Below are positions 1-64,000 of a stretch of 64,000 bases of DNA, one piece after another. This DNA comes from Desertivirga arenae. Its GTDB lineage: Bacteria; Bacteroidota; Bacteroidia; Sphingobacteriales; Sphingobacteriaceae. Numbering within the stretch: position 1 is the first letter of the stretch; each line of letters opens with the position of its first letter. Under the pieces are notes generated by a model. That model had not been told where the DNA came from and searched no databases. It saw only the letters and a program-made list of their open reading frames with translations. Made by a program: the position numbers and the translations under genes. Location: assembly GCF_017355785.1 (NCBI RefSeq), contig NZ_JAFEWE010000002.1, positions 422,618-486,617 of the forward strand, given 5' to 3'.

Positions 1-2003
1 AGGAGCTCTTCATTACTGGATTGGAGTTCCTCATTAGCTGTCTCCATTTCCTCTACTGCCATTTGAAGATTGTTCCTGGTATCCGCCAGTTCGCTTTCGA
101 GCTCGAGTACATAGCCTGTCTGCTGTTCGTTCTCGCTATGGTCTAAGACTATATTCTCAGCGCTTACTTCAGCCTGTACCTGGCTAAATATTACCATGGT
201 GTAAGGATTCTCAGAATCGGGATCGGCGGGACTAACATCTATGTTCAGATATACATCCTCCTGATCTCTTTTTACCCTCACCTTTTTAAGCGATCTGGGC
301 TTTTGTTCCTTCCATACCAGGCGTATGGCGTTGTTCAGAAGAAAGGAGATCTCTTTAGGCACCATTTTCAACAGGTTGATCTCCAGACGTAATTCGGGTA
401 GTGACAGGAAGCGCTTATAATCGCCGATGGTATTTTTTACGTCGAAGGCCCTGTCTATAAACACCGCTACAAATCCATACTGCTCGATCAGGAAGTTCTG
501 AAGTTGCTCTACCGGAGTTTTCTTTGGAGGCTGTTTACTGAGAAAGGTGCTTTGACGATTTACAGGAGATTTTTTTTCGTAAGAAAATGAGCTGGCCTGA
601 CTTACCTGTCCTGTTTTTTTGTAGATCTTCCATTTGCTGTTCACTTCAGTAACTCCCTCCTTTATAGGGGTGATCGTTTCACTTGGCCCAAGGAAGAGGT
701 ATCCGCCTGTGTTGAGTGCGAAATGGAAGGTACTCAATACCTTTTGCTGCAAGACGCTATTCATATAGATGAGCATATTGCGGCAGGAAACCAGGTCTAC
801 TTTAATGAATGGGGGAGATTTGGTAACGTCGTGCCGGGCGAATACCACTTGTTTCCTGATATATGGAATAACAGCATAACGGGTATCTTCCTTGACAAAA
901 TACTGGGAAATAACAGAAGATGGTAGATGCTTCACACTGCTTTCCGGATAGGAATTCCTTGAGGCTATTTCAAGGCTGGTTGCATCGATATCTGAAGCAA
1001 AGATCTTTACTTCAAGGGCATTATTATTAGCTTTAAGGTGCTGGTCTATCAGGATGGCGAGTGAATATACTTCTTCGCCGGTGCTGCAGGCACATACCCA
1101 GACTTTGAGCAGGTCATCCGGTTCCTTTTCTGCAACGATATTAGGGATCACCTCGGCCTTTAGTACTTCAAAAGCCTGTTCGTCGCGGAAGAAGCGGGTT
1201 ACCCCGATGAGAAAATCCTTGGCAAGTGCTTTTACTTCTTCTTCATCTGTCTGGAGCTTTTTGATATAGGCAGACACCGGCCATACATTAGCTGCCAGCA
1301 TTCGCCTGCCCAGTCGCCTAAGTATGGTGGGTGTTTTATACAGGGTGAAATCCTGCTGGGTATGCTCTAATACCAGTCTGAACACTTCATTCATGGCTTC
1401 TTCATCAAAGTCGCCATTTTCAAGTGACCGGATAGGCTCATCATTAATGTATTCCAGCAATTTGTCGTACATCTTTGAAACGGGAAGGACATGGTCTGCC
1501 TGACCGGAGGCTACTGCATTTAGAGGCATCCCATCAAACTTTGCAGTATCTGGTTGCTGAACCATCACCATTCCCCCATGATGTTTGATCAACTCGATCC
1601 CTTTGGTTCCATCATTTCCGGTTCCGGAGAGCACTACTGCTATGGCTTGTTCTTTTTTCTCCCGGGCCAGGCTGACAAAGAAATTATCGATAGCCGTGCT
1701 GGGCGCCTTGTCGTCTTTCCTGTCTAATTGAAGGTGCCCATTTTTAACAGTGATGAATTTATTATTAGGGATAACATACACGCAGGCTGGCTCTACCCGC
1801 TGCTTGTCTGTGGCTTCGACCACTTTCATCTGCGTATGCTTGGAAACTAATTCTACCAAAAGACTTTTATAGTCGGAGGACAAATGCTGCACGATAACGA
1901 ATGCAATCCTGGGTAATTGGGGGATCTGGTCGAAAAACTCATGGATAGCTTCCAGTCCTCCGGCAGAGGCTCCTATTCCGACTATATACAAGTTATTATT
2001 CAA
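1..2003 (-). CDS. CheB-CheR fusion signalling protein (partial, C-terminus off the window)
   Basis: Predicted fused chemotaxis-type methylesterase and methyltransferase. The N-terminal CheB domain shows GIGASAGG (catalytic Ser), VQHL (His) and SGTGNDG (Asp), so the triad looks intact. The CheR part follows, with FLIGVTRFFRD and the SAM-binding CACSTGEE (usually GCSTGEE). After it come a PAS-like segment and a glutamate-rich coiled coil (ETANEELQSSNEEL) that runs off the left edge. There is no ATG near the start; the best start is TTG at 2003, giving fMNNNLYIVGIGASAGG, 12 nt after the stop of the phytochrome gene and in the same frame. It is the last visible gene of a three-gene operon. No chemoreceptor is nearby, so the methylated target is unknown. 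Confidence 0.9.
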   Translation of the reverse strand, partial: MNNNLYIVGIGASAGGLEAIHEFFDQIPQLPRIAFVIVQHLSSDYKSLLVELVSKHTQMKVVEATDKQRVEPACVYVIPNNKFITVKNGHLQLDRKDDKAPSTAIDNFFVSLAREKKEQAIAVVLSGTGNDGTKGIELIKHHGGMVMVQQPDTAKFDGMPLNAVASGQADHVLPVSKMYDKLLEYINDEPIRSLENGDFDEEAMNEVFRLVLEHTQQDFTLYKTPTILRRLGRRMLAANVWPVSAYIKKLQTDEEEVKALAKDFLIGVTRFFRDEQAFEVLKAEVIPNIVAEKEPDDLLKVWVCACSTGEEVYSLAILIDQHLKANNNALEVKIFASDIDATSLEIASRNSYPESSVKHLPSSVISQYFVKEDTRYAVIPYIRKQVVFARHDVTKSPPFIKVDLVSCRNMLIYMNSVLQQKVLSTFHFALNTGGYLFLGPSETITPIKEGVTEVNSKWKIYKKTGQVSQASSFSYEKKSPVNRQSTFLSKQPPKKTPVEQLQNFLIEQYGFVAVFIDRAFDVKNTIGDYKRFLSLPELRLEINLLKMVPKEISFLLNNAIRLVWKEQKPRSLKKVRVKRDQEDVYLNIDVSPADPDSENPYTMVIFSQVQAEVSAENIVLDHSENEQQTGYVLELESELADTRNNLQMAVEEMETANEELQSSNEEL

Positions 2004-2015
2004 AACTAAACTTCT

Positions 2016-3527
2016 TTAATTATGCTGTTTGTTCTTTGACTGGTGTTCCAGCAGGAAGCTTCTTACTGTTGCTGCGATCTGCAATTCTTGTTCATGCCAT
2101 GGTTGCGATGTTTGATTTACTGTCTCCATCCATACCTTGAAGGAATTTCTGGGATGATACGCCTTACCGTCTTCCTCAAAATTTATGGCTTGATGAGGGT
2201 TTCCTCCCCATTCTATTGTTTTTACCACTTCGGGTCTGAATAGTACAATAAAATCAGTAGCGCTGGTTCCGAAAGGGATCACGAGCATTCCACTGGCTAT
2301 CTCACTATGTTTTGCGGCTTCTTCTATTATATTCACGAGGTTATGCGTAGCGAATACCTGCTCGATTTCCTTCGCCTGGATCCACAATAACAGATCGTCA
2401 AGAAACAAGGCTTCGGGTACTTGTCCACTCACTTTCTTGCTTCCATTGGTGTAAAGTACAGCCCCTGTAGCATGGAAGAGATTGGAAATGGATATGTCCT
2501 GGTTAAAAAGGACCTCTTCAAGGCTGATTGGCTGATATATTCTCTCCATGATCTGGTTGCGATCTTTCTGAAGCTGGGCGATAAACCCATACTCCTCCTT
2601 ATTAATGATGGATGAGATCTTGTTAGAAACCACATCAGAGAGTAAAGAAAATATAGAACATTGTTCAAATGTTGCAGGGTAAGCACTGGTATGGTTGCAG
2701 GAGATCAAGCCCCACAATTTATCATTATGAATAACCCGGAGCGACATCGAGGCCATCACTTTCATGTTATGGAGATATTCGAGATGAACGTCGGCTACGC
2801 CCCTAAGATGGCAGGATGATAGATCTGTAAAGGATTTGCTGAGGGGATTGATTACGGGATACAGTTTGGCAGGGCTATAGGTACGATCGGGGATTAAACG
2901 ATAGGGATTTCTGAGGTAAAGCTGGCGTGCTTGCCTGGGAACATCTGAAGCCGGGAAAGTTACGCCAAGATAGGGCTCTAGCCCCGCACTTTTATTTTCT
3001 GATATTACCGTCCCGTTCCAATCGGCATCGAACCTGTACATCATTATTCCATCAAATTGAGATATCCTTTTCAGTTCTGCTACCGCAGCATCGCAAACCT
3101 GTTGCACCGTGGTGGCTGGTTCGAGTGCCGTCATCAGATCACGCACATCCTGCAGGCCATTTAATTGGGGGCCTTCCGGCTCGCGCTTGAACTCGAGTTC
3201 AACCAGATAGAAGTCCTGATGATTATGCACGAGCATGTTCATTTCGCAATAGTGAAATGAAATACCCTGGGGTCCTTTAGTCTTGATACCCTCTTCCAGT
3301 TTCTGACGCAGGCTGTTTGCGTCTTTATCTTTATAGTAGTCTGATAAGGCTGATTGTACTACCACTTTTACCGGTGCATTCAAATATTCCTGCACATTTT
3401 CACTTGCCTGAATGATGCGAAGGTCTTCTTTAGCAACGATCAATACCACCCCAAAAGGCATAATTGTATTGATATAATGCAGTGGTAGAGAACCACAAAA
3501 TTCAGAATCGAAGTTAGATGTATTCAT
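2016..3527 (-). CDS. Bacteriophytochrome photosensory module (PAS-GAF-PHY) without output domain
   Basis: Red/far-red photoreceptor of 503 aa, made only of the sensory core. Cys11 lies before the PAS domain with the spacing C-x3-P-x-H to a PFG motif (QPHG in classical family members), where biliverdin is attached. The GAF domain has PASDVP...ARQLYLRNPYRLIPD, the conserved His in VHLEYLHNM, and LWGLISCNH. The PHY domain near the C-terminus has FRPEV...WGG and the tongue motif PRNSF. The protein ends about 30 residues after the PHY core, so it has no kinase, GGDEF or response-regulator part. It sits 9 nt downstream of a histidine kinase gene and 12 nt upstream of cheBR, so those proteins may supply the output. 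No heme oxygenase is visible in the window. Confidence 0.9.
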   Translation of the reverse strand: MNTSNFDSEFCGSLPLHYINTIMPFGVVLIVAKEDLRIIQASENVQEYLNAPVKVVVQSALSDYYKDKDANSLRQKLEEGIKTKGPQGISFHYCEMNMLVHNHQDFYLVELEFKREPEGPQLNGLQDVRDLMTALEPATTVQQVCDAAVAELKRISQFDGIMMYRFDADWNGTVISENKSAGLEPYLGVTFPASDVPRQARQLYLRNPYRLIPDRTYSPAKLYPVINPLSKSFTDLSSCHLRGVADVHLEYLHNMKVMASMSLRVIHNDKLWGLISCNHTSAYPATFEQCSIFSLLSDVVSNKISSIINKEEYGFIAQLQKDRNQIMERIYQPISLEEVLFNQDISISNLFHATGAVLYTNGSKKVSGQVPEALFLDDLLLWIQAKEIEQVFATHNLVNIIEEAAKHSEIASGMLVIPFGTSATDFIVLFRPEVVKTIEWGGNPHQAINFEEDGKAYHPRNSFKVWMETVNQTSQPWHEQELQIAATVRSFLLEHQSKNKQHN

Positions 3528-3536
3528 AGGTGTGTT

Positions 3537-5033
3537 TTATATTTTGCAGGCAGGAATGTTAAAAGAAAATGTGCTGCCTCTGCCTGGTTGACTTTCAATA
3601 TTCATTTTCCCATTATTTTTTTCAATCAGTTCTTTACTAAGCATTAGACCTAATCCTGTGCCTTTTTCGTTGGCAGTGCCCTGGATTGAACCAAGCCGGC
3701 CGTTGTTTAAGAAGCTTGCTATTGCATCGGCAGTTATACCTACACCACTATCGTTAACGGAAAAATTAACGTGATCTGCATACGCTGTAGCAGTAAGTTG
3801 AATGACACTATGCGCGGGACTGAACTTTATGGCATTAGACAGAAGGTTCCTGAGTGCGGTTGAGATCATGTTCCTGTCGGCAAATACAGGATTTTCAGTG
3901 CTGATATCTACCTCGATCTGAATTTCCTTTGCTAATGCTACGGATTCGAGTGATGCTTTGGCCGCTTGCAAAAGCTCGGCTGGAAGGATCTGTTCGGGAA
4001 CTGCCTCAAGGGTGCCTGTCTGCATTTTTGCCCATTCCAATAAATTTGACAGCAAGGTATTGCTTTCGCGTACCGTGCGATGAATGATATCCAGAAAGTG
4101 CAGCTGTTTATCTTTGGGCATAGTATCTACCCGCTTTTTCAACAGGTCGGTAGTGGCAAGAATGGAAGCAAATGGGTTCTTCAGATCATGAGCGATGATG
4201 GAGAAGAGTTTATCTTTTGATGCATTAGAATTTTGCAGTTCTATCTGTATGGTTTTGAGGTCTTCTGCTAGTTTGCGGTACTTCTTTTCGTCCTGCGACA
4301 AGGAATTGAAAAGTAACTGTGTAGGACGGGTAAAGCCTGTCTCAATATTGGCTTTATAAATAAGGTAGAAGGAGATCAGTTTGGAGTAGTGACCGATCTG
4401 ATTGGATAAGCCGTAATTGGAGATATAGAGGGTGAAGCAGAATTCGCCAATTATGGTAAAAATGAGCGACCATAACAGTAAGGGCCAGACTTCTTTGTCG
4501 AAGGCTGATCTATTCTTATAAAGGAGCCAGATACCTAAAAGTAAAAGACTGATGACTACGTATTCGCCATAAATTTTAAAGTCTGTTTGTCCATACCCTT
4601 CTATGTAACATTCCGGGAAGACTTTGTAGTAAAGGATAGATGATGTAATGGCTACCAGGATAAACGTGTAGATCAGGACGACCCAGTCTGCATTCAGCTT
4701 CTTTTTGCTCTTAAGAAAGCGGAAAGCTAGCAGGATGGTTGAGGCTTCCAGGAAACGCGTAGCTATCCAAAACTGATTGGCATAATACGTAGAGCCCGGG
4801 AAGATATTCATTCCCTTATACGTAAGGGTGTGTAAGAGATCGAGCGAGCCGATAAACAGGTAAGTTATGCCTACCAATAGAAGGAACTGATTTTCTATGA
4901 TTTTACGGGCATTCCAGGTAATGATAAAGAGTGCAAACGTAATAATGATAGAGAAAAGCTCTACAAAGGTGTGGAATAGCAGATAGCTTTGCGATAAACT
5001 GGACCAGAAAACCAGCACCAGTACCATTATCAC
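3537..5033 (-). CDS. MASE3-type membrane sensor histidine kinase
   Basis: Sensor kinase of 498 aa. The first ~230 residues are hydrophobic with several membrane spans and carry the MASE3-like signature LDLLHTLTYKGM. A short linker leads into HisKA with the phospho-acceptor His in IIAHDLKNPF (about residue 284), then HATPase_c with the N box LRNLLSNAIKF, G1 DSGVGI and G2 GTGLGL near the C-terminus. No receiver domain is attached. The assigned start is GTG at 5033; an ATG two codons later is an alternative. First gene of the operon with the phytochrome and cheBR. The signal sensed by MASE3 is not known from sequence. Confidence 0.9.
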   Translation of the reverse strand: MIMVLVLVFWSSLSQSYLLFHTFVELFSIIITFALFIITWNARKIIENQFLLLVGITYLFIGSLDLLHTLTYKGMNIFPGSTYYANQFWIATRFLEASTILLAFRFLKSKKKLNADWVVLIYTFILVAITSSILYYKVFPECYIEGYGQTDFKIYGEYVVISLLLLGIWLLYKNRSAFDKEVWPLLLWSLIFTIIGEFCFTLYISNYGLSNQIGHYSKLISFYLIYKANIETGFTRPTQLLFNSLSQDEKKYRKLAEDLKTIQIELQNSNASKDKLFSIIAHDLKNPFASILATTDLLKKRVDTMPKDKQLHFLDIIHRTVRESNTLLSNLLEWAKMQTGTLEAVPEQILPAELLQAAKASLESVALAKEIQIEVDISTENPVFADRNMISTALRNLLSNAIKFSPAHSVIQLTATAYADHVNFSVNDSGVGITADAIASFLNNGRLGSIQGTANEKGTGLGLMLSKELIEKNNGKMNIESQPGRGSTFSFNIPACKI

Positions 5034-5202
5034 AAATAGGAACCTGAGATTAAAAAACTGAGATGTTTTGATATCGTAAAACCGCTAATAAATCGACTAC
5101 ACCTTGCAATGTAGGTATTTTTGTCTTATGTGATGTGATGCAAACCTTATTAAACTCTCCAAGATGCTTGGGGCGGCAGTTTTTGTGAATTTCTCAGATC
5201 AT

Positions 5203-5233
5203 AAAAAAGGCAGGAGCCTGAAAAACCCCTACC
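5203..5233 (-). terminator. Rho-independent terminator of the S74-domain gene
   Basis: On the minus strand an 8-bp stem GGTAGGGG / CTCCTGCC (two G-U pairs) is followed at once by six T. It lies about 30 nt beyond the stop of the S74-domain gene and before the kinase operon. Confidence 0.7.
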
Positions 5234-5264
5234 TGTTAATGGAACATATAAAAATGACCTTTTA

Positions 5265-7082
5265 TTACTTTATTTTTTCTTTCAGTTCCTGGATCTGCTT
5301 CAGGCTAGCTGTATTAGCTTCCTTCAAATCGTTTATTTGCTGTTGTTGCTCTTTGATGGCGTTGATCAATACAGGTACTAGTTCGGCATAGTTCATACCT
5401 AGGTTTTCTTTTGTTTCATCGCCTATTACTACTTCGGGTACGATCTTCTTGGTATCCTGTGCAATTAAACCAATCTTATTTTTAGTATCTGACTGATCTT
5501 TCCAGTTATAGCTTACTGGTTGAAGTGCCATTACTTCTTTAAGGCCGTATTTAAGATTGGCGATATTAGTTTTGAGTCTGATGTCGGAAGTTTGAAAGAC
5601 TCCGTTGGTAGCGTATACATCATTCCATTTTAAGGTAGAACTTCCCAGATCATACGTATTATTTACTTTGGGCATTATATCACCACCAGCCATTGTTCCA
5701 CCAGCGATCTCTAACTTGTATCCTGAGGTTACTGTTGTTACGCCAATGCCTATCTCACCAGTTGGAGTTATTCTCATCCTTTCTGTTGGTGTTCCATTAC
5801 TGGTAAAAAATCGCATAAATTTTCCAGTAACACTATTCCCTATTGATAAGTCGCTTGTACCAAGGCAATGCAAATAGGCCATATTTGCTCCTCCTAACAC
5901 CCCTGCGCTGGCATTTCCTGTAGAGTTAATACCCATGTTAATATAAGATTCAGTGGCGTTATCGTTAGTCGCCACAATATCGGTACTTGCATCAGCCCCA
6001 GCATTGCTGTTTTTTGCATTGATCTGATAAAAGCTATTAATATTTCCAAGAGCATTGGTTGCTGTATTAACACCGGTTGTAGTTAAGAAAATATCACCAG
6101 CATCATTTACCCTGAATTTTTCTGCAGAGGAGTTCCTTGAATAATATCTGAATCCTCCTTTACCTTCAAAACTGAATAGGTGATTCTCGGTAGAGCTTTT
6201 CAATTGTAAACTGGAACCATTATTAAGCCCATTATTGCTAATTCTTAAAGGCTTATCTGCAGCGGTATAAATATCTATTGAATTCACATCATTTTCATTG
6301 GAAATCTTGACAGTTCTATTGGCGTCAGTACCAAATGCTGCATCCCCGCGAACTTCCAATAGCTCTGTTGGGGTAGTTGTTCCAATCCCAACGTTACCAT
6401 TATTGTTTTTGTAGATGTTGGTAGTGCTAACGTTATTAACCGTTGTTGTGACTGATGTCCATTGACTAGCAGCCGCCGCTCCCCCAGTAGAAAGCCGTGT
6501 CCACAAAGAATTGTTCCAATAATAAAATCCCGGTGTTACGTCGCCATTACTTCCTGAAGCATAAACAAGAAGCCCATTGGTTCTTGGATTAATTGTATTC
6601 ACATCGCCAGTTCCCGTTAATGCTACCCTTGGAATCAGTATTCCTTTAGATCCCGAAGTAATATCTAAGGCAGCAGAGGCATCCGGTGAAGTGGTGCCTA
6701 TCCCAACTGTTGCTGTATTTACAGTGGCGGTTCCACTAGTCCCCCAATTACCAACGGGTGTCCATACTGTCCCGCTCCAGAAGTAAAAACCTGTAAATAC
6801 TGCAGTAGTTCCTGAGGAAGCCGGCAAAAGGTTGTATACCAGGAGAGAAGTGGTTGGTGAAGCTATGGTAGTTTGATCGGTATTGCTTGTTAATTGTACC
6901 CTTGGAATTAACATCCCTTTGTTAGAAAAATCAACATCTAATCCCGCTGAGGCTTTTGGCGCATTGCCTGTACTGTTTATACCCACATTTTGCGCGTAGG
7001 TAGCTCCGCATGTTAAGGATAGTAGAAATACGCAAACCGACTTACCAAGTGTTTTACGATAGGCTCTGTAAACTCTAGACAT
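5265..7082 (-). CDS. Secreted repeat protein with C-terminal S74 (tail-spike type) chaperone domain
   Basis: Protein of 605 aa with a signal peptide ending near CGATYAQ. The N-terminal half contains repeated blocks of the type VGIGTTSPDASAALDI and KGILIPRVALTG, common in Bacteroidota surface proteins. The middle is rich in Asn, Thr and Gly, like a beta-helical or fibre stalk. The last ~100 residues start with SDIRLKTNI and include IGLIAQ, which matches the S74 intramolecular chaperone of phage tail spikes and endosialidases, and end in a Gln/Lys coiled coil. In known members this domain trimerises the fibre and then cuts itself off. No phage genes are adjacent, so a cell-surface fibre or adhesin is more likely than a prophage remnant. 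Divergent from the sigma-factor gene. Confidence 0.8.
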   Translation of the reverse strand: MSRVYRAYRKTLGKSVCVFLLSLTCGATYAQNVGINSTGNAPKASAGLDVDFSNKGMLIPRVQLTSNTDQTTIASPTTSLLVYNLLPASSGTTAVFTGFYFWSGTVWTPVGNWGTSGTATVNTATVGIGTTSPDASAALDITSGSKGILIPRVALTGTGDVNTINPRTNGLLVYASGSNGDVTPGFYYWNNSLWTRLSTGGAAAASQWTSVTTTVNNVSTTNIYKNNNGNVGIGTTTPTELLEVRGDAAFGTDANRTVKISNENDVNSIDIYTAADKPLRISNNGLNNGSSLQLKSSTENHLFSFEGKGGFRYYSRNSSAEKFRVNDAGDIFLTTTGVNTATNALGNINSFYQINAKNSNAGADASTDIVATNDNATESYINMGINSTGNASAGVLGGANMAYLHCLGTSDLSIGNSVTGKFMRFFTSNGTPTERMRITPTGEIGIGVTTVTSGYKLEIAGGTMAGGDIMPKVNNTYDLGSSTLKWNDVYATNGVFQTSDIRLKTNIANLKYGLKEVMALQPVSYNWKDQSDTKNKIGLIAQDTKKIVPEVVIGDETKENLGMNYAELVPVLINAIKEQQQQINDLKEANTASLKQIQELKEKIK

Positions 7083-7166
7083 GCCTGTGCTATACGCGCG
7101 GTTTTGGTGCTGGTTACCAGAATTTTAAAATAGATGAATTTTCTCTATATTCGTTTTTGCTTTGAT

Positions 7167-7748
7167 ATGGCGGTCTATAGGGGGCTTTCGGATGATGAAC
7201 TTACAGATTTGTTGAAAACGGGTGATAAAGGGGCTTATACTGAAATCTTTAACCGTTACAACAGCTTATTGTACATTCACGCTTACAAGAAGTTCCAGAA
7301 CCGTGAGGAAGCCCGCGATGTGGTGCAGGAAGTCTTTACCATGATCTGGCAGCGACGGGAAACGCTGAATTCTATTTCTAACCTGGGTGGTTTCCTTTAT
7401 TCTTGTGTGCATAATTCCATACTTAATTATATTTCCCGGGAAAATATTAAAGCGAAGTATATTGATTCCCTGCAAAGCTTTATTGATACTGCGCCTGAAC
7501 TGACTGATGGTTTGATCCGTGAGAAGCAGTTGCGTGCTATTATTGAAAAAGAGATCGCCTCCCTCCCACTGAAAATGCGTATCGTGTTCGAAATGAGCCG
7601 GAACGAGAAGTTGAGTCACCGGGAAATTGCTGAAAAACTGAATATTTCTGAAGAAACAGTGAAAAGGCAGGTGAAAAATGCTTTAAAAATTCTAAGAACG
7701 AGACTTGGCCTCTTTTTATACCTTATTTTCTACTTCTTTTACCGATAG
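7167..7748 (+). CDS. ECF RNA polymerase sigma factor
   Basis: Sigma-70 family, ECF group, about 193 aa from the chosen start (an in-frame ATG 33 nt upstream would add an unusual hydrophobic start). Region 2 is seen in YTEIFNRYNSLLYIHAYKKF followed by EARDVVQEVFTMIWQRR. Region 4 is seen in LPLKMRIVFEMSR...LSHREIAEKLNISEETVKRQV, the -35-binding helix-turn-helix. The FecR-like anti-sigma gene follows after 136 nt, then a SusC receptor with an STN domain, so this is the usual Bacteroidota surface-signalling trio that switches on the genes downstream when ligand binds the receptor. Confidence 0.93.
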   Translation: MAVYRGLSDDELTDLLKTGDKGAYTEIFNRYNSLLYIHAYKKFQNREEARDVVQEVFTMIWQRRETLNSISNLGGFLYSCVHNSILNYISRENIKAKYIDSLQSFIDTAPELTDGLIREKQLRAIIEKEIASLPLKMRIVFEMSRNEKLSHREIAEKLNISEETVKRQVKNALKILRTRLGLFLYLIFYFFYR

Positions 7749-7884
7749 TCCTGCGATTTTATTTAAAAATCCTTTCCAGGCTTCCTATTTTCTTAAAATT
7801 GTTTTATTTTTTTTCAAAATCATCTAACCCCTGGGTTGTTTGAGTTTGTCTTATCCTTAAATCAGGCCAAGAACCTGGAAAGCT

Positions 7885-8994
7885 ATGCAAAAAATTGATG
7901 CTAAAGAACTACTGATAAAATATAGGGAGGCCACTGCTTCTAAAGAAGAGAAAGCCCTGCTGATAGATTGGCTTACGCAATGGCGACAGGACGAGGAAAC
8001 TGGTCTTTCTGAGGAGGATCTGCTTGAAGAAAGGCGCCTGATCTGGGAAGGCCTACCCGTTAAGGAAACAAAAGTACTTCCGCTAAGAAGATGGGCTGTC
8101 GCGGCCTCTATCCTGCTGGCGGTGAGTATTTCTGCCTATTTCTTGCTGAACGGAATTTACATGCGCGTTCCTACTGCTTCTGTATATAATAATGACATTG
8201 ACCCCGGAACGGATAAAGCAATCCTGACACTTTCTGACGGACGGAGAATTGTACTGGACAATTCTGCAGCGGGCATTGTGGCCACTGAGGGAAATGTTTC
8301 TGTTAAAAAGACGGCTGATGGGCAGATCAGGTACGTGGTAACAGAGGGCCAGGGTTCTGATAATACTGGCTTCAATACGATAAGTACTCCTGCCGGAGGA
8401 CAGTACCAGGTGCTGCTTCCGGATGGGACTAAAGTTTGGTTGAATGCCGCCAGCTCGCTGAAGTTTCCTGCCTCCTTCAGCAAAGGAAGGAAAGTGGAAC
8501 TGCAGGGTGAGGCTTATTTCGAGGTGGTAAAGAATAAAGACAAGCACTTCTTCGTGAACTCGGGAAAGCAGCTGGTTGAGGTGATGGGTACCCATTTCAA
8601 CGTGAATGCTTATAAAGATGAACCGGCTTTACATACTACCCTTCTGGAGGGTTCGGTAAAGGTGAGCACAGCTGCGGAATCAAAGCTTTTGGTGCCGGGT
8701 CAAGAGTCTGTGCTCTCTGCTTCAGGGCTCGACCTGGAGCAGGCTAAGCTTGACGAGGTGACGGCCTGGAAGAATGGCTATTTCAAATTTAATGGAAAGG
8801 ATATCCGGACCATTATGAGGGAGATCTCTCGCTGGTACAATGTAACGGTTGAATACCAGGGCAAGATCACTGCGGAGACCTTTGATGGCAGGATATCCCG
8901 CAACAGGAAATTAACGGAGGTGCTTAAATTGATTGAAAGTGCCGGTAAGGTCCACTTTAAAGTGGAAGGAAGGAGGGTTACTGTGATGAATTAG
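7885..8994 (+). CDS. FecR-family anti-sigma factor
   Basis: Single-span inner-membrane anti-sigma factor, 369 aa. A cytoplasmic N-terminal helical part (to about residue 65) is followed by a membrane segment WAVAASILLAVSISAYFLL. The periplasmic FecR domain shows STPAGGQYQVLLPDGTKVWLNAAS and GEAYFEV...FFVNSG. A C-terminal DUF4974-type domain is seen in FNGKDIRTIMREISRWYNVTV. It likely holds the upstream sigma factor and senses the STN domain of the downstream SusC protein. Confidence 0.93.
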   Translation: MQKIDAKELLIKYREATASKEEKALLIDWLTQWRQDEETGLSEEDLLEERRLIWEGLPVKETKVLPLRRWAVAASILLAVSISAYFLLNGIYMRVPTASVYNNDIDPGTDKAILTLSDGRRIVLDNSAAGIVATEGNVSVKKTADGQIRYVVTEGQGSDNTGFNTISTPAGGQYQVLLPDGTKVWLNAASSLKFPASFSKGRKVELQGEAYFEVVKNKDKHFFVNSGKQLVEVMGTHFNVNAYKDEPALHTTLLEGSVKVSTAAESKLLVPGQESVLSASGLDLEQAKLDEVTAWKNGYFKFNGKDIRTIMREISRWYNVTVEYQGKITAETFDGRISRNRKLTEVLKLIESAGKVHFKVEGRRVTVMN

Positions 8995-9242
8995 CTTTCA
9001 ATACAGGTAATCCTAAAAAGCCAGGACAACGAGGGCAATCGTCATCCTGACTTAACATGGATACAGCATTTATAAATAAATTTCTGACATCCTGTTGCCC
9101 GCCCATCGGAAAATGAAAGGCAGCAGGAAAAATCCACGCTTAACAAATGTACATTATTTACCCTGATATTTTAGAGGGGCTGGGCTCCTCTTTTCCAAAA
9201 TTCCGGCTGGCATCCTGCTCGCTCCTGCGGCTGGACCCGGTC

Positions 9243-12200
9243 ATGAGAAGGAGAATTCTTATGCGGTTTTACCTTAGTACTTTTATTCTGTTCAGTGCCA
9301 TTATGCAGATCTCTGCACGGTCATTTGCTCAGAAGATTTCCATTTCAGAAAAGAATGCTGCTCTTATAACAGTGTTCGATCAGATCAGCGAACAGAGTGG
9401 TTATGATTTCTTTGTTTCCCGTGCATTGGTAAAAGATGCCAGACCTGTAAGCTTGAACGTGAAGGATGAGGAGCTTAAAGTGGTGTTGGAGAAAGTTTTT
9501 GCCGGGCAGTCACTTAAATATTCTATCGTTGATAAAACCATTGTGATCAGCAAGAAAGAGGAATCCCTGCTGGATAAGATTAAGGATGCGCTGACCCTGC
9601 CAATAAGTGTGCGCGGAAGAGTGATAGACAGTTTGGGCAGACCGCTAGCCGGCGCCGTTGTACGAATTAAAGGAGGAAATGCAGCCTTCGCCACCGATAA
9701 TAATGGCGAGTTCTTTTTTGGAAGTGTAGAAGAGGGAAGCATCCTTATTGTGAGCTATGTGGGTTATGCCACCAGGGAAGTACCTGTTGCCAGCTATGTG
9801 CGGGTGATGATGAGTGTAAATCCGGAAGTACTGAAGGAGGTTACTATCGTTAATAACGGTTTCCAGGAGATCAACAGGGAACGTGCTTCGGGGAGTTATT
9901 CGAAGCCCGACATGGAGGTCTTTAAAAACCGAACCGGAACAGTGAATGTACTAACGCGCCTGGAAGGGCTTATCCCTGGACTCACCATCGTACAGGGCCC
10001 ACGCGTTACCATCAGCCGTAACGGAAGCACTGCAGGAAACCAGGGCCTCATCCGCGGAGCTAGTAGTATTCAGCTGAATCCTGATCCGCTCTTTGTGGTG
10101 AACAATGTGGTCGTTCCGGATATCTCAGACCTTAACCCGGATGATGTAGCAGATATTACCGTACTTAAAGATGCGGCAGCGGCAGCGATCTGGGGTTCGA
10201 GGGCAGCGAATGGCGTGATCGTTATCACCACAAAAAAAGGAAGTAAAACCGGGAAACTAAAGATTGGCTATAACAGCTTTGTTAATTTCCAGGGTAAGCC
10301 CGACTTTGAGTACAATCCGGTATTAAGCAGCGAGGAATACATCCGCGCAGCAAGGGAAGTATTTAGTCCGCAGAACTATCCTCTGGCCTCTCTTTCCACC
10401 TCTGTGCTTACTCCGCACGAGTGGTTCCTGTATAATCCGGCGGGTCTTTCGCAGGCAAGGGTAAATGCTGGTCTTGATAGTCTTGCCTCCATCAACAATA
10501 TGGGGCAGGTTAAGGATCTGTTGTATCGCGATGCCATCAGCTCTAACCAAACGCTTTCTGCTTCGGGTGGCAATGACCGGTATTCCTTCTACGGATCTTT
10601 ATCCTATAATAATACAAGAACGAACAGGCCGGGCGATAAGAACGACACTTACAGATTGAACTTCAGTCAGAATATCAACCCTGGCAAAAGAGTGAAGATC
10701 AGCCTGAATTCAATCCTGAGCAATTCGACCAGCTCCTCTTTACGCCCATTAACTATAGAGAATTCTTTCCTTCCCTACCAGCTGTTCCAGGATGAGAATG
10801 GCAATGCTATCCCCATGAATTACCTTACGGGATGGTCGGAGGCTTTAAGGCTCGATTATCAGAACCGCAGCCGGATCAACCTGAACTATGTCCCGCTTGA
10901 TGAGCTAAATTACGGGAACAGCAAATCCAATAATTTGTCGGTACAGTTGAATGCTACTGCTTCGGTTGATATCTGGAAAGGACTGAGCTTTAAGGGTACC
11001 TATGGCTACCAAAAGTCGCCCAGTAATTCGACAAGTTACGATGATATGCAATCGTACAAAATGCGCAGGGAGTTGCTAACCATGACGGTTGCTCCTACTG
11101 CTGGCTCTACCCCTGTTTATTACATTCCTTCTACAGGTGGCAAATATTCAACAAGCAATATGGATCAGCGCAACTGGACAGTAAGGAACCAGCTGGTGTT
11201 CAACCAGGCTTTAAGGAAGGGGAAAGATTATTTGACCCTGCAGGGAGGACAGGAAATTCAGGAACAGTTCAGCATTAGCACTGGTTCGGTTGTACGTGGG
11301 TATAACCCAGCTTTGCAGACCTATGAGCTGATGAACTATACTTTGAACCGTAATGGCCTTAACTCGATAGTAAGGGGATATTTTAGTGAAAGTCCATACT
11401 TCAAACAAGAGGTTTTGCAGCGCTTTAAATCCTGGTTTGCCCTCGGTAGCTATAGTTTCGACCATAAATATGTGATTGATGGTAGCTGGAGGGTAGATCA
11501 TAGTAATTTGTTTGGTCAGGATAAATCGACGCAAAATAAACCAGCATGGAGTATTGGAGGAAAATGGATTGCTACGAGGGAGAGCTTTCTGGATGATGTG
11601 AAATGGCTGAATAATTTATCCCTCCGCGGAACCTATGGTATTGCCGGAAATTCGCCATATGCAGCTGCTGGTTCTAATTATAATATTCTTGCTGCAGAGT
11701 TTGGTCAAAATATAGCGGGCACAGGATTAACAGTTCAAAGCCCTGCGAACAATCGCCTGTTGTGGGAGATCACCCGGACAAGGAATCTTGGATTTGATCT
11801 GGCTGTATTGAATAACCGCATTAATTTCAGTTTCGACCATTACCGTAAAAAGACTACAAACCTGTTGGGAGGACTGGTATTGAATCCACTTACGGGCCAC
11901 AATTCAATCACCGGAAACCTTGGTGAGCTGACAAACAAAGGACTTGAGTTTAGTCTTCGGACGATCAACCTGCGTTCTGCTGCTTTTGACTGGAGCACTA
12001 ATCTTACCTTAAGCTATAACAAGAATAAGCTGGTGGATTATGGTACCATGAGTCCGTTTTTGAACCAGGGAGCAACTAAGGTTGGCTCAACCTATTTCCC
12101 AGGCTACAGTATGTATCCTTTGTTTGCCTACCAGTTTGCAGGCCTTGATAACTTAGGAGATCCGATGATTAGACTGGCAGATGGTTCTGTAACGAAGAGG

Positions 12201-12779
12201 GGCTATGTAGCGGTTGGAGACGATATTGTTTTTAAGGGTACCGTAGTGCCTGTATACAGCGGCGGTTTCTCTAATACCTTCCGGCTTAAGGCCTTTAGCC
12301 TGTCTGCCAATATGATCTATAATCTGGGCCACGTGATGAGAAGGGATGTAAATAACTTCTATACGGGACGTTTGACTGGTGCTACTACTACGTTCAGCGG
12401 AAATATCACTAGTTATTTTAACGACCGCTGGAAACAACCTGGTGACAAAGCCTTTACCAATGTTCCTTCGTATGTGGCCGACCAGAACATCCACTACTCC
12501 CGCAGGGATGTTAACTACTATATAAGGGGAGACGTTAATGTGGTAAGCGCATCTTACGTGAAGTTGCGTGATATCACCCTTACCTACACCATGCCGCGCA
12601 GTGTGCTGCAGAAGTTGAAGATGGAGGGTTTAAATGTATTCCTGCAGTCGGGCAACTTTATGGTTTGGAAGGCGAACAAGAATGGCATCGATCCTGAATA
12701 CCACGGCCTGAGTACGGGCGAGAGAAGGCTTCCGCCTTTTAAACATCCTCTGAGCATTGGTACTAACATTTCACTTTGA
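9243..12779 (+). CDS. SusC/RagA family TonB-linked outer-membrane transporter with STN domain
   Basis: About 1178 aa. The chosen start MRRRILMRF begins a normal signal peptide ending at RSFAQ; the frame stays open 96 nt upstream, but that part does not look like a signal sequence. Domains in order: STN signalling domain (ISEKNAALITVFDQISEQSGYDFF), carboxypeptidase-regulatory-like domain (VRGRVIDSLGRPLAGAVVRI), plug (IRGASSIQLNPDPLFVVNNVVV...DVADITVLKDAAAAAIWGSRAANGVIVITTKKG) and a 22-strand barrel ending in GTNISL. The STN domain links it to the FecR/sigma pair upstream. The ligand is not clear; the adjacent M16 peptidase hints at peptides. Confidence 0.93.
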   Translation: MRRRILMRFYLSTFILFSAIMQISARSFAQKISISEKNAALITVFDQISEQSGYDFFVSRALVKDARPVSLNVKDEELKVVLEKVFAGQSLKYSIVDKTIVISKKEESLLDKIKDALTLPISVRGRVIDSLGRPLAGAVVRIKGGNAAFATDNNGEFFFGSVEEGSILIVSYVGYATREVPVASYVRVMMSVNPEVLKEVTIVNNGFQEINRERASGSYSKPDMEVFKNRTGTVNVLTRLEGLIPGLTIVQGPRVTISRNGSTAGNQGLIRGASSIQLNPDPLFVVNNVVVPDISDLNPDDVADITVLKDAAAAAIWGSRAANGVIVITTKKGSKTGKLKIGYNSFVNFQGKPDFEYNPVLSSEEYIRAAREVFSPQNYPLASLSTSVLTPHEWFLYNPAGLSQARVNAGLDSLASINNMGQVKDLLYRDAISSNQTLSASGGNDRYSFYGSLSYNNTRTNRPGDKNDTYRLNFSQNINPGKRVKISLNSILSNSTSSSLRPLTIENSFLPYQLFQDENGNAIPMNYLTGWSEALRLDYQNRSRINLNYVPLDELNYGNSKSNNLSVQLNATASVDIWKGLSFKGTYGYQKSPSNSTSYDDMQSYKMRRELLTMTVAPTAGSTPVYYIPSTGGKYSTSNMDQRNWTVRNQLVFNQALRKGKDYLTLQGGQEIQEQFSISTGSVVRGYNPALQTYELMNYTLNRNGLNSIVRGYFSESPYFKQEVLQRFKSWFALGSYSFDHKYVIDGSWRVDHSNLFGQDKSTQNKPAWSIGGKWIATRESFLDDVKWLNNLSLRGTYGIAGNSPYAAAGSNYNILAAEFGQNIAGTGLTVQSPANNRLLWEITRTRNLGFDLAVLNNRINFSFDHYRKKTTNLLGGLVLNPLTGHNSITGNLGELTNKGLEFSLRTINLRSAAFDWSTNLTLSYNKNKLVDYGTMSPFLNQGATKVGSTYFPGYSMYPLFAYQFAGLDNLGDPMIRLADGSVTKRGYVAVGDDIVFKGTVVPVYSGGFSNTFRLKAFSLSANMIYNLGHVMRRDVNNFYTGRLTGATTTFSGNITSYFNDRWKQPGDKAFTNVPSYVADQNIHYSRRDVNYYIRGDVNVVSASYVKLRDITLTYTMPRSVLQKLKMEGLNVFLQSGNFMVWKANKNGIDPEYHGLSTGERRLPPFKHPLSIGTNISL

Positions 12780-12804
12780 TCATACAATTTAAGGAATAAC
12801 AGAC

Positions 12805-14259
12805 ATGAGAACCCGATATATATTTTGTCTCCTCGTAATTTGTGCCTCTTTCAGCTCCTGCAAAAAGGATTTTTTGGAAGTGATCCCGAAAGGGCAGCAG
12901 ATAGCTGAAAAAACAGAGGACTATGCCCTGCTGATGAATAACAGCACCTTTTACCAATACCTGAACGGCGGAGGCTGGCAGGCACCGGTATTGATGGGCG
13001 ATGATGTGGCGGCTGAAGCTACCTTTTTCAATTCGGCACCTGTACAAACACAACGTTTATTCAGGTGGGATGAGGTGATCTACGACCAGGTAACGGATGT
13101 TGCTTCAGACCTTCGCCTCTTTTTACCTCAGGTGTATACCAGCAACCTGGTGATCAACGAGGTGATGGGCTCTAAGGGAGGCAGCGAACAGCAAAAGAAG
13201 GCTCTGCAAGCCGAGGCCCTGGCTACACGTGCATGGATCTATTTTCAACTGGTTAATTTCTATGCAAAGCCTTATAATGCAGCTACTGCCGGCACCGATC
13301 CAGGCTTCCCTATTATCACTAAAGCGGACGCAATGGAATCCGTTTTTAATCGCGGCACGGTCCAGGGGACTTACGACTTTATCATTTCCGACCTTGTTTC
13401 GGCCATAGAGAACCTGCCGATGGAGAATGTGATACGGACGCGTTTTTCTAAACCTGCAGCCCAGGCCTTGCTAGGGAAGGTTTACCTCTTTATGGGAAAA
13501 CCGGATCTTGCCCTGCCTCTGCTGGAAAGTGCTCTCGCGAATAATGCCTCGGCTGCCAGTCCCGCCAGGCTATACGATTACAACGTTACCTTCGCCCCTG
13601 GCGGCTCCTTTTTGCCAATCGCTAACAATGGCCCTACGTCTCCGGGAAATAACTATAATGATTTTACAGAATCGATACTGGCAAAAACTTTCGGGAATCC
13701 TTTTGCTTTCGGGAATAGCGGTATAATTATCAGTCCCGAAACTGCTGCCCTCTACTCCCCTTCCGACTTGAGGCTGAAGTTTTACAGTCCCACCTATAAC
13801 ACCGGCCAGCCAAATCCGCAGGGAAGATTGCGGAAATACGGTGTCTCCTACAGCAAGTTTGGAGTCGGCCTTCCGGAATTACACTTGCTTATCGCAGAAT
13901 CTCGTGCTCGTTTAAATCGTCTGGATGCTGCCGTAGCTGATCTGGAGGCTTTCCGCTCGAAGCGGATGCCTGCAGCTGATGCCAAAGTGCCTGCAGCAGT
14001 AGCCGGGGATCAAAATGCGCTGATCAGGTTCATATTTGATGAGCGTGTGCGGGAATTTGCTGCAGAGGGATACCGTTGGTTTGATATGCGGCGTATGTCG
14101 GTTGATCCTGTCTTCCAGGGGATCACTTTTACTCATAAAGTGTATCCGGCTACTGCCACCGCACCTGTGGTTTATACGATGAATCAGCCTGATCGTCTGG
14201 TACTGCGTATCCCTCCAAATATCATGGTTTCAAACCCTGGAATGGAGAATAACCCTTAG
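12805..14259 (+). CDS. SusD/RagB-family surface lipoprotein
   Basis: Partner of the SusC protein just upstream (25 nt gap), 484 aa. The signal peptide ends in a lipobox (CASFSSCKK), so it is a lipoprotein, most likely on the cell surface as the lid of the SusC barrel. A TPR-like helical region is seen (QAEALATRAWIYFQLVNFYAKPY; AAQALLGKVYLFMGKPDLAL), and the C-terminal family motif RVREFAAEGYRWFDMRRM is present. Shorter than many SusD proteins (about 500-600 aa), which fits the RagB branch. Confidence 0.92.
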   Translation: MRTRYIFCLLVICASFSSCKKDFLEVIPKGQQIAEKTEDYALLMNNSTFYQYLNGGGWQAPVLMGDDVAAEATFFNSAPVQTQRLFRWDEVIYDQVTDVASDLRLFLPQVYTSNLVINEVMGSKGGSEQQKKALQAEALATRAWIYFQLVNFYAKPYNAATAGTDPGFPIITKADAMESVFNRGTVQGTYDFIISDLVSAIENLPMENVIRTRFSKPAAQALLGKVYLFMGKPDLALPLLESALANNASAASPARLYDYNVTFAPGGSFLPIANNGPTSPGNNYNDFTESILAKTFGNPFAFGNSGIIISPETAALYSPSDLRLKFYSPTYNTGQPNPQGRLRKYGVSYSKFGVGLPELHLLIAESRARLNRLDAAVADLEAFRSKRMPAADAKVPAAVAGDQNALIRFIFDERVREFAAEGYRWFDMRRMSVDPVFQGITFTHKVYPATATAPVVYTMNQPDRLVLRIPPNIMVSNPGMENNP

Positions 14260-14287
14260 GGAAGATCACTCAATTTAAATTTTAAAG

Positions 14288-15484
14288 ATGTTCAGGAATT
14301 TATGGAAAAATGCCCTGCTTGCTACCGCTTTGTCGGTAGCAAGTGGAGCTCTTTATGCTCAGAAAGCGTTCACACTGAACGGAAAATTGTCAAAAGACAA
14401 GTCGGGCATGCTTCGCTTAACGTATTATAACGACAGTTTGGAAGTGCGTGATTCTGTGGAGCTTAAAGAGGGTGCTTTCACGTTTAAGGGGAAAGTTAAA
14501 GAGCCTGTTTTGGCAACCCTTGAGCTGAACCCCCGGCACGGCAGGGTGACCTACGAGGAATACATGAACCGGGATGCGCTGGAGTTCTATCTGGAACCTG
14601 CTAAGATCAGTTTAGAGAGTAGCGGCGGTGTTAAAACAGCCAGCATCCGCGGAAGCAAAAACCAAATCTCCTTTGAAAAGATCAGTGCCTTACAGGCAAA
14701 GCTTGATAGCCAGCTGGCACCCTACGAGAAGCTGTATATGAAGTACCGGTCGGAACGCGACACTGCAGGCGCAAGAGCTTTGATGCTGAAGGTGAACCCC
14801 ATCTTACAGGAGAAAAGGGAGACGGATAGTCTTTTTATTGCCGGAAACCCGGATAGCTATGCCGCTTTCAGTATCTTTTTTAAACAGAGGGGCCCCTTTA
14901 TCATAGAGCTTCCGGCAGTTGAAAAGGAGTTCAACCACTTTAGCAACAAAGTGAAGAAATCATATCTGGGCCGCAAGATTGCTTCTAGAATTGCCCTGGC
15001 TAAACGACTGGAACCCGGAAATAAGGCTCCGGATTTTACTTTGCCTGATGCTGACGGAAGGCCGCTGAGCCTTTCCTCCCTGCAGGGAAAGAATGTTTTA
15101 CTAGTGTTCTGGACCCGTAGTATGGCAAACTTCCAGGCTTTTAAAAATAATATTGATAAGGCATGGGAAGGGCTGGGTAAGGACCGCCTAAGCGTTCTTG
15201 CGGTAAATTATAGTCCCGATAATGCTTCCCTTAAAGATCTCATGGAACGCGAATCTATCAGCTGGTTAAGTGTGAGTGATGTGAATGGAATGGATTTTAT
15301 CCGAATGAGAGGCTCCGGTAGTGTAGCGGCGACTTATGACCTAAGTCCGGTAACTATCCCGCAAGCTTGGCTGGTTAACGCTGAGGGGATCATTCTGGCC
15401 AGGAACTTAAAAATTGATCAACTTCTTTCAGACAGGATTGGCAATCTGCTGCAGAATCCTACAAACACTAAAAAACATGAATAA
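14288..15484 (+). CDS. TlpA-like thioredoxin-fold protein lacking the CxxC cysteines
   Basis: Exported protein of 398 aa with a signal peptide ending at GALYAQ. The N-terminal half resembles the DUF4369 domain (FTLNGKLSKDKSGMLRLTYY), and the C-terminal half is an AhpC/TSA-thioredoxin fold (APDFTLPDADGRPLSLSSLQGKNVLLVFW). At the redox site, where family members have FWASWCGPC, this protein reads FWTRSMANF: both cysteines are replaced (Met279 and Phe282). The fold continues normally to LVNAEGIILARNL, so this is not a frameshift. It probably cannot do thiol-disulfide exchange and may act as a binding or structural partner of the next gene product. Its last 8 nt overlap the start of that gene. 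Confidence 0.85.
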   Translation: MFRNLWKNALLATALSVASGALYAQKAFTLNGKLSKDKSGMLRLTYYNDSLEVRDSVELKEGAFTFKGKVKEPVLATLELNPRHGRVTYEEYMNRDALEFYLEPAKISLESSGGVKTASIRGSKNQISFEKISALQAKLDSQLAPYEKLYMKYRSERDTAGARALMLKVNPILQEKRETDSLFIAGNPDSYAAFSIFFKQRGPFIIELPAVEKEFNHFSNKVKKSYLGRKIASRIALAKRLEPGNKAPDFTLPDADGRPLSLSSLQGKNVLLVFWTRSMANFQAFKNNIDKAWEGLGKDRLSVLAVNYSPDNASLKDLMERESISWLSVSDVNGMDFIRMRGSGSVAATYDLSPVTIPQAWLVNAEGIILARNLKIDQLLSDRIGNLLQNPTNTKKHE

Positions 15485-16901
15485 ACTAATTTGTCTTTTA
15501 CTCTTGCTTCCATTGGGTTCGTTTGCTCAAAAAGCTGTGCTTGTGCGTGGGAATGCAGGTAAAGGAAACAAGGGACAGATCTATTTCTATGAGAAGCAGG
15601 AACGGGTTTCAAAGCCTACGGATTCCTGTACGATTAAGCCGGACGGCTCTTTCTCTAAAACCTTTAGCCCCGGGGCCTCCGGTGCGCGCTTCATTGCCGC
15701 CAATAACGATCAGCCTTATGCGATCTGGTTGGGAAATGAGGACCTCATGATCAGTTATCAGCCTGATGGCTTTCCTGAAATAAATGGTGGCGGTACGGAG
15801 AATAAGCTGCTTAACGTGATGAATAAGGCAAAACTTACTTATGCTAATTCCATGTCGGGCAATTCGCCGGACTCCATTAGGCGGGGTGCTATGGGCAAGT
15901 TTCAAGGCTCTTTAAAGATACTGGCTAAGCAGCATGCAGACGTTCCCTCGGTGGTTTGCGTGCTGCAGCTTTTGAACCGGGAAGAGGATAAAGCTTTTGT
16001 TTCGGAAATTGCTAGTTCCTTACAGAAGAGCCAACCTGATAACCCTGGTGTACAGGAGTTTATTGCCGAGTATACTCGCCTTGATCCGGGGCATCCAGCT
16101 ATTGACTTCCGCTTCCTTACTCTGGAGGGGCAAAATGAATCCTTAACTACTATTCTGGGGAAAGCTAAATACACACTGGTAGATTTCTGGGGCACCTATT
16201 GTGTTCCTTGCCGCGAAGGGATACCAGGAATAAAAAAATTATATGGTCAGTATAAGGAAAAGGGTTTGGGGATTCTGGCCATTTCGCTTGACAGGAAAGA
16301 CGATATCTGGAAGAAGTCGGTAGCGGAGGAGGATATGCCCTGGGCACAGGGTCGTACCGAAGACGGAGGCAGGGAGGTTATGGAAAAGTACCGCTTTAAT
16401 GGTATCCCCTACCTGGCCTTGTTCAATCAGAAGGGAGAGATTGTTGCCCTTGCCCTGCAGCATGAGGAATTGGAACAACGACTGAAGGGGCTGATGGGTG
16501 CGCCTGCAGAGCTTTTGAATGCTGCTGCTGAGGAACACGGGCTTTCTATCATCCCATCGGAAGAAGAGAAAGCCTTGGTTGCTAAGATTACTTCTGGGGA
16601 CCTGAATGCGAAGTATTCGGCTTTGCTTAAAGGGCTATCGCAGGAGCAATATATCAGCAACTACATGAAGGTGCTGGAACAGAACCTGGATCTGAAGGAA
16701 TACCAGAAGGGAAAGATCTCCTGGTCTTTGCCTGCAAATTTTCGCGACTTGCAGGAGATATACAAAGGGAAACTTGGTTTGAAAGAGAAACAGGAAGCCT
16801 ACCGCAAGATTGAGGAAAAGCAATTGGGCTTTCTGAGGTTCGCGCTGAAGAAGGAGCAATACGAGAAATATTTGAGGCTGAGGGCCGGGAAAAAGATTTA
16901 G
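15477..16901 (+). CDS. TlpA-family thiol-disulfide protein with intact CVPC site
   Basis: About 474 aa from the ATG at 15477, which gives a clean signal peptide (MNKLICLLLLLPLGSFAQ) and overlaps the previous gene by 8 nt, suggesting coupled translation. An N-terminal DUF4369-like beta domain is followed by a thioredoxin domain with DFWGTYCVPCREG (Cys242 and Cys245), the cis-Pro region FNGIPYLALFNQKG, and a helical C-terminal extension of ~130 residues rich in Lys and Glu. Periplasmic reductant or isomerase role is likely. It is paired with a cysteine-less paralogue upstream and an M16 peptidase 13 nt downstream. Confidence 0.88.
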   Translation: MNKLICLLLLLPLGSFAQKAVLVRGNAGKGNKGQIYFYEKQERVSKPTDSCTIKPDGSFSKTFSPGASGARFIAANNDQPYAIWLGNEDLMISYQPDGFPEINGGGTENKLLNVMNKAKLTYANSMSGNSPDSIRRGAMGKFQGSLKILAKQHADVPSVVCVLQLLNREEDKAFVSEIASSLQKSQPDNPGVQEFIAEYTRLDPGHPAIDFRFLTLEGQNESLTTILGKAKYTLVDFWGTYCVPCREGIPGIKKLYGQYKEKGLGILAISLDRKDDIWKKSVAEEDMPWAQGRTEDGGREVMEKYRFNGIPYLALFNQKGEIVALALQHEELEQRLKGLMGAPAELLNAAAEEHGLSIIPSEEEKALVAKITSGDLNAKYSALLKGLSQEQYISNYMKVLEQNLDLKEYQKGKISWSLPANFRDLQEIYKGKLGLKEKQEAYRKIEEKQLGFLRFALKKEQYEKYLRLRAGKKI

Positions 16902-16914
16902 GAGGTTATAAATT

Positions 16915-19704
16915 ATGAATTTAAGATCAATATTAAGCCTGCTTGTTATAGCAGCTGCTGGCAGTACAACATTTGCACAAAGCATACCCGCTGATCCTTC
17001 CATTAAGAAGGGTCGTTTACCGAACGGGTTCAGCTATTATATACAAAAGAACAAGTTTCCTGAAAAGAGCGTCCAGCTGCAATTGGTGAACGATGTGGGT
17101 TCTATCCTTGAGGAAGAGAACCAGAGAGGTATTGCCCATTTTATGGAGCATATGAACTTTAACGGTACTACTCATTTCCCTGGCAACAGCATGGTTACCC
17201 AGTTGCAAAAATCGGGCGTAAGGTTCGGTGCCGATCTTAACGCTCATACGAGCTTCGATGAAACGGTTTACGAACTTCCATTGCCCTTAAAGGATCCTGC
17301 TATGCTAATGAAAGGCATGCGGATCATGCGCGACTGGGCGAATGAAGCGTCCTTTGATGCTAAAGAGGTTGAGCAGGAGAAAGGTGTAGTACTGGAAGAG
17401 AAAAGATTGAAAATGGGCGTGCAGGAGCGGATGAGCAATCAATACCTGCCCATGCTGTTTAACCAGTCGCTCTACGCTGAAAGGCTCCCGATTGGGACGG
17501 AGAAGGTGATATCGGGATTAACACCGGCGCAATTAAAACGCTTCCACTCGGATTGGTACCGCCCTGACTTGCAGGCCCTGATCGTGGTGGGTGATATTGA
17601 AGTTGCGCAGGTTGAGAAAATGATAAAATCTCTTTTTTCAGACCTTCCCAAACCAGGTATGCCTAAAAACAGGACTAGATACAACATTGCTTTAACTGGC
17701 CGGAACCAGTATATGAAGGTAACCGATGTGGAAAAGGCAGGTGCGGAGATCCAGGTGATGATCAAGCATCCGGGACGCAAAGTGGTTACCCAGGAGGATT
17801 ACCTGGCTCATTTGAAACTTCAACTATTTAACGAAATGCTTTCTACCAGGATAAAGGAAAGCAGGTACCAACATCCGAATGCGGCATACAATACCTTTAG
17901 CGCTTCTGTTGAACCCTTCCTTGCCGGATTGGATATGTTTTCGTTTACAGTTTCTGCTCATGAATCTAAACTCGATCAGGCTTTTAAGGAAAGCTGGCTG
18001 ATCGTAGAGCAGGTTAAACGTTTTGGATTTTCGCAAGGCGAACTTGACCGGGCGAGAACGCAGTTTTTACGTAGTATGGAAAGTGCTGTTAAAGATCAGG
18101 AACACCGCAGCGCTTCAGGTCTGGTTCAGGCTTGTAAAGATAACTTCCTTCATCAGGAGGCTATACCAAGTCTGGAATGGGAATATCAGTTTGTGAAACA
18201 GGCGCTGCCCTCCATCAGCCTGCAGGAATTGAAAGAATTGGGTGCATCCTATATTAAAGATACGAACCGCGACATCCTGGTACTTGGTCCTGCAAAGGCG
18301 GCTGATTTATTACCGGATGAAACTGCAGTGGTAGCAGGTATAACTTCCTTATCTACCCAGCCTTTATCGCCTCCATCTGAAAATACGGTTACGGCAAGCC
18401 TTATTTCTGACTTGCCTGTTGCCGGTAAAGTGAAGCAACGGGAAGAAGTTAAGCAATTAGGCTTGACGAAGCTGACTTTGAGCAACGGGATTAAGGTGCT
18501 GTTAAAACCTACTAATTTTCAAAATGACGAGGTCGGCTTTTACGCCTTTGCACCGGGTGGAATCTCTGCGTTTAAGGATGAAGAACTTCTTCATGCCAAT
18601 TTCGCTCGTTCTGTTGGAGGCATGGGACTTGCGGGCTTCTCTCCTATTGACCTCTCAAGAATATTGAATGGAAAAATAGTTAATGCATCACCATTTATTG
18701 GAGAAAGATCTCATGGTATCCAGGGGATGGCCGCTCCCTCAGATTTGGTTACTGCACTGCAACTGGTTTATCTACAATTTACCCAGCCAAGGCCCGATAG
18801 CGCTCAGTTTACTTCTATGATAAGGAAAACTAAGGAGGCTTTATCGGCAAGAGCGCTAAGTCCGGAAAACGTATTTGCAGACACCATGGCTTTTGTGCTG
18901 AACAACTATAGTGCGCGGGTATTGCCTCCGCGGCCGGAAGAGCTGGACAGGGTAAAAATCGAACAGGTGATGGGCGATTATAAGGCGCTTTATGCTGATG
19001 CTTCTGCCTTCACTTTTGTTTTTGTTGGGAACTTCAACACTGAGGCCATTATTCCACTGCTTGAACAATACCTTGGTTCGCTGCCTGCTTTGGCCAGTAG
19101 TAGAAAAGCGTTGGATCACAACACCAGAACTCCTGAAGGTGCTATCACTAAAAAAGTATTGAAGGGAACAGAGAATAAGGCTAGCGTACGATTGGTGCTA
19201 AGTGGGGATATGGTAGTAAATGCGGAGAACCGCCTGGCGCTGGAGGCTTTGCAGGAAGTGGTACAGTTGAGACTGTTGGAGGAGCTGAGGGAAAAGGAAA
19301 GTGAAGTGTATAATCCATCTGTCAGGACTACCTATTCTAAACTTCCTACGGGCAGATTCGGTATGATGATCACTTTTGGCTGTAGTCCCGCGAATGCCGA
19401 TCATCTTATTGAAATTGTTCAGAAAGAGCTTAAGAAGTTGACGTTGGAAGGTCCTAAAGCCGAAGATGTAGAGAAGTTCAAGGCTTCTTACCGGAAAAGC
19501 TCTGAGCTTGCTTTAAAGAACAATGGTTTTTGGCTAAGCTATCTTTCCCGCCAGAGCGAGAACCAAGAGAACCTGCTGGATGTTACCGAATCTGAGCGAC
19601 TTTTAAATGAGCTATCTCTTGTTCAGTTAAGAGCAGCTGCGAAAACGTACCTTGATAACGGGAATTTTATCCGTTTTATATTATTGCCCGAGAAGGGAGT
19701 TTAA
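16915..19704 (+). CDS. M16-family (pitrilysin/insulinase-like) zinc peptidase
   Basis: Secreted or periplasmic metallopeptidase of 929 aa, signal peptide ending TTFAQ. The inverted zinc motif HFMEH is at residues 75-79, with the third metal ligand expected in EQEKGVVLEEKRL about 75 residues later. A second M16 domain (KLTLSNGIKVLLKPTNFQNDEVGF onward) lacks HxxEH, as is usual for the inactive half that closes the chamber. Last gene of the sigma/FecR/SusCD/TlpA locus; a strong terminator follows. Such enzymes degrade short unfolded peptides, so the locus may import and trim peptides, but the substrate is inferred only from context. Confidence 0.92.
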   Translation: MNLRSILSLLVIAAAGSTTFAQSIPADPSIKKGRLPNGFSYYIQKNKFPEKSVQLQLVNDVGSILEEENQRGIAHFMEHMNFNGTTHFPGNSMVTQLQKSGVRFGADLNAHTSFDETVYELPLPLKDPAMLMKGMRIMRDWANEASFDAKEVEQEKGVVLEEKRLKMGVQERMSNQYLPMLFNQSLYAERLPIGTEKVISGLTPAQLKRFHSDWYRPDLQALIVVGDIEVAQVEKMIKSLFSDLPKPGMPKNRTRYNIALTGRNQYMKVTDVEKAGAEIQVMIKHPGRKVVTQEDYLAHLKLQLFNEMLSTRIKESRYQHPNAAYNTFSASVEPFLAGLDMFSFTVSAHESKLDQAFKESWLIVEQVKRFGFSQGELDRARTQFLRSMESAVKDQEHRSASGLVQACKDNFLHQEAIPSLEWEYQFVKQALPSISLQELKELGASYIKDTNRDILVLGPAKAADLLPDETAVVAGITSLSTQPLSPPSENTVTASLISDLPVAGKVKQREEVKQLGLTKLTLSNGIKVLLKPTNFQNDEVGFYAFAPGGISAFKDEELLHANFARSVGGMGLAGFSPIDLSRILNGKIVNASPFIGERSHGIQGMAAPSDLVTALQLVYLQFTQPRPDSAQFTSMIRKTKEALSARALSPENVFADTMAFVLNNYSARVLPPRPEELDRVKIEQVMGDYKALYADASAFTFVFVGNFNTEAIIPLLEQYLGSLPALASSRKALDHNTRTPEGAITKKVLKGTENKASVRLVLSGDMVVNAENRLALEALQEVVQLRLLEELREKESEVYNPSVRTTYSKLPTGRFGMMITFGCSPANADHLIEIVQKELKKLTLEGPKAEDVEKFKASYRKSSELALKNNGFWLSYLSRQSENQENLLDVTESERLLNELSLVQLRAAAKTYLDNGNFIRFILLPEKGV

Positions 19705-19728
19705 GCTTGTACGAACCTTTGAAGGAAT

Positions 19729-19760
19729 GACCTTTGCTTAAAAAGCAAGGGTCTTTTTTT
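19729..19760 (+). terminator. Rho-independent terminator after the M16 peptidase gene
   Basis: An 11-bp stem, GACCTTTGCTT / AAGCAAGGGTC (one G-U), with an AAA-type loop and seven T directly after. It closes the seven-gene locus that starts with the sigma factor. Confidence 0.85.
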
Positions 19761-19798
19761 GTTGTAGGAATACCTCGGCCTGGAAGACCAGGGAGGAA

Positions 19799-20767
19799 TT
19801 ATCGTTTAGGCTCGTACTCAAAGGGCAGCAAATCTCCTATCCGTTGATTTGACATTGCTCCGGCCCAGCTTACACTAGTATTGAAGAATCCGTTTTGACC
19901 AATTAAGGCCTCATGCTTGTCGACTGTTAACTGTGAGGAAGCCGCGCGATTGTTTTTATAAACCACTTTCAGTTTTTGCCCGGCCAGGATATACTTATGC
20001 TGATCAATCTTAGTTAGTATGGTATCTGCAGATATATCTTCGTATTTGTTTCGATAGATCGTATAACCAGCTTTCTCCAGGTCTTTGTCCCATAGTGCTC
20101 TGATGAATTGCATACGCGAGCCCTCATAAGCCTCTAGCCTATTCCGCCGGATCTTTCTTTTATTTCCTGAGGTATTATCATCTTTAAATATATAATTACC
20201 TACATATACTGTCCGTTCCCGTGAATGCAAAAAAGTATCCAGAAAATACTGAATGGTATAACCGAGTTTCTGATTCCTGATTATTAGTGCGGTGTTACAT
20301 GAGGCACTGAGTGTTCGCGCTTTTTTATCATACCTGAAATCAATGTCGTCAGCATTAATGATCGCGCAGCTCTGGGCATAAATAGAAGAGCCAATGAATT
20401 CACGAAGGAAGATCTTCATTTTTTGCTCGCGCGACATGCCATCATAGCCTATAGAGACCTCCTTCAGTTCTATTTGCTTAGGCTTAAGGTAGATCTTTAA
20501 TCGCTGTGAAGGACTGTACTCATTGATGGTGACGGAGTAATACCCTAGATAGCTAATTATTAATGGAATTGGATCTCGTTTTACTTCGAGCGCAAATTGT
20601 CCCTGGGCGTTGGTTATAGTACCACTGGTAGAACCTCCAAAGTAAACACTTGCCCCAACCAACACACTATCTGTCCCCTCCCGGTAGACTGTACCGGTTA
20701 GCATCTGAGCAAATGATGAAAGTGGTAGCAGGTAAACTAAAAGGATCTTCCAGGTCTTGTTGGGCAT
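19799..20767 (-). CDS. Exported protein with carboxypeptidase-like regulatory (beta-sandwich) domain
   Basis: Protein of 322 aa with a signal peptide ending LSSFAQ. The first domain (LTGTVYREGTDSVLVGASVYFGG...GTITNAQGQFALEV...IISYLGY) is a CarboxypepD_reg-like beta-sandwich as found at the N-terminus of TonB receptors, but no plug or barrel follows. The remaining ~220 residues are basic and are not recognised; they include FIGSSIYAQSCAI and repeated Tyr/Lys stretches. Similar two-part proteins are common in Sphingobacteriaceae with unknown role. It converges on the M16 locus and is divergent from the receptor gene at 21021. Confidence 0.7.
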   Translation of the reverse strand: MPNKTWKILLVYLLPLSSFAQMLTGTVYREGTDSVLVGASVYFGGSTSGTITNAQGQFALEVKRDPIPLIISYLGYYSVTINEYSPSQRLKIYLKPKQIELKEVSIGYDGMSREQKMKIFLREFIGSSIYAQSCAIINADDIDFRYDKKARTLSASCNTALIIRNQKLGYTIQYFLDTFLHSRERTVYVGNYIFKDDNTSGNKRKIRRNRLEAYEGSRMQFIRALWDKDLEKAGYTIYRNKYEDISADTILTKIDQHKYILAGQKLKVVYKNNRAASSQLTVDKHEALIGQNGFFNTSVSWAGAMSNQRIGDLLPFEYEPKR

Positions 20768-21020
20768 AGGATATCAATTGGCATCATGTGCTTGGTTCTT
20801 CAAATAGGTATTATAACAGCACTAATATAAGTGTAAGAAGGCAAAATGCATTTGGTAGATCGAAGATTGTGAAAGAACTTGTAGGTAACACTTTTAGTAT
20901 CCAATTATGAGATTAATGTTCAATTCTTATATTTGGATATCAATAGGCGTCAAACTGACACGTCTTGGATAGCCAATAAGAATCTAACCAGTAAAACCAT
21001 CTTTTATTACTCAACTGAAC

Positions 21021-23429
21021 ATGTTGATATACCAAGTAACACCTAAGCTTATCTCCACTCTACTCCTTTTAACGGTGCTTCAGTTTCCGAAATCTCTTAG
21101 TGCACAAATTGGAACGGGAACCCATGACTTGAAGGGTAAAATTATTGACTCGTTAACCACTGAAAACTTGCCCTTCGCTACTGTTGACTTGAAAGAATCA
21201 ACCGGTAAGCTTTTAAAGAACACGCCCGTAAAACCGGACGGAAGTTTTTATATCGGGAGCCTGGCCAATGGAAGATACCAGCTCAGGATCAGCTATATGG
21301 GCTTGCTGGGCAAAACGATTAATCTCGACCTGAATTCACAGTCGCCGGCAGTACTTGACTTGGGCAATATTGGCCTAAGTAGAAGTTCTAAAGATTTGAA
21401 GGAGGTAGTTGTTGCTGCAAAGAAAAACATTGTTACCGCTGATATGGATAAGATCATTTATAACGTTCAAAACGATCCGGAAAGCAAGGGGCAAAACCTT
21501 TTGGACATTGTACCTAATATTCCTCTGCTTTCATTGGATGCCGATGATAATGTTCAACTGAAGGGAAATACAAATTTTAAAGTTCTGATCAACGGAAAAC
21601 CATCAGGACTGACCGCTAGAAGTCCTAAAGATGCCTTACGAAGTATTCAAGCCTCTAATGTGCAGAAGGTCGAAGTGATCACTACTCCCTCTGCTAAATA
21701 CGATAGTGAAGGTGTCGGTGGTATTATTAATATCATTACCAAAAAAGCTATCGAAGGTATTAATGGACTTGTGGGCTTATTCTATAATAATTTGGCAGCT
21801 GATGGAGCCTGGGTGAACCTTGGCATTAAAAAGAGTAAGTTCGGTATGTTCAGTTATGCTGACCACTACCTGGCTAGTTTTCCGGCGTTAAGTTTCAAAA
21901 ACAGCAAAACGAGTAATTTCCCTCAGGCTTTTGTGCAGGAACATCAAGGTGAGCGATCTGCAAAAAAAGGCGATGTTTTCTTATTCGGCACCGAGTTCAG
22001 CTATGAACTGGATTCCCTTAACCTGTTTACGGGATCCATTGGGTATAATCCTGAAGACTATCATCAAAGCAGCGTTCAAGACTTTAGGATCCTTGATGAT
22101 TCAGGTTTGGAACAATCCAGTTATCGCTTAAACAGTAGCGCGAACAGTGGCTATAAAGGCTTTGACTGGGGACTTAATTATCAGCTGGGTTTTAAAAGCA
22201 ATAAAGACAGACTGCTGACGGCATCCTATAAATACGTTAAAATAATCACGGATGAAATTAATGACAACCGGTTTACAGGCTTAACTAAAACTGGTATCTA
22301 TCAGCAAAATGAAGCGGGTTCTGCGGAACAAACATTTCAGCTTGATTATGTACATCCTTTAAAATTGGTGAACGTTGAAGCTGGTTTGAAACATATTTCG
22401 AGAGACAATTTTAGTCTGACCGATAACAAAGGTGATATTGATAATAACGATTTTGAGTACTTACAGAATGTGATGAGTTTTTACAACTCCTATCAGGTTA
22501 AATGGAATAATTGGGGTTTCAAAGCTGGTGCGAGATTGGAAAGGACAACTATAAAGGCTAATTTTGCCGCAGCATCTGACTTTAAAACTGATTATACCAA
22601 TTTGATCCCTTCGTTGTCGGTTCAACGAAAGTTTGGCAACAGGAGCGTGACTTTAGGCTATACGCAACGTATTGAGCGACCTGGGATTGGACAATTAAAC
22701 CCTTTTTTAAACAAAAACAATCCATTGCATTTCAGCTATGGCAATCCTTATTTAAAACCAGCACTGATGCATAGCTTCGAGCTGGGTTTTAACCGGGGCA
22801 GCCTAACTACAGGTGTTAGTTATCAGTTTGCAAATAACACTATTCAAAATGTTGTATCAGTAAGGGCTGATTCAATCAGCATATCGAATTATGAGAATAT
22901 TGGCAAGTACAAGGTTATGGGGTTTAATGTTAACTATAAACAGTCCCTTGCTAAAAACCTGAGTTTAAGCATCAATAGCCAGATTCAACACATAGGTTTT
23001 GAAAGCCTTACGAATAGTGAGCGGTTTAAACATCAGGGGATCCAATCTTTTTTAGGAACAAACTTCTCTTACAAGTTTGAGAAAGACTGGCGTGCATCAA
23101 TTACCCTTAATGCTGCAAGCCCCTTTGTAAAGGCTCAAGGTGAAGCAAGCGGATATTTTTCTAATTCTTTAAAGATTAATAAAGACCTTTTCGACAAGAA
23201 ACTAAACCTTACATTCAATCTAAAAAATCCATTCCTGGAGTACCGCCGGGTAACCAATAGTGTGAGTACAACTAACTTTGTACAGTTGGATCAAAATTTT
23301 AAATACTCCAGGGGCTTGCTACTTGTAATGATCTATAACTTCGGCCAAATGAAGGACAAAGTAAAGAAGAACAAGCGGGAGGTAGTAAACGACGATGTGA
23401 AAAAGGAAAAGGCTGCTGAGACTAATTAG
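21021..23429 (+). CDS. Outer-membrane beta-barrel receptor of the TonB-dependent type (OMP_b-brl_3-like)
   Basis: Protein of 802 aa, signal peptide ending SLSAQ. A CarboxypepD_reg domain (LKGKIIDSLTTENLPFATVDL...IGSLANGRYQLRISYMG) is followed by a plug-like region (NLLDIVPNIPLLSLDADDNVQLKG...VLINGKPSG...VEVITTPSAKYDSEGVGGIINIITKK) and a barrel of alternating aromatic strands ending in MIYNFGQ. The tail after the barrel is very basic and charged (KDKVKKNKREVVNDDVKKEK). No SusD partner follows, so it belongs to the receptor family without a lid lipoprotein. Substrate unknown. Confidence 0.82.
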   Translation: MLIYQVTPKLISTLLLLTVLQFPKSLSAQIGTGTHDLKGKIIDSLTTENLPFATVDLKESTGKLLKNTPVKPDGSFYIGSLANGRYQLRISYMGLLGKTINLDLNSQSPAVLDLGNIGLSRSSKDLKEVVVAAKKNIVTADMDKIIYNVQNDPESKGQNLLDIVPNIPLLSLDADDNVQLKGNTNFKVLINGKPSGLTARSPKDALRSIQASNVQKVEVITTPSAKYDSEGVGGIINIITKKAIEGINGLVGLFYNNLAADGAWVNLGIKKSKFGMFSYADHYLASFPALSFKNSKTSNFPQAFVQEHQGERSAKKGDVFLFGTEFSYELDSLNLFTGSIGYNPEDYHQSSVQDFRILDDSGLEQSSYRLNSSANSGYKGFDWGLNYQLGFKSNKDRLLTASYKYVKIITDEINDNRFTGLTKTGIYQQNEAGSAEQTFQLDYVHPLKLVNVEAGLKHISRDNFSLTDNKGDIDNNDFEYLQNVMSFYNSYQVKWNNWGFKAGARLERTTIKANFAAASDFKTDYTNLIPSLSVQRKFGNRSVTLGYTQRIERPGIGQLNPFLNKNNPLHFSYGNPYLKPALMHSFELGFNRGSLTTGVSYQFANNTIQNVVSVRADSISISNYENIGKYKVMGFNVNYKQSLAKNLSLSINSQIQHIGFESLTNSERFKHQGIQSFLGTNFSYKFEKDWRASITLNAASPFVKAQGEASGYFSNSLKINKDLFDKKLNLTFNLKNPFLEYRRVTNSVSTTNFVQLDQNFKYSRGLLLVMIYNFGQMKDKVKKNKREVVNDDVKKEKAAETN

Positions 23430-23649
23430 GAGGGTCTGAAAGAAATGGTTATCACTAGTTAATTCCTGATCGCCTTCTAACTTCATTGAAAACAAAGGGG
23501 ATTAAGTAAATCTCTGATGAGGATATGGTTAGAGGTTGGAAGGAGAAGCTTCGGCAACTAAAAAAGTTTACGATTGAAATAATCTTAAGGAAAAGTATTA
23601 CAAGGATTATATAGTTTCTTAAATTAGCTGCTTAACCGTTCCTTTAACA

Positions 23650-24228
23650 ATGACGCCTATCCGAACAATACTACCGCTCTACTGCTTTTTAGCTTCAATT
23701 CTTATTTCTTGTAAAAAAACTTCTATAGAAGCTATTGATAAAAATATGTTGTTGTGGGATAAGTTTGCGGGTGACTACCGGGTAGAATCTATTTATTCGG
23801 ACGGGAACGTTGATATTGATATGGATGGCGTTGAGAATACCGATATGTTTAGGGAGTCTTTGGATTTCAAGAATAGCCAACTTTGGATTCATATCAGTAA
23901 TGAACGCTTTCTATTTGAACAGATGTGGCCGGAGCAATATCCAAGTATTTACGAGGGAAAGATTTTACACGTGAATTTTGTAACCCAGGGAGACCTGCGG
24001 AGTTTTGAGTTTCTGGATAATAATACCAAAATAGTGCTTACTGATACTACAACGAAGGTCCTGAATGGAGTTATAAAGAAAGCTCCGCCTACCTCTATAA
24101 GAGTTATATCAGAGGGAAAGATTGAAGTTAAAAATACCAAGACGCTTTATACAAGTAAGGGTTTGAAAGAAATTAACTTCACTTCGGTCTACTCTCCTAC
24201 GGGTTATAATAAAGGGATTTTCAGGTAA
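23650..24228 (+). CDS. Hypothetical lipoprotein
   Basis: Protein of 192 aa with a lipoprotein signal (ASILISCKK). The mature part starts with KFAGDYRVESIYSDGNVDIDMDG and is mostly beta-strand-like, resembling calycin or lipocalin-like small lipoproteins of Bacteroidota, but I do not recognise the family. It stands alone, 220 nt after the receptor gene. The Asp-rich DIDMDGVEN stretch could bind a cation, which is only a guess. Confidence 0.6.
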   Translation: MTPIRTILPLYCFLASILISCKKTSIEAIDKNMLLWDKFAGDYRVESIYSDGNVDIDMDGVENTDMFRESLDFKNSQLWIHISNERFLFEQMWPEQYPSIYEGKILHVNFVTQGDLRSFEFLDNNTKIVLTDTTTKVLNGVIKKAPPTSIRVISEGKIEVKNTKTLYTSKGLKEINFTSVYSPTGYNKGIFR

Positions 24229-24254
24229 CTGATCGGGAGGCACCAGGGAGGAAA

Positions 24255-24377
24255 GGTCGAAGCGGGACGCTTCAACCAGTAGTCGGGGGGGTTGGGGAAG
24301 GTCGAAGCGGGAGGTCGAAGCGAGACGCTTCAACCAGGCACCAGGGAAAGAAGGTCGGAGCGAGACGCTCCGACCAG
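24255..24377. repeat. Cluster of three palindromic 25-bp repeat units
   Basis: Three units of 25 bp (24255-24279, 24313-24337, 24353-24377) of the form GGTCgAAGCG-N3-CGCTTcaACCAG; the third is a perfect 10-bp inverted repeat, GGTCGGAGCG / CGCTCCGACC. A half unit lies at 24300-24310. Units are separated by related spacers containing CACCAGGGA. Similar to REP-type intergenic palindromes; the changes in unit 3 are compensated on both arms (A to G with T to C), which suggests the hairpin matters. Confidence 0.75.
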
Positions 24378-24402
24378 TAGAAGTTCTAAGAGAGAGAGGC
24401 GG

Positions 24403-24870
24403 TTACCCTTTTACGGATATAAAGGTTTCGACTTCGGCCTGGTCTCCGTGATTGTATTTTTCGCCGTGAATAGTAAAATCCGCCTTATAGGCTCTTATTT
24501 TATTTAGCTCTGTGTTTTCCCAGATCTCGTACCAGGTTTTGCCAATGGCTTCGGGCATCTTTCCTTTTGAAGTAAACTGTTGGTAGTCGGCGGTTTCGAT
24601 TGTTATTCCTACAAAGCCTTCAGGGATATTATCTAAGGTATTTACTGCTGAACCTACAATGGTGGTGTAGGGTGCAGTAAAGTCGGATTCGTAATCGGTA
24701 TAAACCGCATATATATCCTCGTTTACTTTATTCGGTATCTGCTTTTGGATCTCCTCGCCCCAGAATTTACCCCATAATGCTTCGATGTCTATGGCCGACT
24801 GCCCGTTCTGGTTAGTAGTTCTGGTTGAAATTCCAATCACATGGAATCTTTGAATCGTTTGATTGCTCAT
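24403..24870 (-). CDS. GyrI-like / AraC effector-binding domain protein
   Basis: Stand-alone small-molecule-binding domain of 155 aa. The pattern is that of the AraC_E_bind/GyrI-like fold: an N-terminal strand (RFHVIGISTRTTN), a helix (IDIEALWGKFW), YAVYTDYESDF, an alternating strand region ending in IPEGFVGITIETADYQQFTSKGKMPEAIGKTWYEIWE, and a closing strand RAYKADFTIHG. There is no DNA-binding domain, as is usual for the free form in Bacteroidota. Ligand and partner are unknown. Confidence 0.82.
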   Translation of the reverse strand: MSNQTIQRFHVIGISTRTTNQNGQSAIDIEALWGKFWGEEIQKQIPNKVNEDIYAVYTDYESDFTAPYTTIVGSAVNTLDNIPEGFVGITIETADYQQFTSKGKMPEAIGKTWYEIWENTELNKIRAYKADFTIHGEKYNHGDQAEVETFISVKG

Positions 24871-25037
24871 TGTTTTTAGATGCTTTTGTTTGTTTTTGGT
24901 CTTGCGTTGATGTGAATTCCATCATTACAGGGGGTAAACCTACAAAGCATCTGTGACAACCCTATGTCAGGAGCCGCCAGAGATTATTTTGGCAGGTGGG
25001 GTTGGAAGCCCAAGAGCCTGGCCGAAGGGCATGACTA

Positions 25038-25772
25038 CTAGAGCTTCGGCACCACTAAAGACTGGATGGAACAAGGCGAGAAGTATTTCTTACCTGTTTC
25101 TGGATCTTGTGTTCCGTTAGAGACTATCCCTACTACTAAGCCTTGCTCGTCGAGTAAGGGAGCCCCGCTTAGTCCGCCGAATTGCTCTGGAACTATGACT
25201 TCTTTCAGCAGGATCCGGTTTCCTATCGTTTTATAATACTCAAATTCGTATACGCGTTGTGCTCCGCCTTCCATTTTGCGGGTCCATCCTACCACATAAA
25301 GCTTTTCGTTCGGAATGAGGGCCGTGGTGCGGATGGTTAAAGGCTTAATTGTTGTCGTATTATTTTTGATAGTGAATAACAGCCAGTCGTTGTCGTAGGT
25401 CGACTTGTCTTCCAGTTTCTCCGATTTGCTTTCATTCAGCAATTTTCCTAGCTGAACAGTCTGGTTCGGATTATCCAGCGGGAACAGGGACCATTGCTTT
25501 ACGAAGCCATCAAAAGAACGCACCTTTATTCCATCCGGCTTTATGATCTTCATGAGGTGTTTGGCGGTAACTGCAAAGGTGTCCTGACCTTGCTTCAAGA
25601 GAAATGCGCAGGCGAACTTGGCCTGGTCAAATTCTTTTTGCTCGAACACTATACGGTTAAGCAGGGTAATCTTCGGGAAGCTTTTTGCGGAGGTTTTCTC
25701 CTGGCCCGAACAGGAGGTAATTGTAAAAGGCAATAGGATTGCTAACAGAGCGAGGTTGAAACGGGATCTCAA
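25038..25772 (-). CDS. Trypsin-like serine peptidase lipoprotein
   Basis: Protein of 244 aa with a lipoprotein signal (FTITSCSGQ). The chymotrypsin-fold triad can be placed: His72 in FAVTAKH, Asp129 in YDNDWLLF, and Ser202 in GGLSGAPLLDEQG, followed by VVGIVSNG. No PDZ domain is present, so it is not DegP-like. It is an exported peptidase or an inactive relative; all three catalytic residues appear present. Single gene, target unknown. Confidence 0.8.
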   Translation of the reverse strand: MRSRFNLALLAILLPFTITSCSGQEKTSAKSFPKITLLNRIVFEQKEFDQAKFACAFLLKQGQDTFAVTAKHLMKIIKPDGIKVRSFDGFVKQWSLFPLDNPNQTVQLGKLLNESKSEKLEDKSTYDNDWLLFTIKNNTTTIKPLTIRTTALIPNEKLYVVGWTRKMEGGAQRVYEFEYYKTIGNRILLKEVIVPEQFGGLSGAPLLDEQGLVVGIVSNGTQDPETGKKYFSPCSIQSLVVPKL

Positions 25773-25876
25773 TATTGGTTATCTGTTAAAAGTATAAAAA
25801 TCCTGGAGAAGGGCAAAATGAGCTAATGAGCGATATATCACTATTGAGTCATCAAAGGAAAGTATTTCATCTTTTA

Positions 25877-25907
25877 TTTTGGCAACCAATTAATTAGTCT
25901 ACCTTTA
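25877..25907 (+). promoter_or_regulatory. Probable promoter of the cold-shock gene
   Basis: TTTTGG and TACCTTTA are separated by about 17-19 nt, close to the Bacteroidota consensus TTTG-N19-TAnnTTTG, and lie about 20 nt before the cold-shock start codon. Confidence 0.5.
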
Positions 25908-25925
25908 TCGCATAATAATAATAAA

Positions 25926-26117
25926 ATGCAAAAAGGAACAGTAAAATTTTTCAATGAAACTAAAGGTTTCGGATTTATTACACCAGCTAATGGTGGCAGC
26001 GAAATCTTCGTTCATTCATCTGGTCTTGTTGACAACATTCGTGAAAACGATAACGTTCAATACGAGGTAGAGCAAGGTCGTAAAGGCCCTAACGCGGTAA
26101 ATGTAACAGTACTTTAA
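25926..26117 (+). CDS. Cold-shock domain protein (CspA family)
   Basis: Single cold-shock domain, 63 aa, the standard family size. The RNA-binding motifs RNP1 (KGFGFI) and RNP2 (EIFVHSS) are both seen. It binds single-stranded nucleic acid and acts as an RNA chaperone. Monocistronic: its own promoter lies just upstream and a strong terminator about 20 nt after the stop codon. Confidence 0.95.
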   Translation: MQKGTVKFFNETKGFGFITPANGGSEIFVHSSGLVDNIRENDNVQYEVEQGRKGPNAVNVTVL

Positions 26118-26137
26118 AAATACTATATCTTAATCGT

Positions 26138-26173
26138 GAAGCGTTCTCTTTAATTAGAGGACGCTTTTTTTTT
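26138..26173 (+). terminator. Terminator of the cold-shock gene
   Basis: An 11-bp stem AAGCGTTCTCT / AGAGGACGCTT (one G-U) with loop TTAATT runs into a tract of about ten T. Confidence 0.88.
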
Positions 26174-26534
26174 GGCCTTATCCCCGTCCTTTCTCCCTGA
26201 TGGATGCCTTACTCTTCTGCCTTTGACGAGCCGGTGTAACTGGGTGGGGCGGAGCATTATGGGGAACTACTATGCCAACCTGGGCAAATTCTGCTACTTT
26301 TAATTTTTTTTTAATTTTTTTCCTCTGCCTAAATCCTTACTTTAGCTCATCAACATTTGCTTCTACCACGGGCTATGAAAAATATCGGAAAAAACCAGAC
26401 CGGTCATATTTCAGTAAAGGTTGTATTAATGAGACACAGGGTGTTATGAAAAATATTCTACTCTGCTGGCTTGAACTATGTTCTTTTTTTACCATGAACT
26501 AAGTTTAACAATACCTTGAAAAACATCTATATCT
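26174..26534. other. Intergenic stretch with no convincing gene
   Basis: A 361-nt gap between the cold-shock terminator and the acyltransferase. It contains A/T-rich tracts near 26300-26320 and a short open frame of 76 codons with no recognisable features. I see no RNA gene or clear promoter here. Confidence 0.5.
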
Positions 26535-27554
26535 ATGACAGTTCAAAAAAACCTGGGTCTTGAATCTATCAGAGGCTTTGCTAGTGTTTACGTAGCCCTG
26601 GGGCATTGGATCATCCTGGCTAACCCGGCTAGCAAGTTTTTGAAACTTCCCTTTTTATTTGGCCAGGAGGCCGTGATCATCTTTTTTATCCTGTCGGGAT
26701 ATGTTATCCAGCTTTCCTGGGAGAACACGAAGAACAAAACCTTCAAAAATTATTTCATCAAACGCTTCCGGCGGATCTACTTTCCTTTCCTGGTTTCTAT
26801 TATACTGACGCTCATCGTAACTTCTGCTTCTCATTTTTCTTTCTGGGAACTGATCGGCAATTTGTTAATGCTGCAGGACTTCAAAATGGGGAAGCCGGGT
26901 AATATTGTCGGCACCTTTTCTGGAAATTTCGCCTTATGGTCCCTTTCTTACGAGTGGTGGTTCTATATGATGTTCCCGCTGATGTATCCGCTGTTAAAAT
27001 CAAACAGGAACAGGCTTATCTATATCGGCTTAATGAGCATTGCAGCCTTGGTGCTCTATATCTTTAAACCGAATCATATGCTGCTGATCCCTGCTTATTT
27101 CATTATCTGGTGGGCGGGTGTTGAATTGGCCTGGGCGCAACAGAACAAGCAGCTTATTAAATGGCAGCAGACTAGAAGTTTGATGGGTATCCTTTGTGTT
27201 ATCCTGGCTATCTTGTTTGGTGTTGCCTTTTTCCAATGGAAGCAAGGTTTGGCTATCAACGCTGGATTTTATCCGGTATTGTTTATCCGGCATTTCGGCT
27301 TTGCCCTGGTGATCCTTGGCGTGGTTACTTTCTTCCCTAAAGTAAAAAGCCTCAGCGCGAAGCTCCTTAAACCCTTTAGCTATGTATCGCCTATCTCCTA
27401 CTCTTTATATATCTTCCATGTGATCCTTTTGATCCAGTTTAAAACTTCCCTGCCCTTCCTGATGGACGCGGGATTGAAATTACTGCTGCTCTTTGTATTG
27501 TGCTATGTAACGGAGATCAAGTTGCAGCCTTTGGTGAATAGGTTGGTGAAATAG
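26535..27554 (+). CDS. Acyltransferase 3 family membrane protein
   Basis: Integral membrane O-acyltransferase of 339 aa. The N-terminus has the family signature GLESIRGFASVYVALGHW with the catalytic His, followed by RRFRRIYFPF (cytoplasmic Arg motif) and about ten hydrophobic segments. Such proteins move acetyl or succinyl groups onto surface polysaccharides. It lies upstream of a glycosyltransferase in the same direction, separated by a minisatellite, so both may modify a surface glycan, though co-transcription across the repeat is unproven. Confidence 0.88.
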   Translation: MTVQKNLGLESIRGFASVYVALGHWIILANPASKFLKLPFLFGQEAVIIFFILSGYVIQLSWENTKNKTFKNYFIKRFRRIYFPFLVSIILTLIVTSASHFSFWELIGNLLMLQDFKMGKPGNIVGTFSGNFALWSLSYEWWFYMMFPLMYPLLKSNRNRLIYIGLMSIAALVLYIFKPNHMLLIPAYFIIWWAGVELAWAQQNKQLIKWQQTRSLMGILCVILAILFGVAFFQWKQGLAINAGFYPVLFIRHFGFALVILGVVTFFPKVKSLSAKLLKPFSYVSPISYSLYIFHVILLIQFKTSLPFLMDAGLKLLLLFVLCYVTEIKLQPLVNRLVK

Positions 27555-27555
27555 A

Positions 27556-27708
27556 GAATGAATGAATGAGGGAATGATTGAATGAATGAAGGAGTGAATG
27601 AATGAAGGAGTGAATGAATGAAGGAGTGAATGAATGAAGGAGTGAATGAATGAAGGAGTGAATGAATGAAGGATGGAATGAATGAGGGATGGAATGAATG
27701 AGGGAATG
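27556..27708 (+). repeat. 16-bp minisatellite
   Basis: About nine or ten tandem copies of GAATGAATGAAGGAGT and variants (GAATGAATGAGGGATG). Five central copies are identical. The array starts right after the acyltransferase stop and ends about 30 nt before the glycosyltransferase ATG; all frames contain TGA, so it is not coding. Confidence 0.9.
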
Positions 27709-27739
27709 ATTGCTATATTTGCGGCTTCAATTTTTGCTG

Positions 27740-28588
27740 ATGCCTGAGTTTTCCTTTATTGTCCTTTCTTTTAACGAAGAGATCCATATCCCCAGATTGC
27801 TGGCTTCTATCAAAGATCTTGGTGCTCCTATTTACGTGCTCGATTCGGGTAGTACCGACAGGACGCTGGAGATTTGCCGCGAGTATGGTGCGGAGATCGG
27901 GTATCACCAATTTGAGAACCACCCAAAACAATGGCATGCTGCCTTGAGCACCTTCCAGATCACTACTCCCTGGATCATTGGTCTGGATTCGGATCAGATC
28001 GTTACTCCTGAATTGTTCCAAAAACTGAAGAATTTCAGGGATGAGGATTTTAAGGATGTGAACGGAATCTACTTCAACCGGAAGAACTTCTTTAAGGGCA
28101 AATGGCTGAAACATGGTGGTTATTACCCGAAGTATCTATTGAAGATGTTCCGCCGGGGCGTGGGCTTCTCTGACCTGAATGAGAATATGGACCACCGCTT
28201 TATTGTTCCGGGTAAAACTATTGTTTGGAAAGACGGCCATATCCTGGAGGAAAACCTTAAGGAGAACGAGATCAGCTTCTGGATTGCGAAACATAACCGG
28301 TATAGCGATCTGGTTGCACACGAGGAGATTGAGCGGATGAATGCCCTGCGTACCCAAACGATACAACCTAAATTCTTTGGCAGTCCCGATGAACGCATTG
28401 CCTGGTTAAAAAGCTTATGGTGGCGCATGCCGCTGGGACTTCGGCCTTTCCTTTACTTTAGCTACCGCATGATCTTTCAGCTAGGTATCCTTGACGGCAA
28501 AACCGGTGTGCTTTTCCATTTTCTTCAAGGCTTCTGGTTCAGACTGATCGTTGATGTGAAGATCAAGGAGTTGTTGAAGAAGGATTGA
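27740..28588 (+). CDS. Family 2 glycosyltransferase
   Basis: Cytoplasmic GT-A enzyme, 282 aa from the ATG at 27740 (a TTG 30 nt upstream adds only a short hydrophobic lead right at the edge of the minisatellite). It shows VLSFNEEIHIPRLLASI, VLDSGSTDRT and the metal site GLDSDQ. The arrangement resembles the WaaE/KdtX-like enzymes that add a sugar to lipopolysaccharide core or to surface glycans, but the donor sugar cannot be told. Basic C-terminal region WWRMPLGLRPF...SYRMIFQ is typical of these enzymes. Confidence 0.88.
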   Translation: MPEFSFIVLSFNEEIHIPRLLASIKDLGAPIYVLDSGSTDRTLEICREYGAEIGYHQFENHPKQWHAALSTFQITTPWIIGLDSDQIVTPELFQKLKNFRDEDFKDVNGIYFNRKNFFKGKWLKHGGYYPKYLLKMFRRGVGFSDLNENMDHRFIVPGKTIVWKDGHILEENLKENEISFWIAKHNRYSDLVAHEEIERMNALRTQTIQPKFFGSPDERIAWLKSLWWRMPLGLRPFLYFSYRMIFQLGILDGKTGVLFHFLQGFWFRLIVDVKIKELLKKD

Positions 28589-28640
28589 ATGAGAGAAGGA
28601 GAGAAGGATTGAATGAGAAAAGGAATGAATGAGGAATCGC
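28585..28640 (+). repeat. Degenerate GAATGA repeats downstream of the glycosyltransferase
   Basis: Short runs such as GATTGAATGAGA and GGAATGAATGAGG repeat the theme of the minisatellite on the other side of the glycosyltransferase. The rest of the gap up to 28828 shows nothing recognisable. Confidence 0.6.
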
Positions 28641-28828
28641 TTCGCTAAAATCTACAAATAATAAGAGGAATTAGGCAAAGAGGCTCAAAAATTAACATCA
28701 GGACGAGATTTGAAGTAGGATTATGTGAAGTTAGGCTATTAGAGAAGATAGAATGAAGGGTCTTACATTGAGCTGATATACTTTGGAAGGTATACGGCAT
28801 GACTTGCCCAATACCGGTCATAAGAGAA

Positions 28829-28978
28829 CTATGGCTTCACTTTTGTAATTTTACCGTCTCTAATTACTACCAGAACAGAATTCTTCTGTTTTTTGTACTC
28901 AATTAGCTTTTCGTAAGCAAGTTCTAATCCTTGTAGGATTTTATTTCGCAGTTCAGTATGTTCTTCCTTTGGTATCAT
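28829..28978 (-). CDS. Small protein (49 aa) overlapping the zeta-like ATPase gene
   Basis: Starts MIPKEEHTELRNKILQGLEL, is rich in Lys and Glu, and ends VLVVIRDGKITKVKP. The start codon lies inside the end of the upstream ATPase gene (26-nt overlap), a sign of translational coupling. Its size, charge and position suggest an antitoxin-like or accessory partner of the ATPase. I do not recognise a named family. Confidence 0.65.
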   Translation of the reverse strand: MIPKEEHTELRNKILQGLELAYEKLIEYKKQKNSVLVVIRDGKITKVKP

Positions 28979-29546
28979 AATAGTTCCTTAACTCTTTAAA
29001 CCTATTTTCATTTACAATAATTATTCCTCCTTCAGTGCTCTCGGCTAAGAGTTCCGGCCTGCCGAAAGAATTATCAAAAATAAGCGCTTCATCCACAACG
29101 CTCAAATAAATATTAAATAAGTTTTGAATTCCTTTCGTGTACCTATTTTCAATGATATCTTCTTTGATATCATGTCCTCCTTCAGAGACACGAATTCTTA
29201 CACGTTCCTTGGCTAATTCAACATTTTGCAACCAGAAAAAAAGAAGCGTAACCCTGTACCCTTTTTCTTTTGCAGCAATAATCGTGTTCTTATAATGCCT
29301 TGCAGATAAAGTGGTTTCAAAAGCAAAACTTTTATTATTAGCTAAAAGTTTAGCCATTCTGCTTAGCATAATTCGACCGGCTTCAAAAGCTACCTGTTCC
29401 GGTTGAAAAGGCGATAATCCCCTTGCTATTTCATCGGCATTGACAAATTCTCTACAATTTATAATTTCAGGCAAGATAGTGAAAGAAGCTGTTGTCTTTC
29501 CAGCACCGTTACAGCCTGCTATTATATATAAATTTTTGTTTGACAC
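28953..29546 (-). CDS. Zeta-toxin-like P-loop ATPase/kinase
   Basis: Protein of 197 aa with an N-terminal Walker A, GCNGAGKTT (residues 11-19), then EFVNADEIARGLSP, where Asp38 matches the catalytic Asp of zeta kinases, and FAFETTLSARHY. This places it in the COG4185-like group of predicted zeta-toxin ATPases. Zeta toxins phosphorylate UDP-N-acetyl sugars; for this branch the substrate is not established. A 49-aa gene overlaps its 3' end. Genes upstream face the other way, so the pair stands alone. Confidence 0.85.
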   Translation of the reverse strand: MSNKNLYIIAGCNGAGKTTASFTILPEIINCREFVNADEIARGLSPFQPEQVAFEAGRIMLSRMAKLLANNKSFAFETTLSARHYKNTIIAAKEKGYRVTLLFFWLQNVELAKERVRIRVSEGGHDIKEDIIENRYTKGIQNLFNIYLSVVDEALIFDNSFGRPELLAESTEGGIIIVNENRFKELRNYYDTKGRTY

Positions 29547-29788
29547 CCTAACAAAGATATGAAATTGCGCCTATTTTGCGCCTTAAATGCAAGCCTCTTA
29601 GTTTTTGATCAAACACTTTTTTTAAGCGATGCGAATCGCCTTCGCAGTGACGTCTCTCCGAAGATAGACGTTTTGCCAGTAACCCCACGGTCTCTGCAAG
29701 CTATCCATCTAACACATAACCTAGCGAATAGTTAAAAAACAGCGCCACCTCTGCAACTCATCCTGAAAAAGTAATTTTTAAAAAAAGC

Positions 29789-29820
29789 TTTGGAGCTAAG
29801 AAAAGATATTTTCATATTTG
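29789..29820 (+). promoter_or_regulatory. Possible promoter of the trp operon
   Basis: TTTG and CATATTTG are separated by 20 nt, near the Bacteroidota sigma consensus. The predicted start of transcription would be only a few nt before the leader-peptide ATG at 29832. Upstream, 29547-29788 shows no other clear element. Confidence 0.42.
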
Positions 29821-29831
29821 TCTAACGAAGA

Positions 29832-29876
29832 ATGGAATTAGCATTTACACATATCATTTGGTGGCACTCGCATTAA
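29832..29876 (+). CDS. trpL: trp operon leader peptide with tandem Trp codons
   Basis: A 14-residue open frame, MELAFTHIIWWHSH, followed by TAA. Two consecutive TGG codons sit at 29859-29864, in the position expected for a ribosome-stalling attenuator. It lies upstream of an intrinsic terminator and trpD. Not annotated by length-based gene finders, but the tandem Trp codons, RNA pairing and context support each other. Confidence 0.85.
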   Translation: MELAFTHIIWWHSH

Positions 29877-29950
29877 GCGGAGGGCAATCTTTATGTGTAA
29901 ATAATTGTATAAAGAAAAACAGGGTTGCTCACAAGGCAACCTTTTTTTTT
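29843..29950 (+). promoter_or_regulatory. Transcription attenuator of the trp operon
   Basis: Competing RNA pairings are visible. An 11-bp perfect stem joins 29843-29853 (inside the leader peptide) with 29892-29902 (ATTTACACATA / TATGTGTAAAT). Segment 29882-29889 (GGGCAATC) can pair with 29923-29930 (GGTTGCTC) as an anti-terminator, which would block the terminator stem 29923-29928 / 29936-29941. A ribosome stalled on the Trp codons would cover the first arm and leave the anti-terminator free; one that reaches the stop codon at 29874 would sterically mask it. Expression would therefore rise when charged tRNA-Trp is low. May be an instance of the Rfam family Bacteroid-trp, from memory. Confidence 0.82.
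29923..29950 (+). terminator. Attenuator terminator hairpin before trpD
   Basis: Stem GGTTGC / GCAACC, loop of seven nt, followed by nine T. It lies 32 nt before the trpD start, so it acts as a conditional terminator. Confidence 0.85.
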
Positions 29951-29981
29951 GCTTTGAGTACAACGGGGAGATACAGCAGAC

Positions 29982-30980
29982 ATGAAACAAATTTTAAATT
30001 ACCTATTTGAACATAAAACCTTTACTAAAGGCCAGGCGAAAGAGATCTTGACGAATATTGCTAGAGGACAATTCAATAACTCGCAGATGGCGGCCTTCAT
30101 GACGGCTTACTGTATGCGTAATATCACTATTGAGGAGTTGGAGGGCTTTAGAGATGCAATGCTCGATCTTTGTCTTGATCCGCAACTGGAGGGCTATGAC
30201 TTGATCGACCTTTGCGGAACTGGTGGTGATGGTAAGGATACCTTCAACATCTCAACCCTTGCTTCTTTCGTAGTTGCTGGCGCTGGTTATAAGGTGGCTA
30301 AACATGGTAATTATGGTGTTTCCTCTGGCTGTGGTTCTTCGAATGTAATGGAGTACCTGGGTTATAAGTTCACGAACGAGCCGGATAAATTGAAGCAGAG
30401 TGTTGAGGAGGCGAATATTTGTTTCCTTCATGCGCCCTTGTTTCACCCGGCAATGAAAACTATGGCTCCTATCCGTAAAGAACTGGGTGTAAAAACCTTT
30501 TTCAATATGCTTGGTCCCTTGGTGAATCCTGCCCGGCCTAAGTACCAGTCGGTAGGGGTATTCAGTCTTGAGCTGGCCCGTATTTACGCTTATCTCTACC
30601 AAAAAAGTAATAAAAGATATTCTATTTTGCATGCATTGGATGGATACGATGAGATTTCCTTAACGGGAAGCTTTAAAACGTTCTCTAATGATGGGGAGCA
30701 GATCTATACGCTTGACAGCATTGGCTTTGAGCGGGTTGATCCAAAACTAATTAGCGGGGGTCATACAGTAGAGGATTCTGCAAAGATATTTACTGCTGTA
30801 TTGAATGGCGAAGGTACTACCGCACAGAACAACGTGGTGCTTTGCAATGCTGCACTGGCTATCCGGACCATCACTCCTGGGAAATCTTTTGCGGATTGCT
30901 TCTACGAGGCGGAGGATGTGTTAATGAGTAAGAAAGCCTTGAACAGTTTTGAGAAATTACTATCTGTTACTTACGCTTAA
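29982..30980 (+). CDS. trpD: Anthranilate phosphoribosyltransferase
   Basis: Second step of the tryptophan branch: anthranilate + PRPP to phosphoribosylanthranilate. 332 aa, the normal length. The PRPP site CGTGGDG and the KHGN...SSGCGSSNVME segment are present, as is the NMLGPLVNPARP motif. It is the first structural gene after the attenuator and is not fused to trpG. trpE and trpG, which normally precede it, are absent here. Confidence 0.95.
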   Translation: MKQILNYLFEHKTFTKGQAKEILTNIARGQFNNSQMAAFMTAYCMRNITIEELEGFRDAMLDLCLDPQLEGYDLIDLCGTGGDGKDTFNISTLASFVVAGAGYKVAKHGNYGVSSGCGSSNVMEYLGYKFTNEPDKLKQSVEEANICFLHAPLFHPAMKTMAPIRKELGVKTFFNMLGPLVNPARPKYQSVGVFSLELARIYAYLYQKSNKRYSILHALDGYDEISLTGSFKTFSNDGEQIYTLDSIGFERVDPKLISGGHTVEDSAKIFTAVLNGEGTTAQNNVVLCNAALAIRTITPGKSFADCFYEAEDVLMSKKALNSFEKLLSVTYA

Positions 30981-30986
30981 GCTTAA

Positions 30987-31634
30987 ATGAACGCTCTCCA
31001 CTCGCTTAAAATAAAAGTATGCGGCATGCGCGACCGCAGTAATATCCAGGAGCTGATGGGATTGAAGCCTGATTATATGGGCTTGATCTTCTACCCTCCT
31101 TCCAAACGTTTGGTGGATGGACTTGCTGAAGGAACTTTGGAAGCCATCCCGGAAACGGTAAAAAAGACGGGTGTTTTTGTTAATGCCACAAAAGATGATA
31201 TCCTGGATAAAATAGCGGTATATGGTTTAAATGCCCTTCAACTGCATGGAGCGGAGAGCCCCGAGTTTTGTAAGGATCTTGCTTCTACGGGTCTGGAGAT
31301 CATTAAAGCTTTTGGAGTGGATGAGGGTTTCGACTTTGAGCAATTGGAAGCTTACGAAGGGACGGTAGATTACTTCCTGTTTGACACGAAGACAAAATTG
31401 CACGGAGGATCGGGCCTTACCTTTAACTGGGACTTGCTGAAGGGCTATGGGTTGAATATCCCTTATTTCCTTAGCGGGGGACTCGATGCTGAGAACCTTG
31501 AGGAGGCATTAAAACTGGAAGATCCGCGTTTCTATGGAGTGGATCTGAACAGTCGCTTTGAACTAGAACCTGCATTAAAAGACATCGATAAATTAAGGCC
31601 GGTATTCGACCGAATTAAAGAGCTGCCTGCCTGA
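30987..31634 (+). CDS. trpF: Phosphoribosylanthranilate isomerase
   Basis: TIM-barrel isomerase of 215 aa that makes CdRP. The start [10 protein letters not shown] carries the catalytic Cys, and [12 protein letters not shown] has the catalytic Asp and phosphate-binding Gly; [13 protein letters not shown] completes the phosphate site. It starts 6 nt after trpD. In most trp operons trpC lies between trpD and trpF, but here it does not. Confidence 0.95.
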
Positions 31635-31651
31635 TTGATAAAATAAAGACT

Positions 31652-32830
31652 ATGAGCTATCACGTAAATGAAAGAGGATACTACGGAAATTTTGGAGGAG
31701 CTTATGTTCCCGAAATGCTGTATCCGAACGTAGAAGAATTACAGGCACAGTACCTGGAGATTATGCACGATCCGGCTTTTGTGGCCGAGTTCAACAGCCT
31801 GCTTAAGGATTATGTTGGACGCCCTTCTCCTTTGTACCTTGCCGAACGACTTTCTGAAAAGTACAACGCGAATATCTATTTAAAGAGAGAAGACCTTAAC
31901 CATACTGGTGCGCATAAGATCAATAATACCATCGGGCAGATCCTGCTTGCTCAACGTTTGGGTAAGAAGCGGATCATTGCGGAAACTGGTGCTGGTCAGC
32001 ATGGTGTGGCTACGGCTACGGTTTGTGCTTTGAAAGGTATTGAGTGCGTGGTATATATGGGAGCTGTGGATATTGAGCGTCAGGCGCCGAATGTTGCCCG
32101 TATGAAAATGATGGGAGCTACGGTTATCCCGGCTACTTCTGGCAGTCAGACCCTAAAAGATGCTACCAATGAGGCTTTACGTGACTGGATCAACAACCCG
32201 GTAGATACGCATTATATTATTGGCTCTGTGGTAGGGCCGCATCCTTATCCTGATATGGTGGCTCGTTTCCAGGCGATCATCTCGGAGGAAACCAGATGGC
32301 AGTTAAAGGAGAAGATCGGCAAAGAAACTCCTGATTATGTGCTTGCTTGTGTGGGTGGTGGAAGTAATGCAGCGGGAATGTTCTATCATTTCCTGGATGA
32401 GCCAAATGTTACCCTGATTGCAGCTGAGGCGGCAGGTAAAGGTGTAGACACTGGCGAATCTGCTGCGACTACAGCACTTGGTAAAGATGGGGTGTTGCAT
32501 GGGAGTCGCTCTCTGGTAATGCAGACAGAAGACGGACAGGTAGTTGAGCCTTATTCTATTTCTGCTGGTTTGGATTACCCTGGTATTGGTCCTCAGCACG
32601 CGCATTTGCATGTTTCTGGTCGCGGTGTTTACGTAAGCATTACTGATGATGAGGCGATGCAGGCTGGTTTCCAATTAGCACGTTTGGAAGGTATTATCCC
32701 TGCGATTGAGAGCTCTCATGCTTTAGCGCAGTTAGACAAGATGAAGTTTAATGGCGAGAGTGTGGTGGTATGTTTATCAGGTCGCGGTGATAAGGATTTG
32801 AGTACCTATATGAAATATTTTAATTTGTAG
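31652..32830 (+). CDS. trpB: Tryptophan synthase beta chain
   Basis: PLP enzyme that joins indole and serine, 392 aa (usual size ~395). PLP lysine in [11 protein letters not shown], phosphate loop [10 protein letters not shown], and the start [14 protein letters not shown] typical of TrpB1. 17 nt after trpF. Works as alpha2-beta2 complex with TrpA, encoded 109 nt downstream. Confidence 0.97.
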
Positions 32831-32835
32831 ACCTT

Positions 32836-32920
32836 AGGTTAAAGGGTAAAGGTGAAAGCGGAAAGGTGAAAGGCTCAAGGTGAGTGCTGAGAGCCTATAG
32901 CTGAGAGCTGGAAATTGCAA
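32836..32920 (+). repeat. Low-complexity direct repeats between trpB and trpA
   Basis: Contains repeated AAAGGTGAAAG-like units followed by GCTGAGAGC-like units (GTGCTGAGAGCC, AGCTGAGAGCTGG). The gap of 109 nt is far larger than other junctions of this operon (6 and 17 nt), so the repeat looks inserted. Confidence 0.6.
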
Positions 32921-32939
32921 TTATTATTATGATTTAAAA

Positions 32940-33725
32940 ATGAATAGAATTAACGAACTTTTTAAGGAGAAACAAGGAAATCTCCTTTCTATATATTTTA
33001 CTGCTGGTTATCCTAATCTGAACAGCACTCTTGACATTGCGGAGGCTTTGGAAAAGGCTGGTGCTGATTTCCTGGAGATCGGTGTTCCTTATTCTGATCC
33101 TTTGGCTGACGGCCCGGTTATTCAGAACAGCTCTTTAAAGGCTATTGAGAACGGCATGACTGTGAAGGTGCTTTTTGAGCAACTGAAGGACTTGAGGAAA
33201 CGGGTGTCGATCCCCGTACTATTGATGGGCTATGTAAATCCCGTGCTTCAGTATGGTGTTTCGAACTTCTGCAAATCATGCGAGGAAGTGGGCGTTGACG
33301 GCGTTATTGTTCCCGACCTGCCGATGTACGAGTACGAGGAGCTGTACAAGGAGTGCTTTGACCAGCATAAGCTAAGCAACATCTTCCTGATCACTCCTAC
33401 TACTTCAGAGGCTCGTATCCGAAAGATCGATGAATTAAGTAATGGTTTTATCTACCTGCTTTCCTCATCGTCTACTACGGGTAAGAACCTTGATGTGAAT
33501 ACTAATGTTGAAGGCTACTTCGCTCGCATTGCTTCTATGGGATTGAAAAATCCGACAATGGTTGGTTTTGGTATCTCTGATAATAAGAGTTTCAGCAAAG
33601 CAAGTCAGTACGCTAAAGGTGCTATTGTTGGTAGTGCTTTTGTGAAATTACTTGCTGAGGAAAATTATATGGAGAAGATCGGAGAGTTTGTTGCTTCTTT
33701 AAAAGGTAAAGAGGTAGCGGTTTAA
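32940..33725 (+). CDS. trpA: Tryptophan synthase alpha chain
   Basis: TIM-barrel lyase of 261 aa that splits indole-3-glycerol phosphate. The catalytic Glu and Asp are in FLEIGVPYSDPLADGP, and YFTAGYP starts the barrel; the phosphate region reads MVGFGISD and GAIVGSAFVK. The last gene of the operon; an intrinsic terminator follows. Confidence 0.97.
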   Translation: MNRINELFKEKQGNLLSIYFTAGYPNLNSTLDIAEALEKAGADFLEIGVPYSDPLADGPVIQNSSLKAIENGMTVKVLFEQLKDLRKRVSIPVLLMGYVNPVLQYGVSNFCKSCEEVGVDGVIVPDLPMYEYEELYKECFDQHKLSNIFLITPTTSEARIRKIDELSNGFIYLLSSSSTTGKNLDVNTNVEGYFARIASMGLKNPTMVGFGISDNKSFSKASQYAKGAIVGSAFVKLLAEENYMEKIGEFVASLKGKEVAV

Positions 33726-33754
33726 AAAGGTTTTTAATTCTAAGGAATTGGAGA

Positions 33755-33785
33755 GGCTGTCTTTGTTGTAAAGATGGCCTTTTTT
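33755..33785 (+). terminator. Terminator of the trp operon
   Basis: A 10-bp stem GGCTGTCTTT / AAAGATGGCC with two G-U pairs and loop GTTGT, then six T. Confidence 0.85.
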
Positions 33786-33872
33786 CGTTTATTTCATTTT
33801 AGTTCACTATATCTTTGTTTAGCCAGCTTCAGCATTTAATAACTTCCCATTCTGCTTTTCACTTTCTTTCTT

Positions 33873-34296
33873 CTTACTTTTTCTTGATAAAAAGTAAGCA
33901 AAAATCAAGAAAAGAACGAAGCTTCCGCCCACAAGGCTAACTCAGGCCCGCCGTTCTTTTCAGGCCACAGCTCAGGACTCTATTCACCTGATGCACAACT
34001 GACAAATTAGACCCCAAACTATTTTTCTATGAAAAGAAAATCGAGAATGGCACCGCCACTGTTCGAAGTCACTGTGCTTTGGCTCAGAGTTCGGGAAGAA
34101 ATTGACTTGGCAACAGGACTTGAGCGAAAGGAAGGTGCATTAGCTGGTTTGCGAAGAAATGGGCTTGTGCGAAACAGGGGCAAAGCAGGTGCAGCACCGG
34201 GCGGTTGACAAGGCAATTTGTGGGAAGACAAGTGCGAAAAGAACTCCTTGCCAGAGCACTTGACTTTTTGGTCCTTTTGTGTCAAGACAAAAGGAC
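33873..34296. repeat. MITE-like element with imperfect terminal inverted repeats
   Basis: The left end (33873-33909) reads CTTACTTTTTCTTGATA then AAAAGTAAGCAAAAATCAAG. The right end, on the other strand, reads TTTTGTCTTGACAC then AAAAGGACCAAAAAGTCAAG, an inverted match of about 37 nt with a few changes. Each end also folds by itself (CTTACTTTTT / AAAAAGTAAG and GTCCTTTTG / CAAAAGGAC). The inside carries no credible gene; an 88-codon frame at 34019-34285 on the minus strand looks fortuitous. No transposase is present, so it would have to move in trans. Similar sequences are scattered in Bacteroidota genomes as far as I recall. The rest of the 33786-34405 gap shows nothing else. Confidence 0.6.
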
Positions 34297-34405
34297 TAGG
34301 CCTCGCCCGCCAATGAGGGCGAAGGTGAGTAAATGTGCTAAAATGATATTCTGAGCAAAATCTACTATAAAAATTGGTATAAAACGATTTTGAACAAGTT
34401 CAGTA

Positions 34406-36037
34406 TTAAACTGAACTTGGAGCCCTAAACCACCGGTACCCATAAGCTTCCAGCAGAATAGTATGGTTACCTTTTTCGTCGGCAACACTTTCGATATTAT
34501 TAAAAACGTCGATAAGCCGGGTGCTGCCGGCTTCTTCTGCGGTGATGATGACTTCTTGTGCTTTTTCGCTGAAGTTGTGCCAGGTGAAGAGCTTCCTTTC
34601 CTTCCATTGGTAGCTCATACACAAAATTGAGTTGAAACGGGTGTCTAGTATCTGCCAGTCGCCGAGGCCGATTTCGGGGCATTCCTTTCTTAGCCGGATC
34701 AAGTCGGTGGTCCAGTTTAACAGGGAGCCCTGATCGCGCCGTTGGGCCTCGACATTTGTGTGGGTGTAGGAATAGAAACCCTCTCCTATCACTGGGTGCA
34801 CCAGTTTATCTGCTTTGGAAAAGCCTGCATTTTTGTCGCGGGTCCATTGCATCGGGGTTCTTACAGCATCGCGTTCTTTTAGAGTCAGATCGTCTCCCAT
34901 GCCAATTTCATCACCGTAACGGATAACGGGAGTTCCGGGTAGTGCGAACATGAGGCTGTAGGCAAGCTCTAACTGCTGACGATTTCCCAGCATGGGCGCC
35001 AGTCTTCGACGAATACCCCGCTGGTAAAGCTGCATCTGCTCTTCGGGACCAAAACGCTCGAAAACTTTCTGCCTCTGCTCGTCGGTTAAACGGCCAAGAT
35101 CCAGTTCGTCATGATTCCTTAGGAAATAGGCCCACTGACTTTTCGGGAAAATCTCCTTTGTTGCTAACAGTGCTTCTATCAAAGGTTTAATATCTGCAGT
35201 TGCAAGGGCATAAAAAGTATATTGATTTACGAAGAAGTTAAACATGAGATGGATACCCTCGCCATCTTCGCCGAAATAATTCTTACTCTCTTCGGGCAAT
35301 ACATTAGCTTCTCCAAGCAGAACGGCATCTCCCTTTCTCCATTGCAGAAAAGCCCGCATCTCCTTAAGATACTCGAAATGCATTACCGGCTCCTGATCTC
35401 CGGGTGCCGGCGATTCCAGTACGAAGGGTACGGCATCCATCCGGAAACCCGATACGCCCAGCTGTAACCAATATCCCATTATCCTGGTGATCTCTTCCCT
35501 TACTTCCGGATTATCGGTATTGAGATCGGGCATAAAATCATAGAAGCGGTGGAAGTAATAGGATTTTGACTTCTTGTCGAGCGTCCATGTAGCCTTTTGT
35601 ACTCCAGGAAATACCATCCCCTCATCCCAATCAGAGGGCTTTTCATCTGACCACACATACCAGTTCCTTTTGGGGTTATCTTTCGAGGAACGGGACTCTA
35701 TGAACCAGGGATGTTGATCGGAAGTATGATTGACAACAAGATCGATGATAACTCTCAGTCCCAACTGGTTGGCCTTGTGCATAAAATTAACGAAATCACC
35801 ACTGGAACCGTGCCTTGGATCGACACCATAGAAATCCGCAATATCGTAACCGTTGTCTTTATTAGGAGTGATCTGGAAGGGTGCAAGCCAGATAGTATCA
35901 ACACCAAGTGCGTGCAGGTAATCAAGCTTATTGAAAAGTCCGTCAAAGTCGCCAGTCCCGTCGCCATTCCCGTCACGAAAGGTTTCCAGATCGAGACTGT
36001 AAATTACCGCGTTTTTGTACCAGAGGAGTTCGAGCAT
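34406..36037 (-). CDS. GH13 alpha-glucosidase/trehalose-synthase-like enzyme
   Basis: Alpha-amylase family protein, 543 aa, no signal peptide, so cytoplasmic. The start YKNAVIYSLDLETFRDGNGDGTGDFDGL is close to trehalose synthase and oligo-1,6-glucosidase. The conserved regions are DLVVNHTS, GFRMDAVPF (nucleophile Asp near residue 203), LLGEANV (acid/base Glu near 242) and FLRNHDELDL (Asp near 308). It lacks the maltokinase part that some trehalose synthases carry. Likely acts on maltose, trehalose or short alpha-glucans; the exact activity cannot be set from sequence alone. Single gene. Confidence 0.88.
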   Translation of the reverse strand: MLELLWYKNAVIYSLDLETFRDGNGDGTGDFDGLFNKLDYLHALGVDTIWLAPFQITPNKDNGYDIADFYGVDPRHGSSGDFVNFMHKANQLGLRVIIDLVVNHTSDQHPWFIESRSSKDNPKRNWYVWSDEKPSDWDEGMVFPGVQKATWTLDKKSKSYYFHRFYDFMPDLNTDNPEVREEITRIMGYWLQLGVSGFRMDAVPFVLESPAPGDQEPVMHFEYLKEMRAFLQWRKGDAVLLGEANVLPEESKNYFGEDGEGIHLMFNFFVNQYTFYALATADIKPLIEALLATKEIFPKSQWAYFLRNHDELDLGRLTDEQRQKVFERFGPEEQMQLYQRGIRRRLAPMLGNRQQLELAYSLMFALPGTPVIRYGDEIGMGDDLTLKERDAVRTPMQWTRDKNAGFSKADKLVHPVIGEGFYSYTHTNVEAQRRDQGSLLNWTTDLIRLRKECPEIGLGDWQILDTRFNSILCMSYQWKERKLFTWHNFSEKAQEVIITAEEAGSTRLIDVFNNIESVADEKGNHTILLEAYGYRWFRAPSSV

Positions 36038-36290
36038 TTCTTGTTGTATTGTTCTGTTTGTGACTGAAAGAGCTTTGAGAGGGAAATTGTTTGACGTGAT
36101 ATTTAAGTTCGGCCTTGCTATCTATTGTGAGCTTGACGGAATGAGAGAGACCATAGCCTTTCTTAAATACTTAAGGAAACAGACAAGAATTACTTGTAGC
36201 ATTCTCGCTATAATTGGCGTAATACTATCAAATGGCTTTCGTAAACCTTTACAATGATGAGAAGCAAGGTTTACAGTTTCACCGGAAGCA

Positions 36291-36320
36291 TTTGAATTAC
36301 AAAGTTTTATAGTATATTTG
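36291..36320 (+). promoter_or_regulatory. Strong Bacteroidota-type promoter of the small gene
   Basis: TTTG-N18-TATATTTG, almost exactly the consensus, with the predicted start about 20 nt before the ATG at 36348. The gap 36038-36290 upstream holds no other feature that I can support. Confidence 0.72.
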
Positions 36321-36347
36321 ACAATCAGATTAACATTTTCTTTATCT

Positions 36348-36539
36348 ATGTTTAAAATCAACCGTTGTAACCTCGGGCTTCATTACTGGCTTTATAATCC
36401 GGAAAGAAGGTTGAGAGTATGTGACGCTTGCCAATTAAAGCAGGTTAAAACAAAAGGGCTGATCTTTAACAGATGGGACCTTATGCGAAAAAGATCTTCA
36501 CCGGTCTCTTCGACCAGATTCAGGGTTCAGCCCACTTAG
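36348..36539 (+). CDS. Small basic protein (63 aa) with a CxxC pair
   Basis: Starts MFKINRCNLGLHYWLYNP and contains LRVCDACQLKQVKTKG; three Cys and a high Arg/Lys content, ending in a basic tail. No signal peptide. It is framed by a near-consensus promoter and by a terminator ~20 nt after the stop, which supports it as a real single-gene unit. The Cys pair could bind a metal together with Cys7 and His12, which is a guess. Family not recognised. Confidence 0.6.
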   Translation: MFKINRCNLGLHYWLYNPERRLRVCDACQLKQVKTKGLIFNRWDLMRKRSSPVSSTRFRVQPT

Positions 36540-36559
36540 TAGGTTTTTCTTTCTAAATA

Positions 36560-36597
36560 AAAAAGCCAGTTGGACGGGAAGTTTGATTGGCTTTTTC
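36560..36597 (+). terminator. Terminator of the small gene
   Basis: Stem AAAAAGCCA / TGGCTTTTT around a 17- to 20-nt loop, ending in five T. Symmetric A and T tracts allow it to work in both directions. Confidence 0.7.
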
Positions 36598-36674
36598 GTT
36601 TTTTTCTGTAACATTCGTTCCTCCCTTCCGTTATAAACTCACACATCTAACAGTAAAAGAGAAAGGGATTTTTT

Positions 36675-37370
36675 GTGAAAAAGTATCTACTGATAATAGT
36701 TTCTTGTTTAACATTTTCAACCGCATTTAGTCAGTACAATTACTACAAGTTATCAGCGGGCGCTAGTATCGGTCCGAGTGTGGCCTTTGCCGACCTGTCA
36801 AAGAAGCGCATTGCTACCACTATTGGGGCGAACTTCGACTACAATCTTACTCCGTTCACCAGCATAGGTATTGAGTTGCAAAAGGGAACGCTTTCTGGCG
36901 GAGACCGGGAGACTGACCGGCATTTACGCTATTTCAAAAATGACTATAATGCTGCCTCTGTAGGAATTAAAGTGCAGTTGGGCCAGGTGGTGGATTTTGA
37001 GAGAAGTGGCTTTTTATATGCTATTCGTACACTCTATTCAGGAATTGGCTTAGGGGTGATCCAAAACACCATCAGCGACGGAGATATTGTGCGGGTGCAA
37101 CCTGGCACGGGTTACGTATTTCCTGGAACGAATAAGAGCATGGGGATTAAGGTTCCCATTAACGCTGGTATGAACTTTAACCTTACTGACCGCTGGGGTT
37201 ATACGCGTTGTATCTTTAACATCAACTACCAACTGAACATCACCACTGGTGAAGGTCTGGATGGTTATAATGACGCTTCTAAAGGTGGTGCATTTAGTAA
37301 TATCCCGGATATGTATGGTGTTGGTTCTATCGGATTTAAGGTGTGCTTTGGACCGCAGGGGTTATTTTAG
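36675..37370 (+). CDS. Outer-membrane beta-barrel protein, porin-like
   Basis: Protein of 231 aa. The start codon is GTG, giving KKYLLIIVSCLTFSTAFSQ, a clear signal peptide. The mature part has alternating strands (LSAGASIGPSVAFADL; TTIGANFDYNLTPFTSIGIELQKGTL; GYTRCIFNINYQLNITTG) and ends FKVCFGPQGLF. The pattern fits an eight- to ten-stranded outer-membrane barrel of Bacteroidota. Single gene; a minisatellite starts right after the stop codon. Confidence 0.72.
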   Translation: MKKYLLIIVSCLTFSTAFSQYNYYKLSAGASIGPSVAFADLSKKRIATTIGANFDYNLTPFTSIGIELQKGTLSGGDRETDRHLRYFKNDYNAASVGIKVQLGQVVDFERSGFLYAIRTLYSGIGLGVIQNTISDGDIVRVQPGTGYVFPGTNKSMGIKVPINAGMNFNLTDRWGYTRCIFNINYQLNITTGEGLDGYNDASKGGAFSNIPDMYGVGSIGFKVCFGPQGLF

Positions 37371-37379
37371 GTTGAGATT

Positions 37380-37532
37380 GGATTACACTGATTTAGGGGA
37401 ATTACACCGATTTGAGGGGGATTACACCGATACTGGGGGATTACACTGATTTGAAGGGGATTACACCCATACTGGGGGATTACACCGATACTGGGGGATT
37501 ACACCGATTTTGTGGAATTACACTGATTTTGG
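37380..37532 (+). repeat. Minisatellite of about eight 19-20-bp units
   Basis: Units are of the form GGATTACACCGATACTGGG, alternating with variants GGATTACACTGATTTGAAG. It begins about 10 nt after the beta-barrel stop codon. Unit length and sequence drift are irregular; it is not coding. No spacers, so it is not a CRISPR array. Confidence 0.88.
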
Positions 37533-37548
37533 AATTTTCTTTTTCTTC

Positions 37549-37578
37549 TTGACAAACACGTATAAATACCTATATTCA
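37549..37578 (+). promoter_or_regulatory. Possible promoter of the universal stress protein gene
   Basis: TTGAC, 19 nt, then TATATTCA, near the Bacteroidota consensus. This would give a 5' leader of about 135 nt before the ATG at 37719. Confidence 0.45.
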
Positions 37579-37718
37579 TATTAAATTACTGATTGGCTCT
37601 ACATCGTCAATTTTCTCCTTTCAAATTTTATTCTTTTGCATTTTCTTAAACGGTTCGGGCGGATATGGTAATTTTATTATTGACCAATGATCTAAGTGTC
37701 TTAACTAGCCTCTAAGCC

Positions 37719-38555
37719 ATGAAAAGAATTATCGCAGCTTTTGACGGACTTAAGTATGCGGAGAGTACGGAACAATACGCCGTGTACCTTGCTCAGGAAA
37801 CGGGAGCCTCGCTTACGGGAGTATTCCTTGAAGATTTTACGCATCGAAGCTATCACTTGTGGGATATGGTTGAAAATGATGCGATATCTCCAAACAAAGT
37901 TAAAGAACTTCTTGAACAAGATAAGATAACGCGCTTGAATGCGGTGAAGCGGTTTGAAGAGGCCTGTAACCAGGCAAGGATCGAGACCTGCGTGCACCGC
38001 GACAGAAGTATTGCCTTGCAGGAGCTTTTGAAGGAAAGCATTTATGCGGATCTGCTGGTGATCAGTGCTCAGGAAACTTTGACGCATTTCCAGGAAGATA
38101 AACCAAGTCAGTTCATCTCATTTTTATTAGCGGATGTTCAGTGCCCTGTGCTGATTGTCCCTGAGGTATTTGAAAGGCCGGAGGAAATTGTACTGCTTTA
38201 CGATGGAAATCCTTCGTCTGTTTATGCTGCGCGAATGTTTAGTTATTTGTTGCCAGAATTGAAAAAGGTTGCTATTGAGGTGCTTTCAGTGGAATCTGAT
38301 AAAGAGGTTTCGAAGATGCAGGAACCTGAGCTCATGAAGGAATTTATAGATACTCATTTTCCGGGGGCAAGGATACAGGTGTTAAGGGGAGATCCGGAAA
38401 CGGAGATAGTAAGTTACCTGGAAGACAGGGTGCATACTCTTGCAATCTTAGGCGCTTATAAACGTAATATGGTTTCGAGATGGTTTAGGGCAAGCATGGC
38501 TAATATTCTAATGGAGGAAACCAATCTTCCCTTATTTATAGCGCATTACAAATAA
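37719..38555 (+). CDS. Tandem-domain universal stress protein
   Basis: Cytoplasmic protein of 278 aa with two UspA-like domains: residues 1-150 (RIIAAFDGLKYAESTEQYAVYLAQ) and 155-278 (IVLLYDGNPSSVYAARMFSYLLPEL). The C-terminal domain ends LAILGAYKRNMVSRWFRASMANILME, resembling the G-x2-G-x9-G(S/T) ATP loop with changed positions, so nucleotide binding is uncertain. Two-domain forms are common in Bacteroidota and linked to low oxygen or stress. Confidence 0.88.
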   Translation: MKRIIAAFDGLKYAESTEQYAVYLAQETGASLTGVFLEDFTHRSYHLWDMVENDAISPNKVKELLEQDKITRLNAVKRFEEACNQARIETCVHRDRSIALQELLKESIYADLLVISAQETLTHFQEDKPSQFISFLLADVQCPVLIVPEVFERPEEIVLLYDGNPSSVYAARMFSYLLPELKKVAIEVLSVESDKEVSKMQEPELMKEFIDTHFPGARIQVLRGDPETEIVSYLEDRVHTLAILGAYKRNMVSRWFRASMANILMEETNLPLFIAHYK

Positions 38556-38680
38556 GGAGCGTGCGAAAATTTTCTTTCTTCTTTGCTGACGAAAGTTTGG
38601 AGAAGAGCTGACGAATGTCAGCCGTTTTAGTTTGCATAATTTCTAGAATTGTGCTATCAAAAACTAATGAAATAATTCCT

Positions 38681-39115
38681 ATGAAAACATTATCATCCAT
38701 GGAACCTGTCACTCAAAGATTAGATGAAGTTCAAATCATGGTTCAGCAAACTAGATCTGAGCTGGAGTTTTATGACTTCGAGGTCCGTTTCTTCTATAAT
38801 TTACTGGATAAATACCTTGCGCCTTTAATCGATAAAGCAAGCATAACCAGGGTTCAGGCAACGGTAGAACAACTTAAAAGCCTGGAAGAACAGAAGGAGG
38901 AGTTCAGAAGGGTGTTCGATATGTTCAGGGAATGTCTCGACGAGACATTATGCGACTTGACAGGGGATAAGCAGCAGATCAATCAAATGCTACAGGATAT
39001 GCTTCAAAAAAAAATGGATCTGTTCAGAGCCTTCCGGCGCTTTAAGAAAGTTTTCTTTGCACTTTTTGAATACCTGCTGCATAGTGAAAAAGCGGATGCC
39101 TTGCTTTATGAATAG
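38681..39115 (+). CDS. Helical coiled-coil protein of unknown function
   Basis: About 144 aa from the ATG at 38681; a start 66 nt upstream would add a hydrophobic stretch without a convincing signal sequence. Almost wholly helical and charged (RLDEVQIMVQQTRSELEFYDFEV; QLKSLEEQKEEFRRVFDMF; MLQDMLQKKMDLFRAFRRF). It follows the universal stress protein by 125 nt in the same direction and may belong to the same stress response. Family not recognised. Confidence 0.65.
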   Translation: MKTLSSMEPVTQRLDEVQIMVQQTRSELEFYDFEVRFFYNLLDKYLAPLIDKASITRVQATVEQLKSLEEQKEEFRRVFDMFRECLDETLCDLTGDKQQINQMLQDMLQKKMDLFRAFRRFKKVFFALFEYLLHSEKADALLYE

Positions 39116-39128
39116 GGTTTTTTCATGC

Positions 39129-39222
39129 AAAAGTCGTAGGACCGCTATCGCTTAACCTACGACCAGGGTAAGGATTCCAGGTAAAAGTCGTAGGACCGCT
39201 ATCGCTTAACCTACGACCAGGG
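39129..39222. repeat. Two 40-bp palindromic repeat units
   Basis: Units at 39129-39168 and 39183-39222 are identical over 40 bp. Each holds an 8-bp inverted repeat, GTCGTAGG / CCTACGAC, around a 15-nt loop ACCGCTATCGCTTAA, and ends in CAGGG. A third partial copy of the loop follows at 39224-39240. They form a second family of palindromes, different from the cluster at 24255, but both end in CGACCAG. Confidence 0.8.
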
Positions 39223-39293
39223 GATATCGCTTAACCCGGGGAAAGGGAAAAGCGATAGGGCCTCGTAAGTCGTAAATCAAAAATCGTAAATCC

Positions 39294-40010
39294 TTATGGG
39301 TTGGTTGAGAACAGGCTGGCTTCTTTGACAAACACTCTTCTGTTCAACTTCAAATGCCCGATAATGAATTCTGCGAAGTCTTCTGGATGCATTACCCTTT
39401 CCGGGTCGCCATTGATTAGGTTAGCGCTGTAGGCAAGGTCTGTTACCACTGTACTTGGGGCGAGGGCGGTTACGCGGATGTTGTGTTTTCTGACTTCCTG
39501 CATCAGACTTTCTGAAAGGCCAAATACGCCGAACTTGGAAGCACTATAAGCACTGGTAATAGCGCTGCCTGATTTACCAGCGGTGGAAGAGATGTTTACA
39601 ATATCTCCTGATTTCCGTTCAATCATTTGAGGTAGTACGGCTCTTGTAGCATAGTAAACACCGAAAAGGTTCACTTTTACCTGGTTTTCCCAAACTTCTG
39701 GTTCGAGTTCAAGAAATTTCCCAAAAGTTCCGGTTCCGGCATTATTGATCAGGATATCTACATTTCCAAGTTCTGACTGGATCTTGTTCACCGCAGCTTC
39801 AACTTCTTCACGATTACTGATGTCTGCTGTTGCGAAGGCAGCTTTAACTCCCAGAGCTTCGATCTCTTTCGCTACGGCTTCGATATCACTTGCTGTCCGG
39901 GCTACCAGGCCTACATGAGCACCTTCGTTTGCTAGTGCTATTGCAATGGCTTTACCAATGCCTTTACCGGCACCGGTTACTAATGCTATTTTATCTTTTA
40001 ATGATTCCAT
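39294..40010 (-). CDS. Short-chain dehydrogenase/reductase (3-ketoacyl-ACP reductase-like)
   Basis: Classical SDR of 238 aa: cofactor motif [12 protein letters not shown] in the middle, catalytic Ser in ISSTAGKSG, and YxxxK in SAYSASKFG. The sequence [15 protein letters not shown]...[19 protein letters not shown] is close to FabG-like proteins annotated as 3-ketoacyl-ACP reductases. A lone gene outside a fatty-acid operon, so the true substrate is open. Confidence 0.9.
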
Positions 40011-40102
40011 ATTTTATTTGCGTTGTTGTCCGACAAATCTAATAGTGGAATGAAGCTGTTTTGTTTTCAGATGATCATTTTTGAGCACTCTGCGCGAATT
40101 TT

Positions 40103-41194
40103 TTACTTATCGCTTACGCAACGGAAGCCCAAATGCTCCATACTGCTGTCTTCGGTACTTTTCATCCTTCTAGCCACCCTATAGCCTGAGCAGTACGAAT
40201 CGTTACACAGGAAAGATCCACCTTTCATTACGCGTTTGGAAGCAGTGGGTTCGTCTGGATCAAAACTGGTTGATGGTCCTTTAGGATTGGTAGCACCGTT
40301 CCTTACTTCATCATAGTATTTGTTATTATACAGATCTGCCGTCCATTCCCAAACGTTACCAGCCATATCGTAGAGTCCGTAATTATTTGCTGCAAATGAT
40401 TTGACAGGAGCGGCAGTATAAAACTGATCCACTTGCGTGTTCTTATCAGGAAAATGGCCTTGCCAGAAGTTCGCTCTTGGCTTGCCTTCGTTCACCTGCT
40501 GATTACCCCATGGGTAGACATTATTCTTTAGCCCCCCCCTTGCAGCATACTCCCATTCCGCTTCGCTGGGAAGACGTTTCCCCGCCCATTTCGCATAAGC
40601 CTGAGCATCGTACCAGGAGATATGAACCACAGGATAATTTTCCTTGCCTTCGATGCTGGATTCTGGTCCCTGCGGATGTTTCCAGTCGGCCCCGGCTTTC
40701 CATTCCCACCATTGAGAATAATCATTTAGTGATACCGGCTCTTTTGGTGCCTTAAAGATGAGGGAGGAAGCAACCAGTACGCTTTCATCGGGCTTTGGAG
40801 TACCTGCTGGTAATTGCTTTTTCAACTCTTCCCAGTCGGGCTTCTTTTCGGCAGTAGTTACGTAACCGGTGGCCTTTACAAAAGCAGAAAATTGGGCATT
40901 GGTTACTTCTGTAGCATCAATCCAGAAGGCGTTTAGCTTCACCTTATGCTTTGGGTACTCGTCTTCAGCTGCCTGGTTATTATCGCCACCCTGCTCAAAT
41001 TCTCCCGCCGGGACATATACCATTCCCGGGTGTTGGGGATCTGTTTTTACTTCAACAGGCGCTGATGCTGTGGGAGTTTCCTGGCCTTCTGCTGAAGTAG
41101 TTTGCGAATGGGATGCTTGTCCGCAAGAAATGGCAGCGAAAGCGGAAATAGCTAAAAAAGTAGCTTTAAGTTCTTTATTTATGGAATAGTTCAT
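40103..41194 (-). CDS. Formylglycine-generating enzyme-like (SUMF1) lipoprotein
   Basis: About 363 aa from the ATG at 41194, which starts a lipoprotein signal (FAAISCGQ); an upstream start 108 nt earlier gives no sensible leader. The FGE-sulfatase fold shows VYVPAGEFEQGG, WIDATEVTNAQFSAFVKATGYVT, PVVHISWYDAQAYAKWAGKRLPSEAEWEYAARGG and the C-terminal GGSFLCNDSYC...GFRCV. Both active-site cysteines of genuine FGE (C-N-D-S-Y-C, residues 330 and 335) are kept, so it may convert a Cys in sulfatases to formylglycine using copper and oxygen. Many Bacteroidota SUMF1 paralogues lack this pair. No sulfatase gene is present in the window. Confidence 0.85.
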   Translation of the reverse strand: MNYSINKELKATFLAISAFAAISCGQASHSQTTSAEGQETPTASAPVEVKTDPQHPGMVYVPAGEFEQGGDNNQAAEDEYPKHKVKLNAFWIDATEVTNAQFSAFVKATGYVTTAEKKPDWEELKKQLPAGTPKPDESVLVASSLIFKAPKEPVSLNDYSQWWEWKAGADWKHPQGPESSIEGKENYPVVHISWYDAQAYAKWAGKRLPSEAEWEYAARGGLKNNVYPWGNQQVNEGKPRANFWQGHFPDKNTQVDQFYTAAPVKSFAANNYGLYDMAGNVWEWTADLYNNKYYDEVRNGATNPKGPSTSFDPDEPTASKRVMKGGSFLCNDSYCSGYRVARRMKSTEDSSMEHLGFRCVSDK

Positions 41195-41252
41195 TGAAAA
41201 ATATTTGTAGAGGAAAGAGTAAAAACGGGTCCGAAGAGGAAAGCAAGTTTTT

Positions 41253-41900
41253 TTATTTCTTCTCCTTAATGATGAGATTGGCGAAAGAGCCATCTGCTCC
41301 ATCTCCTACCCAAAGGCCTATTTTACCGCTGCTACGGTTATTTAATTTCTGAACGCTTAAAACCGGCTCTTTCTTGTTGTTTACATACACCGAGACATTA
41401 TTTGCCTCTATTAAGATCCTGGCATGGAACCATTGGTTTGGATCTGGTGCCGGTTCTACGGCTTTCTCATATTTACCGTTCTGCTCATCCCTTAGCTTTT
41501 TCCAGGGATAAGTTGGATGTGCAATATACTGGACGGCGTGGATGCGCCTTACTGAATCGGTAGTGCGGAAGTTGAATGGCCGGAAGTAAATGGCATCGTA
41601 GGTTGAGTCGTTTTGGCCATGAAAGGCTATTCCAAGGAAGCTTTTTTGAAAAACATCTTTCCCTTTGAGATCTACTTCGATTGTTCCTTCTGAAAATTTC
41701 TGTCCCTTAATCCAGGCTATTCCTTCTCCCTCATCACCATCCAGATAAACGGCAGGTTTTTCATTGGCGGGAGCCTCGCTTATCCGGCGGTGATATACTT
41801 CTAAATTTCCCTGCTTTAGTAACTGCGGTAAATCCTTCTTCGTTTGTGCTGCACCTAACAGAGGTAACAGAAAGAGGATGGCGATGCTGAAGTGTTTCAT
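41253..41900 (-). CDS. Exported concanavalin-A-like fold protein (DUF1080/LamG type)
   Basis: Protein of 215 aa, signal peptide ending LLGAAQ. A single beta-sandwich domain: KFSEGTIEVDLKGKD, SFLGIAFHGQNDSTYDAIYFRPFNF, WFHARILIEANNVSVYVNNKKEPVLSV, GKIGLWVGDGADGSFANLII. This resembles 3-keto-disaccharide hydrolase (DUF1080) and LamG-type sugar-binding domains. 58 nt upstream of the FGE-like gene in the same direction, so they may be co-transcribed. Sugar binding or hydrolysis is inferred. Confidence 0.72.
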   Translation of the reverse strand: MKHFSIAILFLLPLLGAAQTKKDLPQLLKQGNLEVYHRRISEAPANEKPAVYLDGDEGEGIAWIKGQKFSEGTIEVDLKGKDVFQKSFLGIAFHGQNDSTYDAIYFRPFNFRTTDSVRRIHAVQYIAHPTYPWKKLRDEQNGKYEKAVEPAPDPNQWFHARILIEANNVSVYVNNKKEPVLSVQKLNNRSSGKIGLWVGDGADGSFANLIIKEKK

Positions 41901-42025
41901 ATTGCTAACGGCTTCAAAAATAGAAAATTTAGCAATAGTCTACAAGTTTTGTAGATTTATATTTCTAAAGGCTTCTTCAGCCAGATAGGCATTTGGATTA
42001 ATCGATAAGATGAAGGCTTTTATTT

Positions 42026-42068
42026 CAAGCTAACAGGGCGGAAGTAAGTGATCAACCCTGTTAGCTTG
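42026..42068 (-). terminator. Long inverted repeat after the GH130 gene
   Basis: A perfect 13-bp stem, CAAGCTAACAGGG / CCCTGTTAGCTTG, with a 17-nt loop, just past the GH130 stop codon. There is no strong T tract on the minus strand, so it may be a weak terminator or an RNA-stabilising hairpin. Confidence 0.6.
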
Positions 42069-42076
42069 CTATTCTT

Positions 42077-43309
42077 TTAAGATCCCTTGACCGATAATTC
42101 AGACTGTATCTTCTGCAGGATCTCTGCATCCGGATCGCCATGCTTTTTGTTGTTATCGATGATCTGGTAAACCGTTTCGACTGATTTTGCAGAACGGAGT
42201 TGATCTTCGGGGGTATTAATGACATAATCCAGAAGACGATCTATTGTAGAGGTTGCCACGTGCTGCCTGGTATCGGACGAAGCGTAATAGATGTATACTG
42301 TTCCATCTTCATCTGCTATCCAGCCATTGCTGAATAATACATTGGATACATCGCCGATGCGCTCCTCTCCTTCCGGAGCCATGAAATAGCCGGCAGGTTT
42401 ATGAGTGACCAGGGTAATATCTTCCAGGCTGGTTAAGAACATGTATAGTACATACCTTAAGCCTGCGGCAGTATTCCTTACCCCATGAGCCAGGTGCAGC
42501 CACCCTTCCGCTGTTTTTATCGGTGCAGGGCCCAGACCGTTCTTTGCCTCAAAAACCGTATGATATACTTTGCGATCAATCACGGTTTCATCGCTAACTA
42601 CTGCGTTTTCTATCGTATCACTTAAACCAAAGCCTATTCCGCCACCTTTTCCTGCTTCAATAAAGCTGTCCTGGGGACGGGTGTAAAATGCATACTTGCC
42701 CTGAACAAATTCAGGGTGCAATACTACGTTACGTTGCTGAGGAGATGGGGTCTTAAGGTCTGCAAGACGTTCCCAGCTGACAAGGTCTTTGGTACGTGCG
42801 ATGCCGCATTGTGCGATGGCAGCGGACTGGTCGCCCTCAGGGGCTGAAGGGTCGCGACGCTCGGTACAAAACAGACCGTAGATCCAGCCATCTTCATGCT
42901 GCACCAAGCGCATATCGTAGATATTCGTATCTGCATTCTCTGTTTCGGGCATATTGATAGGATACTCCCAGAACTTAAAATTATCTATCCCGTTGTCACT
43001 TTCGGCAACAGCAAAGAAGGACTTGCGGTCAAGGCCCTCTACCCTGGCTACCACCAGGTATTTATTATTAAATTTAATTGCTCCTGAGTTGAACGTAGCA
43101 TTAATACCGAACCTTTCCATGAGATAAGGATTGGTTTCAGGGTTTAGATCATAACGCCATTCCAGAGGAGCATGAGCTGCAGTTAATACAGGGTATCTGT
43201 ATCTGTCGTAAACCCCGTTACCTGCATCTTCTTTGATGTTCTTCCGGCTAATAAGGTCCAGGTAGTTTAGTTTCAGTTCACTTAATCTTTCGTCAAAACG
43301 TTTTTCCAT
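42077..43309 (-). CDS. GH130 4-O-beta-D-mannosyl-D-glucose phosphorylase-like enzyme
   Basis: Cytoplasmic phosphorylase of 410 aa, no signal peptide. The sequence tracks the GH130 subfamily 1 enzymes of Bacteroides (mannosylglucose phosphorylase): [52 protein letters not shown] with the catalytic Asp132, and [22 protein letters not shown]. The reaction uses phosphate to split beta-1,4-mannosyl-glucose into mannose 1-phosphate and glucose. It is 43 nt downstream of an SSS symporter gene that may bring in the disaccharide. This is the last step of beta-mannan or glucomannan use; the mannobiose 2-epimerase and a clear mannanase are not in the window. Confidence 0.9.
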
Positions 43310-43352
43310 ATTGTATATTCTTTTCTGCTCCCTAAGGAGCGATGTCTTGTTT

Positions 43353-45179
43353 TTAATCTTCGAGTTTATCCCACCAGGTTCTTTTCAAGATCGTTATCAC
43401 CACTACCAGGATGAGGATGGTAACGATCAAAGGCAATTGCATGGACAGTACGAGGTACATGGGGAGAATAGTTAAACAGCATTGTGCAATGATGCCCAGC
43501 ACTACATTGAACATATCGAGCTTAAAGCGTTTATTGGGCTGGAAGCTGGGATCATCAGCAATGACCAGTTGGTGAACTGGCTGCCAGAAGCCCCAGGGCC
43601 TAACGGTGCTGTAAAACTTTTTGAGCACAGCTTCCTCACTTGGCGGAGCGGTATATGTACCGGCGATACAGCCTCCTAAGGAGATCAGAAATAAGAGTGG
43701 CCAGACGTAAAGGGGAAGGATCCCTTCAAAAATGAAAGGGAAAACCAGGGCAGCCATGATCCCAGCCGCCATTCCCCAGAAGAATCCATTGGCGTTGAAC
43801 CTCCACCAGTACCACTTGAGCATATTGGATGCGATATACCCGCCGTAAAGCGCTCCTACTATCCATTGAAGGATACTATTGACGTCTTTTGCAAAAAATC
43901 CAAGTACCACCCCTACAAAAACGACCACTACCCCTACGATGTAATTAAGGCGGATTATCTTCTTTGTTGGAGCATTAGGATTGATATATTTCAGATAGAT
44001 ATCGTTTACTATATAAGCCTGAGCGGCGTTTAGCGTTCCTGAAAAAGTTCCCATAAAGGCTCCGAGCAAACCGGTTAGTACCAGGCCTAACACGCCCACC
44101 GGCAAGAAAGAATTGATTGCCGCAGGAAGGATCTTTTCAAAGTCTGTTCCTTCAGGAGTTCCTATATTCAGTTTATCATAATACAATAAAGCCAGTACGG
44201 TAAGCCCGATGATCATGGAATAACGAATGGGCAAGAGCACGATGGATACGAAGCCGGTCATCTTGGAGGCTTCTTTAGGACTTCTGGTGGATAACACCTT
44301 CTGCATATCATAGCTTGGAGGAGGCCCGGCTAAACTTGCGAACACCCCTTTGAAAAGCATCATCATAAAGAAGATCCCAAATAAGCCGAAGCCATCTTCC
44401 TGGATCTTCTTATTGGCATCAGGTACGATCCTTGACCAGTCGAGATCCAGTTTCCAGCCAAAGAAAGGATCGGCCCAGCCTGCAGGAACATTTAAAGTTT
44501 TTCCGTTGAGATGGGTACTGGCGATAATAGCTATGGCGATACAGCCAATGGTCATGATGATGTACTTTATAAAATCGCCAACTACGATACTATGCATCCC
44601 TCCAAGAATGGAGTAGAACATGGCAAAAAGGGTGAACACAATGCCATAGAAGTGAGCTACGTATTGAGCGGGAACATCAAAAGGGATATAAGCTTTCACC
44701 AGATCCCAGGGCACAAATATCTCGATGAACTTTCCCAATCCAACAAATCCGTAGGCAAGGAAGCCCAGGCAGCTTAGCAAAGCAAATGCTACCACAATAT
44801 TATGAGATGCTTTAACACCCCTGCCACTGACGCCAAACCGTGTTGCCAGCCATTCGGCACCGGTATCTGCATTAGAACGTCTTAACCATTTTGCCAGGAA
44901 CATCATATTAAACACCTGGTTGAAGACGGGCCATAACCAGGGTATCCAGATACTCTTCATTCCATATACAAAGCAAAGTGAGATCATCCACATGGTTCCG
45001 CTGATATCGAACATATCAGAGGCATCGCTGAGGCCAAGCATATACCAGGGAAGCTTCTTGCCTCCCATCAAATAACTCTCTTTATTCTGTTTGGCTTTGT
45101 TTTTATAGAACCACCCGATCATGACCATCATGACGAGGTAAAACAGAATAATAGCAATATCTATGACTTGTAACTTCAT
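43353..45179 (-). CDS. Sodium:solute symporter (SSS family)
   Basis: Inner-membrane transporter of 608 aa with about 13-14 hydrophobic segments; it begins [21 protein letters not shown]...[21 protein letters not shown], a typical SSS start. Longer than the usual ~500 aa, with a C-terminal extension of ~80 residues that includes further membrane spans. It is the first gene of a two-gene unit with GH130, so it probably imports mannosylglucose or related disaccharides. The divergent AraC gene and the shared motif at 45281 lie upstream. Confidence 0.88.
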
Positions 45180-45280
45180 TTGCTTGGTTTGTAATTGATC
45201 TTTTCCTTTGTGAACTATTCTCGGCTATAAAATCCTCACCAGGTTTACAAGTGTAAAGGTCTGGAAAGAGTGGAATTGCT

Positions 45281-45313
45281 ACTAATACTTTTTTAGCCAA
45301 ACCCTATATAATT
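45281..45313. promoter_or_regulatory. Copy 1 of the conserved PUL motif (symporter / AraC intergenic)
   Basis: Block beginning ACTAATACTTTTTTAGCCAA, shared with 59589 and 62357. On the minus strand, a -7-like element TACACTTG lies 33 nt downstream of the GTATTA part of the block, before the symporter gene, so the block is placed as an activator site. It could also serve the AraC gene on the other side. Confidence 0.65.
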
Positions 45314-45400
45314 TCCCTCAAAATTTGTTCATAGAAACCATTTAAAATAAATTTATCCTATAAAATATAGTACTTAATTAACCTTTTATAAATCGCCTGC

Positions 45401-46276
45401 ATGAACAAGAGTATCATTAAAGAGATCACACCTCTGACCCCGAACGACTGCTTTACTATTTTTTCGAGGGTGAAGAAGGAGTTCAATTTCCCCCTGCATT
45501 TTCATGATGAGTATGAGCTGAACCTGATCCTGAACGCAAAAGGAGCCAAAAGGATCATCGGAGGACATATTGATGTGATAAGTGATTATGAACTGGTACT
45601 GGTAGGACCTAATATACCGCATGCCTGGTTCACCCATGAATGTACTACTGAAATTACCGAGATCACCATTCAATGGCATAAGGACTTATTTGATGATAAA
45701 TTTTTATCCAGAAACCAGCTGAGTTTTATAAAGAAATTGCTTGAAATGAGTGCAAGAGGAGTAAGTTTTCCGCAGGAGGCTATTCAATTGGTACTGCCAC
45801 GTTTACAGCAATTGAGTCAGCGCAGCGGTTTTGATTCGGTACTCGACCTGATCAGTTTATTACACGACCTTTCTACTTCCCGGAATATTATAGCTCTTTC
45901 TGATACCTCTTTCCTGAATAGTCAGAGTTATAATTATAACAGCAGGCGCCTGGACAAGGCCTTTCAGTATATGAATGAGAACTACCAGAAGGAGATCTCC
46001 CTTATTGATATAGCTAAATTGGTGAATATGACTGAGGAATCCTTCAGCCGGTTTATCAAAAAAAGAACAGGAAATACCTTTATCAGCAGTTTGAACGAAA
46101 TAAGACTGGGACACGCTTCAAGAATGCTGATCGATACTACCCATTCCATCACCGAGATCTGCTACCTCTGCGGGTTCAATAACATTTCTAACTTCAACAG
46201 GCTTTTCAAGAAAAAGAAAGGATGTACACCGAAGGAATTCAGAGAGAACTTTTCCGGTGTACGGGTATTTGTTTAA
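45401..46276 (+). CDS. AraC-family transcriptional regulator
   Basis: Protein of 291 aa. N-terminal cupin-like sugar-sensing domain (FNFPLHFHDEYELNLIL...LVGPNIPHAWF), C-terminal double helix-turn-helix (ISLIDIAKLVNMTEESFSRFIKKRTG; ITEICYLCGFNNISNFNRLFKKKKGCTPKEFR). It is divergent from the symporter-GH130 unit and is the only regulator gene seen in the PUL region, so it is the best candidate to bind the motif shared by three promoters. Confidence 0.93.
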   Translation: MNKSIIKEITPLTPNDCFTIFSRVKKEFNFPLHFHDEYELNLILNAKGAKRIIGGHIDVISDYELVLVGPNIPHAWFTHECTTEITEITIQWHKDLFDDKFLSRNQLSFIKKLLEMSARGVSFPQEAIQLVLPRLQQLSQRSGFDSVLDLISLLHDLSTSRNIIALSDTSFLNSQSYNYNSRRLDKAFQYMNENYQKEISLIDIAKLVNMTEESFSRFIKKRTGNTFISSLNEIRLGHASRMLIDTTHSITEICYLCGFNNISNFNRLFKKKKGCTPKEFRENFSGVRVFV

Positions 46277-46279
46277 CCA

Positions 46280-48976
46280 TTACAATTCAATGGTCAGCCT
46301 ATAATTTCCGGCGGTCAGGTCGGCCTTTTGCATGCCTTCCTTTTCTTTGTTGAAAATGGCTTTATTTTTTGTGGCTTTAGCCTGATCTGCTTTTATGTTT
46401 TTAGCTTTCAGCAATACCGTCGCTCTACTATTGGCAGGAATAGTCAGGTTGTAAATTACATGATTACCGCTTCTTTTCCAGCTGGAGGATATTGTACCAT
46501 AAGGGCCTTTATGATTTGCTTCGAAGGCATTTAAGCCGGCAACAAAATTGGGTTTGATGATGGTGTTCTTGAAACCAGGAGCAGAAGGATCGGGATAGAT
46601 CCCTCCCAGGGCCTTATAATACCAGGCACCGATCTCGCCAAACATGATATGATTTAAGGAAATATCAGAGCTGCCTTCAATCTTCCAGTTTTCGTACAAA
46701 GTTGTAGCTCCGTTTTTAATCCACCATCCCCATGAAGGATAAGTTTCCCGGGAGGCAAGTTTGTAGGCCTGGTCTGCATATCCATTTTCGCTTAATGCAT
46801 TTAGAATAGTTTTAGACCCCAGCAGCCCCACATCCATCGTCCCTGTTGCTTCAACCTTCTGGGCCAGGTTCTTTGCAACCAGAGGCTTTAGCTCGTCCGG
46901 AACTATGCCCCAGAAAAGCGCCGCGCTTAGTTCTGTTTGCATACCACTGGCATATACTCCTGTTTGAGGGTTCAGGAATTTGGCATTGATAGCCTTCCTG
47001 ATCTTTTCTGCCAAAGCTGAGTATTTCTGGTGATCTTCTTGTTTTCCTAAAACCTTCGCCGCCCTGGCTAAAATAGAGGCATCGACATAGTAGTATATGG
47101 AGGAAGTGAGCTCTTTGTTGGATTCTGATTTGATGGGGATCCAGTCGCCCAAACCCCAGTCGGTAAGGCCGGAAGGACTTTTGCTATCAATGTAATTGAC
47201 ATATTTCTTGATGTTCTCGTAGTTCTTCTCCAGGATCTGATCATCGCCATAAAACAGGTAAACGTTCCAGGGAATGATGGCAATCGTACTGGTCCAGTCG
47301 GGCCCGTTTGCCCAGTCGTAGCCCCACATACCGGTAGGAATTATTGCCGGAAGCACACCATTAGGCTGCTGCTCGTCGCGATGGTCGGCCAGCCATTTCT
47401 CATAGATGGTTATGCCATCAAAGTTGTACAGGCCAGTTTCGACAGCAATATGTGCATCCCCTGTCCAGCCATTCTTTTCCCGTTGCGGACAATCTGTGGG
47501 ATAGCCGAAGAGATTCGATAAATAGGAGTTGTTGGTAGCCTGCCAGATCTTATTTAAGAGCTCACTAGATGAGGTGACAGATCCCAGCGGGGGAACATCG
47601 CTATGCATAAAGTAAGCGGTAAGGCGCTCTTTTGTGAGCTCTACAGGTTTGTCACTTACAACTTCTACATACTGGAATCCCTTGTAATTGAACCTGGCTC
47701 TGAAGCTTTCTTCTCCCTTACCCGAAAGAATGAAAATGTCGGTTTGAAAAGGGTCTTTATCATCCGTAGGCCGGTAGTGATAGTCAATATTTGACAGATC
47801 CACATGTCCATCTTTCTTCAAACGCTCTCCATGGATAAGTCTCAACGTTGTTCCCTCTGCTCCCTTAAGTCTGATCTGACTTACCCCGGAAAAATTGCGT
47901 CCCAGGTCGAACACATAATTGGTAGGGCTTAGCTTTCTGATGCTTGCCGCTTTTATTTCCTGAAGATCACGTATAGGACGAAGTTGCTGAGAAACAATAT
48001 TAGTTGAAGGTGCAGAGGTATAGATAACGTTCTTCCATTTAGAATCGTCGAAGCCGGCTTTATTCCAATCCGGGTTCTCCAACCGGGCGTCATAATGCTC
48101 TGCAGTATAGATGCTGTTAAAGATTAAGGGACCGAAAGAAGTTTTCCAGGAATTGTCTGAGGTAATGGTTTCGATGGTACCATCTTCAAAAGTTATCCTA
48201 AGGTCCATACAGAACTTTGGACGGGCACGCCATGGTGCCTGGTCAAAGAACCAAACGGCGGTTGACTGGTGATTATACCATCCATTACCCAAAAGGACTC
48301 CTATTGCGTTTTGGCCGCTTTTCAACAAAGAAGTAACATCATGAGTAAGATATAGGGTGCGACGATCGTAACGGGTATACATGGGGTCAAGCCGATGATT
48401 ACCTACCCTTTGTCCATTGAGGTATAACTCGTAAAGTCCTGCCGCAGCAATGTAAGCTTTGGCCGATTTGATCTTTTTAGGGCTGTTAAAGCTTTTGCGG
48501 AAGTAAGGGGCTTGCTTGATATTGATATCATTGGCATCTGTGATCCATGATCCTTGCCAGTTAGAACTCATTAAGCCTGTTTCGAAAGAAGCAATGCTTT
48601 GATCAGAAGCGCGGTTCTTATCATCCCAAACCTTTACCGCCCAAAAATAACGGGTAAAAGGCTTGAGTGAATCCTTAGGAACCAGAACTTTCATTTTATC
48701 AGATTCGATCGTTCCGGATTCCCAGACATCTCCCCGTCCAGATACTACCGCGTTGGAGTCGGTACCGACGATGACCCGGTAAGATCTCTGAGCGCTAACG
48801 TCGGGGCAACCCGCAAGGTTCCAGGTTAAGCGGGGTGAATTTGCATCAATGCCCAGAGGGTTTTCGAGATGTTCACACTGAAGGTTTCCGGGCTTACATT
48901 GCCCCAGGGTAGGCGTATACGCTACAAGCACAGCTATAACCGCTGTGCCTGTAGCTTTCAATAAAGATCCTTTCAA
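46280..48976 (-). CDS. GH78 alpha-L-rhamnosidase
   Basis: Exported glycosidase of 898 aa, signal peptide ending PTLGQ. Domains in order: N-terminal beta-sandwich (CEHLENPLGIDANSPRLTW; SYRVIVGTD), rhamnosidase N domain (AKAYIAAAGLYELYLNGQRVG), and the (alpha/alpha)6 catalytic domain with GYPTDCPQREKNGWTGDAHI, which carries the family catalytic acid region, then a C-terminal beta domain (MFGEIGAWYYKALGGI...FEANHKGPYGTISSSW). Releases terminal alpha-L-rhamnose. Starts 11 nt after the esterase gene; its 3' end lies 3 nt from the end of the convergent AraC gene. Confidence 0.93.
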   Translation of the reverse strand: MKGSLLKATGTAVIAVLVAYTPTLGQCKPGNLQCEHLENPLGIDANSPRLTWNLAGCPDVSAQRSYRVIVGTDSNAVVSGRGDVWESGTIESDKMKVLVPKDSLKPFTRYFWAVKVWDDKNRASDQSIASFETGLMSSNWQGSWITDANDINIKQAPYFRKSFNSPKKIKSAKAYIAAAGLYELYLNGQRVGNHRLDPMYTRYDRRTLYLTHDVTSLLKSGQNAIGVLLGNGWYNHQSTAVWFFDQAPWRARPKFCMDLRITFEDGTIETITSDNSWKTSFGPLIFNSIYTAEHYDARLENPDWNKAGFDDSKWKNVIYTSAPSTNIVSQQLRPIRDLQEIKAASIRKLSPTNYVFDLGRNFSGVSQIRLKGAEGTTLRLIHGERLKKDGHVDLSNIDYHYRPTDDKDPFQTDIFILSGKGEESFRARFNYKGFQYVEVVSDKPVELTKERLTAYFMHSDVPPLGSVTSSSELLNKIWQATNNSYLSNLFGYPTDCPQREKNGWTGDAHIAVETGLYNFDGITIYEKWLADHRDEQQPNGVLPAIIPTGMWGYDWANGPDWTSTIAIIPWNVYLFYGDDQILEKNYENIKKYVNYIDSKSPSGLTDWGLGDWIPIKSESNKELTSSIYYYVDASILARAAKVLGKQEDHQKYSALAEKIRKAINAKFLNPQTGVYASGMQTELSAALFWGIVPDELKPLVAKNLAQKVEATGTMDVGLLGSKTILNALSENGYADQAYKLASRETYPSWGWWIKNGATTLYENWKIEGSSDISLNHIMFGEIGAWYYKALGGIYPDPSAPGFKNTIIKPNFVAGLNAFEANHKGPYGTISSSWKRSGNHVIYNLTIPANSRATVLLKAKNIKADQAKATKNKAIFNKEKEGMQKADLTAGNYRLTIEL

Positions 48977-48987
48977 TTGTTCCTGAC

Positions 48988-51030
48988 TTATCTAAGTGTA
49001 TACTTTACGTTTTCTGTAATAGGTTTCCAGTTGTCTGTCCGGAATGGAACCGCAGGGAAACCCTCCTTGTTATAAAGGTTTGCATCACCTGCATCATCCG
49101 CCCATGCATACCTTACTGCTACCGGACTTGCCACATTTTCGCTGCTAAGCACTACTGTGTTGCCTTCTACAAAAGCTTTGGCGTAGTGAAATTTCTTATC
49201 GGCACCTGCCACCTCAAAACCTCTCAGATATCCGTATTTATCTTTCGCCATTAAACCAGATCCAGTTTCCTTAAAGCTAAGCATGGCCATATTGCCTGCG
49301 ACCTGCAGTTTGTCAAACACCGGCCCTTGAAAAGCATTTCCTTTCTTATATGATTGGTTTAAAGCAACAGCGGCCAGGCGTTTGCCTACATCCTGCTTGT
49401 TCTTCGGATGAATGTCGTTAGTTTCTCCGATATCAACAGTAACCGCCATGCCTGTATTAGGAAGCCTTAAGGTTTGAGTTTGAGCCTCCCGTAATTCTGC
49501 CCATGAGCTACCATGATTACTGTCGCCACTGGAAGCGATCCAGCTGGATAACTGCACAAAATAGAAGGGGAAATTACCCTGTTTCCAGTTGTTCCGCCAG
49601 TCGTTGATCATCAGAGGAAAAGCGTCCCTGTACTGGACTGCGCGACCTGCGTTGTTTTCGCCCTGGTACCAGATGGCGCCTTTTATTGCATAGGGAATCA
49701 AAGGATTGATCATGCCGTTGTAAAGCAGAGTTGGAAAACTGTTAGGATCGCTCATGCTGCTTGTATTGGATACTGCCAGGAGGGATTCCAATTGAAATTT
49801 CCATTGACCTTCTAAGGGGATCAGTTCTTCATCTACTTTTATATTCACATCGTTGACACTTCCATAAATACCACCGCCGCCACCGGTATCTTCTACCCTT
49901 ACCGATATAACGTTCTTACCTGCTTTTAGCAGTCCCGCTGGTACACTGTATACCCGGTTGGTATTATACCCATTCTTAACAGCACCCACCCTGGTTCCAT
50001 TAACATAAGTTTCGTCAGAATCGTCGATCATAGCGAGGTGAAGTTCGGCCGGCTTTCCTGCATTTTCTGCCTTTAGATTAAAAGAGGTACGCAACCAGGC
50101 GATACCGTCGAGGTTTTCTACGGATTGCTCCCAAAAACCGGGCACCTTCACTTCAGGCCATTTGCTATCATTGTAGTCCGCCTGGCGAAAAACTGCAGCA
50201 GCGGCTGAGTCTTTAGGAAGTGCGCCCTGCAGTTCGATGATCTTTTTGTTCAACTGGTTCTTACGTTCTTTGATCACATATTCGAGGTTGGCAGAGGCCG
50301 GCATGGTTTTCATCATGGCCTTGAAAATATCACTGTTCTGCAAGGCGGGGCGACTAATCCAGGTTTCGATGTCTGTACCTCCCCAGGAAGAGTTGATCAG
50401 ACCGATCGGCACCTGCAGTTCCTTATAAAGCTCCCGGGCAAAAAAATAGCCTACCGCTGTAAAATCTCCGACTGTTTTTGCTGAAGCAGCAACCCATGAA
50501 CCTCCACGTACATCGTCGAGGGGGTCTTTGGCTGTGGTATTAGGAACTTTGAAATGACGAATAAGCGGATTCTTTGCCTCCCGCATCTCTTTTTCTGCAT
50601 CTTTACTGCCTCTTACCGACCATTCCATGTTAGACTGGCCAGAACATAACCAAACCTCTCCTACTAATACATCGTTCAGCGCGATGGCATTCTTTCCTTT
50701 GACATTTAATGTGAATGGCCCGCCTGCCGTTTCCGGAGAAAGTTCAACTTTCCATTTTCCTGCATTATCAGCTTTAACTGTTGCAGACTGGCCCCTAAAT
50801 GTAACTGTAACCTTTTCGCCTTTATCAGCCCAGCCCCAAACTGGTATCTTCTGATTCCTTTGCAGGACCATCCCGTCTCCAAAGATCTTCGGCAAACGGA
50901 CATTGGCATCTGCATAAAGAACGTTTAACAGAAGTGCGGATAAAAGAAGTGCTCCTTTCCTGAATGGCCTGTGGAGGGATGGCCTTTGTTGTTGTTTTAA
51001 GCTGGCCGGATAGATGAATGCTCTGTTCAT
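48988..51030 (-). CDS. Sialate O-acetylesterase-type SGNH carbohydrate esterase
   Basis: Exported protein of 680 aa. The family motif VGEVWLCSGQSNMEWSV gives the nucleophile Ser, and NDIHPKNKQDVGKRLA has the catalytic Asp/His. A GH2-like sugar-binding domain is inserted between (EQSVENLDGIAWLRTSF...AELHLAMIDDSDETYVNG). Such CE enzymes remove acetyl groups from many glycans, not only sialic acid. The signal-like segment (LLLSALLLNVLYADA) starts near residue 28, so the true start could be later than the one given. It forms an operon with GH78. Confidence 0.88.
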   Translation of the reverse strand: MNRAFIYPASLKQQQRPSLHRPFRKGALLLSALLLNVLYADANVRLPKIFGDGMVLQRNQKIPVWGWADKGEKVTVTFRGQSATVKADNAGKWKVELSPETAGGPFTLNVKGKNAIALNDVLVGEVWLCSGQSNMEWSVRGSKDAEKEMREAKNPLIRHFKVPNTTAKDPLDDVRGGSWVAASAKTVGDFTAVGYFFARELYKELQVPIGLINSSWGGTDIETWISRPALQNSDIFKAMMKTMPASANLEYVIKERKNQLNKKIIELQGALPKDSAAAAVFRQADYNDSKWPEVKVPGFWEQSVENLDGIAWLRTSFNLKAENAGKPAELHLAMIDDSDETYVNGTRVGAVKNGYNTNRVYSVPAGLLKAGKNVISVRVEDTGGGGGIYGSVNDVNIKVDEELIPLEGQWKFQLESLLAVSNTSSMSDPNSFPTLLYNGMINPLIPYAIKGAIWYQGENNAGRAVQYRDAFPLMINDWRNNWKQGNFPFYFVQLSSWIASSGDSNHGSSWAELREAQTQTLRLPNTGMAVTVDIGETNDIHPKNKQDVGKRLAAVALNQSYKKGNAFQGPVFDKLQVAGNMAMLSFKETGSGLMAKDKYGYLRGFEVAGADKKFHYAKAFVEGNTVVLSSENVASPVAVRYAWADDAGDANLYNKEGFPAVPFRTDNWKPITENVKYTLR

Positions 51031-51126
51031 ACTATAAGTTCTTTTTTTGTAGGTGTGTTTTTTGGTAGTTTATAACCTGGTAATTGTTTTACAATATACG
51101 TGATGATTTAATAATTATAATAATAC

Positions 51127-51157
51127 AAAAAGGGAGCTACTGGCTCGAAGTAGCTTA
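51127..51157 (-). terminator. Terminator of the susC-to-GH5 operon
   Basis: On the minus strand, a hairpin with GCTACT / AGTAGC and flanking AAGGGA / TCCCTT stems ends in CCCTTTTTG. It lies ~40 nt after the GH5 stop codon and separates this operon from the esterase-GH78 unit. Confidence 0.72.
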
Positions 51158-51196
51158 TCCCTTTTGGTTTTACCGGTAGATATGATAGAAATCTTA

Positions 51197-52294
51197 TTAT
51201 TTACAGTTTATAGGATTTGTAAAGAGATATTTCATAAGTGTACTCATTTGCGGTCTATCCTGACCATTAGCGGGTTGCACTGCAAGTGGATAGTTACCCC
51301 ATCTAGGGCCCGCCGACCAATAAGTTCCATTTACGCAATTGTCGCTTAAGTATTTTAACATGCGATCAAGCACAACGTTCCAACGTGGGTCGTTATCAGG
51401 AACACCGTACTCCCCAACAAATCCCCGAAGTTTGTTGGTTTTAAGCCAGTCCACAAAAGGAGTTACGCGTTCTACACCGATATTTTCGGTAGCAGCTTCA
51501 GTATCATAAGAGCCTTTATAACTGCCCCCGGCATCCTTGTCAAAATAGGTATGGGCCTGGAAGATCAGATTATTCCCCGGATCAATTAAATCCTTAAGGT
51601 TATCACTAACCTGCTTCCATTTGGATGCTGAACTAAAGGCATCGCCGCTTACGACAATAGTAGTCTTCTGATCAATCGTTCTTATCTTATTAATTGTTTT
51701 TTGAGCAATATTGAACCATGTTGCCTTGGTTAGTGCATAGGGTTCATTCATCATATCATATCCCCAAATATTGTTATAGCCTTTGAATTCATTAGCAAGT
51801 CTGTACCACACGTCTCCCAGCGCTTCTACCGGCAAGCTGGCATCGCCAATTTCAACAAAAACGGTATCAGAATTATTACTAGTCATTTTCCGGCGGCAGA
51901 AATTATGCATATCAAGCAGGATGAGCATTTGTTTTGATTGTGCAGCCTCTACAAATGTTTTCATCCGCGACAGCTCCTCTGAATTAAGGGGACCAAAGGT
52001 TGTAGGCTGAATCCGTTCCCAACGAAAGGGGAAGCGAATAAGCTTGAATCCTTTAGCCTTGAAATAGTCAAGATCAGCAGCCGTTGGATATCCGTAATGC
52101 GTGCCCAGAGTACCGGGTATAGTGCCAAATTCTGCTCCTGAAAGATTAACGCCGAAGGGCTGGGAGGGCTTAGAATAAGTGTTTGCAGGAGGCGGATCAA
52201 CAGGTTCTGTTTTTTCTTCAACAGGTGCACCTTTTTTTCCACATGACAATAGTATTCCAATAGCTATTATTAATAGCCATAATTCCTTTCTCAT
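51197..52294 (-). CDS. GH5-family endoglycanase lipoprotein (cellulase-like)
   Basis: Protein of 365 aa with a lipoprotein signal (GILLSCGKK), so probably on the surface. GH5 TIM barrel: FGVNLSGAEFGTIPG, KLIRFPFRWERIQP, acid/base Glu in GYDMMNEPYA, HTYFDKD, and nucleophile Glu in FVGEYGVPDNDPRW, then GTYWSAGPRWG...LAVQPANGQDRPQM. Closest in pattern to the GH5 endo-beta-1,4-glucanases of the Ralstonia Egl type, but beta-mannan activity is possible. Last gene of the susC operon, with a paralogue at 61240. Confidence 0.88.
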   Translation of the reverse strand: MRKELWLLIIAIGILLSCGKKGAPVEEKTEPVDPPPANTYSKPSQPFGVNLSGAEFGTIPGTLGTHYGYPTAADLDYFKAKGFKLIRFPFRWERIQPTTFGPLNSEELSRMKTFVEAAQSKQMLILLDMHNFCRRKMTSNNSDTVFVEIGDASLPVEALGDVWYRLANEFKGYNNIWGYDMMNEPYALTKATWFNIAQKTINKIRTIDQKTTIVVSGDAFSSASKWKQVSDNLKDLIDPGNNLIFQAHTYFDKDAGGSYKGSYDTEAATENIGVERVTPFVDWLKTNKLRGFVGEYGVPDNDPRWNVVLDRMLKYLSDNCVNGTYWSAGPRWGNYPLAVQPANGQDRPQMSTLMKYLFTNPINCK

Positions 52295-52309
52295 AAATAC
52301 TTGGGTTAA

Positions 52310-52340
52310 GGGACTAGCAGCACTACTAGTCCCGTTTTTT
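52310..52340 (-). repeat. Intercistronic hairpin between the SGNH esterase and GH5
   Basis: Perfect 8-bp inverted repeat GGGACTAG / CTAGTCCC with an 8-nt loop. The T tract (GTTTTTT) is on the plus strand only, so in the operon's own RNA it is a hairpin rather than a terminator. Confidence 0.65.
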
Positions 52341-52347
52341 ACTAATT

Positions 52348-53031
52348 CTACTTCTTTAAATGAGGTTTAAGTACTTCTGCCCAAATTGCATAACCTTTTT
52401 CATTCAGATGAACGCCATCTTCTACATAAATTCCGGGAATTGGATTTCCAGCTGGATCCATTGTGGCTGAAAAAATATCGGCATAGTCCAATTTCTTCTG
52501 CTCTGAAATAAACTTTTTTATAAGATCATTTGCTTGCCGAACTATTGGAATTGAAGCAGCTCTTCCTGGGCATCCCTTGATAGAAAGATACGTTATTTGC
52601 ACTTTCGGTTCATCTTTCCGGATCAGGTTTATCAAGGATTTAACACGCTCTAAAACCAGCTCAGCTGTTGCTCCAGCTGCAATATCATTATCCCCGGCAT
52701 AGATCACGATCTGCTTAAGCTTCTTTGGATATTTTACCACCTCAAAGTATTGCTTTACATCAAGCAATTGCGAGCCACCAAAACCTCTGTTCACTATCAT
52801 GTATCCCGGAAACATTTGCTGAACGTTATGCCAGTTAGTGAAAGAGGAACTACCGACCATTAAAATTGACCGTTTAGGCAGCGGATTAATACTATCCTGT
52901 TTTTTAAAATCCTGAATGGTATTCCAGTAATAAGATTTGTTTTCCTGTGCTTGCGCCGGCAACGTAAAGCTGGAAAGCCAAATCAAAAAAGTGATAGCGA
53001 GAGATAAGCTAAACTTCAGTCCTGAATTCAT
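52348..53031 (-). CDS. SGNH/GDSL-type esterase
   Basis: Exported protein of 227 aa, signal peptide ending PAQAQ. The four SGNH blocks are present: Ser in LMVGSSSFTNW, Gly in NRGFGGS, Asn in YAGDNDIAAG, and Asp/His in EDGVHLNEKGY. Likely removes acetyl or other acyl groups from the target glycan outside the inner membrane. Fourth gene of the susC operon, with 47 and 53 nt gaps that both carry hairpins. Confidence 0.87.
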   Translation of the reverse strand: MNSGLKFSLSLAITFLIWLSSFTLPAQAQENKSYYWNTIQDFKKQDSINPLPKRSILMVGSSSFTNWHNVQQMFPGYMIVNRGFGGSQLLDVKQYFEVVKYPKKLKQIVIYAGDNDIAAGATAELVLERVKSLINLIRKDEPKVQITYLSIKGCPGRAASIPIVRQANDLIKKFISEQKKLDYADIFSATMDPAGNPIPGIYVEDGVHLNEKGYAIWAEVLKPHLKK

Positions 53032-53048
53032 ACTTTAATTTTACCAGG

Positions 53049-53065
53049 GGGGCATAGCCCCCCTA
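53049..53065 (-). repeat. Intercistronic GC hairpin between the glycan-binding protein and the esterase
   Basis: A 7-bp all-GC stem GGGGGGC / GCCCCCC with a 3-nt loop. No T tract. It may protect the upstream susCD-SGBP part of the message from 3' decay. Confidence 0.6.
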
Positions 53066-53078
53066 TAGACTTTCGCAG

Positions 53079-54224
53079 TTACTGTTTGGGAACGATCCTG
53101 AAATTATCGAAAGCCATATCGGCATTAATTTTCGGGCCGTGAATAACATATTCGTTGTTGTAAAAACCAGAGGCACTCACATTAATTACCCGGGTAAAGG
53201 CATCTGCCCAGGGTAGTGTGATCGTTTTCCATTCTCCACGGGTATCTACTCCAGAGGTCCTCACATCCCATAGGTAGTTATTACCTCCAGACCAGCCTCC
53301 GCCTTCAAAGAAAAACTTCATGATAGTTCCTTTAAACGGATTGTTGGGGTTATTATAGAACTCAAATTTGAGGACATAATTTTTAGGGTTGTTTACCACA
53401 TCTGCAGGCAGTGGGCGTGCTCCAGAAACTATTGCCCCACCGGTACCATCCCAGTCGTTATTATTTACTTTATAGTGCAAGAATCTGCCACTTATTGGTT
53501 CAGGAACCGGGCCTGCCGTTCTTACCCCCAGATTTACATTACCGTTGTTACCGTCAAAGTCGAACAATATGTTTCGGTTATCGCGGTAAGGGTAGGGATA
53601 GGTATAGGTTTGATTACCCTGAGTTTCCACGATCTTGATCTGATCTCCCTGATGAGCACTTAAAGGAACAGTAATGAACAAAGAGTCTGTAGTGACCTTG
53701 GTTATCGTAGTCTCTGTATTTCCAAAATAGGCCTTACCATGCCCGGCATTGAAGCCATAGGTTGTAAAACCGGTTCCGATCAAAACCATGGTATTCCCGG
53801 CAGGAGCATATTCATTAACGATCTGGTTGATCTTCAGTGGAGGAATAACAATACCAAAGTCGTGCTGGGCTTCCCCTTTGTTCGTACTGACATAAACCTT
53901 ATTAGTGGTTTGTGTTGGAATGGTTCCCGGTATTTTCACGGTGATTTCATTAGCACTTACGAAAGCCTGGTCCAGATCAACGGCTACATCATTAAATTTC
54001 AGAGATTGAGTACCACATAGATTTTGTCCCTGAATAGTTACATATTGGAAGAATTCGGCGGATTGAAGTACATTTTTCCTGTCTGTAGGTTTTACTACAT
54101 TAGTGATCACGGGTGTACCATTACACTCTTCACCTGCATCCTCCTTTTTACAGGCGGAGAAATTAACACTACAAAAGATTGCCGATGCTGCTATTATATA
54201 TAGTTTTAGTTTTGACGTTTTCAT
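53079..54224 (-). CDS. Surface glycan-binding lipoprotein with IPT/TIG domains
   Basis: About 381 aa from the ATG at 54224, which starts a lipoprotein signal (NFSACKK). Two immunoglobulin-like IPT/TIG domains follow (PVITNVVKPTDRKNVLQSAEF...VTIQGQNLCGTQSLKFNDV; LKINQIVNEYAPAGNTMVLIGTGFTTYG), then a C-terminal domain with ILFDFDGNNG, GTIMKFFFEGGGWSGG and MAFDNFRIVP, like the SGBP-B binding domain of xyloglucan loci. It is third in the operon, 26 nt after susD, the usual place for a surface glycan-binding protein. Aromatic residues in the last domain likely contact glycan. Confidence 0.87.
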   Translation of the reverse strand: MKTSKLKLYIIAASAIFCSVNFSACKKEDAGEECNGTPVITNVVKPTDRKNVLQSAEFFQYVTIQGQNLCGTQSLKFNDVAVDLDQAFVSANEITVKIPGTIPTQTTNKVYVSTNKGEAQHDFGIVIPPLKINQIVNEYAPAGNTMVLIGTGFTTYGFNAGHGKAYFGNTETTITKVTTDSLFITVPLSAHQGDQIKIVETQGNQTYTYPYPYRDNRNILFDFDGNNGNVNLGVRTAGPVPEPISGRFLHYKVNNNDWDGTGGAIVSGARPLPADVVNNPKNYVLKFEFYNNPNNPFKGTIMKFFFEGGGWSGGNNYLWDVRTSGVDTRGEWKTITLPWADAFTRVINVSASGFYNNEYVIHGPKINADMAFDNFRIVPKQ

Positions 54225-54250
54225 ACAACCTCTAATTAATCGTAAATTGA

Positions 54251-55936
54251 TTACCAACCTGGGTTATTATTTTCAATACTTGAATTTCCATTCATCTCGT
54301 CGTCGGGGATTGGGAACAGTAAATGTTTTGGTTCCCTTGTTTTTATAATTCCGTTGATGTCTAGGCCACCTATGGCATTCATTACCTGCAGGTAGATCCC
54401 CCAGCGTCTCAAATCCCATGGACGGTTCCCTTCTACAGCAAGTTCACGACGTCGCTCCTCGAGCACCTGAGAACGGAAGGCCACCTTATCATTATTGAAG
54501 TCAGCTAAAGAAACAAGGCTTGCCCGGCTTCTGCCCCTTACCTGATTCATTGCATCGATAGCCAGCTGAGTAGGACCGTTCACCTCATTTTCCGCCTCCG
54601 CAAAGATCAGCAGGGTTTCTGCGTACCTTAACCATGGGTAAGCAGCATCGTTACGGAAAATAGATTTATCGGAAACATCTGCAAATTTGGTGGTTAGTGC
54701 CAGGTGAGAATCGTCATCAGCGTAATTATAGCCACTTACCCAACCTTTGGTAGGATCTCCATACTCTTTTTTAGGATACCATTGAAGATTACCGTTCGAA
54801 TCTTTCCATTTATGGTCTACACCCTCACGGATCCTGGCATCATTCGATTCAAAAAGATCATACCATACATCTGACAGACCGTACTGGCCGCCGCCTCCTG
54901 CTACTCTTCTTTCGGGGTCGGCAGCTGAACGAACACCATAATAAGCATAGCTTAAAAAGTTTCCGAACTCTTCGGAATTTGCCTGCGCGTACATGGTCCA
55001 TAAATGTTCTCTCTTACCCCTGTTTTCTCTCTTCCATACATCTGCCCAGGTTGGGAATAATGCTACTCCGGATGCTGATGAATTATCCATCACTTCTTTT
55101 GCCTTATTGCGGGCAAGGGTGAAGTATTCGGTAGCATCGAAGTTTTCGTGTCCGGCCACTACATTTTTGTTAATGCTTAGCAGTGTTGGCTCTTTCCTGT
55201 TATTGCGTGCCCCCTGCGGTCCGCCGTAGACTTTTACAACACCGGATTTTAATGCACCTGATGCCATGGTGAGGTATACCTTAGCCAGCATCGTTTTTGC
55301 TGCTTCCATGCTTAGGTTTCCTTCCTTGTATTTTGCATTGGTACGACTGTAGAGCTGGGTTTCGGATTCCTTTAGCCGGTCTACAATATACCCGTATACT
55401 TCGGCAACAGAAGCTCTGGGAGGATTCGGATCTGCGCCCTCTGTTACAGAAACGGGGTACAATGGCACTCCCCCAAAAGCTTTAACTAAGGTAAAGTAAG
55501 CCCAAGCCCTGTAGAAGTTAAGCTCGCCTAAGGCGTTATTCTTCGAGCCTTCATCAATGGCGGTCATCTTATTTACCACACTGTAGGCAAAGTTGGCCCT
55601 GGCTACAAGAAGGTATAAGTTGTTCCAGTACGCATTTATATCCCCATTGCCTGAAAAGTTACCTGCTCCTGTGGTTGTGAATGCCCATGTTGGACCGGTA
55701 GCATCATCAGAATCGATGTCGTGTACTCGGTTGAAAATGGCGTATGCGAAAAAGGCACCGGAATTGAAGGTCGCTTTAACTCCATCAACCATCATTTGTG
55801 CCGCTTCCGGCGAATCCCCCATATTTTCGGGAGCAAGGAAAGAATAAGGTTTCTCCTCCAATGCGTCTTTACAGCTATCAAATGATAGTAAAGTACTTAA
55901 TGCTATAATTGGGATTAATATTTTCGTTCTTTTCAT
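54251..55936 (-). CDS. SusD/RagB-family surface lipoprotein
   Basis: Protein of 561 aa with a lipobox (LLSFDSCKD). TPR-like helices (ALGELNFYRAWAYFTLVKAFGGVPLY; MEAAKTMLAKVYLTMA) and the closing family motif LEERRRELAVEGNRPWDLRRWG...HLLFPIPDDEMNGN are clear. The glycan-binding lid for the SusC barrel encoded 11 nt upstream. Confidence 0.95.
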   Translation of the reverse strand: MKRTKILIPIIALSTLLSFDSCKDALEEKPYSFLAPENMGDSPEAAQMMVDGVKATFNSGAFFAYAIFNRVHDIDSDDATGPTWAFTTTGAGNFSGNGDINAYWNNLYLLVARANFAYSVVNKMTAIDEGSKNNALGELNFYRAWAYFTLVKAFGGVPLYPVSVTEGADPNPPRASVAEVYGYIVDRLKESETQLYSRTNAKYKEGNLSMEAAKTMLAKVYLTMASGALKSGVVKVYGGPQGARNNRKEPTLLSINKNVVAGHENFDATEYFTLARNKAKEVMDNSSASGVALFPTWADVWKRENRGKREHLWTMYAQANSEEFGNFLSYAYYGVRSAADPERRVAGGGGQYGLSDVWYDLFESNDARIREGVDHKWKDSNGNLQWYPKKEYGDPTKGWVSGYNYADDDSHLALTTKFADVSDKSIFRNDAAYPWLRYAETLLIFAEAENEVNGPTQLAIDAMNQVRGRSRASLVSLADFNNDKVAFRSQVLEERRRELAVEGNRPWDLRRWGIYLQVMNAIGGLDINGIIKTREPKHLLFPIPDDEMNGNSSIENNNPGW

Positions 55937-55947
55937 TGTAGTATCGT

Positions 55948-58900
55948 TTATAAGGCAGCTTTAACACCCAAAGTAAAAGTTCTTGTATTTGGATAGGAGT
56001 TCATATCGACACCGCGACGTGAAACATCTGCTCCGAAAGAGTTAACATCGGGATCGTACCAGCTATAATTAGTGATGGTAAACACATTGCTTAGAGTACC
56101 ATAGACATTTATACCTTCAATTAGCTTGGTGCGAGGTTTGAAAGTATATCCCAAACTGATCGTTTTCAGGCGAACAAAGGATCCGTCTTCGACATAACGG
56201 TTAGAGAAATACCAGCTTGTATTATAAGAAGCATCAGCCGCAGGCCATGTTGCTGTTGCTTTTGTTGCTTCAGTCCATCTTCCATCAAAAGCTTCTTTTG
56301 TTCCATTTCCATTCTGGTTAAGGCGAACATTCCAAAGGTTGGTATTAACCAGGTCGCCACCGATAGAACCATGAACGAAAACAGTAAAATCAAATCGTTT
56401 GTAATTGAAGCTATTGGTTAATCCGAACATGTAATCGGGCAGGGTATTTCCAATGATTGTACGGTCTTTATCCTTGTTAAAAATTCCGTCTCCGTCAACG
56501 TCTTTGTATTTGATAGTTCCTATTCTCTGTTTCAGCTCGTTATCACTTAGTCCAGCCCAGGTTGGATCAGCCCTTACTTCGGCTTCATTATCGTAGAAAC
56601 CGTCTTCCAGCACCCCGTAAACAGACCCGAGGGCATAACCGTTACGTTGAACGAAAGCATTATCTACGTTATGGTAAAGTCTTTGCGAAAACTGGTCGCC
56701 AGGCAAATTAGAAACCTCGTTACGGTTGATGGAGAAATTACCATTAACATTCCATTTGAAGTTACGGGCCTGTACCAGTCCGCCATACACTGAGAACTCT
56801 AATCCTTTATTGGTGATGGTTCCTAAGTTTGTAACTGTTGTCTGGAAGCCGGTACTTGGCGCAACCTTGATCGACTGCAACAAATCGCTTGAACGTTTGT
56901 GATAGCCTTCAACAGTTACAGTAATACGGTTTTTCATGAAACCCATATCCAGACCTATATCAGCAGCCCTGGTAGTTTCCCATCTCAGATCAGGATCAAC
57001 AATACCACGGTTATTATCGATCACAAATCCGGAACTTAGGTCGCCATTTAAGTTTACCGGTGCTTTTTGACCCCTCAACTGGTATGCGAAGGCATAAGGA
57101 CCAATACCCTGATTTCCTGTAGTTCCTAAACTGGCTCTCAGTTTCAGGTTAGAGAAGAGGTTGAGGCTTTTTATGAACCTTTCTTCACCAGCTAACCATC
57201 CCACCGCTACTGATCCGAAGTTGGCGAACTGGTTTTCGGTAGAGAACTTGCTGGAACCGTCTCTTCTGAAGTTACCAGTTATGGTATATTTTCCCTTATA
57301 GCTGTATTGGGCCCGGGCAAGAACAGACATTAAAGTAGTTCCCTCACGGTAATTGAACAAGGGCTGAGGAGATAAACCAGCGTTAAGATTATTAGCTCCC
57401 ATAATATCATTTGGGAAGTTAGTGGCCTGCTGGGAATTCCAGTAGCTTTTCCCTTTCTCATAGGTAAAGGCTGTTACTGCGTCTACCCTGTGATCTCTGT
57501 TAAAAGTTTTGTTGAAATTTAACAGGGATTCTAGTGTTAATTGTCTGTAGTTGTCCTCAGACTCGATTCCCCGGCCTTTTGCCTGGTATCCTTCAGGGAT
57601 AGTTCTTTTATAATAAATTGAACGGTTGTTGATGTTGTAGTTATACCCCACTCTCTGGCGGAAGCTCATAAAGGGCAGGAAGTTAAGCTGCGCGTATCCG
57701 GTTGTATAGACGCGGGCAGAGGCAGTCCTGTCATCAGAGTCGTTTATTGAGGTTACGGGGTTACTTAGCATAGAAGCTGAAGCTGTTCGTTCCTGACGGA
57801 TAGCGGCATAAGGATCGTCAAATGGCCACGCAGGAGAATACATCAAGGTGTTGCGGATGATACTCGATTGCTCCTGGGACGTATTTGTTTTTCCAAGGAC
57901 ATAGTTGGTATAGGTAATGTTAGTATTGGTACCTATCTGGAATAAGTTGCTTACGTTGCGGTGAAGGTTCAATTGAACTCCGTAACGCTTGAAACCTGTT
58001 TTCAGGATAATACCCTGCTGATCCAGGTAATTACCGGAAATTGAATAGTTACCCTTATCATTTCCACCGGATGCCTGGAGTGTAAAGTCCTGAGAATAGG
58101 AAGTTCTGAAAATGCGGTCCTGCCAGTTTTCCCCGGTAAAGCCAACAGGATATACAGAACCTTCAGGCATACCATCTCTGAAATCCTCAGGAGTTGGGCG
58201 GTAAACGTTATCCATTCCAGTGCCAGGGTCCTTTCCAATTGTTCCGGAGTAGGGTACACTTAGCGGAGCACCGTAGTACTTAGCATAGTTGGCAGTTGCC
58301 TCATTTTGTAACAAGGCAAATTCGTAGGCATTCATTAGTTCTATCTTTTTGGTAACATTACCAAATGAGGAGTTTGAAATAAAGTTAACCCTATCCCGTC
58401 CAGACTTACCTTTCTTAGTAGTGATAAGCACAACTCCGTTTGAACCCCTTGAACCATAAATAGCAGTAGCTGAAGCGTCTTTTAAAATCTCGATACTTTC
58501 TACATCCTGGGGATTTAGAAAAGACAGACCATTAACAGTTTGAAAATTATCTTCTCCCCCTCTTGGCGTTGATGCTGACACTACCGGGATATCATCAACT
58601 ACATACAAGGGCTCGCTTCCATTTACCGAATTAGCACCACGAATAACGATGTTAATTCCGGCTCCGGGAGCACCGTCACTTTTGCCAACCTGTACACCTG
58701 ATACCATACCCTGCAAGCCTTCATTAATACTTACCGGAAGGTTTTTCACAATATCGGTACCTTTTACGGTGCTTACTGAGCCTGTAATATCTCTCTGCCG
58801 CGCTGTTCCATAGCCAATATTCACAACAACATCTTCTAAGCGGGTTGACGATTCCCTCATTTGAACATTAAGCGTTTTAGCAGTTCCTACTGGCCGTTCA

Positions 58901-59253
58901 ATGGTATTGAACCCTAAAAAGGAAAATACGAGCACATCAGAAGGACTGTTTATTTTTACTTTATAGTTGCCCTTTGTATCACTGCTGGTTCCGGTAGTTG
59001 AACCCTTCAACTTGATGGTTACTCCTGGCAAAGGTCCTCCCTGCGAATCAGTGACCCTTCCGCTTACCACATCATTCGCTGTTTGAGAGAATCCCTGAAC
59101 TGTAACTAGAAGAGATAGGATAAGGACTAAGTATGCCCTAAAGATCTTTATAGGGGATGTGTGAAGAATACATGTTGTTCCTCCCTCCTTAATTTTAATT
59201 CTCTGCTTGCTAAAGCAGAGGCTGTTTTCAAATAGGTCTCCTGGACGTTTCAT
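55948..59253 (-). CDS. SusC-family TonB-linked outer-membrane transporter of the PUL
   Basis: About 1101 aa from the ATG at 59253; an ATG 84 nt upstream is in frame but adds no sensible leader. The signal peptide is RAYLVLILSLLVTVQGFSQ. CarboxypepD_reg domain (VVSGRVTDSQGGPLPGVTIKLKG), plug (VIRGANSVNGSEPLYVVDDIPV; DVESIEILKDASATAIYGSRGSNGVVLITTKKG), then the barrel ending TLGVKAAL. No STN domain, so it is not coupled to a sigma/anti-sigma pair, unlike the SusC at 9243. First gene of the operon susC-susD-SGBP-SGNH-GH5. Confidence 0.94.
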   Translation of the reverse strand: MKRPGDLFENSLCFSKQRIKIKEGGTTCILHTSPIKIFRAYLVLILSLLVTVQGFSQTANDVVSGRVTDSQGGPLPGVTIKLKGSTTGTSSDTKGNYKVKINSPSDVLVFSFLGFNTIERPVGTAKTLNVQMRESSTRLEDVVVNIGYGTARQRDITGSVSTVKGTDIVKNLPVSINEGLQGMVSGVQVGKSDGAPGAGINIVIRGANSVNGSEPLYVVDDIPVVSASTPRGGEDNFQTVNGLSFLNPQDVESIEILKDASATAIYGSRGSNGVVLITTKKGKSGRDRVNFISNSSFGNVTKKIELMNAYEFALLQNEATANYAKYYGAPLSVPYSGTIGKDPGTGMDNVYRPTPEDFRDGMPEGSVYPVGFTGENWQDRIFRTSYSQDFTLQASGGNDKGNYSISGNYLDQQGIILKTGFKRYGVQLNLHRNVSNLFQIGTNTNITYTNYVLGKTNTSQEQSSIIRNTLMYSPAWPFDDPYAAIRQERTASASMLSNPVTSINDSDDRTASARVYTTGYAQLNFLPFMSFRQRVGYNYNINNRSIYYKRTIPEGYQAKGRGIESEDNYRQLTLESLLNFNKTFNRDHRVDAVTAFTYEKGKSYWNSQQATNFPNDIMGANNLNAGLSPQPLFNYREGTTLMSVLARAQYSYKGKYTITGNFRRDGSSKFSTENQFANFGSVAVGWLAGEERFIKSLNLFSNLKLRASLGTTGNQGIGPYAFAYQLRGQKAPVNLNGDLSSGFVIDNNRGIVDPDLRWETTRAADIGLDMGFMKNRITVTVEGYHKRSSDLLQSIKVAPSTGFQTTVTNLGTITNKGLEFSVYGGLVQARNFKWNVNGNFSINRNEVSNLPGDQFSQRLYHNVDNAFVQRNGYALGSVYGVLEDGFYDNEAEVRADPTWAGLSDNELKQRIGTIKYKDVDGDGIFNKDKDRTIIGNTLPDYMFGLTNSFNYKRFDFTVFVHGSIGGDLVNTNLWNVRLNQNGNGTKEAFDGRWTEATKATATWPAADASYNTSWYFSNRYVEDGSFVRLKTISLGYTFKPRTKLIEGINVYGTLSNVFTITNYSWYDPDVNSFGADVSRRGVDMNSYPNTRTFTLGVKAAL

Positions 59254-59588
59254 ATGTCTGTAATGGTTATTTTTAGTTTCTGGTAGCTGGTGTTTCGGCT
59301 TGGAATGCATTAATCTTAATGCAGGTTCAAACACCATTTAATTTTACGAAGAATTTTAATCATTGACTTGACTACTGGCTAGCTTAATGCAAGTGACCAC
59401 TAACCCGGACTAGCTGTGATACTGTATGGGATGGGTCGGAGAAAGGGAATTAATACTAATTTGTCGAAATCTTTCATATCTTATTGGTTAGCTTAAATCT
59501 GTAGGTATTGCTTCGTTTACTGCGTCATTTCGGGACAGATCTTGTACCTGATTGACATTGATAAAATTCCCTTTTTAACGCTTGCTTT

Positions 59589-59621
59589 ACTAATACTTTT
59601 TTAGCTAAAGCTTATATAATA
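59589..59621. promoter_or_regulatory. Copy 2 of the conserved PUL motif (upstream of susC)
   Basis: Block beginning ACTAATACTTTTTTAGCTAA, differing from copy 1 at only a few of ~33 positions. On the minus strand a weak -7-like element (TATCAATG) again lies 33 nt from the GTATTA part, the same distance as in copy 1. Confidence 0.65.
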
Positions 59622-59744
59622 ATGCCGGATAGAATATAAAAATTGGTGGTTTGAAAAGATGAGCCGGGATTGGAGAGACCATTTTGCTTGGTGTAAAACC
59701 CAGAAAGCAGAACTGTAAGAGAGACACTTATATAGTAAAAGCAT

Positions 59745-59773
59745 AAAAAAAGCCTTCAGAGAAGGCTTTTTTT
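59745..59773. terminator. Bidirectional-looking terminator after dctA
   Basis: A perfect hairpin of GCCTTC / GAAGGC with a 3-nt loop, flanked by seven A and seven T, so it can end transcripts from either side. It lies ~100 nt after the dctA stop and isolates the susC promoter. Confidence 0.85.
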
Positions 59774-59870
59774 AACCGTGTAAATCCTATTTATATTTTT
59801 ATAAAACTGGTTCTGATAACTAAAAATAGTTACAATACCTATGATAGATTTTTATCTTTCAACTAGTATT

Positions 59871-61205
59871 TCATTTAGTTTTTGAAACTGGTTCGGAGAT
59901 GACCAATGCAGGGAATGACTCAGGCGAGGGATCTTCTGTTTCCTCGACTGGTTCTGCAAGTGGTCCGGCCTGGACAGCCTGTTGATAGCGGCCTTCATCA
60001 AATTCTCCCTCGCTTTTAGCTACTACAATTGTTGCAATGCCATTCCCTATTAAATTGGTGAGAGCACGTGCTTCTGACATGAAGCGATCTACTCCCAATA
60101 ATATCGCGACATTCTCTACCGGCATGATTTTCATCGCTGCAAGCGTGGAGCTTAGCACAATAAAGCCACTCCCGGTCACTCCGGCAGCGCCCTTAGACGT
60201 AACCATAAGAATACCTATTGCCGTTAGTTGCTGCCCGAGACTTAGTTCAATATTGAATACCTGTGCCAGGAAAATAAAGGCCATAGAGAGATAAATGGAA
60301 GTGCCATCGAGGTTGAAGGAATAACCTGTAGGGATGACTAAGCCAACTACCGATTTTGAACAGCCAAACTTCTCCATACGCTGCATCATGCTGGGTAATA
60401 CTGACTCGGATGATGAAGTGCCGAATACAATAAGCAGTTCGCGACGAATGTATTTCAGATAACTTAAAAGACTGATCTTGTAATACTTGCAAACGGCATT
60501 CAGCACACCAAAAATAAAAAGGAAGCAGGTAAGATAGATTGAACCCATAATTTTAGCCATGGGTATAAGTGTTTGCAATCCGTAGGTTCCAACAGTATAG
60601 GCCATCCCTCCGAATGCACCAAGAGGAGCCAGCTTCATTACCATTTTCATGACGTTAAATAATGCATGCGATATTTTATCGAAGGTATTTAACAGCGAAT
60701 GGCCTGATGCTCCCATCCTGCTTATCCCTATCGCGAAAAGTATAGCGAAAAACAGGATCTGAAGGATATCTCCTTTTGAAAAGGCCTCGAATATATTCTG
60801 AGGAACGATATGGGTAAGAAATTCTGCCCAGTTGATCTCATTGGCTGGTATTGATCCTGCTTTCTCCGCTACCTCCTGAGATATTAAAGGCTTCACGCCC
60901 TTGCCTGGCTGCAGGATGTTTGCTACCAGCAACCCGATGATGATAGCGACGGTGGTGATCACCTCGAAATACAAAAGAGCCTTACCCCCAACCCGGCCCA
61001 CCTTTTTCATATCGCCCATGCGGGCAATGCCCAGCACTATGGTAAGAAAAACGATGGGTGCAATGAGCATATTGATCAGTTTAATAAATGTTCCGCTGAT
61101 CAGTTTTGCGGTATTAGCGAATTCTGGTAAAAGAACACCAGCAATGACTCCCAGGATTATTGCAATAATTACCTGAAAGGTTAAGTTTCCGAATAACCTT
61201 TTCAT
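59871..61205 (-). CDS. dctA: Dicarboxylate/cation symporter (DctA family)
   Basis: Inner-membrane carrier of 444 aa, DAACS family. Signatures: GTSSSESVLPSMMQRM (Ser-rich hairpin), PTGYSFNLDGTSIYLSMAFIFLAQ, and LGVDRFMSEARALTNLIGNG, all typical of C4-dicarboxylate carriers of the DctA group. It begins 34 nt after the GH5 gene and is probably co-transcribed with it. Why a dicarboxylate carrier should be in a glycan locus is not clear; organic-acid esters or fermentation products are possible reasons. Confidence 0.9.
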   Translation of the reverse strand: MKRLFGNLTFQVIIAIILGVIAGVLLPEFANTAKLISGTFIKLINMLIAPIVFLTIVLGIARMGDMKKVGRVGGKALLYFEVITTVAIIIGLLVANILQPGKGVKPLISQEVAEKAGSIPANEINWAEFLTHIVPQNIFEAFSKGDILQILFFAILFAIGISRMGASGHSLLNTFDKISHALFNVMKMVMKLAPLGAFGGMAYTVGTYGLQTLIPMAKIMGSIYLTCFLFIFGVLNAVCKYYKISLLSYLKYIRRELLIVFGTSSSESVLPSMMQRMEKFGCSKSVVGLVIPTGYSFNLDGTSIYLSMAFIFLAQVFNIELSLGQQLTAIGILMVTSKGAAGVTGSGFIVLSSTLAAMKIMPVENVAILLGVDRFMSEARALTNLIGNGIATIVVAKSEGEFDEGRYQQAVQAGPLAEPVEETEDPSPESFPALVISEPVSKTK

Positions 61206-61239
61206 TAATTTAGTTCGTAATTGGTAGGCGGTAAAGCTA

Positions 61240-62256
61240 CTACTTTGCCTGCAAGTATTTGCCTAATATTTGCATTTGCGGACGGTCTGAACCGTTACGG
61301 GGCTGAACTGCCAGATGATAATCGCCCCACCAGGGTCCCGCAGCCCAGTAGGTACCATTAACGCCGTTTTGCTGTAAATAGTTTAAGAGCTTATCTAATG
61401 TGACCAACCACTTCGGATCATTATCCGGAACTCCGTATTCTCCTATAAACCCTCTCAGTTTATTCGCTTTTAACCATTCTACAAATGGCATGGCCCTTAC
61501 GATGCCGGTTTCTGCTGTTGCCAGCTCTTTGCTGTAGGGAAATTTATAAGCTCCGGACGAGTTTTCGTCGAAGTAAATGTGTGCTTCGTATATTAGATTG
61601 TTAGAAGGATCGACGAGGTTCTTCAGATTACCACTGTAAGAAGGCCAGCGTTCAGCGGAGCTCCAGCTATCGCCACCGACAACAATAGTCGTTTTAGGAT
61701 CAACAGATCTGACTTTGGAAATAATAGCCTGAGCTATAGTAAACCAGGAGTCGGCAGCTGGCATGTCATGCGGTTCATTCATCAAACCATAACCCCAGAT
61801 GTTTTTCTTATCCTTTAGTTCGACAGCTATTTTGGCCCAGGCATCAGCTACAGCTTCAACCGGAACTTCAGGAGTACCGATCAGTTTCCAATCATTGCCT
61901 ACCTTACGGCGGCAATAGTTGTGCATATCGGGCAGCACCATCATTCCTCTTTTGGCTGCAGCATCAACTACTGCCATGAAGCGCCCGAGCTCCTGTTTGT
62001 CTAAGTCGGCCCCCATAACCGGTTGCAGTCTCTCCCATAAAAAAGGGACTCTGATCAAATTCAGTCCTTTCTTTTTAAAGTAATCCAGATCCGCCTCGCC
62101 CGGATAAGTGTAATCTTTATTAAAGACACCTGGAATATTAGAACCAAAGTCGCCACCGGCAAGGTTAACTCCAAAGGGTTTGGATGCTGAATTTACCTGC
62201 GCCTTGCTAATGGCAACAGATAGTAAGATCAATAGCGAACAAGTTATTTTTTTCAT
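61240..62256 (-). CDS. GH5-family endoglycanase, secreted paralogue
   Basis: Protein of 338 aa, signal peptide ending ISKAQ with no lipobox, so it is periplasmic or secreted, unlike its lipoprotein paralogue at 51197. Same GH5 motifs: FGVNLAGGDFGSNIPG, LIRVPFLWERLQP, acid/base Glu in GYGLMNEPHD, HIYFDEN, nucleophile Glu in FIGEYGVPDNDPKW, GTYWAAGPWWGDYHLAVQP. The pair may split work between the surface and the periplasm. The shared PUL motif is ~100 nt upstream, and dctA follows in the same direction. Confidence 0.9.
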   Translation of the reverse strand: MKKITCSLLILLSVAISKAQVNSASKPFGVNLAGGDFGSNIPGVFNKDYTYPGEADLDYFKKKGLNLIRVPFLWERLQPVMGADLDKQELGRFMAVVDAAAKRGMMVLPDMHNYCRRKVGNDWKLIGTPEVPVEAVADAWAKIAVELKDKKNIWGYGLMNEPHDMPAADSWFTIAQAIISKVRSVDPKTTIVVGGDSWSSAERWPSYSGNLKNLVDPSNNLIYEAHIYFDENSSGAYKFPYSKELATAETGIVRAMPFVEWLKANKLRGFIGEYGVPDNDPKWLVTLDKLLNYLQQNGVNGTYWAAGPWWGDYHLAVQPRNGSDRPQMQILGKYLQAK

Positions 62257-62356
62257 CCTTGAATGTGTGTAAGTAATTAAAAGGTATGCGGATCTTTACC
62301 AGCTTGAAGATCCGGATGATTAGTTATTCAAAAGTAAAAGCTGCAGCGCGCTTTAT

Positions 62357-62388
62357 ATAATACTTTTTTACCCGAAACTTATTTATAA
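62357..62388. promoter_or_regulatory. Copy 3 of the conserved PUL motif (GH5 / GH140 intergenic)
   Basis: Block beginning ATAATACTTTTTTACCCGAA, matching copies 1 and 2 in the core TAATACTTTTTTA and the following AAxC-TAT. On the minus strand a good -7 element, TACTTTTG, lies 27 nt from the GTATTA part. It stands between divergent genes and could control both. Confidence 0.65.
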
Positions 62389-62453
62389 ACCGTATCCTCA
62401 TTTATTTAAAAATCGCTCTTAGTACATTCGCTTCTACTAACGATGGATAAACC

Positions 62454-63845
62454 ATGAATAAAAAACACCTGCTATTTATTTGGCTTCTTCTAACACAGTA
62501 CTGTAGTTATGGCCAGGCATTACGCATAAGTAACAATGGAAGATATATAGAGACAGAGGAGCACAAACCTTTTTTGTGGATCGGCGACACGGCCTGGGAA
62601 TTGTTCCATAAGCTGAGGAAAGAAGAGGCATTTTACTTTTTAGAAAAGCGTAAAAAACAAGGATTTAACGTTATCCAAGCGGTTATCCTATCGGAAACAG
62701 ACGGACTAAGAACCCCGAATGCTTATGGGCAACTGCCTTTTAAGGAACTGGATCCCACTCAACCAAATATCCCTTATTTTGAACTTATAGATGCTATTGT
62801 AAACAAGGCGAAGTCTCTCGGAATTTACATGGTTATTTTACCCACGTGGGCGGATAAAGTACCGAACGACCGGCCAGGAAAAGGTCCTGTTATTTTCAAT
62901 AATGAAAATGCTGCGGCTTATGGTAGTTTTTTAGCCCACAGGTATCCACAGAAGAACGTGATCTGGATGTTGGGCGGCGACCGGAACGTACAAAACCAGG
63001 AAGCTTTTGATATCTGGAAAGCAATGGCAGTAGCTTTAAGAAATGGCAATTCTACCGACCAGTTGATAACTTATCATCCCGCAGGGGAACAATCCTCTTC
63101 AAAGTGGTTTCAAAACGAAAACTGGATTGATTTCAACGTTTACCAGTCTGGCCATGCCCATCGTTTTATGCCTGTTTATCAATTGGCAAAAGCCGACTAT
63201 TTTAAGACCCCTGTAAAACCAAGCCTGGATGCAGAACCTGCATATGAAGATATCCCGGTTGAATTTTGGGCCTTTATGGATTTTACTAAAGAGAAAAGTG
63301 TTCCTGACGCTATTTTGGATAAGGATGGACTTCTGGTAAAGAAAGAGCATTTCAAAAAAGGTTTCTTTACCGACTATGATGTGCGGGTACATGCCTATTG
63401 GAACTTACTATCAGGGGCCTGCGGTTACACTTATGGACACAACTCGGTTTGGCAGATGTTCAGGAAGGGTGATACCCCTGTCATACCAACCTTGACGGAC
63501 TGGACTGGTGCCCTTGACCGATCGGGTGCGAATCAGATGAGACATCTGAAAAAGGTATTTACTAAATACGACTTTTCAAAGCTGGTACCTGATGAGGGAC
63601 TTATTTCCGGGCAGGGTGGAGATGACAGTACTTATATCGCGTCAGCAAGCGCGGCAGACGATTCCTACGCATTGGTCTATCTTGCCCTTGGTCAAGACGT
63701 TGTTGTAAAAAAAGGTGCAAAGCGCAGGGCCTGGTGGTTTGATCCCAGAACGGGAATAAAGTTCAGGGCCAAAGTCACGGGCAATGTCTTCACACCTCCT
63801 AGTTCAGGATTTGGTAATGATTGGTTACTTATCCTTGAGAAATAA
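62454..63845 (+). CDS. GH140-like (DUF4038, apiosidase-type) glycoside hydrolase
   Basis: Protein of 463 aa, signal peptide ending SYGQ. The DUF4038 TIM barrel starts LRISNNGRYIETEEHKPFLWIGDTAWELFHKLRKEEAFYFLEKRKKQGFNVIQAV, with NVIWMLGGDRN and PSLDAEPAYE, where catalytic carboxylates are expected. A C-terminal beta domain (WWFDPRTGIKFRAKVTG...FTPPSSGFGNDWLLILE) fits the putative collagen-binding-like domain seen in these enzymes. Known GH140 members release apiose from pectin RG-II, but the wider family is diverse, so the substrate here is open. Confidence 0.87.
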   Translation: MNKKHLLFIWLLLTQYCSYGQALRISNNGRYIETEEHKPFLWIGDTAWELFHKLRKEEAFYFLEKRKKQGFNVIQAVILSETDGLRTPNAYGQLPFKELDPTQPNIPYFELIDAIVNKAKSLGIYMVILPTWADKVPNDRPGKGPVIFNNENAAAYGSFLAHRYPQKNVIWMLGGDRNVQNQEAFDIWKAMAVALRNGNSTDQLITYHPAGEQSSSKWFQNENWIDFNVYQSGHAHRFMPVYQLAKADYFKTPVKPSLDAEPAYEDIPVEFWAFMDFTKEKSVPDAILDKDGLLVKKEHFKKGFFTDYDVRVHAYWNLLSGACGYTYGHNSVWQMFRKGDTPVIPTLTDWTGALDRSGANQMRHLKKVFTKYDFSKLVPDEGLISGQGGDDSTYIASASAADDSYALVYLALGQDVVVKKGAKRRAWWFDPRTGIKFRAKVTGNVFTPPSSGFGNDWLLILEK

Positions 63846-63860
63846 AAGACAGGGAGGCAG

Positions 63861-64000
63861 CTAATGCTTATTCAATAGTCCCGGATAGTGCTTCTCTATG
63901 AGCTTTTTGTCATTTTCAGAAAGCTCTGAGAAGCTAAGCGGTTTATCCTGCTCCCTGGTTTGTTTCTGATTGATTTGCCCCAACAGGCTCCAGTTTCGCG
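63861..64000 (-). CDS. C-terminal end of an unidentified protein (partial)
   Basis: The last 46 or so codons of a gene that enters from the right edge. It reads SLLGQINQKQTREQDKPLSF, then SELSENDKKLIEKHYPGLLNKH and a TAG stop. Charged and likely helical; too short to name. It converges with the GH140-like gene, 15 nt apart. Confidence 0.55.
   Translation of the reverse strand, partial: RNWSLLGQINQKQTREQDKPLSFSELSENDKKLIEKHYPGLLNKH

Follow-up and report, generated by a model that had tools for sequence, protein, structure and literature searches.

The glycan locus of Desertivirga arenae raises the question of whether a motif repeated ahead of several of its transcription units marks a single regulon, and which protein would read it. 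The original prediction, made on the window (the whole stretch of 64,000 nucleotides analysed here), joined the symporter-GH130, susC and GH5-dctA units into one regulon and nominated the AraC protein encoded beside the first motif copy. Comparative evidence supports this grouping, extends it to seven promoters and names the substrate more closely through the mannosylglucose phosphorylase pathway. We put at roughly 80% the probability that the one-component AraC-family regulator encoded next to it uses the motif as its operator and so controls a beta-mannan (mannosylglucose phosphorylase, MGP) regulon.

The core motif at seven promoters of one locus

The features of the locus within the window are as follows.

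40103..41302, minus strand: FGE-sulfatase-domain protein, probably in one operon with the symporter and MGP genes
41253..41900, minus strand: 3-keto-disaccharide hydrolase-like protein, putatively of the same operon
42077..43309, minus strand: GH130 4-O-beta-D-mannosyl-D-glucose phosphorylase (MGP; 3was, E 9e-178)
43353..45179, minus strand: SSS sodium:solute symporter, first gene 3' of copy 1
45254..45261, minus strand: -7-like box GACCTTTA, 21 nt past copy 1, positioned as in 47 of 57 other-species sites
45283..45297, minus strand: copy 1, putative operator core GCTAAAAAAGTATTA, symporter-MGP promoter (22.3 bits by the 15-mer matrix)
45304..45318, minus strand: place of the degenerate distal half-site AGGGAAATTATATAG, 21 bp upstream of copy 1 (-14.8 bits)
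45401..46276, plus strand: araC, 291-aa one-component AraC-family regulator with predicted cupin and two-HTH domains
46280..59337, minus strand: predicted susC operon (SusC, SusD, SGBP-like protein, SGNH esterase, GH5, SASA esterase, GH78)
59562..59569, minus strand: -7-like box GAATTTTA, 21 nt past copy 2
59591..59605, minus strand: copy 2, putative operator core GCTAAAAAAGTATTA, susC promoter (motif search and R1 genome scan)
59871-61205, minus strand: DctA-type dicarboxylate symporter, in the unit 59871..62256
61240-62256, minus strand: GH5, in the same unit
62329..62336, minus strand: -7 box TACTTTTG, 21 nt past copy 3
62358..62372, minus strand: copy 3, putative operator core GGTAAAAAAGTATTA, GH5-dctA promoter (24.8 bits, R1)

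The minus-strand core GNTAAAAWAGTATTA stands at seven promoters within one 31-kb stretch, in a single orientation and each time 5' of a minus-strand gene. A window search for TAATACTTTTTTA on the plus strand found it at 45283-45295, 59591-59603 and 62358-62370, which recovers the three same-orientation blocks first placed at 45281, 59589 and 62357, with starts displaced by 1-2 nt. Genome-wide (6.19 Mb), the exact 13-mer has five copies, the three named ones and two outside the window, all on the same contig, in the 31-kb stretch and in one orientation; two one-mismatch copies (CAATACTTTTTTA) lie in the same stretch with the same orientation. Under random placing in 6.19 Mb, the chance that the other four exact copies would fall within 31 kb of the first is of the order of 1e-8. 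With one mismatch allowed, the whole genome has 60 matches to the core, counting the exact copies, and the reversed pattern does at least as well with 64, so the remarkable features are the exact core and its clustering; within the window alone, 8 matches with up to two mismatches against a shuffle mean of 5.06 are not remarkable.

We further scanned the genome with a profile (R1) trained on 55 sites from other species only. Six of the seven sites were its six best matches (20.6-24.8 bits; 150 of 6489 first-look candidates scored), and the next match among these scored candidates reached 14.6 bits. Copy 3 was the top match and copy 1 tied for fifth in the same scored set, from which copy 6, weak in the 50-position model (12.4 bits), was absent. 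The search for further copies thus yielded seven promoters, all in one locus, and the six best matches all fall there rather than near many unrelated genes, a scatter that had been named in advance as evidence against a common regulon. Three further matches were set aside: GATAAAATAGCATTA at 39981-39995 of the window (18.8 bits), which lies within the initial codons of a short-chain dehydrogenase (KDKIALVTG in translation), and GGTAAAAAAGTATTG in locus L125, internal to a GH26 ORF, are coding coincidences, and CAATACTTTTTTA at 19149 on the minus strand lies within an ORF. An Rfam scan of the window at the gathering score found no family, and a known RNA element is therefore not supported.

Within the window the core-bearing units are symporter-MGP, the susC operon and GH5-dctA; outside it they are a PQQ dehydrogenase-isomerase unit, an isomerase-oxidoreductase-transporter unit, a GH5 and a ThuA unit. 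We assign the regulon to beta-mannan because the adjoining GH130 is a mannosylglucose phosphorylase, matching by sequence the B. fragilis enzyme (3was) with an E value of 9e-178. In D. arenae the scanned neighbours of MGP include neither a GH26 mannanase nor a 2-epimerase.

The spacing of the promoter elements had been given as 33 nt for copies 1 and 2 and 27 nt for copy 3. This difference dissolves because each of the three copies has a -7 candidate at 21 nt, and the boxes earlier chosen for copies 1 and 2 are replaced by GAnnTTTA, which lies exactly 21 nt past the core and shares 4 of 6 letters with TAnnTTTG. A TAnnTTTG-like -7 box follows the core by 21 or 22 nt in 47 of the 57 other-species sites; here the box stands at 21 nt in copies 1-5 and is weaker in copies 6 and 7. 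A "similar half" had also been described beside the core. As an average it holds: when 133 non-redundant promoter sites are taken together, a degenerate direct repeat of the core appears 21 bp upstream (offset -21, composition-corrected z 5.1 against 2.5 for the next highest of 32 offsets), a z that is less striking than it sounds because negative deviations at other offsets reach 3.9. For the D. arenae copies taken singly it does not, as they score poorly at this position. These promoters appear to carry a strong half-site that covers the -33 region and keeps a regular spacing to the -7 box, a feature of class II AraC-type activators.

Same-orientation site pairs and their helical phase

The same core occurs at promoters beside AraC orthologs in many Bacteroidota, and it stays with the symporter promoter after gene rearrangement. 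Among 80 named loci, which were chosen by araC, a divergent site scoring 12 bits or more lies no further than 320 nt from araC in 61; in 15 further loci araC and the symporter are co-directional, and a site lies between them in all 15. With the core at promoters beside AraC orthologs in 61 + 15 of 80 loci, the nomination of the adjacent AraC is supported. The 15-mer without mismatch was found 57 times in the 80 loci, 55 times upstream of a co-directional ORF, against 0-2 sites and none upstream for nine control patterns (one reversed, eight shuffled). Thirty loci of orthologs or paralogs lack a divergent site, and 10 of these have no 12-bit site in the 3.8 kb examined.

Beyond what the original prediction had described, there is a second, phased operator site in the same orientation. 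It is present in 54 of 84 non-redundant divergent araC regions, the opposite orientation in one of 84. In this set the pair distances are phased (R = 0.714 at 10.9 bp; 0 of 20000 jittered nulls as high), also when only the 34 distinct distances are counted, as an approximation to independent changes of spacing (R = 0.636; 0 of 20000), and the phase to the far site is kept at distances of 45 to 294 bp; the period of 10.85 bp was fitted to the same distances it describes. For a second set of 50 rows, which includes related species with equal distances and D. arenae itself (L034), the value of 10.9 bp was taken from earlier distances, with rows L098 and L115 added by judgement, and gave R = 0.620 (0 of 20000 nulls), compared with 0.555 at 11.0 bp (1 of 20000) and 0.326 at 10.5 bp (465 of 20000); its 25 distinct distances gave R = 0.50 at 10.9 bp (64 of 20000). 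Phased pairs also stand at four susC promoters. Solitalea is one relative with a strong pair, at 76 bp. Out-of-phase pairs occur in four Mucilaginibacter loci at 40 bp and at the susC promoter of L107 at 213 bp, and the eight pairs classed as not at araC are a selection that omits both of these and includes L161, which actually lies about 430 nt before araC. The corresponding sites in D. arenae are as follows.

45368..45382, minus strand: candidate for a second operator next to araC, oriented like copy 1 and 85 bp away from it (8.4 bits)
59451..59465, minus strand: site GACAAATTAGTATTA within the susC leader, weaker than copy 2 but oriented like it, at a distance of 140 bp (12.3 bits)

The first of these is borderline, above one 95% shuffle level (6.9 bits) and below another (9.0 bits). 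The 140-bp pair at susC spans 12.9 turns of 10.85 bp and was picked after being noticed.

The whole-turn phasing of same-orientation pairs suggests DNA looping, in which the DNA between paired operators may be bent by a single regulator protein. We consider it rather probable that the MGP mannan regulon across Bacteroidota is run by a one-component AraC protein through phase-locked operator pairs, whose distance, approximately 4 to 27 turns, has changed many times, nearly always in steps of whole turns of about 10.9 bp. Among the matches listed from the open-access literature, no such loop in Bacteroidota was described.

It is unlikely, if far from negligible, that the operators are real and the phased second copies reflect same-face binding or araC autoregulation (e.g., a roadblock) with no loop. 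This would suit the nearness of the second copy to araC, which it precedes by 16-61 nt from the start in the 28 regions listed, and its position about 20 nt past a candidate araC -7 box in 8 of these, but its place relative to that box varies. A weaker site (13.6-18.9 bits) at most 450 nt before araC in 7 of 15 co-directional loci likewise fits autoregulation. A roadblock alone would need no phase, yet the phase is kept over the whole range of distances, at susC promoters as well as at araC.

The probable regulator and its proposed mechanism

The AraC protein ends in a double HTH (HTH_18, E 2.4e-23, plus HTH_AraC). Its AlphaFold model (mean pLDDT 82.7) has eight strands followed by helices, and its Foldseek matches include full-length members of the family (TM about 0.5) as well as AraC itself (2arc, E 3.2e-4). 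Judged by the model, the fold is AraC-like and the N-terminal part a predicted cupin, putatively of the sugar-binding type of the AraC/XylS family.

We then compared 54 hand-chosen genomes, with stricter filters and 111 candidates scored in each. At the preset limit of E 0.05, sites were found in 26 of 27 genomes with an AraC ortholog and in 9 of 27 without; at 20 bits or more, a line drawn after the list was viewed, the counts were 22 of 27 and 2 of 27 (Fisher, p = 4e-8), and some ortholog-bearing genomes are of the same species as R1 training loci (e.g., G001, with the same coordinates as L096). Unlike this 50-position model, bare 13-mer counts in 45 relatives gave no separation by AraC ortholog (at least one match in 43 of 45, controls similar). 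Hosts of the pathway include Pedobacter, Mucilaginibacter, Sphingobacterium, Chitinophaga, Ferruginibacter and Hymenobacter.

Another possibility is that the core is the site of a different regulator (e.g., of HTCS or SusR type) encoded elsewhere, the link to araC being one of gene neighbourhood only. Bacova_02097 is presumably an HTCS. According to the excerpt of PMC5094572, it binds mannan oligosaccharides and governs the beta-mannan PUL of B. ovatus, and a Muricauda mannan PUL has an HTCS as well as an AraC regulator (PMC9860051). The proteins scanned at the D. arenae locus include no regulator besides AraC, and strong sites track the AraC ortholog genome-wide, though the loci were chosen by araC and sites do occur in the 2 or 9 of 27 genomes without a close ortholog mentioned above. 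Several of the loci lacking a divergent site still have a site next to a protein that is only 44-59% identical, and the 21-bp direct repeat is an AraC-type layout; we therefore judge a different regulator improbable. We regard it as very improbable that strong promoters share the core as a basal element (a variant -33 element or an UP-like A-tract) and that it is no regulator site: the core is A+T-rich and its distance from the -7 box is fixed, but a basal element should be spread genome-wide, whereas one locus holds every exact copy and the six top-ranked matches of the model, the second copies are phased in the same orientation, and strong sites track the AraC ortholog.

Taking the core as the AraC operator, we propose the following mechanism. 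The core ends 21-22 nt upstream of the TAnnTTTG-like -7 box, about over the -33 element, with, on average, a degenerate partner half-site 21 bp further upstream as a direct repeat, in what would be a class II AraC-type activator layout. An imported mannosyl-disaccharide would bind the cupin domain, and ligand-bound AraC would activate from the tandem half-sites. Ligand-free AraC would bridge the promoter site and the second same-orientation operator on the same DNA face, and the resulting loop would limit expression of both the targets and araC. The sequences themselves establish the motif and where it stands, which units belong to the regulon, the co-occurrence with the AraC ortholog and the helical phasing. 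AraC binding, the ligand, the sign of regulation and the operon limits are all putative in this scheme, as is the loop.

In the literature as excerpted, regulation of Bacteroidota polysaccharide loci concerns mainly membrane HTCS and SusR systems of gut Bacteroides. For the mannan pathway, a soluble regulator, its operator and the promoter geometry can be read from sequence, and the regulon can therefore be predicted in many strains without expression data. Whole-turn operator spacing over dozens of species offers comparative evidence for looping that is independent of any single model organism; if the looping is true, phase-locked pairs would be a natural-selection record of in vivo DNA looping, from which the helical repeat of DNA inside the cell could be read. 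In D. arenae, unusual oxidative genes (PQQ dehydrogenase, Gfo/Idh, ThuA) would be tied to mannan use.

Comparison with known systems

In E. coli, AraC binds direct-repeat half-sites about 21 bp apart beside the core promoter and a remote operator in helical phase, I1-I2 and O2 forming a loop at araBAD; work on this system is said to include that of Lee and Schleif in 1989. The system described here is alike in its AraC-family protein with a predicted cupin (the model resembles 2arc), in the direct repeat of about 21 bp that appears as an average over the promoter sites, and in the phased remote operator, which is borderline in D. arenae itself. It differs in phylum, in the TAnnTTTG type of its -7 promoter, in a far operator whose distance of about 4 to 27 turns depends on the species, and in its polysaccharide-locus regulon of seven promoters.

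The mannosylglucose phosphorylase pathway of Bacteroides fragilis was reportedly described by Senoura et al. in 2011. The excerpt of PMC13276840 names the GH26, epimerase and MGP of B. fragilis. MGP is common to D. arenae and this pathway and is present in 73 of the 80 loci, and most relatives also have a GlcNAc 2-epimerase family epimerase (63 of 80) and GH26 (49 of 80), in contrast to the scanned neighbours in D. arenae, where the operator instead stands at PQQ dehydrogenase, Gfo/Idh and ThuA genes.

Within Bacteroidota, RhaR of Bacteroides is likewise a one-component AraC regulator with a local regulon, but has another motif and sugar, and the excerpt of PMC3870299 describes no remote phased operator. 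HTCS_Man (excerpt of PMC3878776) and Bacova_02097 (excerpt of PMC5094572) also regulate Bacteroidota mannan loci, those of HTCS_Man being for alpha-mannan, unlike the beta-mannan locus of D. arenae. HTCS proteins carry a periplasmic sensor, kinase and receiver, an architecture absent from the D. arenae protein, which has 291 aa and AraC HTH domains only. In SusR regulons, two direct-repeat sites lie 67 or 77 bp apart, six or seven turns, on the same side of the DNA (excerpt of PMC3878776). A direct-repeat pair on one DNA side is thus common to both systems, but the protein family is another, and in place of the SusR-type 67 or 77 bp the AraC pair distances vary in whole turns, from 45 to 294 bp.

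An operator core at seven promoters

We found the exact 13-mer TAATACTTTTTTA at window positions 45283, 59591 and 62358, as expected from the original prediction that three promoters share one motif, and the genome-wide motif search proposed with it returned five exact copies in the whole 6.19-Mb genome, all on contig C23 (which contains the window), at most 31 kb apart and in one orientation. Two more copies with one mismatch (CAATACTTTTTTA) lie inside this stretch in the same orientation, and the minus-strand reading of the seven sites is GNTAAAAAAGTATT[AG]. All seven stand upstream of a minus-strand gene, which extends the predicted common orientation from three copies to seven:

Window 45283, copy 1, upstream of the SSS symporter gene (minus strand)
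Window 59591, copy 2, upstream of susC (minus strand)
Window 62358, copy 3, upstream of a GH5 gene (minus strand)
Contig C23 beyond the window, copies 4 to 7, upstream of genes for a PQQ dehydrogenase, a TIM-barrel isomerase, a GH5 enzyme and a ThuA protein (minus strand)
Window 45401-46276, plus strand, araC, beside copy 1

Matches with at most one mismatch (exact copies included) numbered 60 genome-wide, not above the reversed-pattern control (64); the distinguishing signal is therefore the exact core and where it lies. One operator-like match (window 39981-39995, minus strand, 18.8 bits against the operator matrix) would be counted by a naive scan; we rejected it as a coding coincidence, since it sits within the opening codons (KDKIALVTG) of a short-chain dehydrogenase gene.

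We further used R1, a 50-position sequence profile from 55 sites of 80 comparison loci, none from this genome. With 150 of 6489 first-look candidates scored, all of its top six matches here belonged to the set of seven operator sites, at 20.6 to 24.8 bits and E values of 2e-4 to 4e-3; rank seven was a match of 14.6 bits outside the operator sites, and copy 6 scored 12.4 bits. The proposal of one regulon joining the promoters is thus supported, and grows from three promoters to seven.

The probable AraC regulator and promoter geometry

The AraC protein has homologs in 52 of 100 relatives (E 1e-30) and, among genomes at wider ranks, in 158 of 399 for the family (E 1e-100), 17 of 395 for the class (E 1e-85) and 21 of 395 for the phylum (E 1e-80). 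In 54 author-chosen genomes of the family, R1 matches of at least 20 bits, a line set after the list had been seen, occurred in 22/27 genomes with a close AraC ortholog (some of the same species as R1 training loci) versus 2/27 without (Fisher P = 4e-8), and at the preset E 0.05 limit in 26/27 versus 9/27. This association supports the neighbouring AraC protein, the candidate named originally, as the putative regulator. A 23.7-bit operator (G021:C70:12150-12191, locus L317) was seen in a family genome without a close ortholog, where the regulator has perhaps been lost or is unassembled.

A named-genome scan gave 542 matching relatives; the best 80 serve here as comparison loci (Mucilaginibacter, Pedobacter, Sphingobacterium, Desertivirga, Solitalea, Ferruginibacter, Puia, Chitinophaga, Hymenobacter, Rufibacter and others). 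In these best 80 of 542, the 15-mer GNTAAAAWAGTATTA occurred without mismatch at 57 sites, 55 of them outside ORFs with a co-directional ORF downstream (one reversed and eight shuffled control patterns: 0-2 sites, none upstream of an ORF), and with at most one mismatch at 110 sites, 99 upstream (controls 0-14 and 0-2). In 61 of the best 80 of 542, a site scoring 12 bits or more stood divergent to araC and within 320 nt of it. Another 15 loci have araC and the symporter gene co-directional, araC first, and every one of them has a site between the two; seven of these (L150, L155, L156, L158, L161, L163, L173) also carry, no more than 450 nt before araC, a weaker site of 13.6-18.9 bits, which may be compatible with autoregulation. 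Of the remaining four, L148 has a site of 11.1 bits, L167 one of 11.9 bits and L168 one of 23.4 bits farther away; L162 has none, and its contig stops just past araC. We also examined 30 additional loci that lack a divergent site. The 3.8 kb fetched for each contained a site of at least 12 bits in 20 cases, and in 12 of these, which include proteins of 44-59% identity, it was co-directional and at most 134 nt past araC; in the other 10, the 44% paralog of this genome among them, that span held none. Desertivirga xinjiangensis carries a mismatch-free core in opposite orientation near the symporter gene start (L096 9649-9663, plus strand); this core and the promoter site are about 235 bp apart.

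A TAnnTTTG box (at least five of six letters) stands 21 or 22 nt past the core at 47/57 sites; over the remaining offsets between 5 and 44 nt, 9/57 have one. In the available text of PMC9723704, TAnnTTTG is the sigma-A -7 consensus of Flavobacterium psychrophilum, at -12 to -5. The spacing difference noted originally (33 nt in copies 1 and 2, 27 nt in copy 3) disappears once other boxes are taken for copies 1 and 2: a -7 candidate lies exactly 21 nt past the core in copies 1 to 5, as GAnnTTTA in copies 1, 2 and 5 and as TAnnTTTG in copies 3 and 4, and is weaker in copies 6 and 7. Together, box offset and consensus position place the core end at about -34, over the usual -33 promoter element. 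Averaged over 133 non-redundant promoter sites, the core recurs as a degenerate direct repeat 21 bp upstream (A+T-corrected z 5.1; among 32 offsets the next highest was 2.5 and the lowest -3.9).

A second operator in helical phase

Between the promoter site and araC, a second same-orientation copy exceeded the 95% shuffle level in 47/63 divergent regions (this genome included), with 5/63 in opposite orientation, and pair distances cluster near 75, 86, 98, 109, 120 and 130 bp. A second set of 50 regions (132 identifiers less 5 excluded, 47 near-duplicates and 30 without a divergent site) gave 39/50 and 0/50 above shuffle level; at 10.9 bp, the period taken from the first set, R was 0.620 (0/20000 jittered nulls), and 0.50 for the 25 distinct distances (64/20000). 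In a joint programmed test (207 regions, 136 non-redundant, 84 with a divergent promoter site), second sites of at least 8 bits occurred in 54/84 in the same and 1/84 in opposite orientation, with R 0.714 at 10.9 bp (0/20000 nulls) and 0.636 for 34 distinct distances (0/20000). The phasing was stable for cut-offs of 7 to 14 bits; 200 column-permuted matrices gave R of at most 0.573 (mean 0.191), and opposite orientation 0.118. Seven distances above 200 bp keep phase (R about 0.9), and when the period is fitted to these data (10.85 bp), 53/54 pairs deviate from a whole number of turns by no more than a quarter turn.

Operator pairs also occur at susC promoters of comparison loci (L166, 86 bp; L142, 98 bp; L108, 107 bp; L141, 130 bp), with L107 off phase at 213 bp. 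In contrast to the divergent loci, the Mucilaginibacter symporter promoters of L150, L155, L156 and L158 carry a same-orientation copy 40 bp upstream, about 3.7 turns and off phase. For the genome studied here, the copy on the araC side is borderline (85 bp, 8.4 bits); another, of 12.3 bits, lies in the susC leader at a distance of 140 bp from copy 2. The second copy varies in position relative to the candidate araC -7 box (about 20 nt past it in 8/28 regions); what is conserved is therefore the phase between the two operators. The new element is this phased second operator.

Substrate, proposed working and known systems

Next to the symporter, the GH130 gene (window 42077-43309, minus strand) encodes, by sequence, a 4-O-beta-D-mannosyl-D-glucose phosphorylase (MGP; E 9e-178 to 3was). 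Among the best 80 of 542 loci, MGP recurs in 73 (four of the seven without it on short contigs), a GlcNAc 2-epimerase family epimerase in 63, GH26 in 49 and the SSS symporter of this locus in 61; because these genes recur, the core function is most likely beta-mannan disaccharide use. No GH26 or epimerase was found among the scanned neighbours of MGP in this genome, and in their place GH5 enzymes, esterases and an oxidative enzyme set stand behind the operator:

L031 2900-5041, 6607-9524 and 10911-12488, contig C23 beyond the window, oxidative genes

This set comprises a PQQ dehydrogenase with a cytochrome c domain, a levoglucosan-dehydrogenase-like Gfo/Idh protein, an isomerase, PhyH and ThuA, and is a predicted oxidative sugar route tied to the mannan regulon. 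A GH140 apiosidase-family gene (window 62454-63845, plus strand) is divergent from the GH5-dctA unit, with copy 3 between them, and may also be affected by it.

Comparative sequence evidence shows one operator family with fixed promoter placement, regulon membership, a tie to the AraC ortholog and phased pairs. We propose that the AraC protein would bind the operator, with an imported mannosyl-disaccharide as the probable ligand; the bound regulator would activate over the -33 element, and without ligand it would bridge the two operators into a loop.

Among the open-access papers listed (titles and abstract starts), we found no description of this operator motif, no one-component AraC mannan regulon in this group and no such phased pair in Bacteroidota, with the direct repeats of SusR (PMC3878776) as the sole exception. 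Mannan regulators named in the available text are HTCS_Man (PMC3878776) and Bacova_02097 (PMC5094572). In the Muricauda mannan locus, reported as mannan-induced in proteomics (PMC9860051), a symporter and a GH130 accompany an expressed AraC-type regulator (FG28_RS02325), and an HTCS is present as well. Our protein is a 291-aa one-component AraC regulator whose AlphaFold model (mean pLDDT 82.7) predicts a strand barrel, a helical linker and two HTH units; its best structural matches are full-length AraC-family proteins (TM about 0.5), and the arabinose domain of E. coli AraC resembles the model less well. The average 21-bp repeat resembles the 21-bp-periodic direct repeats reported for AraC-family rhamnose regulators of Bacillales, Bacteroides and Enterococcus (PMC3870299), and HTCS sites are given a mean of 21 bp (PMC3878776). 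For lac loops, PMC1762422 gives fitted helical repeats of 11.1-11.6 bp in vivo, compared with about 10.9 bp for the operator pairs here.
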